NCBI GenBank assembly: GCA_002189035.1
Contig: NEEC01000092.1
Span: 23,036 to 87,035, forward strand
Direction: 5' to 3'
Length of the DNA: 64,000 bases
Source: Utricularia gibba
Taxonomy: Eukaryota; Streptophyta; Magnoliopsida; Lamiales; Lentibulariaceae
Shown: positions 1 through 64,000 of the stretch, one piece after another
Layout: the number at the start of each line of letters is the position of its first letter
Position numbering within the stretch: position 1 is the first letter of the stretch
Translations under genes and position numbers: made by a program
The notes under the pieces: generated by a model
What the model was told of the DNA's origin: nothing
Databases searched by the model: none
The model's input: only the letters and a program-made list of their open reading frames with translations

Positions 1-3000
1 AAGAATGCGATTGAGAAAGCCATTTTGGGTGCTCATGACATCCTAACTTCAATAAATGCATTACGATTTCGTCGAGTAGGACCTGATGTGGCAAAGGAGT
101 CTGACCGAACCTTGGGTCTGAACGAAGTTCCCAACGACATCACCCGCCGAAAAACGACAAGCTTTTCCTTGAGAAACCATGTAGGCAGCCTATTAAAACC
201 CAACGTTAATAAATGCATCACGTTTTTTGCGGAGCTACAAATGACTATGGGCCGAGCCCGACTCGACCTTTTGCCGATACCGTGCCCCACTAGAGCGCCT
301 CCTCAAATACAAAGCATGCGATTGAGAAAACCATTTTGGGTGCTCATGAAATCCTAACTTCAATAACTGCATCACGATTTTCGTCGAGTAGGACCCGATG
401 TGGCAAAGGAGTCAGACCGAACCTTGGGTCAGAACGAAGTTCCAAAAGACATCACCGCCAAAAACGACAAGCTTTTCCTTGAGAAACCATTGAGGCGGCC
501 TATTAAAACCAACCGTTAATAAATGCATCAAGTTTTTTGCCGAGCTACAAATGACTATGGGCCCGAGCTCGACTCGACCTCCTGCTCGATACCGTTGCCC
601 CACGAGAGTGCCTATCAAATATAAAGCATGCGGTTGAGAAAACATTTTGGGTGCTCATGATATCCTAACTTCAATAACTGCATCACGATTTTCGTCGAGT
701 AGGACCGATGGCAAAGGAGTCAGACAGAACCTTGGGTCTGAACGAAGTTCCCAACGACATCACCGCCGAAAAACGACAAGCTTTTCTTTGAGAAACCCAT
801 TGAGGCGGCCTATTAAAACCAACCGTTAATAAATGCATCAAGTTTTTTGCCGAGCTACAAATGACTATGGCCCGAGCTCGACTCGACCTCCTGCTCGATA
901 CCGTTGCCCCACGAGAGTGCCTTATCAAATAAAGCATGCGATTGAGAAAACCATTTTGGGTGCTCATGACATCCTAACTTCAATAAATGCATCACGATTT
1001 CGTCGAGTAGGACCGATGTGGCAAAGGAGTCAGACCGAACCTTGGGTCTGAACGAAGTTCCCAACGACATCACCCGCGAAAAACGACAAGCTTTTCCTTG
1101 AGAAACCATGTAGGCAGCCTATTAAAACCAACGTTAATAAATGCATCAAGTTTTTTGCGGAGCTACAAATGACTATGGGCCCGAGCCCGACTCGACCTTT
1201 TGCCGATACCGTTGCCCCACGAGAGCGCCTTATCAAATATAAAGCATGCGATTGAGAAAACCATTTTGGGTGCTCATGAAATCCTAACTTCAATAACTGC
1301 ATTACGATTTTCGTCGAGTAGGACCTGATGTGGCAAAGGAGTCAGACAGAACCTTGGGTCTGAACGAAGTTCCCAACGACATCACCCGCCAAAAACGACA
1401 AGCTTTTCCTTGAGAAACCCATTGAGGCGGCCTATTAAAACCAACGTTAATAAATGCATCAAGTTTTTTGCCGAGCTACAAATGACTATGGGCCGAGCTC
1501 GACTCGACCTCCTGCTCGATACCGTGCCCACGAGAGTGCCTTATCAAATATAAAGAATGCGATTGAGAAAACATTTTGGGTGCTCATGACATCCTAACTT
1601 CAATAACTGCATTACGATTTCGTCGAGTAGGACCTGATGTGGCAAAGGAGTCTGACCGAACCTTGGGTCTGAACGAAGTTCACAACGACATCACCCGCCG
1701 AAAAACGACAAGCTTTTCCTTGAGAAACCATGTAGGCAGCCTATTAAAACCAACGTTAATAAATGCATCAAGTTTTTTGCGGAGCTACAAATGACTATGG
1801 GACCGAGCCCGACTCGACCTTTTGCCGATACCGTGCCCACTAGAGCGCCTCCTCAAATACAAAGCATGCGATTGAGAAACCATTTTGGGTGCTCATGAAA
1901 TCCTAACTTCAATAACTGCATCGATTTTCGTCGAGTAGGACCGATGTGGCAAAGGAGTCAGACAGAACCTTGGGTCTGAACGAAGTTCCCAACGACATCA
2001 CCGCCAAAAACGACAAGCTTTTCCTTGAGAAACCATTGAGGCGGCCTATTAAAACCAACCGTTATAAATGCATCAAGTTTTTTGCCGAGCTACAAATGAC
2101 TATGGGCCCGAGCTCGACTCGACCTCCTGCTCGATACCGTTGCCCCACGAGAGTGCCTTATCAAATATAAAGCATGCGATTGAGAAAACCATTTTGGGTG
2201 CTCATGACATCCTAACTTCAATAAATGCATTACGATTTTCGTCGAGTAGGACCTGATGTGGCAAAGGAGTCAGACCGAACCTTGGGTCTGAACGAAGTTC
2301 CCAACGACATCACCCGCCGAAAAACGACAAGCTTTTCCTTGAGAAACCATGTAGGCAGCCTATTAAAACCAACGTTAATAAATGCATCACGTTTTTTGCG
2401 GAGCTACAAATGACTATGGGACCGAGCCCGACTCGACCTTTTGCCCGATACCGTGCCCCACTAGAGCGCCTCCTCAAATACAAAGCATGCGATTGAGAAA
2501 ACCATTTTGGGTGCTCATGAAATCCTAACTTCAATAACTGCATCACGATTTCGTCGAGTAGGACCGATGTGGCAAAGGAGTCAGACAGAACCTTGGGTCT
2601 GAACGAAGTTCCCAACGACATCACCCGCCGAAAAACGACAAGCTTTTCCTTGAGAAACCATTGAGGCGGCCTATTAAAACCAACCGTTAATAAATGCATC
2701 AAGTTTTTTGCCGAGCTACAAATGACTATGGGCCCGAGCTCGACTCGACCTCCTGCTCGATACCGCCCCACGAGAGTGCCTTATCAAATATAAAGAATGC
2801 GATTGAGAAAACATTTTGGGTGCTCATGACATCCTAACTTCAATAAATGCATTACGATTTTCGTCGAGTAGGACCTGATGTGGCAAAGGAGTCTGACCGA
2901 ACCTTGGGTCTGAACGAAGTTCACAACGACATCACCCGCCGAAAAACGACAAGCTTTTCCTTGAGAAACCATGTAGGCAGCCTATTAAAACCCAACGTTA

Positions 3001-4880
3001 GTAAATGCATCACGTTTTTTGCGGAGCTACAAATGAGTATGGGACCGAGCCCGACTCGACCTTTTGCCGATACCGTGCCCCACTAGAGCGCCTCCTCAAA
3101 TACAAAGCATGCGATTGAGAAAACCATTTTGGGTGCTCATGAAATCCTAACTTCAATAACTGCATCACGATTTTCGTCGAGTAGGACCGATGTGGCAAAG
3201 GAGTCAGACAGAACCTTGGGTCTGAACGAAGTTCCCAACGACATCACCCGCCGAAAAACGACAAGCTTTTCCTTGAGAAACCATTGAGGCGGCCTATTAA
3301 AACCAACCGTTAATAAATGCATCAAGTTTTTTGCCGAGCTACAAATGACTATGGGCCCGAGCTCGACTCGACCTCCTGCTCGATACCGTTGCCCCACGAG
3401 AGTGCCTTATCAAATATAAAAGATGCGATTGAGAAAACCATTTTGGGTGCTCATGACATCCTAACTTCAATAAATGCATTACGATTTCGTCGAGTAGGAC
3501 CTGATGTGGCAAAGGAGTCTGACCGAACCTTGGGTCTGAACGAAGTTCCCAACGACATCACCCGCCGAAAAACGACAAGCTTTTCCTTGAGAAACCATGT
3601 AGGCAGCCTATTAAAACCCAACGTTAGTAAATGCATCACGTTTTTTGCGGAGCTACAAATGAGTATGGGACCGAGCCCGACTCGACCTTTTGTCCGATAC
3701 CGTGCCCCACTAGAGCGCCTCCTCAAATACAAAGCATGCGATTGAGAAAACCATTTTGGGTGCTCATGAAATCCTAACTTCAATAACTGCATCACGATTT
3801 TCGTCGAGTAGGACCCGATGTGGCAAAGGAGTCAGACAGAACCTTGGGTCTGAACGAAGTTCCCAACGACATCACCGCCAAAAACGACAAGCTTTTCCTT
3901 GAGAAACCATTGAGGCAGCCTATTAAAACCAACCGTTAATAAATGCATCAAGTTTTTTGCCGAGCTACAAATGACTATGGGCCCGAGCTCGACTCGACCT
4001 CCTGCTCGATACCGTTGCCCCACGAGAGTGCCTTATCAAATATAAAGAATGCGATTGAGAAAACCATTTTGGGTGCTCATGACATCCTAACTTCAATAAA
4101 TGCATTCGATTTCGTCGAGTAGGACCGATGTGGCAAAGGAGTCTGACCGAACCTTGGGTCTGAACGAAGTTCCCAACGACATCACCCGCCGAAAAACGAC
4201 AAGCTTTTCCTTGAGAAACCATGTAGGCAGCCTATTAAAACCAACGTTAATAAATGCATCATTTTTTGCGGAGCTACAAATTATGGGCCGAGCCGACTCG
4301 ACCTTTTGCCGATACCGTGCCCCACGAGAGCGCCTCCTCAAATATAAAGCATGCGATTGAGAAAACCATTTTGGGTGCTCATGAATCCTAACTTCAATAA
4401 CTGCATCACGATTTCGTCGAGTAGGACCGATGTGGCAAAGGAGTCAGACAGAACCTTGGGTCTGAACGAAGTTCCCAACGACATCACCGCCAAAAACGAC
4501 AAGCTTTTCCTTGAGAAACCATTGAGGCGGCCTATTAAAACCAACGTTAATAAATGCATCAAGTTTTTTGCCGAGCTACAAATGACTATGGGCCCGAGCT
4601 CGACTCGACCTCCTGCTCGATACCGTTGCCCCACGAGAGTGCCTTATCAAATATAAAGCATGCGGTTGAGAAAACCATTTTGGGTGCTCATGAATCCTAA
4701 CTTCAATAAATGCATTACGATTTCGTCGAGTAGGACCTGATGTGGCAAAGGAGTCTGACCGAACCTTGGGTCTGAACGAAGTTCCAACGACATCACCCGC
4801 CGAAAAACGACAAGCTTTTCCTTGAGAAACCATGTAGGCAGCCTATTAAAACCCAACGTTAGTAAATGCATCACGTTTTT
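1..4880 (+). repeat. Domain 1: dimeric higher-order repeat (a-b), ~620 bp
   Basis: a-like and b/c-like monomers alternate. a-like copies start at 4, 935, 1556, 2173, 2796, 3422, 4048 and 4659. The five steps from 1556 to 4659 are 617, 623, 626, 626 and 611 bp, and 935 to 1556 is 621 bp. The alternation slips once near the left end, where 315 and 627 are both b/c-like. The a copies here mostly carry the CGATTTCG form rather than CGATTATCG. The intervening copies are a b/c blend: GAAATCC with CCCGATG or CCGATG, without the CCAGATTTGG and CCATGGGTC words of typical b monomers further right. The domain ends inside an a copy at about 4880. Confidence 0.88.
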
Positions 4881-5148
4881 TTTTCTAGAACATCAATCAC
4901 TTTTTCCTTGAGTATATTAAAACCAACGGGAGCTACGAGGGCCGACTCGACCGACCTTGCTTGCCCCACGAGAGTATCCATGTTGCCCCATGAATCCTAA
5001 CTTCAATAACTGCATCACGATTTTCGTCGAGTAGGACTGTGGCCTTGGGTCAAATACAACGAGCCGATGCCATTGAGGGCCTATTAAAACCAACGTTAAT
5101 AAATGCATCAAACCAAATTTTCGGGTCGCCGTCATGATCAATATAAAG
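4875..5148 (+). repeat. Abrupt left boundary of the disordered stretch
   Basis: The a monomer starting at 4659 is normal up to GCATCACG, then the T6 tract runs into nine or so T and the words TCTAGAACATCAATCAC and AGTATATTAAAACC, which do not continue the monomer. From there to 5148, short correct monomer words appear out of order. ACGAGGGCCGACTCGACCG comes before CATGAATCCTAACTTC, followed by pieces of the 3' half and the unfamiliar AATTTTCGGGTCGCCGTC near 5117. TCTAGAACATC and GGGTCGCCGTC are among the very few strings in the window that I cannot match to the monomer. Confidence 0.7.
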
Positions 5149-6479
5149 ATGCGGTTGAGAAAACCATTTTGGGTGCTCATGATAACTGCATTACGATTTT
5201 CGTCGAGTAGGACCCGGAGTGTGGCTGAACGAGGACATCACCCGCGAAAAACGACAAGCTTTTCCTTGAGAAACCATGTAGGCAGCCTATTAAAACCAAC
5301 GTTAATAAATGCATCAAGTTTTTTGCGGAGCTACAAATGACTATGGACCGAAGTTCAAAAGACAAATCATGCCCGCCCCTAACTTCAAAACGACACGAGC
5401 TTTTCCTTGGGTCTGAACGAAAAACGACATCACCGCCCAAAACGAAGCTTTTCCTTGAGAAACCCATTGCGGCCTATTAAAACCAACCGTTAATAAATGC
5501 ATCAAGTTTTTGCCGAGCTACAAATGACTATGGGCCCGAGCTCGACTCGACCTCCTGCTCGATACCGTTGCCCCACGAGAGTGAATGCTTATCTCAAATA
5601 ACTAAAGCATGCGTCGAGTTGGCAAAGGAGTCAGACCGAACCTTGGGTCTGAACGAAGTTTTGAGGTAGCTATTAAAACCCAACGTTAGTAAATGATACG
5701 TTTTTTGCCTAACTTCCGAGCCCGACTCGACCTTTTGCCGACCGTGCCCCATCACATGATTTTCGTCCTAACTTCAATAACTGCATCACGATTTTCGTCG
5801 AGTAGGACCCGATGTGGCAAAGGAGTCAGACCGAGAGACCTTGAGGAGGCGGCCTATTAAAACCAACGTTAATAAATGCATCAAGTTTTTTGCCGAGCTA
5901 CAAATGACTATGGGCCGAGCTCGACTCGACCTCCTGCTCGATACCGTTGCCCCACGAGAGTGCCTATCAAATATAAAGCATGCGGTTGAGAAAACCATTT
6001 TGGGTGCTCATGATATCCTAACTTCAATAACTGCATCACGATTTTCGTCGAGTAGGACCGAAACCATTGAAAGGAGCCTAGACATTGAACCTAACCAACC
6101 GTTAATGAACGAAGTCAACGTTTTTCACCGAGCGCCGAAAAACGACAATATTTTCCTTGAGAAACCGACTTCCTGAGGCGCCTATTAAAACCAACGTTGC
6201 GTTACGAAAGTGCATCATAGTTTTTATAAAGCATGCGGTTGAGAAAACCATTTTGGGTGCTCATGAATCCTAACTTCAATAAATCTATGGGCCGATTTCT
6301 CGACTCGTCCTGAGGACGATACCGTTGCCCCGCGAGAGTCAGACCGATACCTTGGGTATAAAGAATGATTGAGAAAACCCGATTTCACCCGGGTCCGAAA
6401 AACGACATGCTTTTCCTTGAGAAACCATTGTAGGCATTACGATAATCGTCGACCCAGTTACCTGCATGCACAAAGCGAG

Positions 6480-7105
6480 TCGAGCCGAACAACTTGGGTC
6501 AGAACGAAGTTCCAACGACATCACCCGCAAAAACGACAAGCTTTTCCTTGAGAAACCATGAGGCGGCCTATTAAAACCAACGTTAATAAATGCATCAAGT
6601 TTTTTGCGAGCTACAAATGACTATGGGCCCGAGCTGACTCGACCTTTGCCGATACCGTGCCCCACGAGAGTGCCTTATCAAATACAAGCATGCGGTTGAG
6701 AAAACCATTTTGGGTGCTCATGAATCCTAACTTCAATAACTGCATCACGATTTTCGTCGAGTAGGACCGATGTGGCAAAAGTCAGACCGAACCTTGGGTC
6801 CGAACGAAGTTCCCAACGACATCACCCGCCAAAACGACAAGCTTTTCCTTGAGAAACCATGTAGGCGCCTATTAAAACCAACGTTAATAAATGCATCAAG
6901 TTTTTTGCCGAGCTACAAATGACTATGGGCCCGAGCTCGACTCGACCTCCTGCTCGATACCGTTGCCCCACGAGAGTGCCTTATCAAATATAAAGCATGC
7001 GGTTGAGAAAACCATTTTGGGTGCTCATGAATCCTAACTTCAATAACTGCATCACGATTTTCGTCGAGTAGGACCGATGTGGCAAAGGAGTCAGACCGAA
7101 CCTTG
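6480..7105 (+). repeat. Best-preserved island within the disordered domain
   Basis: About two monomers read almost normally here. They have GAATCC rather than GATATCC, CCGATGTGG, GTCAGACCG and CATGAGGCGGCC or CATGTAGGCGCC junctions. They resemble the c/d-like copies of domain 3 more than the a-b dimers of domain 1, so the island belongs with sequence to its right. It loses register at about 7105, where GGGTCTTTCAGGTCTCACC appears. Confidence 0.7.
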
Positions 7106-7705
7106 GGTCTTTCAGGTCTCACCCGAAGAAAAACGACATCACCTTGAGAAACCATGCCAAAAACGCAGCCTATTTCCCAACCTTGAGAAAACCCATTGAG
7201 GTTTTTTGCGTAGCTACAAATGACTATGGGACCGAGCCCGACTCGACCTTTTGCCGATACCGTGCCCCACTAGAGCGCCTCCTCAAATATAAAGCATGCG
7301 ATTGAGAAAACCATTTTGGGTGCTCATGAATCCTAACTTCAATAACTGCATCACGATTTTCGTCGAGTAGGACCCATGTGGCAAAGGGGCCGAGACAGAA
7401 CCTTGGGTCTGACCGAAGACCTTGCCGATACAACGATCAAATCATGCGGTTGAGAAAACCGCCATGAAAACTTCAATAACTGCATCACGATTTTCGTCGA
7501 GTAGGACCCGATGTGGCAAAGGAGTCAGACAGAACCTTGGGTCCGAACGAAACCGATTGAGAAAACCATTGCGGCCTATTAAAACCAACCGTTAATAAAT
7601 GCATCAAGTTTTTTGCCGAGCTACAAATGACTATGGGCCCGAGCTCGACTCGACCTCCTGCTCGATACCGTTGCCCCACGAGAGTGCCTTATCAAATATA
7701 AAGCA

Positions 7706-8640
7706 ATGCTCATGATTGATCACGAAGTAACCATTTTGGGTCCGAACGAAGTTCAACGACATCACCCGCCAAAAAACATCCTTGAGAAACTTCAGCCTAT
7801 TAAATGCATTACGATTGGGCCCGAGCTCGACTCGAGCTAGGCCCCACCCTGCATGTTGAGAAAACAATGAGGATTTTCGTCGAGTAGGACCGAACAGACC
7901 GAACCTTGGGTCTTCCAACGAATCGAAGACAAGCTTTTCCTTGAGAAACAAGGCAGCCTACCCAACGTCATCCCGAGCTACGACTAAAACGCTCGACCGT
8001 TGCCCCACGAGAGCTTTTCATGCGGTTGAGAAACCATGTGCTCAGGCAGATTTTCGTCGAGTATTGGCAAAAGTCCGAACAAACGTTAGTAAATGCCATC
8101 AGCCTATTAAAACCAACGTTAATTTCAAGTGCGGCTAGCTACAACTCGATCCTGATACCGTTGCCCCATGCATGCGGTTGAGAAAACCATTTTGGGTGCT
8201 CATGCCTAACGACACGATTTCGACCGATTTTGGGTCCGAAGTTCCCAACGTCACCCGCCCCACTTTTCCTTGAGAGCGCCTCCTCAAATACAAAGCATGG
8301 GCCGAGCCCGACTTTTTTGCCGATAACCGTGCTCCCACTCAGACGCGTCCTCCTCAAATATAAAAAACGCATGCCGAGCTATGAGAAACCATTTTGCGGT
8401 TGACTCATGACATATCCTAGACGTTCAAATAAACTGCTGATTCCACGATCACGATTTTCGTCGAGTAGGACCGAGATTTGGCAAACGCCGAGTCAGACCG
8501 AATTAAAACCATTTTGGGTCATGAACGAACGATTCTCGACAACAGACAGAACCTCACCGCATCACGAAAACGACAAGCTTTTCCTTGAGAAACCATTGAG
8601 GCCCTATTGAGGCGAGCCTGACTTAAAGACCAACGTTGAG
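7706..8640 (+). repeat. Most scrambled segment of the array
   Basis: No complete monomer can be traced for over 900 bases. Fragments such as AACCATTTTGGGT, TTTTCGTCGAGTA, TATTAAAACCAACG and CATGCGGTTGAGAAAACC are intact but come in the wrong order, some at shortened spacing and some repeated within 100 bases (CGATAACCGTG, CGATACCGTTG). Small insertions split known words, as in CATATCCTAGACGTTC near 8412, which corresponds to ATATCCTAACTTC. There is no sign of a gene or of a transposon terminus. Confidence 0.7.
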
Positions 8641-9450
8641 AAACCATTTTGGGTGCTCATGAATCCTAACTTCAATAAATGCATCAATCGTCGAGTAGGA
8701 CCTGTGTTTGCCGAAGCTACAAATGAAAAACTATGGGCCCGAGCTCGACTCGACCTCCTGCTCGATACCGTTGCCCCGAGAGCGCCGATTGATCAGACAT
8801 AACTTCAAAGCATGCGGTATGAGATCAACCGACCATTATTGAGGTGCTCCATGCATCAATCCTAACTTCAATAACTTGCATCACGGAGTTTTCTGTCGAG
8901 TAGGACCGATGTGGCAAAGGAGTCAGACCGAACCTTGGGTCAGAATCCAACGAAGTTCACAACGAACCCATTCACACGCCACAAAAAACGACCTTTTCGA
9001 GAAAACTCGGCCTATTAAAACCTTTTGCATCAAGTTTTTTGCGAGCTACCGTCGACTCGACCTCCTGCTCGATACCGTTGCCCCACGAGAGTGCCTTATC
9101 AAATATAAAGCATGCGGTTGAGAAATTTTTGCTCATGAATCCTAACTTCAATAATGCATCACGATTTTCGTCGAGTAGGACCCGATGTGGCAAAGGAGTC
9201 AGACCGAACCTTGGTCAGAACGAAGTTCCCAACGACATCACCCGCCCAAAAACGACAAGCTTTTCCTTGAGAAACCATGTAGGCGCCTATTAAAACCAAC
9301 GTTAATAAATGCATCAATCCGAGCTAACTTGGGCAGCTCGATAACCGTGCACGAGAGCGCTCACATGCGGTTGAGAAAACCATTTTGGGTGCTCATGAAT
9401 CCTAACTTCAATAACTGAGTAGTAGACCCGAGATTGGCAGAAGGAGACAT

Positions 9451-11768
9451 CAGAAAACGACAAGCTTTTCCTTGAGAAACCATGTAGGCGCCTATTAAAA
9501 CCAACGTTAATAAATGCATCAAGTTTTTTGCCGAGCTACAAATGACTATGGGCCCGACTCGACTCGACCTCCTGCTCGATACCGTTGCCCCACGAGAGTG
9601 CCTTATCAAATATAAAGCATGCGGTTGAGAAAACCATTTTGGGTGCTCATGAATCCTAACTTCAATAACTGCATCACGATTTTCGCGAGTAGGACCCGAT
9701 GTGGCAAAGGAGTCAGACCGAACCTTGGGTCCGAACGAAGTTCACAACGACATCACCCGCCCAAAAACACAAGCTTTTCCTTGAGAAACCATGAGGCAGC
9801 CTATTAAAACCCAACGTTAATAAATGCATCAAGTTTTTTGCCGAGCTACAAATGACTATGGGCCCGAGCTCGACTCGACCTGCTCGATACCGTTGCCCCA
9901 CGAGAGCGCCTTATCAAATATAAAGCATGCGGTTGAGAAAACCATTTTGGGTGCTCATGAATCCTAACTTCAATAACTGCATCACGATTTTCGTCGAGTA
10001 GGACCCGATGTGGCAAAGGAGTCAGACCGAACCTTGGGTCAGAACGAAGTTCACAACGACATCACCCGCCAAAACGACAAGCTTTTCCTTGAGAAAACCA
10101 TTGAGGCGGCCTATTAAAACCAACGTTAATAAATGCATCAAGTTTTTTGCCGAGCTACAAATGACTATGGGCCCGAGCTCGACTCGACCTCCTGCTCGAT
10201 ACCGTTGCCCCACGAGTGCCTTATCAAATATAAAGCATGCGGTTGAGAAAACCATTTTGGGTGCTCATGAATCCTAACTTCAATAACTGCATCACGATTT
10301 TCGTCGAGTAGGACCGATTGGCAAAGGAGTCAGACCGAACCTTGGGTCCGAACGAAGTTCCCAACGACATCACCCGCCCAAAAACGACAAGCTTTTCCTT
10401 GAGAAACCATTAGGCGCCTATTAAAACCAACGTTAATAAATGCATCAATTTTTTGCCGAGCTACAAATGACTATGGGCCCGAGCTCGACTCGACCTCCTG
10501 CTCGATACCGTTGCCCCACGAGAGCCTTATCAAATATAAAGCATGCGGTTGAGAAAACCATTTTGGGTGCTCATGAATCCTAACTTCAATAACTGCATCA
10601 CGATTTTCGTCGAGTAGGACCGATGTGGCAAAGGAGTCGACCGAACCTTGGTCAGAACGAAGTTCCAACGACATCACCGCCCAAAAACGACAAGCTTTTC
10701 CTTGAGAAACCATGAGGCAGCCTATTAAAACCAACGTTAATAAATGCATCAAGTTTTTTGCCGAGCTACAAATGACTATGGCCCGAGCCGACTCGACCTT
10801 TGCCGATACCGTGCCCCACGAGAGCGCCTATCAAATATAAAGCATGCGGTTGAGAAAACCATTTTGGGTGCTCATGAATCCTAACTTCAATAACTGCATC
10901 ACGATTTTCGTCGAGTAGGACCCGATTGGCAAAGGAGTGACAGAACCTTGGGTCGAACGAAGTTCCCAACGACATCACCGCCCAAAACGACAAGCTTTTC
11001 CTTGAGAAACCATTGAGGCGCCTATAAAACAACGTTAATAAATGCATCAAGTTTTTTGCCGAGCTACAAATGACTATGGGCCGAGCTCGACTCGACCTCC
11101 TGCTCGATACCGTTGCCCCACGAGAGCGCCTTATCAAATATAAAGCATGCGGTTGAGAAAACCATTTTGGGTGCTCATGATATCCTAACTTCAATAACTG
11201 CATCACGATTTTCGTCGAGTAGGACCCGATGTGGCAAAGGAGTCAGACCGAACCTTGGGTCCGAACGAAGTTCCAACGACATCACCCGCCCAAAAACGAC
11301 AAGCTTTTCCTTGAGAAACCATGTAGGCAGCCTATTAAAACCAACGTTAATAAATGCATCAAGTTTTTTGCCGAGCTACAAATGACTATGGGCCCGAGCT
11401 CGACTCGACCTCCTGCTCGATACCGTTGCCCCACGAGAGCGCCTTATCAAATATAAAGCATGCGGTTGAGAAAACCATTTTGGGTGCTCATGAATCCTAA
11501 CTTCAATAACTGCATCACGATTTTCGTCGAGTAGGACCCGATGTGGCAAAGGAGTCAGACCGAACCTTGGGTCCGAACGAAGTTCAAACGACATCACCCG
11601 CCCAAAAACGACAAGCTTTTCCTTGAGAAACATGTAGGCAGCCTATAAAACCAACGTTAATAAATGCATCAATTTTTTTGCCGAGCTACAAATGACTATG
11701 GGCCCGAGCTCGACTCGACCTCCTGCTCGATACCGTTGCCCCACGAGAGTGCCTTATCAAATATAAAG
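9451..11768 (+). repeat. Domain 3: near-uniform monomers without higher-order structure
   Basis: Regular spacing resumes after a deletion at about 9418-9450. Seven successive copies start at 9618, 9926, 10236, 10542, 10843, 11146 and 11459. All are c/d-like with AACTGCATCACG and mostly GAATCC (one less base than GATATCC). GTCAGACCG replaces GTCAGACAG in most, and the junction word varies between CATGTAGGCAGCC, CATGAGGCAGCC and CATTGAGGCGCC. I see no repeating order of variants. Copies at 10542 and 10843 are short (301 and 303 bp) because of several one-base losses. Confidence 0.8.
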
Positions 11769-12704
11769 CATGCGGTTGAGAAAACCATTTTGGGTGCTCA
11801 TGACATCCTAACTTCAATAAATGCATTACGATTATCGTCGAGTAGGACCTGATGTGGCAAAGGAGTCTGACCGAACCTTGGGTCAGAACGAAGTTCCCAA
11901 CGACATCACCCGCCGAAAAACGACAAGCTTTTCCTTGAGAAACCATGTAGGCAGCCTATTAAAACCAACGTTAATAAATGCATCAATTTTTTGCGAGCTA
12001 CAAATGACTATGGGCCCGAGCTCGACTCGACCTCCTGCTCGATACCGTTGCCCCACGAGAGCGCCTCCTCAAATATAAAGCATGCGGTTGAGAAAACCAT
12101 TTTGGGTGCTCATGACATCCTAACTTCAATAAATGCATTACGATTATCGTCGAGTAGGACCTGATGTGGCAAAGGAGTCTGACCGAACCTTGGGTCTGAA
12201 CGAAGTTCCCAACGACATCACCCGCCGAAAAACGACAAGCTTTTCCTTGAGAAACCATGTAGGCAGCCTTTAAAACCCAACGTTAATAAATGCATCACGT
12301 TTTTTGCGGAGCTACAAATGGGGACCGAGCCCGACTCGACCTTTTGCCCGATACCGTGCCCCACTAGAGCGCCTCCTCAAATACAAAGCATGCGATTGAG
12401 AAAACCATTTTGGGTGCTCATGAAATCCTAACTTCAATAACTGCATCACGATTTTCGTCGAGTAGGACCAGATTTGGCAAAGGAGACAGACCGAACCATG
12501 GGTCAGAACGAAGTTCACAACGACATCACTCGCCCAAAAACGACAAGCTTTTCCTTGAGAAAACCATTGAGGCGGCCTATTAAAACCAACCGTTAATAAA
12601 TGCATCAAGTTTTTTGCCGAGCTACAAATGACTATGGGCCCGAGCTCGACTCGACCTCCTGCTCGATACCGTTGCCCCACGAGAGTGCCTTATCAAATAT
12701 AAAG
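11769..12704 (+). repeat. Entry block of the complex domain: a, a, b monomers
   Basis: Copies at 11769 and 12081 carry the a words AAATGCATTACGATTATCG and CCTGATG. The first keeps a c-like 3' half (GGGCCCGAGCTC, CCTCCTGCTC); the second has the a 3' half but lacks six bases in ACAAATGACTATGGG. The copy at 12389 is a full b monomer of 316 bp with CCAGATTTGG and CCATGGGTC. This is the first typical b monomer in the window. Confidence 0.8.
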
Positions 12705-13011
12705 CATGCGGTTGAGAAAACCATTTTGGGTGCTCATGATATCCTAACTTCAATAACTTCATCACGATTTTCGTCGAGTAGGACCCGATGTGGCAAGGAG
12801 TCAGACAGAACCTTGGGTCCGAACGAAGTTCCCAACGACATCACCCCCAAAAACGACAGCTTTTCCTTGAGAAACATGTAGGCAGCCTAAAGCCGAACGT
12901 TAATAAATGCATCAATTTTTTTGCCGAGCTACAAATGACTATGGGCCCGACCTCGACTCGACCTCCTGCTCGATACCGTTGCCCCACGAGAGCGCCTTAT
13001 CAAATATAAAG

Positions 13012-13592
13012 CATGCGGTTGAGAAAACCATTTTGGGTGCTCATGATATCCTAACTTCAATAACTGCATCACGTTTTTCACCGAGTAGGACCCGATGTGG
13101 CAAAGGAGTCAGACCGAACCTTGGGTCTGAACGAAGTTCACAACGACATCACCCGCCCAAAAACGACAAGCTTTTCCTTGAGAAACCATGTAGGCAGCCT
13201 ATTAAAACCCAACGTTAATAAATGCATCACTTTTTTTGCGGGCTACAAATGTTCGACCTCCTCCCGATACCGTGCCCCATAGAGCGCCTCCTCAAATATA
13301 AAGCATGCGATTGAGAAAACCATTTTGGGTGCTCATGAAATCCTATTTCAATAAACGCATCAGATTTTCGTCGAGTAGTACCGATTGGGCAAAGCGCCAA
13401 CAGAACCATTCCCAACGAAAGCACCCGCTTAAAACGGCAAGCTTTCCTTCAAAACATGTAGGCAGCCTATTAAAACCAACGTTAATAAATGCATCAAGTT
13501 TTTTGCTGAGCTGCAAATGAGTATGGGACCGAGCCGACTCGACCTCTGGCCCGATACCGTTGCCCCACTAGAGCGCCTCCTCAAATATAAAG
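13012..13592 (+). repeat. e-f monomer pair, first copy
   Basis: The e monomer (13012) has TTTTTCACCGAG but has lost most of the ATGTCTATGTACCCGAACG word. The f monomer (13304) is 289 bp, shortened in its middle, reading GTACCGATTGGGCAAAGC and then ACCATTCCCAACG without the intervening GCGCCCGGACC segment. Both are shorter than their counterparts at 22923-23547. Confidence 0.8.
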
Positions 13593-13900
13593 CATGCGGT
13601 TGAGGAAACCATTTTGGGTGATCATGACATCCTAACTTCAATAACTGCATCACGATTTTCGTCGAGTAGGACCCGATGTGGCAAAGGAGTCAGACAGAAC
13701 CTTGGGTCTGAACGAAGTTCCCAACGACATCACCCGCCGAAAAACGACAAGCTTTTCCTTGAGAAACCATGTAGGCAGCCTTTTAAAACCCAACGTTAAA
13801 ATGCATCACGTTTTTTGCGAGCTACAAATGATATGGGACCGAGCCCGACTCGACCTTTGCCGATACCGTGCCCCACTAGAGCGCCTCCTCAAATACAAAG
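13593..13900 (+). repeat. Hybrid monomer, g-like 5' half with a-class 3' half
   Basis: The start has GAGGAAACC and GTGATCATGACATCC, the g signature, with AACTGCATCACG. From CCGCCGAAAAA onward it switches to a words: CATGTAGGCAGCC, GCATCACG, GGGACCGAGCCC, ACTAGAGCGCCTCC and AAATACAAAG. A single crossover or conversion tract between two aligned monomers would produce this. Confidence 0.7.
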
Positions 13901-16072
13901 CATGCGATTGAGAAAACCATTTTGGGTGCTCATGAAATCCTAACTTCAATAACTGCATCACGATTTTCGTCGAGTAGGACCAGATTTGGCAAAGGAGACA
14001 GACCGAACCTGGGTCAGAACGAGTTCACAACGACATCACCGCCCAAAAACGACAAGCTTTTCCTTGAGAAAACCATTGAGGCGGCCTATTAAAACCAACG
14101 TTAATAAATGCATCAAGTTTTTTCCGAGCTACAAATGACTATGGGCCCGAGCTCGACTCGACCTCCTGCTCGATACCGTTGCCCCACGGAGCGCCTCAAA
14201 TATAAAGCATGCGGTTGAGAAACCATTTTGGGTGCTCATGACATCCTAACTTCAATAACTGCATCACGATTTTCGTCGAGTAGGACCAGATGTGGCAAAG
14301 GAGTCAGACCGAACCTTGGGTCAGAACGAAGTTCCAAAGACATCATCCGCCAAGAAACGACAAGCTTTTCTTGAGAAACTATGTAGGCAGCCTAATAAAA
14401 CCGAACGTTAATAAATGCATCAATTTTTTTGTGGAGCTACAAATGACTATGGGACCGAGCTCGACTCGACCTCTGCCCGATACCGTTGCCCCACTAGAGA
14501 GCCTCTTCAAATATAAAGCATGCGATTGAGAAAACCATTTTGGGTGCTCATGAATCCTAACTTCAATAATGCATCACGATTTTCGTCGAGTAGGACCTGA
14601 TGTGGCAAAGGAGTCAGACCGAACCTTGGGTGTGAACGAAGTTCCAACGACATCACCCGCCAAAAACGACAAGCTTTTCCTTGAAAAACCATGTAGGCAG
14701 CCTATTAAAACCCACGTTATAAATGCATCACGTTTTTTGCGAGCTACAAATGACTATGGGCCCGAGCTCGACTCGACCTCCTGCTCGATACCGTTGCCCC
14801 ACGAGAGTGCCTTATCAAATATAAAGCAAGCGGTTGAGAAAACCATTTTGGGTGCTCATGATATCCTAACTTCAATAACTGCATCACGATTTTCGTCGAG
14901 TAGGACCCGATGTGGCAAAGGAGTCAGACCGAACCTTGGGTCCGAACGAAGTTCCCAACGACATCACCGCCCAAAAACGACAAGCTTTTCCTTGAGAAAC
15001 ATGTAGGCAGCCTATAAAACCAACGTTAATAAATGCATCAATTTTTTGCCGAGCTACAAATGACTATGGGCCCGAGCTCGACTCGACCTCCTGCTCGATA
15101 CCGTTGCCCCACTAGAGCGCCTCCTCAAATATAAAGCATGCGGTTGAGGAAACCATTTTGGGTGATCATGACATCCTAACTTCAATAAATGCATTACGAT
15201 TTCGTCGAGTAGGACCGATGTGGCAAAGGAGTCAGACCGAACCTTGGGTCTGAACGAAGTTCCCAACGACATCACCCGCCGAAAAACGACAAGCTTTTCC
15301 TTGAGAAAACCATGTAGGCAGCCTATTAAAACCAACGTTATAAATGCATCAGTTTTTTGCGGAGCTACAAATGACTATGGGCCCGAGCTCGACTCGACCT
15401 CCTGCTCGATACCGTTGCCCCACGAGAGTGCCTTATCAAATATAAAGAATGCGATTGAGAAAACCATTTTGGGTGCTCATGACATCCTAACTTCAATAAA
15501 TGCATTACGATTATCGTCGAGTAGGACCTGATGTGGCAAAGGAGTCTGACCGAACCTTGGGTCTGAACGAAGTTCCCAACGACATCACCCGCCGAAAAAC
15601 GACAAGCTTTTCTTGAGAAACCATGTAGGCAGCCTATTAAAACCCAACGTTAGTAAATGCATCACGTTTTTTGCGGAGCTACAAATGAGTATGGGACCGA
15701 GCCCGACTCGACCTTTTGCCCGATACGTGCCCCACTAGAGCGCCTCCTCAAATACAAAGCATGCGATTGAGAAAACCATTTTGGGTGCTCATGATATCCT
15801 AACTTCAATAACTTCATCACGATTTTCGTCGAGTAGGACCCGATGTGGCAAAGGAGTCAGACAGAACCTTGGGTCCGAACGAAGTTCCCAACGACATCAC
15901 CCGCCCAAAAACGACAAGCTTTTCCTTGAGAAACATGTAGGCAGCCTATTAAAACCAACGTTAATAAATGCATCAATTTTTTTGCCGAGCTACAAATGAC
16001 TATGGGCCCGAGCTCGACTCGACCTCCTGCTCGATACCGTTGCCCCACGAGAGCGCCTTATCAAATATAAAG

Positions 16073-16679
16073 CATGCGGTTGAGAAAACCATTTTGGGTG
16101 CTCATGATATCCTAACTTCAATAACTGCATCACGATTTTCACCGAGTAGGACCCGATGTGGCAAAGGAGTCAGACCGAACCTTGGGTCTGAACGAAGTTC
16201 ACAACGACATCACCCGCCCAAAAACGACAAGCTTTTCCTTGAGAAACCATGTAGGCAGCCTATTAAAACCCAACGTTAATAAATGCATCACTTTTTTTGC
16301 CGGCTACAAATGTCTATGTACCCGAACGCGACTCGACCTCCTGCCGATACCGTTGCCCCATAGAGCGCCTCCTCAAATATAAAGCATGCGATTGAGAAAA
16401 CCATTTTGGGTGCTCATGAAATCCTATTTTCAATAAACGCATCAGGATTTTCATCGAGTAGTACCGATTGGCACAAGCGCCAAACAGAACCATTCCCAAC
16501 GAAAGCACCCGCTTAAAACGGCAAGCTTTTCCTTCAAAACCATGTAGGCAGCCTATTAAAACCAACGTTAATAAATGCATCAAGTTTTTTGCCGAGCTAC
16601 AAATGACTATGGGCCCGAGCTCGACTCGACCTCCTGCTCGATACCGTTGCCCCACGAGAGTGCCTTATCAAATATAAAG
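16073..16679 (+). repeat. e-f pair with an f monomer whose 3' half is c-like
   Basis: The e copy (16073) is nearly full length, with TTTTCACCGAG, ATGTCTATGTACCCGAACG and a GCGACTCGACCTCC variant. The f copy (16385, 295 bp) keeps CCTATTTTCAATAAACG and AGCACCCGCTTAAAACGG, but its 3' half reads GCCGAGCTACAAATGACTATGGG, without the f words GCTGAGCTGC and GAGTATGGGACCGAGCCC. It also lacks the GCGCCCGGACC stretch. It retains AAGCTT, which other f copies have lost. Confidence 0.78.
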
Positions 16680-17617
16680 AATGCGATTGAGAAAACCATT
16701 TTGGGTGCTCATGACATCCTAACTTCAATAAATGCATTACGATTATCGTCGAGTAGGACCTGATGTGGCAAAGGAGTCTGACCGAACCTTGGGTCTGAAC
16801 GAAGTTCCCAACGACATCACCCGCCGAAAAACGACAAGCTTTTCCTTGAGAAACCATGTAGGCAGCCTATTAAAACCCAACGTTAGTAAATGCATCACGT
16901 TTTTTGCGGAGCTACAAATGAGTATGGGACCGAGCCCGACTCGACCTTTTGCCCGATACCGTGCCCCACTAGAGCGCCTCCTCAAATACAAAGCATGCGA
17001 TTGAGAAAACCATTTTGGGTGCTCATGAAATCCTAACTTCAATAACTGCATCACGATTTTCGTCGAGTAGGACCAGATTTGGCAAAGGAGACAGACCGAA
17101 CCATGGGTCAGAACGAAGTTCACAACGACATCACTCGCCAAAAACGACAAGCTTTTCCTTGAGAAAACCATTGAGGCGGCCTATTAAAACCAACCGTTAA
17201 TAAATGCATCAATTTTTTTGCCGAGCTACAAATGACTATGGGCCCGAGCTCGACTCGACTCTTGCTCGATACCGTTGCCCCACTAGAGCGCCTCCTCAAA
17301 TATAAAGCATGCGGTTGAGAAACCATTTTGGGTGATCATGACATCCTAACTTCAATAACTGCATCACATTTTCGTCGAGTAGGACCCGATGTGGCAAAGG
17401 AGTCAGACCGAACCTTGGGTCAGAACGAACTTCCAACGACATCATCCGCCAAAAACGACAAGCTTTTCTTTTGAGAAACATGTAGGCAGCCTATTAAAAC
17501 CAACGTTAATAAATGCATCAATTTTTTTTGCGGGGCTACAAATGACTATGGGACCGAGCTCGACTCGACCTCTGGCCCAATACCGTTGCCCCACTAGAGA
17601 GCCTCTCAAATATAAAG

Positions 17618-17927
17618 CATGCGATTGAGAAAACCATTTTGGGTGCTCATGACATCCTAACTTCAATAAATGCATTACGATTATCGTCGAGTAGGACCTG
17701 ATGTGGCAAAGGAGTCAGACCGAACCTTGGGTCTGAACGAAGTTCCCAACGACATCACCCGCCGAAAAACGACAAGCTTTTCCTTGAGAAACCATGTAGG
17801 CAGCCTATTAAAACCCGACGTTAGTAAATGCATCACGTTTTTTGCCGGCTACAAATGTCTATGTACCGAGCGACTCGACCTCCTGCCGATTACCGTGCCC
17901 CCATAGAGCGCCTCCTCAAATATAAAG
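17618..17927 (+). repeat. Hybrid monomer, a-class 5' half with e-class 3' end
   Basis: The first 200 bases are class a (GACATCC, AAATGCATTACGATTATCG, CCGCCGAAAAA, GTTAGTAAATGCATCACG). Right after the T6 tract it changes to the e words GCCGGCTACAAATGTCTATG and CCCATAGAGCGCC. It precedes an f monomer (17928), just as normal e copies do, so the position of e is kept even though its 5' half was replaced. Confidence 0.78.
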
Positions 17928-18238
17928 CATGCGATTGAGAAAACCATTTTGGGTGCTCATGAAATCCTATTTTCAATAACGCATCAGGATTTTCGTCGAG
18001 TAGTACACGATTGGGCACAAGCGCCAAACAGAACCATGCACCCGGACCAAGATCCAACGAAAGCACCCGCTTAAAACGGCAAGCTATTCCTTCAAAACCA
18101 TGTAGGCAGCCTATTAAAACTCAACGTTAATAAATGCATCAAGTTTTTTGCTGAGCTGCAAATGAGTATGGGACCGAGCCCAACTCGACCTCTGGCCCGA
18201 TACCGTTGCCCCACTAGAGCGCCTCCTCAAATATAAAG
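17928..18238 (+). repeat. f-class monomer after the a/e hybrid
   Basis: All f words are present: CCTATTTTCAATAACG, GTAGTACACGATTGGGCAC, AGCACCCGCTTAAAACGG, GCAAGCTATTCC, GCTGAGCTGC and GAGCCCAACTCG. It has a short deletion in the middle segment. AAGCTT is changed to AAGCTA, so this class escapes HindIII. Confidence 0.82.
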
Positions 18239-20104
18239 CATGCGGTTGAGAAACCATTTTGGGTGATCATGACATCCTAACTTCAATAACTGCATCACGA
18301 TTTTCGTCGAGTAGGACCCGATGTGGCAAAGGAGTCAGACCGAACCTTGGGTCCGAACGAAGTTCCAAAAGACATCACCGCCAAAAACGACAAGCTTTTC
18401 TTTGAGAAACCATGTAGGCAGCCTAATTAAAACCAACGTTAATAAATGCATCAATTTTTTTGCGGGGCTACAAATGACTATGGGACCGAGCTCGACTCGA
18501 CCTCTGGCCCAATACCGTTGCCCACTAGAGAGCCTCCTCAAATATAAAGCATGCGATTGAGAAAACCATTTTGGGTGCTCATGACATCCTAACTTCAATA
18601 ACTGCATTACGATTTCGTCGAGTAGGACCGATGTGGCAAAGGAGTCAGACCGAACCTTGGGTCTGAACGAAGTTCCCAACGACATCACCCGCCCAAAAAC
18701 GACAAGCTTTTCCTTGAGAAACCATTGAGGCGGCCTATTAAAACCAACCGTTAATAAATGCATCAAGTTTTTTGCCGAGCTACAAATGACTATGGCCCGA
18801 GCTCGACTCGACCTCCTGCTCGATACCGTTGCCCACGAGAGTGCCTTATCAAATATAAAGAATGCGATTGAGAAAACCATTTTGGGTGCTCATGACATCC
18901 TAACTTCAATAAATGCATTACGATTATCGTCGAGTAGGACCTGATGTGGCAAAGGAGTCTGACCGAACCTTGGGTCTGAACGAAGTTCCCAACGACATCA
19001 CCCGCCGAAAAACGACAAGCTTTTCCTTGAGAAACCATGTAGGCAGCCTATTAAAACCCAACGTTAGTAAATGCATCACGTTTTTTGCGGAGCTACAAAT
19101 GAGTATGGGACCGAGCCGACTCGACCTTTTGCCGATACCGTGCCCCACTAGAGCGCCTCCTCAAATAAAAAGCATGCGATTGAGAAAACCATTTTGGGTG
19201 CTCATGAAATCCTAACTTCAATAACTGCATCACGATTTTCGTCGAGTAGGACCAGATTTGGCAAAGGAGACAGACCGAACCATGGGTCAGAACGAAGTTC
19301 GACATTCGCCAAAAACGACAAGCTTTTCCTTGAGAAAACCATTGAGGCGGCCTATTAAAACCAACGTTAATAAATGCATCAATTTTTTTTGCCGAGCTAC
19401 AAATGACTATGGGCCCGAGCTCGACTCGACGTCCTGCTCGATACCGTTGCCCACTAGAGCGCCTCCTCAAATATAAAGCATGCGTTGAGAAACCATTTTG
19501 GGTGCTCATGACATCCTAACTTCAATAACTGCATCACGATTTTCGTCGAGTAGGACCCGATGTGGCAAAGGAGTCAGACCGAACCTTGGGTCCGAACGAA
19601 CTTCAAAAAGACATCATCCGCCAAAAACGACAAGCTTTTCTTTGAGAAACTATGTAGGCAGCCTAATAAAACCAACGTTAATAAATGCATCAATTTTTTT
19701 GCGGGGCTACAAATGACTATGGGACCGAGCTCGACTCGACCTCTGGCCCAATACCGTTGCCCCACTAGAGAGCCTCCTCAAATATAAAGCATGCGATTGA
19801 GAAAACCATTTTGGGTGCTCATGACATCCTAACTTCAATAACTGCATCACGATTTTCGTCGAGTAGGACCTGATGTGGCAAAGGAGTCAGACCGAACCTT
19901 GGGTCTGAACGAAGTTCCCAACGACATCACCCGCCAAAAACGACAAGCTTTTCCTTGAGAAACCCATTGAGGCGGCCTATTAAAACCAACCGTTAATAAA
20001 TGCATCAAGTTTTTTGCCGAGCTACAAATGACTATGGGCCCGAGCTCGACTCGACCTCCTGCTCGATACCGTTGCCCCACGAGAGTGCCTTATCAAATAT
20101 AAAG

Positions 20105-20414
20105 AATGCGATTGAGAAAACCATTTTGGGTGCTCATGACATCCTAACTTCAATAAATGCATTACGATTATCGTCGAGTAGGACCTGATGTGGCAAAGGA
20201 GTCAGACAGAACCTTGGGTCTGAACGAAGTTCCCACGACATCACCCGCCCAAAAACGAATGCTTTTCCTTGAGAAACTTTGTAGGCAGCCTAATAAAGCC
20301 GAACTTTAATAAATGCATCAATTTTTTTGCCGAGCTACAAATGACTATGGGCCCGAGCTCGACTCGACCTCCTGCTCGATACCGTTGCCCCAGAGCGCCT
20401 TATCAAATATAAAG
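20105..20414 (+). repeat. h-class hybrid monomer, a-like 5' half with d-class 3' half
   Basis: The 5' part has AATGCGATTGAG, GACATCC, AAATGCATTACGATTATCG and CCTGATG as in class a. It then has GTCAGACAG and, from CCGCCCAAAAACGAATGC, the d-class AATAAAGCCGAAC and CAATTTTTTTGCC. The same composition recurs at 23857 and 26046, so this hybrid was itself amplified as part of a higher-order unit. Confidence 0.75.
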
Positions 20415-21039
20415 CATGCGGTTGAGAAAACCATTTTGGGTGATCATGATATCCTAACTTCAATAACTGGATCACGATTTTCGTCGAGTAGGACCCGATG
20501 TGGCAAAGTAGTCAGACCGAACCTTGGGTCTGAACGAAGTTCCCAACGACATCACCCGCCGAAAAACGACAAGCTTTTCCTTGAGAAACCATGTAGGCAG
20601 CCTATTAAAACCAACGTTAGTAAATGCATCACGTTTTTTGCGGAGCTACAAATGAGTATGGGACCGAGCCCGACTCGACCTTTTGCCCGATACCGTGCCC
20701 CACTAGAGCGCCTCCTCAAATCAAAGCATGCGATTGAGAAAACCATTTTGGGTGCTCATGAAATCCTAACTTCAATAACTGCATCACGATTTTCGTCGAG
20801 TAGGACCAGATTTGGCAAAAGAGACAGACCGAACCATGGGTCAGAACGAAGTTCACAACGACATCACTCGCCCAAAACGACAAGCTTTTCCTTGAGAAAA
20901 CCATTGAGGCGCCTATTAAAACCAACCGTTAATAAATGCATCAAGTTTTTTGCGAGCTACAAATGACTATGGGCCCGAGCTCGACTCGACCTCCTGCTCG
21001 ATACCGTTGCCCCACGAGAGTGCCTTATCAAATATAAAG
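20415..21039 (+). repeat. k and b monomers leading into the ordered block
   Basis: The k copy (20415) is defined by GTGATCATGATATCC, AACTGGATCACG and AAGTAGTCAGACC with an a-class 3' half. The b copy follows at 20727. In the two complete units to the right, k-b is followed by d, but here e follows directly, so one d monomer is missing. Confidence 0.78.
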
Positions 21040-22608
21040 CATGCGGTTGAGAAAACCATTTTGGGTGCTCATGATATCCTAACTTCAATAACTGCATCAC
21101 GATTTTCACCGAGTAGGACCCGATGTGGCAAAGGAGTCAGACCGAACCTTGGGTCTGAACGAAGTTCACAACGACATCACCCGCCCAAAAACAACAAGCT
21201 TTTCCTTGAGAAACCATGTAGGCAGCCTATTAAAACCCAACGTTAATAAATGCATCACTTTTTTTGTCGGGCTTCAAATGTCTATGTACCGAACGCAACT
21301 CGACCTCCGGCCCGATACCGTGCCCCATAGAGCGCCTCCTCAAATATAAAGCATGCGATTGAGAAAACCATTTTGGGTGCTCATGAAATCCTATTTTCAA
21401 TAAACGCATCAGGATTTTCGTCGAGTAGTACACGATTGGGCACAAGCGCCAAACAGAACCATGCGCCCGACCAAGATCCCAACGAAAGCACCCGCTTAAA
21501 ACGGCAAGCTATTCCTTCAAAACCATGTAGGCAGCCTATTAAAACTCAACGTTAATAAATGCATCAAGTTTTTTGCTGAGCTGCAAATGAGTATGGGACC
21601 GAGCCCAACTCGACCTCTGGCCCGATACCGTTGCCCCACTAGAGCGCCTCCTCAAATATAAAGCATGCGGTTGAGGAAACCATTTTGGGTGATCATGACA
21701 TCCTAACTTCAATAACTGCATCACGATTTTCGTCGAGTAGGACCCGATGTGGCAAAGGAGTCAGACCGAACCTTGGGTCCGAACGAAGTTCCCAACGACA
21801 TCTCCCGCCCAAAAACGACATGCTTTTCCTTGAGAAACTATGTAGGCAGCCTAATAAAGCCGAACGTTAATAAATGCATCAATTTTTTTGCCGAGCTACA
21901 AATGACTATGGGCCCGAGCTCGACTCAACCTCCTGCTCGATACCGTTGCCCCACTAGAGCGCCTCCTCAAATATCAAGCATGCGGTTGAGGAAACCATTT
22001 TGGGTGATCATGATATCCTAACTTCAATAAACTGGATCACGATTTTCGTCGAGTAGGACCCGATGTGGCAAAGTAGTCAGACCGAACCTTGGGTCTGAAC
22101 GAAGTTCCCAACGACATCACCCGCCGAAAAACGACAAGCTTTTCCTTGAGAAACCATGTAGGCAGCCTATTAAAACCCAACGTTAGTAAATGCATCACGT
22201 TTTTTGCGGAGCTACAAATGAGTATGGGACCGAGCCCGACTCGACCTTTTGCCCGATACCGTGCCCCACTAGAGCGCCTCCTCAAATACAAAGCATGCGA
22301 TTGAGAAACCATTTTGGGTGCTCATGAAATCCTAACTTCAATAACTGCATCACGATTTTCGTCAAGTAGGACCAGATTTGGCAAAGGAGACAGACCGAAC
22401 CATGGGTCAGAACGAAGTTCACAACGACATCACTCGCCCACAAACGACAAGCTTTTCCTTGAGAAAACCATTGAGGCGGCCTATTAAAACCAACCGTTAA
22501 TAAATGCATCAAGTTTTTTGCCGAGCTACAAATGACTATGGGCCCGAGCTCGACTCGACCTCCTACTCGATACCGTTGCCCCACGAGAGTGCCTTATCAA
22601 ATATAAAG
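21040..22608 (+). repeat. Shortened higher-order unit: e-f-g-k-b (5 monomers, 1569 bp)
   Basis: Monomers start at 21040, 21352, 21664, 21979 and 22294. Compared with the complete unit to the right, d and h are absent. Class g (21664) shows GAGGAAACC, GTGATCATGACATCC, CATCTCCCGCCC, ACATGCTTTTCC, AATAAAGCCGAAC and CGACTCAACC. Deletion of whole monomers while keeping the 312-315-bp register is typical of unequal exchange between aligned repeats. Confidence 0.82.
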
Positions 22609-24794
22609 CATGCGGTTGAGAAAACCATTTTGGGTGCTCATGATATCCTAACTTCAATAACTTCATCACGATTTTCGTCGAGTAGGACCCGATGTGGCAA
22701 TGGAGTCAGACAGAACCTTGGGTCCGAACGAAGTTCCAACGACATCACCCGCCCAAAAACGACATGCTTTTCCTTGAGAAACTATGTAGGCAGCCTAATA
22801 AAGCCGAACGTTAATAAATGCATCAATTTTTTTGCCGAGCTACAAATGACTATGGGCCCGACCTCGACTCGACCTCCTGCTCGATACCGTTGCCCCACGA
22901 GAGCGCCTTATCAAATATAAAGCATGCGGTTGAGAAAACCATTTTGGGTGCTCATGATATCCTAACTTCAATAACTGCATCACGATTTTCACCGAGTAGG
23001 ACCCGATGTGGCAAAGGAGTCAGACCGAACCTTGGGTCTGAACGAAGTTCACAACGACATCACCCGCCCAAAAACAACAAGCTTTTCCTTGAGAAACCAT
23101 GTAGGCAGCCTATTAAAACCCAACGTTAATAAATGCATCACTTTTTTTCGGGATACAAATGTCTATGTACCCGAACGCAACTCGACCTCCGGCCCGATAC
23201 CGGTGCCCCCATAGAGCGCCTCCTCAAATATAAAGCATGCGATTGAGAAAACCATTTTGGGTGCTCATGAAATCCTATTTTCAATAAACGCATCAGGATT
23301 TTCGTCGAGTAGTACACGATTGGGCACAAGCGCCAAACAGAACCATGCGCCCGGACCAAGATCCCAACGAAAGCACCCGCTTAAAACGGCAAGCTATTCC
23401 TTCAAAACCATGTAGGCAGCCTATTAAAACTCAACGTTAATAAATGCATCAAGTTTTTTGCTGAGCTGCAAATGAGTATGGGACCGAGCCCAACTCGACC
23501 TCTGGCCGATACCGTTGCCCCACTAGAGCGCCTCCTCAAATATAAAGCATGCGTTGAGGAAAACCATTTTGGGTGATCATGACATCCTAACTTCAATAAC
23601 TGCATCACGATTTTCGTCGAGTAGGACCCGATGTGCAAAGGAGTCAGACCGAACCTTGGTCCGAACGAAGTTCCAACGACATCTCCCGCCCAAAAACGAC
23701 ATGCTTTTCCTTGAGAAACTATGTAGGCAGCCTAATAAAGCCGAACGTTAATAAATGCATCAATTTTTTGCCGAGCTACAAATGACTATGGGCCCGAGCT
23801 CGACTCAACCTCCTGCTCGATACCGTTGCCCACTAGAGCGCTCCTCAAATATCAAGCATGCGGTTGAGGAAACCATTTTGGGTGATCATGACATCCTAAC
23901 TTCAATAAATGCATTACAATTATCGTCGAGTAGGACCTGATGTGGCAAAGGAGTCAGACAGAACCTTGGGTCCGAACGAAGTTCACAACGACATCACCGC
24001 CCAAAAATGACATGCTTTTCCTTGAGAAACTATGTAGGCAGCCTAATAAAGCCGAACGTTAATAAATGCATCAATTTTTTTGCCGAGCTACAAATGACTA
24101 TGGGCCCGAGCTCGACTCGACCTCCTGCTCGATACTGTTGCCCCACGAGAGCGCCTTATCAAAATAAAGCATGCGGTTGAGAAAACCATTTTGGGTGCTC
24201 ATGATATCCTAACTTCAATAACTGATCACGATTTTCGTCGAGTAGGACCCGATGTGGCAAAGAGTCAGACCGAACCTTGGGTCTGAACGAAGTTCCCAAC
24301 GACATCACCCGCCGAAAAACGACAAGCTTTTCCTTGAGAAACCATGTAGGCAGCCTATTAAAACCCAACGTTAGTAAATGCATCACGTTTTTTGCGAGCT
24401 ACAAATGAGTATGGGACCGAGCCGACTCGACCTTTTGCCCGATACCGTGCCCCACTAGAGCGCCTCCTCAAATACAAAGCATGCGATTGAGAAAACCATT
24501 TTGGTGCTCATGAAATCCTAACTTCAATTACTGCATCACGATTTTCGTCAAGTAGGACCAGATTTGGCAAAGGAGACAGACCGAACCATGGGTCAGAACG
24601 AAGTTCACAACGACATCACTCGCCCACAAACGACAAGCTTTTCCTTGAGAAAACCATTGAGGCGGCCTATTAAAACCAACCGTTAATAAATGCATCAAGT
24701 TTTTTGCCGAGCTACAAATGACTATGGGCCCGAGCTCGACTCGACCTCCTACTCGATACCGTTGCCCCACGAGAGTGCCTTATCAAATATAAAG
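22609..24794 (+). repeat. Complete 7-monomer higher-order unit d-e-f-g-h-k-b, copy 1 (2186 bp)
   Basis: Monomers start at 22609 (d), 22923 (e), 23236 (f), 23548 (g), 23857 (h), 24170 (k) and 24480 (b). The d copy has the private word GGCAATGGAGTCAG. The b monomers of this block share GTCAAGTAGG, CCCACAAACGAC and CTCCTACTCG. These private variants recur at the same position in copy 2, which shows that the seven monomers were amplified together. Confidence 0.9.
22923..23547 (+). repeat. Reference e-f monomer pair, least damaged
   Basis: e (22923, 313 bp): TTTTCACCGAG, CCCAAAAACAACAAGC, ATGTCTATGTACCCGAACG, CGACCTCCGGCCCGATACC and CCCCCATAGAGCGCC. f (23236, 312 bp): CCTATTTTCAATAAACG, CATCAGGATTTTCG, GTAGTACACGATTGGGC, CAAGCGCCAAACAGAACC, AAGCACCCGCTTAAAACGGC, GCTGAGCTGC and CTCTGGCCGATACC. 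Other pairs at 25110, 27292, 29795 and 31977 show the same adjacency, and f is preceded by e (or the a/e hybrid) in all nine cases. Confidence 0.88.
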
Positions 24795-26978
24795 CATGCG
24801 GTTGAGAAAAACCATTTTGGTGCTCATGATATCCTAAATTCAATAACTTCATCACGATTTTCGTCGAGTAGGACCCGATGTGGCAATGGAGTCAGACAGA
24901 ACCTTGGGTCCGAACGAAGTTCCCAACGACATCACCCGCCCAAAAACGACATGCTTTTCCTTGAGAAACTATGTAGGCAGCCTAATAAAGCCGAACGTTA
25001 ATAAATGCATCAATTTTTTTGCCGAGCTACAAATGACTATGGGCCCGACCTCGACTCGACCTCCTGCTCGATACCGTTGCCCCACGAGAGCGCCTTATCA
25101 AATATAAAGCATGCGGTTGAGAAAACCATTTTGGGTGCTCATGATATCCTAACTTCAATAACTGCATCACGATTTTTCACCGAGTAGGACCCGATGTGGC
25201 AAAGGAGTCAGACCGAACCTTGGGTCTGAACGAAGTTCACAACGACATCACCCGCCCAAAAACAACAAGCTTTTCCTTGAGAAACCATGTAGGCAGCCTA
25301 TTAAAACCCAACGTTAATAAATGCATCACTTTTTCTGTCGGATACAAATGTCTATGTACCCGAACGCAACTCGACCTCCGGCCGATACCGGTGCCCCCAT
25401 AGAGCGCCTCCTCAAATATAAAGCATGCGATTGAGAAAACCATTTTGGGTGCTCATGAAATCCTATTTTCAATAAACGCATCAGGATTTTCGTCGAGTAG
25501 TACACGATTGGGCACAAGCGCCAAACAGAACCATGCGCCCGGACCAAGATCCCAACGAAAGCACCCGCTTAAAACGGCAAGCTATTCCTTCAAAACCATG
25601 TAGGCAGCCTATTAAAACTCAACGTTAATAAATGCATCAAGTTTTTTGCTGAGCTGCAAATGAGTATGGGACCGAGCCCAACTCGACCTCTGGCCCGATA
25701 CCGTTGCCCCACTAGAGCGCCTCCTCAAATATAAAGCATGCGGTTGAGAAACCATTTTGGTGATCATGACATCCTAACTTCAATAACTGCATCACGATTT
25801 TCGTCGAGTAGGACCGATGTGGCAAAGGAGTCAGACCGAACCTTTGGGTCGAACGAAGTTCCAACGACATCTCCCGCCCAAAACGACATGCTTTTCCTTG
25901 AGAAACTATGTAGGCAGCCTAATAAAGCCGAACGTTAATAAATGCATCAATTTTTTGCCGAGCTACAAATGACTATGGGCCCGAGCTCGACTCAACCTCC
26001 TGCTCGATACCGTTGCCCCACTAGAGCGCCTCCTCAAATATCAAGCATGCGGTTGAGGAAACCATTTTGGGTGATCATGACATCCTAACTTCAATAAATG
26101 CATTACAATTATCGTCGAGTAGGACCTGATGTGGCAAAGGAGTCAGACAGAACCTTGGGTCCGAACGAAGTTCACAACGACATCACCGCGCCAAAAATGA
26201 CAGCTTTTCCTTGAGAAACTATGTAGGCAGCCTATAAAGCCGAACGTTAATAAATGCATCAATTTTTTTGCCGAGCTACAAATGACTATGGGCCCGAGCT
26301 CGACTCGACCTCCTGCTCGATACTGTTGCCCCACGAGAGCGCCTTATCAAATATAAAGCATGCGGTTGAAAAACCATTTTGGGTGCTCATGATATCCTAA
26401 CTTCAATAACTGGATCACGATTTCGTCGAGTAGGACCCGATGTGGCAAAGTAGTCAGACCGAACCTTGGGTCTGAACGAAGTTCCCAACGACATCACCCG
26501 CCGAAAAACGACAAGCTTTTCCTTGAGAAACCATGTAGGCAGCCTATTAAAACCCAACGTTAGTAAATGCATCACGTTTTTTGCGAGCTACAAATGAGTA
26601 TGGACCGAGCCGACTCGACCTTTTGCCCGATACCGTGCCCCACTAGAGCGCCTCCTCAAATACAAAGCATGCGATTGAGAAAACCATTTTGGTGCTCATG
26701 AAATCCTAACTTCAATTACTGCATCACGATTTCGTCAAGTAGGACCAGATTTGGCAAAGGAGACAGACCGAACCATGGGTCAGAACGAAGTTCACAACGA
26801 CATCACTCGCCACAAACGACAAGCTTTTCCTTGAGAAAACCATTGAGGCGGCCTATTAAAACAACCGTTAATAAATGCATCAAGTTTTTTGCGAGCTACA
26901 AATGACTATGGGCCCGAGCTCGACTCGACCTCCTACTCGATACCGTTGCCCCACGAGAGTGCCTTATCAAATATAAAG
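24795..26978 (+). repeat. Complete 7-monomer higher-order unit d-e-f-g-h-k-b, copy 2 (2184 bp)
   Basis: Monomers start at 24795, 25110, 25424, 25737, 26046, 26359 and 26668. The order and private variants match copy 1: GGCAATGGAGTCAG in d, ATTACAATTATCG and CAAAAATGACA in h, AACTGGATC and AAGTAGTCAG in k, GTCAAGTAGG in b. h and k starts are about 2189 bp from those of copy 1. Differences between the two copies are almost all one-base losses or gains. Confidence 0.9.
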
Positions 26979-29480
26979 CATGCGGTTGAGAAAACCATTT
27001 TGGGTGCTCATGATATCCTAACTTCAATAACTTCATCACGATTTTCGTCGAGTAGGACCCGATGTGGCAATGGAGTCAGACAGAACCTTGGGTCCGAACG
27101 AAGTTCCAACGACATCACCCGCCCAAAAACGACATGCTTTTCCTTGAGAAACTATGTAGGCAGCCTAATAAAGCCGAACGTTAATAAATGCATCAATTTT
27201 TTTGCCGAGCTACAAATGACTATGGCCCGACCTCGACTCGACCTCCTGCTCGATACCGTTGCCCCACGAGAGCGCCTTATCAAATATAAAGCATGCGGTT
27301 GAGAAAACCATTTTGGGTGCTCATGATATCCTAACTTCAATAACTGCATCACGATTTTCACCGAGTAGGACCCGATGTGGCAAAGGAGTCAGACCGAACC
27401 TTGGGTCTGAACGAAGTTCACAACGACATCACCCGCCCAAAAACAACAAGCTTTTCCTTGAGAAACCATGTAGGCAGCCTATTAAAAACCCAACGTTAAT
27501 AAATGCATCACTTTTTCTTCGGATACAAATGTCTATGTACCCGAACGCAACTCGACCTCCGCCCGATACCGTGCCCCCATAGAGCCTCCTCAAATATAAA
27601 GCATGCGATTGAGAAAACCATTTTGGGTGCTCATGAAATCCTATTTTCAATAAACGCATCAGGATTTTCGTCGAGTAGTACACGATTGGCACAAGCGCCA
27701 AACAGAACCATGCGCCGGACCAAGATCCCAACGAAAGCACCCGCTTAAAACGGCAAGCTATTCCTTCAAAACCGTGTAGGCAGCCTATTAAAACTCAACG
27801 TTAATAAATGCATCAGTTTTTTGCTGAGCTGCAAATGAGTATGGGACCGAGCCCAACTCGACCTCTGGCCCGATACCGTTGCCCCACTAGAGCGCCTCCT
27901 CAAATATAAAGCATGCGGTTGAGAAACCATTTTGGGTGATCATGACATCCTAACTTCAATAACTGCATCACGATTTTCGTCGAGTAGGACCCGATGTGGC
28001 AAAGGAGTCAGACAGAACCTTGGGTCTGAACGAAGTTCCCAACGACATCACCCGCCGAAAAACGACAAGCTTTTCCTTGAGAAACCCATTGAGGCGGCCT
28101 ATTAAAACCAACCGTTAATAAATGCATCAAGTTTTTTGCCGAGCTACAAATGACTATGGGCCGAGCTCGACTCGACCTCCTGCTCGATACCGTTGCCCCA
28201 CGAGAGTGCCTTATCAAATATAAAGCAAGCGGTTGAGAAAACCATTTTGGGTGCTCATGATATCCTAACTTCAATAACTGCATCACGATTTTCGTCGAGT
28301 AGGACCGATGTGGCAAAGGAGTCAGACCGAACCTTGGGTCCGAACGAAGTTCCCAACGACATCACCCGCCCAAAAACGACATGCTTTTCCTTGAGAAACT
28401 ATGTAGGCAGCCTAATAAACCGAACGTTAATAAATGCATCAATTTTTTTGCCGAGCTACAAATGACTATGGGCCCGAGCTCGACTCGACCTCCTGCTCGA
28501 TACCGTTGCCCCACTAGAGCGCCTCCTCAAATATAAAGCATGCGGTTGAGAAACCATTTTGGGTGATCATGACATCCTAACTTCAATAAATGCATTACGA
28601 TTATCGTCGAGTAGGACCTGATGTGGCAAAGGAGTCTGACCGAACCTTGGGTGTGAACGAAGTTCCCAACGACATCACCCGCCGAAAAACGACAAGCTTT
28701 TCCTTGAGAAACCATGTAGGCAGCCTATTAAAACCCAGCGTTAGTAAATGCATCACGTTTTTTGCGGAGCTACAAATGACTATGGGCCGAGCTCGACTCG
28801 ACCTCCTGCTCGATACCGTTGCCCCACGAGAGTGCCTTATCAAATATAAAGAATGCGATTGAGAAAACCATTTTGGGTGCTCATGACATCCTAACTTCAA
28901 TAAATGCATTACGATTATCGTCGAGTAGGACCTGATGTGGCAAAGGAGTCTGACCGAACCTTGGGTCTGAACGAAGTTCCCAACGACATCACCCGCCGAA
29001 AAACGACAAGCTTTTCCTTGAGAAACCATGTAGGCAGCCTATTAAAACCCAACGTTAGTAAATGCATCACGTTTTTTGCGGAGCTACAAATGAGTATGGG
29101 ACCGAGCCCGACTCGACCTTTGCCCGATACCGTGCCCCACTAGAGCGCCTCCTCAAATACAAAGCATGCGATTGAGAAAACCATTTTGGGTGCTCATGAA
29201 ATCCTAACTTCAATAACTGCATCACGATTTTCGTCGAGTAGGACCCGATGTGGCAAAGGAGTCAGACAGAACCTTGGGTCCGAACGAAGTTCACAACGAC
29301 ATCACTCGCCCAAAAACGACAAGCTTTTCCTTGAGAAAACCATTGAGGCGGCCTATTAAAACCAACCGTTAATAAATGCATCAAGTTTTTTGCCGAGCTA
29401 CAAATGACTATGGGCCCGAGCTCGACTCGACCTCCTGCTCGATACCGTTGCCCCACGAGAGTGCCTTATCAAATATAAAG
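26979..29480 (+). repeat. 8-monomer higher-order unit d-e-f-m-n-p-a-b (2502 bp)
   Basis: Monomers start at 26979 (d), 27292 (e), 27602 (f), 27912 (m), 28226 (n), 28539 (p), 28852 (a) and 29165 (b-like, with CCCGATGTGG). The first three are the same d-e-f module as in the 7-monomer units, including GGCAATGGAGTC in d. After f the unit switches to m (GTGATCATGACATCC with CCGCCGAAAAA and CCCATTGAGGCGG), n (CAAGCGG) and p (GGGTGTGAACG with an a 5' half and a c-like 3' half). The switch point is therefore the f/m border near 27912. Confidence 0.88.
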
Positions 29481-31661
29481 CATGCGGTTGAGAAAACCAT
29501 TTTGGGTGCTCATGATATCCTAACTTCAATAACTTCATCACGATTTTCGTCGAGTAGGACCCGATGTGGCAAGGAGTCAGACAGAACCTTGGGTCCGAAC
29601 GAAGTTCCCAACGACATCACCCGCCCAAAAAACGACATGCTTTTCCTTGAGAAACTATGTAGGCAGCCTAATAAACCGAACGTTAATAAATGCATCAATT
29701 TTTTTGCCGAGCTACAAATGACTATGGGCCCGACCTCGACTCGACCTCCTGCTCGATACCGTTGCCCCACGAGAGCGCCTTATCAAATATAAAGCATGCG
29801 GTTGAGAAAACCATTTTGGGTGCTCATGATATCCTAACTTCAATAACTGCATCACGATTTTCACCGAGTAGGACCCGATGTGGCAAAGGAGTCAGACCGA
29901 ACCTTGGGTCTGAACGAAGTTCACAACGACATCACCCGCCCAAAAACGACAAGCTTTTCCTTGAGAAACCATGTAGGCAGCCTATTAAAACCCAACGTTA
30001 ATAAATGCATCACTTTTTTTGCGGCTACAAATGTCTATGTACCCGAACGCAACTCGACCTCCGGCCCGATACCGTGCCCCCATAGAGCGCCTCCTCAAAT
30101 ATAAAGCATGCGATTGAGAAAACCATTTTGGGTGCTCATGAAATCCTATTTCAATAAACGCATCAGGATTTTCGTCGAGTAGTACCGATTGGGCAAAGCG
30201 CCAAACAGAACCATGCGGGACCAAGATCCCAACGAAAGCACCCGCTTAAAACGGCAAGCTATTCCTTCAAAACCATGTAGGCAGCCTATTAAAACTCAAC
30301 GTTAATAAATGCATCAAGTTTTTTGCTGAGCTGCAAATGAGTATGGGACCGAGCCCAACTCGACCTCTGCCCGATACCGTTGCCCCACTAGAGCGCCTCC
30401 TCAAATATAAAGCATGCGGTTGAGGAAACCATTTGGTGATCATGACATCCTAACTTCAATAACTGCATCACGATTTTCGTCGAGTAGGACCCGATGTGGC
30501 AAAGGAGTCAGACAGAACCTTGGGTCTGAACGAAGTTCCCAACGACATCACCCGCCGAAAAACGACAAGCTTTTCCTTGAGAAACCCATTGAGGCGGCCT
30601 ATTAAAACCAACCGTTAATAAATGCATCAAGTTTTTTTCGAGCTACAAATGACTATGGGCCCGAGCTCGACTCGACCTCCTGCTCGATACGTTGCCCCAC
30701 GAGAGTGCCTTATCAAATATAAAGCAAGCGGTTGAGAAAACCATTTTGGGTGCTCATGATATCCTAACTTCAATAACTGCATCACGATTTTCGTCGAGTA
30801 GGACCCGATGTGGCAAAGGAGTCAGACCGAACCTTGGGTCCGAACGAAGTTCCCAACGACATCACCCGCCCAAAAACGACATGCTTTTCCTTGAGAAACT
30901 ATGTAGGCAGCCTAATAAAGCCAACGTTAATAAATGCATCAATTTTTTGCCGAGCTACAAATGACTATGGGCCCGAGCTCGACTCGACCTCCTGCTCGAT
31001 ACCGTTGCCCCACTAGAGCGCCTCCTCAAATATAAAGCATGCGGTTGAGAAACCATTTTGGGTGCTCATGACATCCTAACTTCAATAAATGCATTACGAT
31101 TATCGTCGAGTAGGACCTGATGTGGCAAAGGAGTCTGACAGAACCTTGGGTGTGAACGAAGTTCCCAACGACATCACCCGCCGAAAAACGACAAGCTTTT
31201 CCTTGAGAAACCATGTAGGCAGCCTATTAAAACCACGTTAGTAAATGCATCACGTTTTTTGCGGAGCTACAAATGACTATGGGCCCGAGCTCGACTCGAC
31301 CTCCTGCTCGATACCGTTGCCCCACGAGAGTGCCTTATCAAATATAAAGAATGCGATTGAGAAAACCATTTTGGGTGCTCATGACATCCTAACTTCAATA
31401 AATGCATTACGATTATCGTCGAGTAGGACCTGATGTGGCAAAGGAGTCTGACCGAACCTTGGGTCTGAACGAAGTTCCAACGACATCACCCGCCGAAAAA
31501 CGACAAGCTTTTCCTTGAGAAACCATGTAGGCAGCCTATTAAAACCCAACGTTAGTAAATGCATCACGTTTTTTGCGGAGCTACAAATGAGTATGGGACC
31601 GAGCCCGACTCGACCTTTTGCCGATACCGTGCCCCACTAGAGCGCCTCCTCAAATACAAAG
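29481..31661 (+). repeat. Second copy of the 8-monomer type, lacking b (7 monomers, 2181 bp)
   Basis: Monomers start at 29481 (d), 29795 (e), 30107 (f), 30413 (m), 30725 (n, CAAGCGG), 31038 (p, GGGTGTGAACG) and 31350 (a). The next monomer (31662) is d again, so the b-like copy of the previous unit is missing. The order otherwise matches monomer for monomer. The d copy here has GTGGCAAGGAG rather than the GGCAATGGAG of the 7-monomer units. Confidence 0.86.
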
Positions 31662-32569
31662 CATGCGATTGAGAAAACCATTTTGGGTGCTCATGATATC
31701 CTAACTTCAATAACTTCATCACGATTTTCGTCGAGTAGGACCCGATGTGGCAAAGGAGTCAGACAGAACCTTGGGTCCGAACGAAGTTCCCAACGACATC
31801 ACCCGCTAAAAAACGACATGCTTTTCCTTGAGAAACTATGTAGGCAGCCTAATAAAGCCCAACGTTAATAAATGCATCAATTTTTTTGCCGAGCTACAAA
31901 TGACTATGGGCCCGACCTCGACTCGACCTCCTGCTCGATACCGTTGCCCCACGAGAGCGCCTTATCAAATATAAAGCATGCGGTTGAGAAAACCATTTTG
32001 GGTGCTCATGATATCCTAACTTCAATAACTGCATCACGATTTTCACCGAGTAGGACCCGATGTGGCAAAGGAGTCAGACCGAACCTTGGGTCTGAACGAA
32101 GTTCACAACGACATCACCCGCCCAAAAACGACAAGCTTTTCCTTGAGAAACCATGTAGGCAGCCTATTAAAACCCAACGTTAATAAATGCATCACTTTTT
32201 TGCCGGGCTACAAATGTCTATGTACCCGAACGCGACTCGACCTCCTGCCCGATACCGGTGCCCCCATAGAGCGCCTCCTCAAATATAAAGCATGCGATTG
32301 AGAAAACCATTTTGGGTGCTCATGAAATCCTATTTTCAATAAACGCATCAGGATTTTCGTCGAGTAGGATTGGGCTTCCCAACGAAAGCACCCGCTTAAA
32401 ACGACAAGCTTTTCCTTCAAAACCATGTAGGCAGCTATTAAAACCAACGTTAATAAATGCATCAAGTTTTTTGCTGAGCTGCAAATGAGTATGGGACCGA
32501 GCCCAACTCGACCTTGGCCGATACCGTTGCCCCACTAGAGCGCCTCCTCAAATATAAAGCATGCGGTTG
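31662..32569 (+). repeat. Truncated unit d-e-f closing the complex domain
   Basis: d starts at 31662, e at 31977 and f at 32291. The f copy is only 279 bp: GTCGAGTAGGATTGGGCTTCC joins directly to CCAACGAAAGC, removing about 30 bases of the segment that in intact f copies holds GCACAAGCGCCAAACAG and GCGCCCGGACC. AAGCTT is present. No e or f monomer occurs to the right of 32569. Confidence 0.85.
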
Positions 32570-33492
32570 AGAAAACCATTTTGGGTGCTCATGACATCCT
32601 AACTTCAATAACTGCATCACGATTTTCGTCGAGTAGGACCCGATGTGGCAAAGGAGTCAGACAGAACCTTGGGTCAGAACGAAGTTCCAACGACATCACC
32701 CGCCGAAAAACGACAAGCTTTTCCTTGAGAAACCATTGAGGCGGCCTATTAAAACCAACCGTTAATAAATGCATCAAGTTTTTTGCCGAGCTACAAATGA
32801 CTATGGGCCCGAGCTCGACTCGACCTCCTGCTCGATACCGTTGCCCCACGAGAGTGCCTTATCAAATATAAAGAATGCGATTGAGAAAACCATTTTGGGT
32901 GCTCATGACATCCTAACTTCAATAAATGCATTACGATTTCGTCGAGTAGGACCTGATGTGGCAAAGGAGTCTGACCGAACCTTGGGTCTGAACGAAGTTC
33001 CCAACGACATCACCCGCCGAAAAACGACAAGCTTTTCCTTGAGAAACCATGTAGGCAGCCTATTAAAACCCAACGTTAGTAAATGCATCACGTTTTTTGC
33101 GAGCTACAAATGAGTATGGGACCGAGCCCGACTCGACCTTTTGCCGATACCGTGCCCACTAGAGCGCCTCCTCAAATAAAGCATGCGATTGAGAAAACCA
33201 TTTTGGGTGCTCATGAAATCCTAACTTCAATAACTGCATCACGATTTTCGTCGAGTAGGACCGATTTGGCAAAGGAGTCAGACCGAACCTGGGTCAGAAC
33301 GAAGTTCACAACGACATCACCGCCCAAAAACGACAAGCTTTTCCTTGAGAAACCATTGAGGCGCCTATTAAAACCAACCGTTAATAAATGCATCAAGTTT
33401 TTTGCCGAGCTACAAATGACTATGGGCCCGAGCTCGACTCGACCTCCTGCTCGATACCGTTGCCCCACTAGAGCGCCTTATCAAATATAAAG
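32570..33492 (+). repeat. Transition block: m/c-like, a, b
   Basis: The copy at 32570 has GACATCC, AACTGCATC, GGGTCAGAACG and CCATTGAGGCGG, a mixture of m and c. It is followed by a (32874) and b (33182), the dyad that starts every unit of the next two domains. The b copy ends CCACTAGAGCGCC, which elsewhere precedes the a variant with GGTTGAAAAAACC, and such an a follows here too. Confidence 0.78.
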
Positions 33493-35062
33493 CATGCGGT
33501 TGAAAAAACCATTTTGGGGCTCATGACATCCTAACTTCAATAAATGCATTACGATTATCGTCGAGTAGGACCTGATGTGGCAAAGGAGTCTGACCGAACC
33601 TTGGGTCTGAACGAAGTTCCCAACGACATCACCCGCCGAAAAACGACAAGCTTTTCCTTGAGAAACCATGTAGGCAGCCTATTAAAACCCAACGTTAGTA
33701 AATGCATCACGTTTTTTGCGGAGCTACAAATGAGTATGGGACCGAGCCCGACTCGACCTTTTGCCCGATACCGTGCCCACTAGAGCGCCTCCTCAAATAC
33801 AAAGCATGCGATTGAGAAAACCATTTTGGGTGCTCATGAAATCCTAACTTCAATAACTGCATCACACGATTTTCGTCGAGTAGGACCAGATTTGGCAAAG
33901 GAGACAGACCGAACCTGGGTCAGAACGAAGTTCACAACGACATCACTCGCCCAAAACGACAAGCTTTTCCTTGAGAAAACCATTGAGGCGGCCTATTAAA
34001 ACCAACCGTTAATAAATGCATCAAGTTTTTTGCCGAGCTACAAATGACTATGGGCCCGAGCTCGACTCGACCTCCTGCTCGATACCGTTGCCCACGAGAG
34101 TGCCTTATCAAATATAAAGCATGCGGTTGAGAAAACCATTTTGGGTGCTCATGATATCCTAACTTCAATAACTGCATCACGATTTTCGTCGAGTAGGACC
34201 CGATGTGGCAAAGGAGTCAGACAGAACCTTGGGTCCGAACGAAGTTCACAACGACATCACTCGCCCAAAAACGACAAGCTTTTCCTTGAGAAAACCATTG
34301 AGGCGGCCTATTAAAACCAACCGTTAATAAATGCATCAAGTTTTTTGCCGAGCTACAAATGACTATGGGCCCGAGCTCGACTCGACCTCCTGCTCGATAC
34401 CGTTGCCCACGAGAGTGCCTTATCAAATATAAAGCATGCGGTTGAGAAAACCATTTTGGGTGCTCATGATATCCTAACTTCAATAACTGCATCACGATTT
34501 TCGTCGAGTAGGACCCGATGTGGCAAAGGAGTCAGACAGAACCTTGGGTCCGAACGAAGTTCACAACGACATCACCGCCCAAAAACGACAAGCTTTTCCT
34601 TGAGAAAACCATTGAGGCGGCCTATTAAAACCAACGTTAATAAATGCATCAAGTTTTTTGCGAGCTACAAATGACTATGGGCCCGAGCTCGACTCGACCT
34701 CCTGCTCGATACCGTTGCCCCGAGAGTGCCTTATCAAATATAAAGCATGCGGTTGAGAAAACCATTTTGGGTGCTCATGATATCCTAACTTCAATAACTG
34801 CATCACGATTTTCGTCGAGTAGGACCCGATGTGGCAAAGGAGTCAGACAGAACCTTGGGTCCGAACGAAGTTCACAACGACATCACTCGCCCAAAAAACG
34901 ACAAGCTTTTCCTTGAGAAAACCATTGAGGCGGCCTATTAAAACCAACCGTTAATAAATGCATCAAGTTTTTTGCCGAGCTACAAATGACTATGGGCCCG
35001 AGCTCGACTCGACCTCCTGCTCGATACCGTTGCCCCACGAGAGTGCCTTATCAAATATAAAG
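33493..35062 (+). repeat. Domain 5 unit 1: a-b-c-c-c (1570 bp)
   Basis: Monomers start at 33493 (a variant with GGTTGAAAAAACC), 33805 (b), 34120, 34435 and 34746 (c). The three c copies are nearly identical, with GATATCC, CCCGATGTGG, CAGACAGAACC, GGGTCCGAACG and TTCACAACG. They differ mainly in ACTCGCCC against ACCGCCC and in one-base run lengths. Confidence 0.85.
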
Positions 35063-36609
35063 CATGCGATTGAGAAAACCATTTTGGGTGCTCATGACAT
35101 CCTAACTTCAATAAATGCATTACGATTCGTCGAGTAGGACCTGATGTGGCAAAGGAGTCTGACCGAAACCTTGGGTCTGAACGAAGTTCCCAACGACATC
35201 ACCCGCCGAAAAACGACAAGCTTTTCCTTGAGAAACCATGTAGGCAGCCTATTAAAACCAACGTTAGTAAATGCATCACGTTTTTTGCGGAGCTACAAAT
35301 GAGTATGGGACCGAGCCCGACTCGACCTTTTGCCGATACCGTGCCCCTAGAGCGCCTCCTCAAATACAAAGCATGCGATTGAGAAAACCATTTTGGGTGC
35401 TCATGAAATCCTAACTTCAATAACTGCATCACGATTTTCGTCGAGTAGGACCAGATTGGCAAAGGAGTCAGACCGAACCTGGGTCAGAACGAAGTTCACT
35501 CACTCGCCCAAAAACGACAAGCTTTTCCTTGAGAAAACCATTGAGGCGGCCTATTAAAACCAACGTTAATAAATGCATCAAGTTTTTTGCCGAGCTACAA
35601 ATGACTATGGGCCCGAGCTCGACTCGACCTCCTGCTCGATACCGTTGCCCCACGAGAGTGCCTTATCAAATATAAAGCATGCGGTTGAGAAAACCATTTT
35701 GGGTGCTCATGATATCCTAACTTCAATAACTGCATCACGATTTTCGTCGAGTAGGACCCGATGTGGCAAAGGAGTCAGACAGAACCTTGGGTCCGAACGA
35801 AGTTCCAACGACATCACCGCCAAAAACGACAAGCTTTTCCTTGAGAAACCATTGAGGCGGCCTATTAAAACCAATTAATAAATGCATCAAGTTTTTTGCC
35901 GAGCTACAAATGACTATGGGCCCGAGCTCGACTCGACCTCCTGCTCGATACCGTTGCCCCAGAGTGCCTTATCAAATATAAAGCATGCGGTTGAGAAACC
36001 ATTTTGGGTGCTCATGAATCCTAACTTCAATAACTGCATCACGATTTTCGTCGAGTAGGACCCGATGTGGCAAAGGAGTCAGACAGAACCTTGGGTCCGA
36101 ACGAAGTTCACAACGACATCACCGCCCAAAAACGACAAGCTTTTCCTTGAGAAAACCATTGAGGCGGCCTATTAAAACCAACGTTAATAAATGCATCAAG
36201 TTTTTTGCCGAGCTACAAATGACTATGGGCCGAGCTCGACTCGACCTCCTGCTCGATACCGTTGCCCCACGAGAGTGCCTTATCAAATATAAAGCATGCG
36301 GTTGAGAAAACCATTTTGGGTGCTCATGATATCCTAACTTCAATAACTGCATCACGATTTTCGTCGAGTAGGACCCGATGTGGCAAAGGAGTCAGACAGA
36401 ACCTTGGGTCCGAACGAAGTTCACAACGACATCACCGCCCAAAAACGACAAGCTTTTCCTTGAGAAAACCATTGAGGCGGCCTATTAAAACCAACCGTTA
36501 ATAAATGCATCAAGTTTTTTGCCGAGCTACAAATGACTATGGGCCCGAGCTCGACTCGACCTCCTGCTCGATACCGTTGCCCCACGAGAGTGCCTTATCA
36601 AATATAAAG
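35063..36609 (+). repeat. Domain 5 unit 2: a-b-c-c-c (1547 bp)
   Basis: Monomers start at 35063, 35372, 35678, 35984 and 36295. The b copy at 35372 is short (306 bp), with TTCACTCACTCGCCC where intact b has TTCACAACGACATCACTCG. The copy at 35984 has GAATCC and GGTTGAGAAACC. Confidence 0.84.
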
Positions 36610-38166
36610 AATGCGGTTGAGAAAACCATTTTGGGTGCTCATGACATCCTAACTTCAATAAATGCATTACGATTATCGTCGAGTAGGACCTGATGTGGCA
36701 AAGGAGTCTGACCGAACCTTGGGTCTGAACGAAGTTCCCAACGACATCACCGCCGAAAAACGACAAGCTTTTCCTTGAGAAACCATGTAGGCAGCCTATT
36801 AAAACCAACGTTAGTAAATGCATCACGTTTTTTGCGGAGCTACAAATGAGTATGGGACCGAGCCCGACTCGACCTTTGCCGATACCGTGCCCCACTAGAG
36901 CGCCTCCTCAAATACAAAGCATGCGATTGAGAAAACCATTTTGGGTGCTCATGAATCCTAACTTCAATAACTGCATCACGATTTTCGTCGAGTAGGACCA
37001 GATTTGGCAAAGGAGACAGACCGAACCTGGGTCAGAACGAAGTTCACAACGACATCACTCGCCCAAAAACGACAAGCTTTTCCTTGAGAAAACCATTGAG
37101 GCGGCCTATTAAACCAACCGTTAATAAATGCATCAAGTTTTTTGCCGAGCTACAAATGACTATGGGCCCGAGCTCGACTCGACCTCCTGCTCGATACCGT
37201 TGCCCCACGAGAGTGCCTTATCAAATATAAAGCATGCGGTTGAGAAAACCATTTTGGGTGCTCATGATATCCTAACTTCAATAACTGCATCACGATTTTC
37301 GTCGAGTAGGACCCGATGTGGCAAAGGAGTCAGACAGAACCTTGGGTCCGAACGAAGTTCACAACGACATCACTCGCCCAAAAACGACAAGCTTTTCCTT
37401 GAGAAACCATTGAGGCGGCCTATTAAAACCAACCGTTAATAAATGCATCAAGTTTTTTGCCGAGCTACAAATGACTATGGGCCCGAGCTCGACTCGACCT
37501 CCTGCTCGATACCGTTGCCCCACGAGAGTGCCTTATCAAATATAAAGCATGCGGTTGAGAAAACCATTTTGGGTGCTCATGATATCCTAACTTCAATAAC
37601 TGCATCACGATTTTCGTCGAGTAGGACCCGATGTGGCAAAGGAGTCAGACAGAACCTTGGGTCCGAACGAAGTTCACAACGACATCACCGCCAAAAACGA
37701 CAAGCTTTTCCTTGAGAAAACCATTGAGGCGGCCTATTAAAACCAACGTTAATAAATGCATCAAGTTTTTTGCCGAGCTACAAATGACTATGGCCCGAGC
37801 TCGACTCGACCTCCTGCTCGATACCGTTGCCCCACGAGAGTGCCTTATCAAATATAAAGCATGCGGTTGAGAAAACCATTTTGGGTGCTCATGAATCCTA
37901 ACTTCAATAACTGCATCACGATTTTCGTCGAGTAGGACCGATGTGGCAAAGGAGTCAGACAGAACCTTGGGTCCGAACGAAGTTCACAACGACATCACAA
38001 AAAACGACAAGCTTTTCCTTGAGAAACCATTGAGGCGGCCTATTAAAACCAACCGTTAATAAATGCATCAAGTTTTTTGCCGAGCTACAAATGACTATGG
38101 GCCCGAGCTCGACTCGACCTCCTGCTCGATACCGTTGCCCACGAGAGTGCCTTATCAAATATAAAG
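36610..38166 (+). repeat. Domain 5 unit 3: a-b-c-c-c (1557 bp)
   Basis: Monomers start at 36610, 36920, 37233, 37548 and 37860. The a copy begins GAATGCGGTTGAG, a mix of the usual a start (AATGCGATTG) and c start (CATGCGGTTG). The last c copy is short (307 bp) because GACATCACAAAAAACGAC lacks the CCGCCC segment. Confidence 0.84.
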
Positions 38167-39721
38167 AATGCGATTGAGAAAACCATTTTGGGTGCTCATG
38201 ACATCCTAACTTCAATAAATGCATTACGATTTCGTCGAGTAGGACCTGATGTGGCAAAGGAGTCTGACCGAACCTTGGGTCTGAACGAAGTTCCCAACGA
38301 CATCACCCGCCGAAAAACGACAAGCTTTTCCTTGAGAAACCATGTAGGCAGCCTATTAAAACCAACGTTAGTAAATGCATCACGTTTTTTGCGGAGCTAC
38401 AAATGAGTATGGGACCGAGCCCGACTCGACCTTTTGCCCGATACCGTGCCCCAAGCGCCTCCTCAAATATAAAGCATGCGATTGAGAAAACCATTTTGGG
38501 TGCTCATGAAATCCTAACTTCAATAACTGCATCACGATTTTCGTCGAGTAGGACCAGATTTGGCAAAGGAGACAGACCGAACCATGGGTCAGAACGAAGT
38601 TCACAACGACATCACCGCCCAAAACGACAAGCTTTTCCTTGAGAAACCATTGAGGCGGCCTATTAAAACCAACGTTAATAAATGCATCACGTTTTTTGCG
38701 GAGCTACAAATGACTATGGGACCGAGCTCGACTCGACCTTTGCCCGATACCGTGCCCCACTAGAGCGCCTCCTCAAATATAAAGCATGCGATTGAGAAAA
38801 CCATTTTGGGTGCTCATGAATCCTAACTTCAATAACTGCATCACGATTTTCGTCGAGTAGGACCAGATTTGGCAAAGGAGTCAGACCGAACCTTGGGTCA
38901 GAACGAAGTTCCAACGACATCACCGCCCAAAAACGACAAGCTTTTCCTTGAGAAAACCATTGAGGCGGCCTATTAAAACCAACCGTTAATAAATGCATCA
39001 AGTTTTTTGCCGAGCTACAAATGACTATGGGCCCGAGCTCGACTCGACTCCTGCTCGATACCGTTGCCCCACGAGAGTGCCTTATCAAATATAAAGCATG
39101 CGGTTGAGAAAACCATTTTGGGTGCTCATGATATCCTAACTTCAATAACTGCATCACGATTTTCGTCGAGTAGGACCCGATGTGGCAAAGGAGTCAGACA
39201 GAACCTTGGGTCCGAACGAAGTTCACAACGACATCACGCCCAAAAACGACAAGCTTTTCCTTGAGAAAACCATTGAGGCGGCCTATTAAAACCAACCGTT
39301 AATAAATGCATCAAGTTTTTTGCCGAGCTACAAATGACTATGGGCCGAGCTCGACTCGACCTCCTGCTCGATACCGTTGCCCCACGAGAGTGCCTTATCA
39401 AATATAAAGCATGCGGTTGAGAAAACCATTTTGGGTGCTCATGATATCCTAACTTCAATAACTGCATCACGATTTTCGTCGAGTAGGACCCGATGTGGCA
39501 AAGGAGTCAGACAGAACCTTGGGTCCGAACGAAGTTCCCAACGACATCACCCGCCCAAAAACGACAAGCTTTTCCTTGAGAAACCATGTAGGCAGCCTAT
39601 TAAAACCAACGTTAATAAATGCATCAATTTTTTTGCCGAGCTACAAATGACTATGGGCCCGAGCTCGACTCGACCTCCTTCGATACCGTTGCCCCACGAG
39701 AGTGCCTTATCAAATATAAAG
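38167..39721 (+). repeat. Domain 5 unit 4: a-b-b-c-c (1555 bp)
   Basis: Monomers start at 38167, 38475, 38785, 39097 and 39410. The second b-like copy (38785) has CCAGATTTGG with GTCAGACCG and CCTTGGGTCAG. The b copy at 38475 has a d1-type or a-type 3' half (GCATCACG, GGGACCGAGCTC, ACTAGAGCGCC), which is unusual for b. The copy at 39410 has TTCCCAACG, CATGTAGGCAGCC and CAATTTTTTTGCC and so is d-like in its 3' half. Confidence 0.78.
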
Positions 39722-41587
39722 CATGCGGTTGAGAAAACCATTTTGGGTGCTCATGACATCCTAACTTCAATAAATGCATTACGATTATCGTCGAGTAGGA
39801 CCTGATGTGGCAAAGGAGTCTGACCGAACCTTGGGTCTGAACGAAGTTCCCAACGACATCACCCGCCGAAAAACGACAAGCTTTTCCTTGAGAAACCATG
39901 TAGGCAGCCTATTAAAACCCAACGTTAATAAATGCATCACGTTTTTTGCGGAGCTACAAATGAGTATGGGACCGAGCCCGACTCGACCTTTTGCCGATAC
40001 CGTGCCCCACTAGAGCGCCTCCTCAAATATAAAGCATGCGATTGAGAAAACCATTTTGGGTGCTCATGAAATCCTAACTTCAATAACTGCATCACGATTT
40101 TCGTCGAGTAGGACCAGATTTGGCAAAGGAGACAGACCGAACCATGGGTCAGAACGAAGTTCACAACGACATCACTCGCCCAAAAACGACAAGCTTTTCC
40201 TTGAGAAAACCATTGAGGCGGCCTATTAAAACCAACCGTTAATAAATGCATCAAGTTTTTTGCCGAGCTACAAATGACTATGGGCCCGAGCTCGACTCGA
40301 CCTCCTGCTCGATACCGTTGCCCCACGAGAGCGCCTTATCAAATATAAAGCATGCGGTTGAGAAAACCATTTTGGGTGCTCATGAATCCTAACTTCAATA
40401 ACTGCATCACGATTTCGTCGAGTAGGACCGATGTGGCAAAGGAGTCAGACCGAACCTTGGGTCTGAACGAAGTTCCCAACGACATCACCCGCCGAAAAAC
40501 GACAAGCTTTTCCTTGAGAAACCATGTAGGCAGCCTATTAAAACCAACGTTAAAATGCATCACGTTTTTTGCGGAGCTACAAATGACTATGGGCCGAGCC
40601 CGACTCGACCTTTTGCCGATACCGTGCCCCACTAGAGCGCCTCCTCAAATACAAAGCATGCGATTGAGAAAACCATTTTGGGTGCTCATGATCCTAACTT
40701 CAATAACTGCATCACGATTTTCGTCGAGTAGGACCAATTTGGCAAAGGAGTCAGACCGAACCTTGGGTCAGAACGAAGTTCACAACGACATCACTCGCCC
40801 AAAAACGACAAGCTTTTCCTTGAGAAAACCATTGAGGCGCCTATTAAAACCAACCGTTAATAAATGCATCAAGTTTTTTGCCGAGCTACAAATGACTATG
40901 GGCCCGAGCTCGACTCGACCTCCTGCTCGATACCGTTGCCCCACGAGAGTGCCTTATCAAATATAAAGCATGCGGTTGAGAAAACCATTTTGGGTGCTCA
41001 TGAATCCTAACTTCAATAACTGCATCACGATTTTCGTCGAGTAGGACCCGATGTGGCAAAGGAGTCAGACAGAACCTTGGGTCCGAACGAAGTTCAAACG
41101 ACATCACCGCCCAAAAACGACAAGCTTTTCCTTGAGAAACCATTGAGGCGGCCTATTAAAACCAACGTAATAAATGCATCAAGTTTTTTTGCCGAGCTAC
41201 AAATGACTATGGGCCGAGCTCGACTCGACCTCCTGCTCGATACCGTTGCCCCACGAGAGCGCCTTATCAAATATAAAGCATGCGGTTGAGAAAACCATTT
41301 TGGGTGCTCATGATATCCTAACTTCAATAACTGCATCACGATTTTCGTCGAGTAGGACCGATGTGGCAAAGGAGTCAGACGAACCTTGGTCCGAACGAAG
41401 TTCCCAACGACATCACCCGCCCAAAAACGACAAGCTTTTCCTTGAGAAACTATGTAGGCGCCTATTAAAACCAACGTTAATAAATGCATCAATTTTTTTG
41501 CCGAGCTACAAATGACTATGGGCCCGAGCTCGACTCGACCCCTGCTCGATACCGTTGCCCCACGAGAGTGCCTTATCAAATATAAAG
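39722..41587 (+). repeat. Domain 6 unit 1: a-b-a-b-c-d (1866 bp)
   Basis: Monomers start at 39722 (a), 40035 (b), 40351 (a-like with AACTGCATC and CCGCCGAAAAA), 40657 (b-like, CCAATTTGG), 40969 (c) and 41279 (d-like). The second a-b dyad resembles the a-b dimers of domain 1 (CGATTTCG, CCGATG, GGGCCGAGCCC) more than the first dyad does. Confidence 0.77.
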
Positions 41588-43459
41588 CATGCGATTGAGA
41601 AAACCATTTTGGGTGCTCATGACATCCTAACTTCAATAAATGCATTACGATTATCGTCGAGTAGGACCTGATGTGGCAAAGGAGTCTGACCGAACCTTGG
41701 GTCTGAACGAAGTTCCCAACGACATCACCCGCCGAAAAACGACAAGCTTTTCCTTGAGAAACCATGTAGGCAGCCTATTAAAACCCAACGTTAGTAAATG
41801 CATCACGTTTTTTGCGGAGCTACAAATGAGTATGGGACCGAGCCCGACTCGACCTTTTGCCCGATACCGTGCCCCACTAGAGCGCCTCCTCAAATACAAA
41901 GCATGCGATTGAGAAAACCATTTTGGGTGCTCATGAAATCCTAACTTCAATAACTGCATCACGATTTTCGTCGAGTAGGACCAGATTTGGCAAAGGAGAC
42001 AGACCGAACCATGGGTCAGAACGAAGTTCACAACGACATCACTCGCCCAAAAACGACAAGCTTTTCCTTGAGAAAACCATTGAGGCGGCCTATTAAAACC
42101 AACCGTTAATAAATGCATCAAGTTTTTTGCCGAGCTACAAATGACTATGGGCCCGAGCTCGACTCGACCTCCTGCTCGATACCGTTGCCCCACGAGAGTG
42201 CCTTATCAAATATAAAGCATGCGGTTGAGAAAACCATTTTGGGTGCTCATGATATCCTAACTTCAATAACTGCATCACGATTTTCGTCGAGTAGGACCCG
42301 ATGTGGCAAAGGAGTCAGACAGAACCTTGGGTCGAACGAAGTTCACAACGACATCACTCGCCCAAAACGACAAGCTTTTCCTTGAGAAACCATTGAGGCC
42401 TATTAAACCAACGTTAATAAATGCATCAAGTTTTTTGCCGAGCTACAAATGACTATGGGCCGAGCTCGACTCGACCTCCTGCTCGATACCGTTGCCCCAC
42501 GAGAGTGCCTTATCAAATATAAAGCATGCGGTTGAGAAAACCATTTTGGGTGCTCATGATATCCTAACTTCAATAACTGCATCACGATTTTCGTCGAGTA
42601 GGACCCGATGTGGCAAAGGAGTCAGACAAACCTTGGGTCCGAACGAAGTTCCAACGACATCACCGCCCAAAAACGACATGCTTTTCCTTGAGAAACTATG
42701 TAGGCAGCCTAATAAACCGAACGTTAATAAATGCATCAATTTTTTTGCCGAGCTACAAATGACTATGGGCCCGAGCTCGACTCGACCTCCTGCTCGATAC
42801 CGTTGCCCCACGAGAGTGCCTTATCAAATATAAAGCATGCGGTTGAGAAAACCATTTTGGGTGCTCATGATATCCTAACTTCAATAACTTCATCACGATT
42901 TTCGTCGAGTAGGACCCGATGTGGCAAAGGAGTCAGACAGAACCTTGGGTCCGAACGAAGTTCCCAACGACATCACCGCCCAAAAACGACATGCTTTTCC
43001 TTGAGAAAACTATGTAGGCAGCCTAATTAAAGCCGAACGTTAAATGCATCAATTTTTTGCCGAGCTACAAATGACTATGGGCCCGAGCTCGACTCGACCT
43101 CCTGCTCGATACCGTTGCCCCACGAGAGTGCCTTATCAAATATAAAGCATGCGGTTGAGAAAACCATTTTGGGTGCTCATGATATCCTAACTTCAATAAC
43201 TGCATCACGATTTTCGTCGAGTAGGACCCGATGTGGCAAAGGAGTCAGACAGAACCTTGGGTCCGAACGAAGTTCACAACGACATCACCGCCCAAAAACG
43301 ACAAGCTTTTCCTTGAGAAACCATTGAGGCGCCTATTAAAACCAACGTTAATAAATGCATCAAGTTTTTTGCCGAGCTACAAATGACTATGGGCCCGAGC
43401 TCGACTCGACCTCCTGCTCGATACCGTTGCCCCACGAGAGTGCCTTATCAAATATAAAG
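41588..43459 (+). repeat. Domain 6 unit 2: a-b-c-d-d-c (1872 bp)
   Basis: Monomers start at 41588 (a), 41902 (b, 316 bp), 42218 (c), 42525 (d), 42836 (d with AACTTCATC) and 43148 (c). Both d copies have ACATGCTTTTCC in place of ACAAGCTTTTCC. The closing c copy is always the one followed by an a monomer with GAATGCGATTG. This is a good type copy of the 6-monomer unit. Confidence 0.88.
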
Positions 43460-45012
43460 AATGCGATTGAGAAAACCATTTTGGGTGCTCATGACATCCT
43501 AACTTCAATAAATGCATTACGATTATCGTCGAGTAGGACCTGATGTGGCAAAGGAGTCTGACCGAACCTTGGGTCTGAACGAAGTTCCCAACGACATCAC
43601 CCGCCGAAAAACGACAAGCTTTTCCTTGAGAAACCATGTAGGCAGCCTATTAAAACCCAACGTTATAAATGCATCACGTTTTTTGCGAGCTACAAATGAG
43701 TATGGGACCGAGCCCGACTCGACCTTTTGCCCGATACGCCCCCACTAGAGCGCCTCCTCAAATACAAAGCATCGATTGAGAAAACCATTTTGGTGCTCAT
43801 GAATCCTAACTTCAATAACTGCATCACGATTTTCGTCGAGTAGGACCAGATTGGCAAAGGAGTCAGACCGAACCATGGGTCAGAACGAAGTTCACAACGA
43901 CATCACTCGCCCAAAAACGACAAGCTTTTCCTTGAGAAAACCATTGAGGGGCCTATTAAAACCAACCGTTAATAAATGCATCAAGTTTTTTGCCGAGCTA
44001 CAAATGACTATGGGCCCGAGCTCGACTCGACCTCCTGCTCGATACCGTTGCCCCACGAGAGTGCCTTATCAAATATATAAAGCATGCGGTTGAGAAAACC
44101 ATTTTGGGTGCTCATGAATCCTAACTTCAATAACTGCATTACGATTTCGTCGAGTAGGACCGATGTGGCAAAGGAGTCAGACCGAACCTTGGGTCGAACG
44201 AAGTTCCAACGACATCACCCGCCCAAAAACGACAAGCTTTTCCTTGAGAAAACCATGTAGGCAGCCTATTAAAACCAACGTTAATAAATGCATCAATTTT
44301 TTTGCCGAGCTACAAATGACTATGGGCCCGAGCTCGACTCGACCTCCTGCTCGATACCGTTGCCCCACGAGAGTGCCTTATCAAATATAAAGCATGCGGT
44401 TGAGAAAACCATTTTGGGTGCTCATGATATCCTAACTTCAATAACTGCATCACGATTTTCGTCGAGTAGGACCCGATGTGGCAAAGGAGTCAGACAGAAC
44501 CTTGGGTCCGAACGAAGTTCCCAACGACATCACCCGCCCAAAAACGACAGCTTTTCCTTGAGAAACCATGTAGGCAGCCTAATAAACCAACGTTAATAAA
44601 TGCATCAATTTTTTGCCGAGCTACAAATGACTATGGGCCCGAGCTCGACTCGACCTCCTGCTCGATACCGTTGCCCCACGAGAGCGCCTATCAAATATAA
44701 AGCATGCGGTTGAAAACCATTTTGGGTGCTCATGATATCCTAACTTCAATAAATGCATCACGATTTCGTCGAGTAGGACCGATGTGGCAAAGGAGTCAGA
44801 CCGAACCTTGGGTCGAACGAAGTTCCCAACGACATCACCCGCCCAAAAACGACAAGCTTTTCCTTGAGAAACCATGTAGGCGGCCTATTAAAACCAACCG
44901 TTAATAAATGCATCAAGTTTTTTGCCGAGCTACAAATGACTATGGGCCCGAGCTCGACTCGACCTCCTGCTCGATACCGTTGCCCCACGAGAGTGCCTTA
45001 TCAAATATAAAG
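43460..45012 (+). repeat. Domain 6 unit 3: five monomers (1553 bp)
   Basis: Monomers start at 43460 (a), 43770 (b, beginning CATCGATTGAG), 44083, 44393 and 44703. The three after b are c/d blends. The copy at 44083 follows a small AT gain (AAATATATAAAG) and has AACTGCATTACG. One monomer is missing relative to the 6-monomer unit. Confidence 0.76.
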
Positions 45013-46884
45013 CATGCGGTTGAGAAAACCATTTTGGGTGCTCATGACATCCTAACTTCAATAAATGCATTACGATTATCGTCGAGTAGGACCTGATGTG
45101 GCAAAGGAGTCTGACCGAACCTTGGGTCTGAACGAAGTTCCCAACGACATCACCCGCCAAAAACGACAAGCTTTTCCTTGAGAAACCATGTAGGCAGCCT
45201 ATTAAAACCCAACGTTAGTAAATGCATCACGTTTTTTGCCGAGCTACAAATGAGTATGGGACCGAGCCCGACTCGACCTTTGCCCGATACCGTGCCCCAC
45301 TAGAGCGCCTCCTCAAATACAAAGCATGCGATTGAGAAAACCATTTTGGGTGCTCATGAAATCCTAACTTCAATAACTGCATCACGATTTTCGTCGAGTA
45401 GGACCAGATTTGGCAAAGGAGTCAGACCGAACCATGGGTCAGAACGAAGTTCACAACGACATCACTCGCCCAAAAACGACAAGCTTTTCCTTGAGAAAAC
45501 CATTGAGGCGGCCTATTAAAAACCAACCGTTAATAAATGCATCAAGTTTTTTGCCGAGCTACAAATGACTATGGGCCGAGCTCGACTCGACCTCCTGCTC
45601 GATACCGTTGCCCCACGAGAGCCTTATCAAATAAAAGCATGCGGTTGAGAAAACCATTTTGGGTGCTCATGATATCCTAACTTCAATAACTGCATCACGA
45701 TTTTCGTCGAGTAGGACCGATGTGGCAAAGGAGTCAGACAGAACCTTGGGTCCGAACGAAGTTCACAACGACATCACTCGCCCAAAAACGACAAGCTTTT
45801 CCTTGAGAAAACCATTAGGCGGCCTATTAAAACCAACCGTTAATAAATGCATCAAGTTTTTTGCCGAGCTACAAATGACTATGGGCCCGAGCTCGACTCG
45901 ACCTCCTGCTCGATACCGTTGCCCCACGAGAGTGCCTTATCAAATATAAAGCATGCGGTTGAGAAAACCATTTTGGGTGCTCATGATATCCTAACTTCAA
46001 TAACTTCATCACGATTTTCGTCGAGTAGGACCCGATGTGGCAAAGGAGTCAGACAGAACCTTGGGTCGAACGAAGTTCCCAACGACATCACCCGCCCAAA
46101 AACGACAAGCTTTTCCTTGAGAAACATGTAGGCAGCCTATTAAAACCAACGTTAATAAATGCATCAATTTTTTTGCCGAGCTACAAATGACTATGGGCCC
46201 GAGCTCGACTCGACCTCCTGCTCGATACCGTTGCCCCACGAGAGTGCCTTATCAAATATAAAGCATGCGTTGAGAAAACCATTTTGGGTGCTCATGAATC
46301 CTAACTTCAATAACTGCATCACGATTTTCGTCGAGTAGGACCCGATGTGGCAAAGGAGTCAGACGAACCTTGGGTCGAACGAAGTTCCAACGACATCACC
46401 CGCCCAAAAACGACAAGCTTTTCCTTGAGAAACCATGAGGCAGCCTATTAAAACCAACGTTAATAAATGCATCAATTTTTTTGCCGAGCTACAAATGACT
46501 ATGGGCCCGAGCTCGACTCGACCTCCTGCTCGATACCGTTGCCCCACGAGAGTGCCTTATCAAATATAAAGCATGCGGTTGAGAAAACCATTTTGGGTGC
46601 TCATGATATCCTAACTTCAATAACTGCATCACGATTTTCGTCGAGTAGGACCCGATGTGGCAAAGGAGTCAGACAGAACCTTGGGTCCGAACGAAGTTCA
46701 CAACGACATCACTCGCCCAAAAACGACAAGCTTTTCCTTGAGAAACCATTGAGGCGGCCTATTAAAACCAACCGTTAATAAATGCATCAAGTTTTTTGCC
46801 GAGCTACAAATGACTATGGGCCCGAGCTCGACTCGACCTCCTGCTCGATACCGTTGCCCCACGAGAGTGCCTTATCAAATAAAG
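45013..46884 (+). repeat. Domain 6 unit 4: a-b-c-d-d-c (1872 bp)
   Basis: Monomers start at 45013, 45325, 45638, 45952 (AACTTCATC), 46264 and 46572. The d copies here keep ACAAGCTTTTCC, so HindIII cuts them, unlike those of unit 2. The order matches the type copy. Confidence 0.85.
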
Positions 46885-48742
46885 CATGCGTTGAGAAAAC
46901 CATTTTGGGTGCTCATGACATTCCTAACTTCAATAAATGCATTACGATTTCGTCGAGTAGGACCGATGTGGCAAAGGAGTCTGACCGAACCTTGGGTCTG
47001 AACGAAGTTCCAACGACATCACCCGCCGAAAAACGACAAGCTTTTCCTTGAGAAACCATGTAGGCAGCCTATTAAAACCCAACGTTAGTAAATGCATCAC
47101 GTTTTTTGCGAGCTACAAATGAGTATGGGACCGAGCCGACTCGACCTTTTGCCCGATACCCCCCACTAGAGCGCCTCCTCAAATACAAAGCATGCGTTGA
47201 GAAAACCATTTTGGGTGCTCATGAAATCCTAACTTCAATAACTGCATCACGATTTTCGTCGAGTAGGACCGATTGGCAAAGGAGTCAGACGAACCTTGGG
47301 TCGAACGAAGTTCACAACGACATCACTCGCCCAAAAACGACAAGCTTTTCCTTGAGAAAACCATTGAGGCGGCCTATTAAAACCAACGTTAATAAATGCA
47401 TCAATTTTTGCCGAGCTACAAATGACTATGGGCCCGAGCTCGACTCGACCTCCTGCTCGATACCGTTGCCCCACGAGAGTGCCTTATCAAATATAAAGCA
47501 TGCGGTTGAGAAAACCATTTTGGGTGCTCATGATATCCTAACTTCAATAACTGCATCACGATTTTCGTCGAGTAGGACCCGATGTGGCAAAGGAGTCAGA
47601 CAGAACCTTGGGTCCGAACGAAGTTCACAACGACATCACTCGCCAAAAACGACAAGCTTTTCCTTGAGAAAACCATTGAGCGGCCTATTAAAACCAACGT
47701 TAATAAATGCATCAAGTTTTTTGCCGAGCTACAAATGACTATGGCCCGAGCTCGACTCGACCTCCTGCTCGATACCGTTGCCCCACGAGAGTGCCTTATC
47801 AAATATAAAGCATGCGGTTGAGAAAACCATTTTGGGTGCTCATGATATCCTAACTTCAATAACTGCATCACGATTTTCGTCGAGTAGGACCCGATGTGGC
47901 AAAGGAGTCAGACAACCTTGGGTCCGAACGAAGTTCCCAACGACATCACCCGCCCAAAAACGACAAGCTTTTCCTTGAGAAACTATTGAGGCAGCCTAAT
48001 AAACCAACGTTAATAAATGCATCAATTTTTTTGCCGAGCTACAAATGACTATGGGCCCGAGCTCGACTCGACCTCCTGCTCGATACCGTTGCCCCACGAG
48101 AGTGCCTTATCAAATATAAAGCATGCGGTTGAGAAAACCATTTTGGTGCTCATGATATCCTAACTTCAATAACTGCATCACGATTTTCGTCGAGTAGGAC
48201 CGATGTGGCAAAGGAGTCAGACAGAACCTTGGGTCCGAACGAAGTTCCAACGACATCACCCGCCCAAAAACGACAAGCTTTTCCTTGAGAAACCATGTAG
48301 GCAGCCTATTAAAGCCAACGTTAATAAATGCATCAATTTTTTGCCGAGCTACAAATGACTATGGGCCGACTCGACTCGACCTCCTGCTCGATACCGTTGC
48401 CCCACGAGAGCGCCTTATCAAATATAAAGCATGCGGTTGAGAAAACCATTTTGGGTGCTCATGATATCCTAACTTCAATAACTGCATCACGATTTTCGTC
48501 GAGTAGGACCCGATGTGGCAAAGGAGTCAGACAGAACCTTGGGTCCGAACGAAGTTCACAACGACATCACCGCCCAAAAACGACAAGCTTTTCCTTGAGA
48601 AACCCATTGAGGCGGCCTATTAAAACCAACGTTAATAAATGCATCAAGTTTTTTGCCGAGCTACAAATGACTATGGGCCGAGCTCGACTCGACCTCCTGC
48701 TCGATACCGTTGCCCCACGAGAGTGCCTTATCAAATATAAAG
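46885..48742 (+). repeat. Domain 6 unit 5: a-b-c-d-d-c (1858 bp)
   Basis: Monomers start at 46885, 47191, 47499, 47811, 48122 and 48430. The a copy begins CATGCGTTGAG and has GACATTCC. The copy at 47811 is c-like in the first half with ATTGAGCGGCC. The two middle copies lack AACTTCATC but the second (48122) has the d-type CAATTTTTTGCC tract. Confidence 0.8.
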
Positions 48743-50322
48743 AATGCGATTGAGAAAAACCATTTTGGGTGCTCATGACATCCTAACTTCAATAAATGCA
48801 TTACGATATCGTCGAGTAGGACCTGATGTGGCAAAGGAGTCTGACCGAACCTTGGGTCTGAACGAAGTTCCCAACGACATCACCCCGCCGAAAAACGACA
48901 AGCTTTTCCTTGAGAAACCATGTAGGCAGCCTATTAAAACCCAACGTTAGTAAATGCATCACGTTTTTTGCGGAGCTACAAATGAGTATGGGACCGAGCC
49001 CGACTCGACCTTTTGCCCGATACCGTGCCCCACTAGAGCGCCTCCTCAAATACAAAGCATGCGATTGAGAAAACCATTTTGGGTGCTCATGAAATCCTAA
49101 CTTCAATAACTGCATCACGATTTTCGTCGAGTAGGACCAGATTTGGCAAAGGAGACAGACCGAACCATGGGTCAGAACGAAGTTCACAACGACATCACTC
49201 GCCCAAAAACGACAAGCTTTTCCTTGAGAAAACCATTGAGGCGGCCTATTAAAACCAACCGTTAATAAATGCATCAAGTTTTTTGCCGAGCTACAAATGA
49301 CTATGGGCCCGAGCTCGACTCGACCTCCTGCTCGATACCGTTGCCCCACTAGAGCGCCTCCTCAAATATAAAGCATGCGGTTGAAAAAACCATTTTGGGT
49401 GCTCATGACATCCTAACTTCAATAAATGCATTACGATTATCGTCGAGTAGGACCTGATGTGGCAAAGGAGTCTGACCGAACCTTGGGTCTGAACGAAGTT
49501 CCCAACGACATCACCCGCCGAAAAACGACAAGCTTTTCCTTTAGAAACCATGTAGGCAGCCTATTAAAACCCAACGTTTAAATGCATCACGTTTTTTGCG
49601 GAGCTACAAATGAGTATGGACCGAGCCCGACTCGACCTTTTGCCGATACCGTGCCCCACTAGAGCGCCTCCTCAAATACAAAGCATGCGATTGAGAAAAC
49701 CATTTTGGGTGCTCATGAAATCCTAACTTCAATAACTGCATCACGATTTTCGTCGAGTAGGACCAGATTTGGCAAAGGAGACAGACCGAACCATGGGTCA
49801 GAACGAAGTTCACAACGACATCACTCGCCCAAAAACGACAAGCTTTTCCTTGAGAAAACCATTGAGCGGCCTATTAAAACCAACCGTTAATAAATGCATC
49901 AAGTTTTTTGCCGAGCTACAAATGACTATGGGCCCGAGCTCGACTCGACCTCCTGCTCGATACCGTTGCCCCACGAGAGTGCCTTATCAAATATAAAGCA
50001 TGCGGTTGAGAAAACCATTTTGGGTGCTCATGATATCCTAACTTCAATAACTGCATCACGATTTTCGTCGAGTAGGACCCGATGTGGCAAAGGAGTCAGA
50101 CAGAACCTTGGGTCCGAACGAAGTTCACAACGACATCACTCGCCCCAAAAACGACAAGCTTTTCCTTGAGAAAACCATTGAGGCGGCCTATTAAAACCAA
50201 CCGTTAATAAATGCATCAAGTTTTTTGCCGAGCTACAAATGACTATGGGCCCGAGCTCGACTCGACCTCCTGCTCGATACCGTTGCCCCACGAGAGTGCC
50301 TTATCAAATATAAAGCATGCGG

Positions 50323-50481
50323 TTGAGAAAACCATTTTGGGTGCTCATGATATCCTAACTTCAATAACTGCATCACGATTTTCGTCGAGTAGGACCCGAT
50401 GTGGCAAAGGAGTCAGACAGAACCTTGGGTCCGAACGAAGTTCACAACGACATCACTCGCCCAAAAACGACAAGCTTTTCC
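50323..50481 (+). repeat. First half-unit (~159 bp) of the monomer
   Basis: This segment starts with TTGAGAAAACCATT at 50323, which recurs exactly at 50482, 159 bp later. Further paired words keep the same offset: TGCATCA at 50369 and 50527 (158 bp), and TCGAG at 50385 against CCGAG at 50543 (158 bp). In a gap-free hand alignment, 30 of the 46 bases after the perfect 14-base start match. The remainder aligns more weakly, for example GATGTGG with GACTATGG. I read this as an ancestral unit of about 158 bp that duplicated and diverged before the 315-bp monomer was amplified. Confidence 0.8.
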
Positions 50482-50630
50482 TTGAGAAAACCATTGAGCG
50501 GCCTATTAAAACCAACCGTTAATAAATGCATCAAGTTTTTTGCCGAGCTACAAATGACTATGGGCCCGAGCTCGACTCGACCTCCTGCTCGATACCGTTG
50601 CCCCACGAGAGCGCCTTATCAAATATAAAG
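50482..50630 (+). repeat. Second half-unit (~156 bp, completed by the first 7 bases of the next copy)
   Basis: This is the diverged partner of the preceding half. It carries TTGAGAAAACCATT, AATAAATGCATCA, a T6 tract and CCGAGC in the same order and spacing as the first half. It lacks AAGCTT and instead has the GGGCCC and CGAGCTCG palindromes and the C-rich CGACCTCCTGCTCGATACC stretch. In class a the start of this half reads TTGAGAAACCATGTAGG, so the exact 14-base identity between halves is a property of the b and c classes. That identity could be retained or restored by conversion. Confidence 0.75.
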
Positions 50631-52173
50631 CATGCGGTTGAGAAAACCATTTTGGGTGCTCATGATATCCTAACTTCAATAACTGCATCACGATTTTCGT
50701 CGAGTAGGACCCGATGTGGCAAAGGAGTCAGACCGAACCTTGGGTCTGAACGAAGTTCACAACGACATCACCCGCCCAAAAACGACAAGCTTTTCCTTGA
50801 GAAACCATTGAGGCGGCCTATTAAAACCAACGTTAATAAATGCATCAAGTTTTTTGCCGAGCTACAAATGACTATGGGCCCGAGCTCGACTCGACCTCCT
50901 GCTCGATACCGTTGCCCCCGAGAGTGCCTCCTCAAATATAAAGCATGCGATTGAGAAAACCATTTTGGGTGCTCATGAATCCTAACTTCAATAACTGCAT
51001 CACGATTTTCGTCGAGTAGGACGATGTGGCAAAGGAGTCAGACAAACCTTGGGTCCGAACGAAGTTCCAACGACATCACCGCCCAAAAACGACAAGCTTT
51101 TCCTTGAGAAACCATTGAGGCAGCCTATTAAAACCAACGTTAATAAATGCATCAAGTTTTTTCCGAGCTACAAATGACTATGGGCCCGAGCTCGACTCGA
51201 CCTCCTGCTCGATACCGTTGCCCACGAGAGTGCCTTATCAAATATAAGCATGCGGTTGAGAAAACCATTTTGGGTGCTCATGATATCCTAACTTCAATAA
51301 CTGCATCACGATTTTCGTCGAGTAGGACCCGATGTGGCAAAGGAGTCAGACAGAACCTTGGGTCCGAACGAAGTTCCCAACGACATCACCCGCCAAAAAC
51401 GACATGCTTTTCCTTGAGAAACTTGTAGGCGCCTATTAAACCAACGTTAATAAATGCATCAATTTTTTTTGCCGAGCTACAAATGACTATGGGCCCGAGC
51501 TCGACTCGACCTCCTGCTCGATACCGTTGCCCACGAGAGTGCCTTATCAAATATAAAGCATGCGGTTGAGAAAACCATTTTGGGTGCTCATGATATCCTA
51601 ACTTCAATAACTGCATCACGATTTTCGTCGAGTAGGACCGATGTGGCAAAGGAGTCAGACAGAACCTTGGGTCCGAACGAAGTTCCCAACGACATCACCG
51701 CCAAAAACGACAAGCTTTTCCTTGAGAAACCATGTAGGCGCCTATTAAAACCAACGTTAATAAATGCATTTTTTTGCCGAGCTACAAATGACTATGGGCC
51801 CGAGCTCGACTCGACCTCCTGCTCGATACCGTTGCCCACGAGAGTGCCTTATCAAATATAAAGCATGCGGTTGAGAAAACCATTTTGGGTGCTCATGATA
51901 TCCTAACTTCAATAACTGCATCACGATTTTCGTCGAGTAGGACCCGATGTGGCAAAGGAGTCAGACAGAACCTTGGGTCCGAACGAAGTTCAACGACATC
52001 ACTCGCCCAAAAACGACAAGCTTTTCCTTGAGAAACCATTGAGGCGGCCTATTAAAACCAACCGTTAATAAATGCATCAAGTTTTTTTGCCGAGCTACAA
52101 ATGACTATGGGCCGAGCTCGACTCGACCTCCTGCTCGATACCGTTGCCCACGAGAGCGCCTTCAAATATAAAG

Positions 52174-54033
52174 CATGCGGTTGAGAAAACCATTTTGGGT
52201 GCTCATGATATCCTAACTTCAATAACTGCATCACGATTTCGTCGAGTAGGACCTGATGTGGCAAAGGAGTCAGACCGAACTTGGGTCTGAACGAAGTTCC
52301 AACGACATCACCCGCCGAAAAACGACAAGCTTTTCCTTGAGAAACCATGTAGGCAGCCTATTAAAACCAACGTTAGTAAATGCATCAGTTTTTTGCGGAG
52401 CTACAAATGAGTATGGGCCGAGCCCGACTCGACCTTTTGCCCGATACCGTGCCCCTAGAGCGCCTCAAATACAAAGCATGCGATTGAGAAAACCATTTTG
52501 GGTGCTCATGAATCCTAACTTCAATAACTGCATCACGATTTTTCGAGTAGGACCAGATTTGGCAAAGGAGACAGACCGAACCATGGGTCAGAACGAAGTT
52601 CACAACGACATCACTCGCCCAAAAACGACAAGCTTTTCCTTGAGAAAACCATTGAGGCGGCCTATTAAAACCAACGTTAATAAATGCATCAAGTTTTTTG
52701 CCGAGCTACAAATGACTATGGGCCCGAGCTCGACTCGACCTCCTGCTCGATACCGTTGCCCCACGAGAGTGCCTTATCAAATATAAAGCATGCGGTTGAG
52801 AAAACCATTTTGGGTGCTCATGATATCCTAACTTCAATAACTGCATCACGATTTTCGTCGAGTAGGACCCGATGTGGCAAAGGAGTCAGACAGAACCTTG
52901 GGTCCGAACGAAGTTCACAACGACATCACTCGCCAAAAACGACAAGCTTTTCCTTGAGAAACCATTGAGGCGGCCTATTAAAACCAACCGTTAATAAATG
53001 CATCAAGTTTTTTGCCGAGCTACAAATGACTATGGGCCCGAGCTCGACTCGACCTCCTGCTCGATACCGTTGCCCACGAGAGTGCCTTATCAAATATAAA
53101 GCATGCGGTTGAGAAAACCATTTTGGGTGCTCATGATATCCTAACTTCAATAACTGCATCACGATTTTCGTCGAGTAGGACCCGATGTGGCAAAGGAGTC
53201 AGACAGAACCTTGGGTCCGAACGAAGTTCCAACGACATCACCCCGCCCAAAAACGACAAGCTTTTCCTTGAGAAACCATTGTAGGCAGCCTATTAAAACC
53301 AACGTTAATAAATGCATCAATTTTTTTGCCGAGCTACAAATGACTATGGGCCCGAGCTCGACTCGACCTCCTGCTCGATACCGTTGCCCACGAGAGTGCC
53401 TTATCAAATATAAAGCATGCGGTTGAGAAAACCATTTTGGGTGCTCATGATATCCTAACTTCAATAACTGCATCACGATTTTCGTCGAGTAGGACCGATG
53501 TGGCAAAGGAGTCAGACAGAACCTTGGGTCCGAACGAAGTTCCCAACGACATCACCGCCCAAAACGACAAGCTTTTCCTTGAGAAACTATGTAGGCAGCC
53601 TAAAAACCAACGTTAATAAATGCATCAATTTTTTTGCCGAGCTACAAATGACTATGGGCCCGACTCGACTCGACCTCCTGCTCGATACCGTTGCCCCACG
53701 AGAGTGCCTTATCAAATATAAAGCATGCGGTTGAGAAAACCATTTTGGGTGCTCATGATATCCTAACTTCAATAACTGCATCACGATTTTCGTCGAGTAG
53801 GACCCGATGTGGCAAAGGAGTCAGACAGAACCTTGGGTCCGAACGAAGTTCACAACGACATCACTCGCCCAAAAACGACAAGCTTTTCCTTGAGAAACCC
53901 ATTGAGGCGGCCTATTAAAACCAACGTTAATAAATGCATCAAGTTTTTTGCCGAGCTACAAATGACTATGGGCCGAGCTCGACTCGACCTCCTGCTCGAT
54001 ACCGTTGCCCCGAGAGTGCCTTCAAATATAAAG
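52174..54033 (+). repeat. Domain 6 unit 7: a-b-c-d-d-c (1860 bp)
   Basis: Monomers start at 52174 (a-like with GATATCC and AACTGCATC but CCTGATG and an a 3' half), 52477 (b), 52789 (c), 53102 (d, with ATTGTAGGCAGCC), 53416 (d) and 53724 (c). The a copy is short (303 bp), ending CCCCTAGAGCGCCTC. Confidence 0.82.
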
Positions 54034-54653
54034 CATGCGATTGAGAAAACCATTTTGGGTGCTCATGACATCCTAACTTCAATAAAGCATTACGATTTTC
54101 GTCGAGTAGGACCTGATGTGGCAAAGGAGTCTGACCGAACCTTGGGTCTGAACGAAGTTCCCAACGACATCACCCGCCGAAAAACGACAAGCTTTTCCTT
54201 GAGAAACCATGTAGGCAGCCTATTAAAACCAACGTTAGTAAATGCATCAAGTTTTTTGCGAGCTACAAATGAGTATGGGACCGAGCCCGACTCGACCTTT
54301 CCCGATACCGTCCCCACTAGAGCGCCTCCTCAAATACAAAGCATGCGATTGAGAAAACCATTTTGGGTGCTCATGAATCCTAACTTCAATAACTGCATCA
54401 CGATTTTCGTCGAGTAGGACCAGATTTGGCAAAGGAGACAGACCGAACCATGGGTCAGAACGAAGTTCACAACGACATCACTCGCCCAAAAACGACAAGC
54501 TTTTCCTTGAGAAACCATTGAGGCGGCCTATTAAAACCAACCGTTAATAAATGCATCAAGTTTTTTGCCGAGCTACAAATGACTATGGGCCGAGCTCGAC
54601 TCGACCTCTGCTCGATACCGTTGCCCCACTAGAGCGCCTCCTCAAATATAAAG
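54034..54653 (+). repeat. Extra a-b dyad (620 bp)
   Basis: a at 54034 and b at 54342, directly followed by another a-b pair. The b copy ends CCACTAGAGCGCCTCCTC rather than the usual CCACGAGAGTGCC. That ending comes just before the GGTTGAAAAAACC a variant here and at 33493, 49374, 58046 and 62409. Confidence 0.83.
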
Positions 54654-56513
54654 CATGCGGTTGAAAAAACCATTTTGGGTGCTCATGACATCCTAACTTC
54701 AATAAATGCATCACGATTATCGTCGAGTAGGACCTGATGTGGCAAAGGAGTCTGACCGAACCTTGGGTCTGAACGAAGTTCCAACGACATCACCCGCCGA
54801 AAAACGACAAGCTTTTCCTTTAGAAACCATGTAGGCAGCCTATTAAAACCAACGTTAGTAAATGCATCACGTTTTTTGCGGAGCTACAAATGAGTATGGC
54901 CGAGCCCGACTCGACCTTTGCCCGATACCGTCCCCACTAGAGCGCCTCCTCAAATATAAAGCATGCGATTGAGAAAACCATTTTGGGTGCTCATGAAATC
55001 CTAACTTCAATAACTGCATCACGATTTTCGTCGAGTAGGACCAGATTGGCAAAGGAGTCAGACCGAACTGGGTCAGAACGAAGTTCACAACGACATCACT
55101 CGCCAAAAACGACAAGCTTTTCCTTGAGAAAACCATTGAGGCGGCCTATTAAAACCAACGTTAATGCATCAAGTTTTTTGCCGAGCTACAAATGACTATG
55201 GGCCCGAGCTCGACTCGACCTCCTGCTCGATACCGTTGCCCCACGAGAGTGCCTTATCAAATATAAAGCATGCGGTTGAGAAAACCATTTTGGGTGCTCA
55301 TGATATCCTAACTTCAATAACTGCATCACGATTTTTCGTCGAGTAGGACCGATGTGGCAAAGGAGTCAGACAGAACCTTGGGTCCGAACGAAGTTCACAA
55401 CGACATCACTCGCCCAAAAACGACAAGCTTTTCCTTGAGAAACCATTGAGGCGGCCTATTAAAACCAACCGTTAATAAATGCATCAAGTTTTTTGCCGAG
55501 CTACAAATGACTATGGGCCCGAGCTCGACTCGACCTCCTGCTCGATACCGTTGCCCCACGAGAGTGCCTTATCAAATATAAAGCATGCGGTTGAAAACCA
55601 TTTTGGGTGCTCATGATATCCTAACTTCAATAACTTCATCACGATTTTCGTCGAGTAGGACCCGATGTGGCAAAGGAGTCAGACAGAACCTTGGGTCGAA
55701 CGAAGTTCCCAACGACATCACCGCCCAAAAACGACAAGCTTTTCCTTGAGAAACTATGTAGGCAGCCTAAAAACCAACGTTAATAAATGCATCAATTTTT
55801 TTGCCGAGCTACAAATGACTATGGGCCCGAGCTCGACTCGACTCCTGCTCGATACCGTTGCCCACGAGAGTGCCTTATCAAATATAAAGCATGCGGTTGA
55901 GAAAACCATTTTGGGTGCTCATGATATCCTAACTTCAATAACTGCATCACGATTTTCGTCGAGTAGGACCCGATGTGGCAAAGGAGTCAGACAGAACCTT
56001 GGGTCCGAACGAAGTTCCCAACGACATCACCCGCCCAAAAACGACAAGCTTTCCCTTGAGAAACCATGTAGGCGCCTATTAAAACCAACGTTAATAAATG
56101 CATCAATTTTTTGCCGAGCTACAAATGACTATGGGCCCGAGCTCGACTCGACCTCCTGCTCGATACCGTTGCCCCACGAGAGTGCCTTATCAAATATAAA
56201 GCATGCGGTTGAGAAAACCATTTTGGGTGCTCATGATATCCTAACTTCAATAACTGCATCACGATTTTCGTCGAGTAGGACCCGATGTGGCAAAGGAGTC
56301 AGACAGAACCTTGGGTCCGAACGAAGTTCACAACGACATCACTCGCCAAAAACGACAAGCTTTTCCTTGAGAAACCCATTGAGGCGGCCTATTAAAACCA
56401 ACGTTAATAAATGCATCAAGTTTTTTGCCGAGCTACAAATGACTATGGGCCGAGCTCGACTCGACCTCCTGCTCGATACCGTTGCCCACGAGAGTGCCTT
56501 ATCAAATATAAAG
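54654..56513 (+). repeat. Domain 6 unit 8: a-b-c-d-d-c (1860 bp)
   Basis: Monomers start at 54654 (a variant, GGTTGAAAAAACC and TTCCTTTAGAAACC), 54962 (b), 55269 (c), 55584 (d, AACTTCATC), 55890 (d) and 56202 (c). The longest open frame in the window (321 codons, 55665-56630) lies across these copies and is only the repeat read in a stop-free frame. Confidence 0.84.
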
Positions 56514-58045
56514 AATGCGATTGAGAAAACCATTTTGGGTGCTCATGACATCCTAACTTCAATAAATGCATTACGATTTCGTCGAGTAGGACCGATGTGG
56601 CAAAGGAGTCTGACCGAACCTTGGGTCTGAACGAAGTTCCCAACGACATCACCCGCCGAAAAACGACAAGCTTTTCCTTGAGAAACCATGTAGGCAGCCT
56701 ATTAAAACCAACGTTAGTAAATGCATCACGTTTTTTGCCTACAAATGAGTATGGGCCGAGCCGACTCGACCTTTGCCCGATACCGTCCCCACTAGAGCGC
56801 CTCCTCAAATAAAGCATGCGATTGAGAAAACCATTTTGGGTGCTCATGAATCCTAACTTCAATAACTGCATCACGATTTTCGTCGAGTAGGACCAGATGG
56901 CAAAGGAGACAGACCGAACCATGGGTCAGAACGAAGTTCACAACGACATCACTCGCCCAAAAACGACAAGCTTTTCCTTGAGAAAACCATTGAGGCGGCC
57001 TATTAAAACCAACCGTTAATAAATGCATCAAGTTTTTTGCCGAGCTACAAATGACTATGGGCCCGAGCTCGACTCGACCTCCTGCTCGATACCGTTGCCC
57101 CACGAGAGCGCCTTATCAAATATAAAGCATGCGGTTGAGAAAACCATTTTGGGTGCTCATGATATCCTAACTTCAATAACTGCATCACGATTTCGTCGAG
57201 TAGGACCCGATGTGGCAAAGGAGTCAGACAGAACCTTGGGTCGAACGAAGTTCAACGACATCACCCGCCCAAAAACGACAAGCTTTTCCTTGAGAAACCA
57301 TGTAGGCGCCTATTAAAACCAACGTTAATAAATGCATCAATTTTTTGCCGAGCTACAAATGACTATGGGCCCGAGCTCGACTCGACCTCCTGCTCGATAC
57401 GTTGCCCCACGAGAGTGCCTTATCAAATATAAAGCATGCGGTTGAGAAAACCATTTTGGGTGCTCATGATATCCTAACTTCAATAACTGCATCACGATTT
57501 TCGTCGAGTAGGACCCGATGTGGCAAAGGAGTCAGACAGAACCTTGGGTCCGAACGAAGTTCCCAACGACATCACCGCCCAAAAACGACAAGCTTTTCCT
57601 TGAGAACCATGTAGGCAGCCTATAAAACCAACGTTAATAAATGCATCAATTTTTTTGCGAGCTACAAATGACTATGGGCCCGACTCGACTCGACCTCCTG
57701 CTCGATACCGTTGCCCCACGAGAGCGCCTTCAATATAAAGCATGCGGTTGAGAAAACCATTTTGGGTGCTCATGAATCCTAACTTCAATAACTGCATCAC
57801 GATTTTCGTCGAGTAGGACCGATGTGGCAAAGGAGTCAGACCGAACCTTGGGTCTGAACGAAGTTCCAACGACATCACCGCCAAAAACGACAAGCTTTTC
57901 CTTGAGAAACCATGAGGCAGCCTATTAAAACCCCGTTAATAAATGCATCAAGTTTTTTGCCGAGCTACAAATGACTATGGGCCCGAGCTCGACTCGACCT
58001 CCTGCTCGATACCGTTGCCCCACTAGAGCGCCTTCAAAATAAAAG
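56514..58045 (+). repeat. Domain 6 unit 9: five monomers a-b-d-d-x (1532 bp)
   Basis: Monomers start at 56514 (a), 56815 (b, following a short 301-bp a), 57128, 57435 and 57741. The c copy normally after b is missing. The last copy has ACTAGAGCGCCTTCAAAAT and leads into another GGTTGAAAAAACC a variant. Confidence 0.76.
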
Positions 58046-59917
58046 CATGCGGTTGAAAAAACCATTTTGGGTGCTCATGACATCCTAACTTCAATAATGC
58101 ATTACGATTATCGTCGAGTAGGACCTGATGTGGCAAAGGAGTCTGACCGAACCTTGGGTCTGAACGAAGTTCCAACGACATCACCCGCCGAAAAACGACA
58201 AGCTTTTCCTTGAGAAACCATGTAGGCAGCCTATTAAAACCAACGTTAGTAAATGCATCACGTTTTTTGCGGAGCTACAAATGAGTATGGGACCGAGCCC
58301 GACTCGACCTTTTGCCCGATACCGTGCCCCACTAGAGCGCCTCCTCAAATACAAAGCATGCGATTGAGAAAACCATTTTGGGTGCTCATGAAATCCTAAC
58401 TTCAATAACTGCATCACGATTTTCGTCGAGTAGGACCAGATTTGGCAAAGGAGACAGACCGAACCATGGGTCAGAACGAAGTTCACAACGACATCACTCG
58501 CCCAAAAACGACAAGCTTTTCCTTGAGAAAACCATTGAGGCGGCCTATTAAAACCAACCGTTAATAAATGCATCAAGTTTTTTGCCGAGCTACAAATGAC
58601 TATGGGCCGAGCTCGACTCGACCTCCTGCTCGATACCGTTGCCCACGAGAGTGCCTTATCAAATATAAAGCATGCGGTTGAGAAAACCATTTTGGGTGCT
58701 CATGATATCCTAACTTCAATAACTGCATCACGATTTTCGTCGAGTAGGACCCGATGTGGCAAAGGAGTCAGACAGAACCTTGGGTCCGAACGAAGTTCAC
58801 AACGACATCACTCGCCCAAAAACGACAAGCTTTTCCTTGAGAAACCATTGAGGCGGCCTATTAAAACCAACCGTTAATAAATGCATCAAGTTTTTTGCCG
58901 AGCTACAAATGACTATGGCCCGAGCTCGACTCGACCTCCTGCTCGATACCGTTGCCCCACGAGAGTGCCTTATCAAATATAAAGCATGCGGTTGAGAAAA
59001 CCATTTTGGGTGCTCATGATATCCTAACTTCAATAACTGCATCACGATTTTCGTCGAGTAGGACCCGATGTGGCAAAGGAGTCAGACAAACCTTGGGTCC
59101 GAACGAAGTTCCAACGACATCACCGCCCAAAAACGACAAGCTTTTCCTTGAGAAACCATGTAGGCAGCCTATAAAACCAACGTTAATAAATGCATCAATT
59201 TTTTTTGCCGAGCTACAAATGACTATGGGCCCGAGCTCGACTCGACCTCCTGCTCGATACCGTTGCCCCACGAGAGTGCCTTATCAAATATAAAGCATGC
59301 GGTTGAGAAAACCATTTTGGGTGCTCATGATATCCTAACTTCAATAACTTCATCACGATTTTCGTCGAGTAGGACCGATGTGGCAAAGGAGTCAGACAGA
59401 ACCTTGGGTCCGAACGAAGTTCCAACGACATCACCCGCCAAAAACGACAAGCTTTTCCTTGAGAAACTATGTAGGCAGCCTATTAAAACCAACGTTAATA
59501 AATGCATCAATTTTTTTGCCGAGCTACAAATGACTATGGGCCCGAGCTCGACTCGACCTCCTGCTCGATACCGTTGCCCCACGAGAGTGCCTTATCAAAT
59601 ATAAAGCATGCGGTTGAGAAAACATTTTGGGTGCTCATGATATCCTAACTTCAATAACTGCATCACGATTTTCGTCGAGTAGGACCCGATGTGGCAAAGG
59701 AGTCAGACAGAACCTTGGGTCCGAACGAAGTTCACAACGACATCACCGCCCAAAAACGACAAGCTTTTCCTTGAGAAACCCATTGAGGCGGCCTATTAAA
59801 ACCAACGTTAATAAATGCATCAAGTTTTTTGCCGAGCTACAAATGACTATGGGCGAGCTCGACTCGACCTCCTGCTCGATACCGTTGCCCCACGAGAGTG
59901 CCTTATCAAATATAAAG
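58046..59917 (+). repeat. Domain 6 unit 10: a-b-c-d-d-c (1872 bp)
   Basis: Monomers start at 58046 (a variant with GGTTGAAAAAACC but normal TTCCTTGAGAAACC), 58357 (b), 58671 (c), 58985, 59296 (AACTTCATC) and 59607 (c). The two middle copies have CATGTAGGCAGCC and CAATTTTTTTGCC tracts. Confidence 0.84.
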
Positions 59918-61785
59918 AATGCGATTGAGAAAACCATTTTGGGTGCTCATGACATCCTAACTTCAATAACTGCATCGATTTCGTCGAGTAGGACCTGATG
60001 TGGCAAAGGAGTCTGACCGAACCTTGGGTCTGAACGAAGTTCCCAACGACATCACCCGCCGAAAAACGACAAGCTTTTCCTTGAGAAACCATGTAGGCAG
60101 CCTATTAAAACCAACGTTAGTAAATGCATCACGTTTTTTGCGAGCTACAAATGAGTATGGGACCGAGCCCGACTCGACCTTTTGCCGATACCGTCCCCAC
60201 TAGAGCGCCTCCTCAAATACAAAGCATGCGATTGAGAAAACCATTTTGGGTGCTCATGAAATCCTAACTTCAATAACTGCATCACGATTTTCGTCGAGTA
60301 GGACCAGATTTGGCAAAGGAGACAGACGAAACCATGGGTCAGAACGAAGTTCACAACGACATCACTCGCCCAAAAACGACAAGCTTTTCCTTGAGAAACC
60401 ATTGAGGCGGCCTATTAAAACCAACCGTTAATAAATGCATCAAGTTTTTTGCCGAGCTACAAATGACTATGGGCCCGAGCTCGACTCGACCTCCTGCTCG
60501 ATACCGTTGCCCCACGAGAGTGCCTTATCAAATATAAAGCATGCGGTTGAGAAAACCATTTTGGGTGCTCATGATATCCTAACTTCAATAACTGCATCAC
60601 GATTTTCGTCGAGTAGGACCCGATGTGGCAAAGGAGTCAGACAGAACCTTGGGTCCGAACGAAGTTCACAACGACATCACTCGCCCAAAAACGACAAGCT
60701 TTTCCTTGAGAAAACCATTGAGGCGGCCTATTAAAACCAACGTTAATAAATGCATCAAGTTTTTTGCCGAGCTACAAATGACTATGGGCCCGAGCTCGAC
60801 TCGACCTCCTGCTCGATACCGTTGCCCCACGAGAGTGCCTTATCAAATATAAAGCATGCGGTTGAGAAAACCATTTTGGGTGCTCATGATATCCTAACTT
60901 CAATAACTGCATCACGATTTTCGTCGAGTAGGACCCGATGTGGCAAAGGAGTCAGACAGAACCTTGGGTCCGAACGAAGTTCACGACATCACCCGCCCAA
61001 AAACGACAAGCTTTTCCTTGAGAAACCATGTAGGCAGCCTATAAAACCAACGTTAATAAATGCATCAATTTTTTTGCCGAGCTACAAATGACTATGGGCC
61101 CGAGCTCGACTCGACCTCCTGCTCGATACCGTTGCCCCACGAGAGTGCCTTATCAAATATAAAGCATGCGGTTGAGAAAACCATTTTGGGTGCTCATGAT
61201 ATCCTAACTTCAATAACTGCATCACGATTTTCGTCGAGTAGGACCCGATGTGGCAAAGGAGTCAGACAGAACCTTGGGTCCGAACGAAGTTCCCAACGAC
61301 ATCACCGCCCAAAAACGACATGCTTTTCCTTGAGAACTATGTAGGCAGCCTAATAAAGCCGAACGTTAATAAATGCATCAATTTTTTTGCCGAGCTACAA
61401 ATGACTATGGCCCGACCTCGACTCGACCTCCTGCTCGATACCGTTGCCCACGAGAGTGCCTTATCAAATATAAAGCATGCGGTTGAGAAAACCATTTTGG
61501 TGCTCATGATATCCTAACTTCAATAACTGCATCACGATTTTCGTCGAGTAGGACCCGATGTGGCAAAGGAGTCAGACAGAACCTTGGGTCCGAACGAAGT
61601 TCACAACGACATCACCGCCCAAAAACGACAAGCTTTTCCTTGAGAAACCCATTGAGGCGGCCTATTAAAACAACGTTAATAAATGCATCAAGTTTTTTGC
61701 CGAGCTACAAATGACTATGGGCCGAGCTCGACTCGACCTCCTGCTCGATACCGTTGCCCACGAGAGTGCCTTATCAAATATAAAG
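59918..61785 (+). repeat. Domain 6 unit 11: a-b-c-d-d-c (1868 bp)
   Basis: Monomers start at 59918 (a with AACTGCATCG), 60225 (b), 60540 (c), 60855, 61165 (d with ACATGCTTTTCC and AATAAAGCCGAACG) and 61476 (c). The copy at 60855 has a c first half and a d second half. Confidence 0.84.
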
Positions 61786-62408
61786 AATGCGATTGAGAAA
61801 ACCATTTTGGGTGCTCATGACATCCTAACTTCAATAAATGCATTACGATTATCGTCGAGTAGGACCTGATGTGGCAAAGGAGTCTGACCGAACCTTGGGT
61901 CTGAACGAAGTTCCCAACGACATCACCCGCCGAAAAACGACAAGCTTTTCCTTGAGAAACCATGTAGGCAGCCTATTAAAACCCAACGTTAGTAAATGCA
62001 TCACGTTTTTTGCGAGCTACAAATGAGTATGGGACCGAGCCCGACTCGACCTTTTGCCCGATACCGTCCCCCACTAGAGCGCCTCCTCAAATACAAAGCA
62101 TGCGATTGAGAAAACATTTTGGGTGCTCATGAAATCCTAACTTCAATAACTGCATCACGATTTTCGTCGAGTAGGACCAGATTTGGCAAAGGAGACAGAC
62201 CGAACCATGGGTCAGAACGAAGTTCACAACGACATCACTCGCCCAAAAACGACAAGCTTTTCCTTGAGAAAACCATTGAGGCGCCTATTAAAACCAACCG
62301 TTAATAAATGCATCAAGTTTTTTGCCGAGCTACAAATGACTATGGCCGAGCTCGACTCGACCTCCTGCTCGATACCGTTGCCCCACTAGAGCGCCTTCAA
62401 ATATAAAG
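61786..62408 (+). repeat. Extra a-b dyad (623 bp)
   Basis: a at 61786 and b at 62099, followed at once by the a variant with GGTTGAAAAAACC. The b copy ends CCACTAGAGCGCCTTC, as in the other dyads that precede this variant. Confidence 0.83.
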
Positions 62409-63950
62409 CATGCGGTTGAAAAAACCATTTTGGGTGCTCATGACATCCTAACTTCAATAAATGCATTACGATTATCGTCGAGTAGGACCCGATGTGGCAA
62501 AGGAGTCTGACCGAACCTTGGGTCTGAACGAAGTTCCCAACGACATCACCCGCCGAAAAACGACAAGCTTTTCCTTTAGAAACCATGTAGGCAGCCTATT
62601 AAAACCAACGTTAGTAAATGCATCACGTTTTTTGCGAGCTACAAATGAGTATGGGCCGAGCCGACTCGACCTTTTGCCGATACCGTGCCCCACGAGCCCT
62701 CCTCAAATACAAAGCATGCGATTGAGAAAACCATTTTGGGTGCTCATGAAATCCTAACTTCAATAACTGCATCACGATTTTCGTCGAGTAGGACCAGATT
62801 GGCAAAGGAGACAGACGAACCATGGGTCAGAACGAAGTTCACAACGACATCACTCGCCAAAAACGACAAGCTTTTCCTTGAGAAAACCATTGAGGCGGCC
62901 TATTAAAACCAACGTTAATAATGCATCAAGTTTTTTGCCGAGCTACAAATGACTATGGCCCGAGCTCGACTCGACCTCCTGCTCGATACCGTTGCCCCGA
63001 GAGTGCCTTATCAAATATAAAGCATGCGGTTGAGAAAACCATTTTGGGTGCTCATGATATCCTAACTTCAATAACTGCATCACGATTTTCGTCGAGTAGG
63101 ACCCGATGTGGCAAAGGAGTCAGACAACCTTGGGTCCGAACGAAGTTCACAACGACATCACCGCCCAAAAACGACAAGCTTTTCCTTGAGAAACCATGAG
63201 GCGGCCTATTAAAAAACCGTTAATAAATGCATCAAGTTTTTTGCCGAGCTACAAATGACTATGGGCCCGAGCTCGACTCGACCTCCTGCTCGATACCGTT
63301 GCCCCACGAGAGTGCCTTATCAAATATAAAGCATGCGGTTGAGAAAACCATTTTGGGTGCTCATGATATCCTAACTTCAATAACTGCATCACGATTTTCG
63401 TCGAGTAGGACCCGATGTGGCAAAGGAGTCAGACAACCTTGGGTCCGAACGAAGTTCACAACGACATCACTCGCCCAAAAACGACAAGCTTTTCCTTGAG
63501 AAACCATTGAGGCGGCCTATTAAAACCAACCGTTAATAAATGCATCAAGTTTTTTTGCCGAGCTACAAATGACTATGGGCCGAGCTCGACTCGACTCCTG
63601 CTCGATACCGTTGCCCACGAGAGTGCCTTATCAAATATAAAGCATGCGGTTGAGAAAACCATTTTGGGTGCTCATGATATCCTAACTTCAATAACTGCAT
63701 CACGATTTTCGTCGAGTAGGACCCGATGTGGCAAAGGAGTCAGACAGAACCTTGGGTCTGAACGAAGTTCACAACGACATCACCCGCCAAAAACGACAAG
63801 CTTTTCCTTGAGAAACCATTGAGGCGGCTATTAAAACCAACCGTTAATAAATGCATCAAGTTTTTTGCCGAGCTACAAATGACTATGGGCGAGCTCGACT
63901 CGACCTCCTGCTCGATACCGTTGCCCCAGAGTGCCTTATCAAATATAAAG
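62409..63950 (+). repeat. Domain 6 unit 12: a-b-c-c-c (1542 bp)
   Basis: Monomers start at 62409 (a variant, GGTTGAAAAAACC and TTCCTTTAGAAACC), 62715 (b), 63023, 63332 and 63643 (c). This returns to the 5-monomer composition of domain 5, including the a variant that opens the first domain 5 unit at 33493. Two c copies have CAGACAACC, a two-base loss. Confidence 0.82.
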
Positions 63951-64000
63951 ATGCGATTGAGAAAACCATTTGGGTGCTCATGACATCCTAACTTCAATAA
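63951..64000 (+). repeat. Partial a monomer cut by the window end
   Basis: AGATGCGATTGAG, GACATCC and AACTTCAATAA identify the start of a class a copy. The array clearly continues beyond the window on the right, and on the left too, since the window begins inside AAGAATGCG. Confidence 0.85.

What the first reader, a model, noticed from the sequence alone, without database searches (positions are those of the whole stretch)
1..64000. Several different higher-order repeat units sit side by side in one array
Within 64 kb the array changes from a 2-monomer unit (~620 bp) to disordered, to unordered, to 7- and 8-monomer units (~2.19 and ~2.50 kb), to a 5-monomer unit (~1.55 kb) and a 6-monomer unit (~1.87 kb). 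The a-b dyad is common to most of them. This looks like successive local amplifications built from a shared monomer pool. Class order was called from diagnostic words by eye.
Basis: seen in the sequence. Interest (0 to 1): 0.6.

Follow-up and report, generated by a model that had tools for sequence, protein, structure and literature searches.

The report
Patchwork satellite array in bladderwort genome
The window is one unbroken array of a 312-base satellite repeat in what is almost certainly the carnivorous plant Utricularia gibba, built as neighbouring blocks of different multi-repeat units; such patchworks are known from other centromere-type satellites, but this genome was reported to lack satellites at its putative centromeres.

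Summary
Confirmed, with corrections. The window is the last 64 kb of an 87,035-bp contig made wholly of one head-to-tail ~312-bp satellite. The 7- and 8-monomer units have only 2-3 copies each. The "6-monomer" block is a mixture of 5- to 8-monomer spacings. The "disordered" stretch (about 4.87-9.34 kb) is exact satellite words in jumbled order, most likely an assembly-consensus artefact. A further 5-monomer block lies just left of the window.

Context: assembly fingerprints fit Utricularia gibba (PacBio). About 8,060 copies (~2.5 Mb) are assembled. One telomere-bearing 3.70-Mb contig ends in at least 200 kb of the satellite; other arms end in an apparently unrelated ~340-bp family. Published work calls U. 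gibba's putative centromeres satellite-free, and contigs telomeric at both ends have no exact copy of either probe word. Mixed satellite and satellite-free centromeres is the interesting untested reading. The HOR patchwork itself is a known kind.

The parts
1..64000 (+). one continuous head-to-tail array of a ~312-bp satellite (SAT312); continues left for 23 kb to the contig start
1..4860 (+). 2-monomer unit (classes a-e), ~623 bp; the dyad block begins about 10 kb left of the window
4870..9340 (+). scrambled stretch: exact satellite words (median 13 bp) in jumbled order, deletion-rich; probable consensus artefact of noisy long reads
9400..20400 (+). unordered monomers, no clear higher-order period
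20416..26359 (+). 7-monomer unit (~2,188 bp): one short 5-monomer form (k c l g q) then two 7-monomer copies (21980-24170, 24171-26359), a third begins at 26360
26980..31977 (+). 8-monomer unit (~2,500 bp), two copies (i l g h m r a b; i f g h m r a *)
33494..38475 (+). 5-monomer unit (a c b b b, ~1,557 bp), three full copies and a partial fourth
43461..64000 (+). variable-length units on the theme a c b d d b; 6 monomers (~1,868 bp) commonest, cleanest at 58047-61786

Best explanation
A non-coding nuclear satellite (monomer ~312 bp, itself an old fusion of two ~156-bp half-units) whose array evolved by repeated local unequal exchange or segmental amplification of runs of 2 to 8 neighbouring monomers. 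Each event founded a block with its own higher-order unit, later ones overwriting parts of earlier ones, so several short HOR blocks now lie side by side. Shown: the blocks, shared classes, local similarity, array-specific subfamilies. Inferred: the exchange mechanism, and that the array lies at or beside a centromere. Organism, by assembly fingerprint: Utricularia gibba.
For: Class strings and periods; runs far above shuffles. Classes fall into four families: a/k; b,c,d,e,h,i,j,m; f/l; g. Classes b and d, which distinguish the 5- and 6-monomer units, differ by only 1.9%, as expected if one unit arose from the other by duplicating a monomer. Same-class monomers <5 kb apart differ less than those >25 kb apart (a 1.00 vs 1.20%, b 0.53 vs 0.74%, c 0.84 vs 1.24%). 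Other contigs of the satellite have other blocks: C213 a dyad, C37 a 4- to 5-monomer unit, C428 a repeated run of about a dozen monomers. No monomer of C431 has a counterpart within 1% in the sampled parts of C213 or in C428 (0 of 265), whereas half of C428's do in C213. Half-units are 65% identical over 146 alignment columns, z=10.8. Location: contig C213 starts with a telomere and ends in the satellite from ~3.48-3.49 Mb to 3.705 Mb; diverged copies stand at the ends of C402 and C414.
Against: The array lies wholly inside one contig of a noisy long-read assembly: within classes indel differences outnumber substitutions 7.0 to 3.1, one stretch is scrambled, and copy numbers of each block may be wrong by collapse or expansion. 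No CENH3, methylation or in situ data for this repeat; no CENP-B box. Some plant satellites with HORs are not centromeric (PMC12046899).
Confidence: 0.8

Rival explanations
1. The change of unit along the window is made by the assembler: reads from several different arrays were joined into one contig, so the blocks are not neighbours in the plant.
For: HGAP assembly from ~10-kb reads (PMC5793159); a scrambled stretch at 4.87-9.34 kb lies between the dyad and the unordered block; more than half of within-class differences are indels.
Against: Blocks on both sides share the same classes a to i, which have no close counterparts in C213 or C428; transitions such as 7- to 8-monomer run through intact shared monomers (k c i l g) with no scrambling.
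Confidence: 0.15
2. The array is an ordinary non-centromeric heterochromatic block (subtelomeric, knob or interstitial) on one or a few chromosomes.
For: No exact copy of the probe word on contigs C1-C33, which include two contigs telomeric at both ends; non-centromeric plant satellites can also carry HORs (PMC12046899).
Against: On C213 the array lies 3.5 Mb from the telomere, at the unassembled inner end of the contig; other telomere-bearing arms also end in satellites; array-specific homogenisation is the pattern reported for centromeric and not for non-centromeric satellites in Salicaceae (PMC12046899).
Confidence: 0.3
3. Each HOR block is maintained by selection for a protein that binds one monomer class at fixed spacing.
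For: Alternation of a-family and b-lineage monomers recurs in most blocks.
Against: Unit lengths vary freely from 2 to 8; no CENP-B box.
Confidence: 0.05

Closest known systems
Primate alpha satellite HOR arrays, especially the orangutan 'patchwork' of several HOR blocks (PMC12428378)
   Same: Head-to-tail monomers in distinct classes, several different HOR blocks side by side in one region, read as independent expansions
   Different: 312-bp monomer, not compared by sequence; blocks here have units of 2-8 monomers in few copies, small and weakly homogenised; no CENP-B box found
Populus Palv156 and other plant centromeric satellites with HORs (PMC12046899), Arabidopsis CEN178
   Same: Short local HORs, similarity falling with distance, array-specific homogenisation; the half-unit length of ~156 bp is nucleosome-sized
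   Different: No sequence comparison was made; centromere role here untested
Second tandem family of the same genome, SAT340 (336-356 bp; ends of C244, C451, C402)
   Same: Similar length, thousands of copies, stands at ends of large contigs, two of them telomere-bearing
   Different: No significant sequence similarity to SAT312; no half-unit structure detected

Membership tests
Satellite DNA with higher-order repeats | long head-to-tail tandem array of one monomer | tested here: met
Satellite DNA with higher-order repeats | monomers fall into classes recurring in fixed order, copies of the multi-monomer unit more alike than neighbouring monomers | tested here: met
   distances at the unit lag 2-4% versus 4-11% expected; runs beyond shuffles
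Satellite DNA with higher-order repeats | high copy number in the genome | tested here: met
   8,061 hits of one 19-mer with up to 1 mismatch, ~2.5 Mb
Centromeric satellite | binds CENH3 nucleosomes | not testable with these tools
   needs ChIP-seq or CUT&Tag
Centromeric satellite | lies between two chromosome arms | tested here: inconclusive
   one arm-to-array contig (C213) and diverged copies at ends of C402 and C414; no contig seen to span the array
Centromeric satellite | present on all or most chromosomes | tested here: inconclusive
   no exact probe word on C1-C33, including C3 and C4 which have telomeres at both ends; other arms end in SAT340; places of copies with mismatches were not listed
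Alpha-satellite-like (CENP-B box) satellite | CENP-B box | tested here: not met
   0 exact in the window
Utricularia gibba PacBio (HGAP) assembly | contig lengths, N50, telomere type | tested here: met
   C1 8.50 Mb; C451 6.82 Mb = 'Unitig_8 (6.8 Mb)' of PMC8333044; several contigs near the reported N50 of 3.4 Mb (PMC5793159); TTTAGGG telomeres. Name inferred, not read from a record

The most novel reading that the evidence does not exclude
Utricularia gibba, reported to have satellite-free putative centromeres, in fact has two large unrelated satellite families (312 and ~340 bp) that form the centromeres of part of its chromosomes, with HOR patchworks, while the fully assembled chromosomes have satellite-free centromeres: a minute plant genome with a mixed set of centromeres like that of potato or horse.
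Probability: 0.4. Interest if true: 0.65.

Novelty: new member of a known kind. Interest (0 to 1): 0.42.

Why it matters
HOR patchworks are known, so the block structure is another instance of a general process, here with small 2- to 8-monomer units that resemble early steps of HOR formation. The wider point is that a genome used as an example of extreme compaction, and described as lacking satellites at its putative centromeres (PMC8333044), holds about 2.5 Mb of one satellite and ~1.5 Mb of another, both found at the inner ends of unfinished chromosome arms. Which repeats carry CENH3 becomes a direct test.

Tried and rejected
Exact-base autocorrelation alone: swamped by indel noise, only 312 and its half 156 stand out clearly; replaced by alignment-based lags and class-specific words. 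Fuzzy-regex anchors: missed most monomers. A minimum-over-lags permutation test: weak for the dyad, replaced by single-lag tests. Rfam on the window and on contig ends: no hits, so no sign of rDNA, 5S or other RNA-gene arrays. Plasmid collection: no match. ORFs: only chance frames through the repeat. CENP-B box: none. Relation of SAT312 to SAT340: not significant. SSU rRNA search for organism naming failed technically. The 2017 genome paper itself is not held, so its satellite statement is cited through PMC8333044.

Full report
What is there. The window is bases 23,036-87,035 of an 87,035-base contig (C431) in a 100.09-Mb, 516-contig assembly. The whole contig, including the 23 kb left of the window, is one + strand head-to-tail satellite. 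Monomers average 309 bp in this noisy sequence, with a consensus of 313. The monomer is itself an old doubling: its two ~156-bp halves are 65% identical over 146 alignment columns (z=10.8 against shuffles).

Check of the finding. I cut 265 monomers from the contig with a profile, aligned them, and measured substitutions only, because indels are dominated by homopolymer-type noise. Average-linkage clustering at 2% gives 55 classes, 19 of them with two or more members. The class strings repeat. From left to right in contig order: a 5-monomer unit (a f g h j, left of the window); a dyad (a e) from about 10 kb left of the window to 4.8 kb inside it; a scrambled stretch; unordered monomers; a 7-monomer unit; an 8-monomer unit; a 5-monomer unit (a c b b b); and mixed units around a c b d d b. 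Permuting monomer order within each segment gives z from -3.7 to -6.9 for these lags, and no effect for the unordered stretch at lag 2. There are 258 monomers in lagged runs of three or more, against 4 in shuffles and 35 in block shuffles.

Corrections to the finding. The 7- and 8-monomer units exist as two to three and two copies only, so they are local segmental duplications and not long homogenised blocks. At 43-64 kb the spacing between successive a-class monomers varies; six monomers is only the commonest and cleanest at 58.0-61.8 kb. The dyad partner is class e on the left and class c on the right, which differ by 3.2%. The stretch at 4.87-9.34 kb is different in kind: 83% of it is covered by exact 10-mers of intact monomers, whereas a 20%-mutated control gives 55% and truly diverged copies at the end of C402 give 36%. 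Its exact blocks have a median length of 13 bp, against 81 in intact array, with forward jumps (46%) and backward jumps (25%) between them. Ordinary mutation does not do this; misaligned noisy reads in a tandem repeat would. I treat it as a probable consensus artefact; only raw reads can prove it.

Where it comes from. The name is inferred from these fingerprints. A 19-base word present in most monomers occurs 8,061 times with up to one mismatch, about 2.5 Mb of satellite. Listed exact matches begin at contig C34, so none lie on C1-C33, which include C3 and C4 with telomeres at both ends; matches with one mismatch were not listed by place. Contig C213 starts with a telomere and runs into the satellite between 3.48 and 3.49 Mb; every probe from there to its end at 3.705 Mb is satellite. 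Diverged copies (~28% different where measured) stand at one end each of C402 and C414. Two other telomere-bearing contigs end in a second family of 336-343 bp (C451, C244), related at ~70% over part of its length to a 356-bp repeat at the left end of C402; its probe word occurs 4,537 times with up to two mismatches. The two families show no significant similarity.

Mechanism. Monomers of C431 form their own subfamilies: none of 265 has a match within 1% in the sampled parts of C213 or in C428, whereas half of C428's monomers do in C213. The other contigs show their own higher-order units: a dyad in C213, a 4- to 5-monomer unit in C37, a repeated run of about a dozen monomers in C428. Within C431 near copies of a class are a little more alike than far ones. 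This fits repeated local unequal exchange or segmental amplification, each event taking a run of 2-8 neighbouring monomers. The mechanism is inferred from pattern; direction and timing of events are not resolved.

Known or new. Several HOR blocks side by side are described for orangutan centromeres as a patchwork of independent expansions (PMC12428378). HORs with chromosome-specific homogenisation are described for a 156-bp plant satellite, and HORs also for non-centromeric plant satellites (PMC12046899). So the structure is a new member of a known kind. The less expected point is context. PMC8333044 states that the putative centromeric regions of U. gibba lack satellite repeats, and suggests neo-centromeres. 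My data agree for the contigs that carry both telomeres, as far as exact probe words go, but show that unfinished arms end in large satellite arrays. Whether these are centromeres is untested.

Noticed in passing
G000 C244 right end (L052), C451 right end (L057), C402 left end (L068): A second tandem family (343, 336 and 356 bp, ~70-75% alike) at contig ends, two of the contigs telomere-bearing; 4,537 probe matches genome-wide; each contig carries its own variant.
   Followed up: partly
G000 C505 left end (L071) and C375 left end (L066): Further tandem repeats of 537 bp and 1,370 bp at contig ends, not related to either satellite by blastn; the 1,370-bp one matches part of a short repeat near C409's left end.
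   Followed up: no
window 4870-9340; also probes C213:3500001 and C213:3660001: Scrambled or fragmentary satellite stretches seem to recur in other contigs, consistent with a general consensus fault in satellite regions of this assembly.
   Followed up: partly
G000 contigs C1, C2, C409, C505 and C98 left end: Lengths are round multiples of 2,500 and C98 begins with exactly 2,500 N, so ends of these contigs look trimmed or withheld; missing right telomeres on C1 and C2 may be due to that.
   Followed up: no
window, monomer consensus: The ~312-bp monomer consists of two ~156-bp halves (65% identical), a nucleosome-sized older unit.
   Followed up: yes
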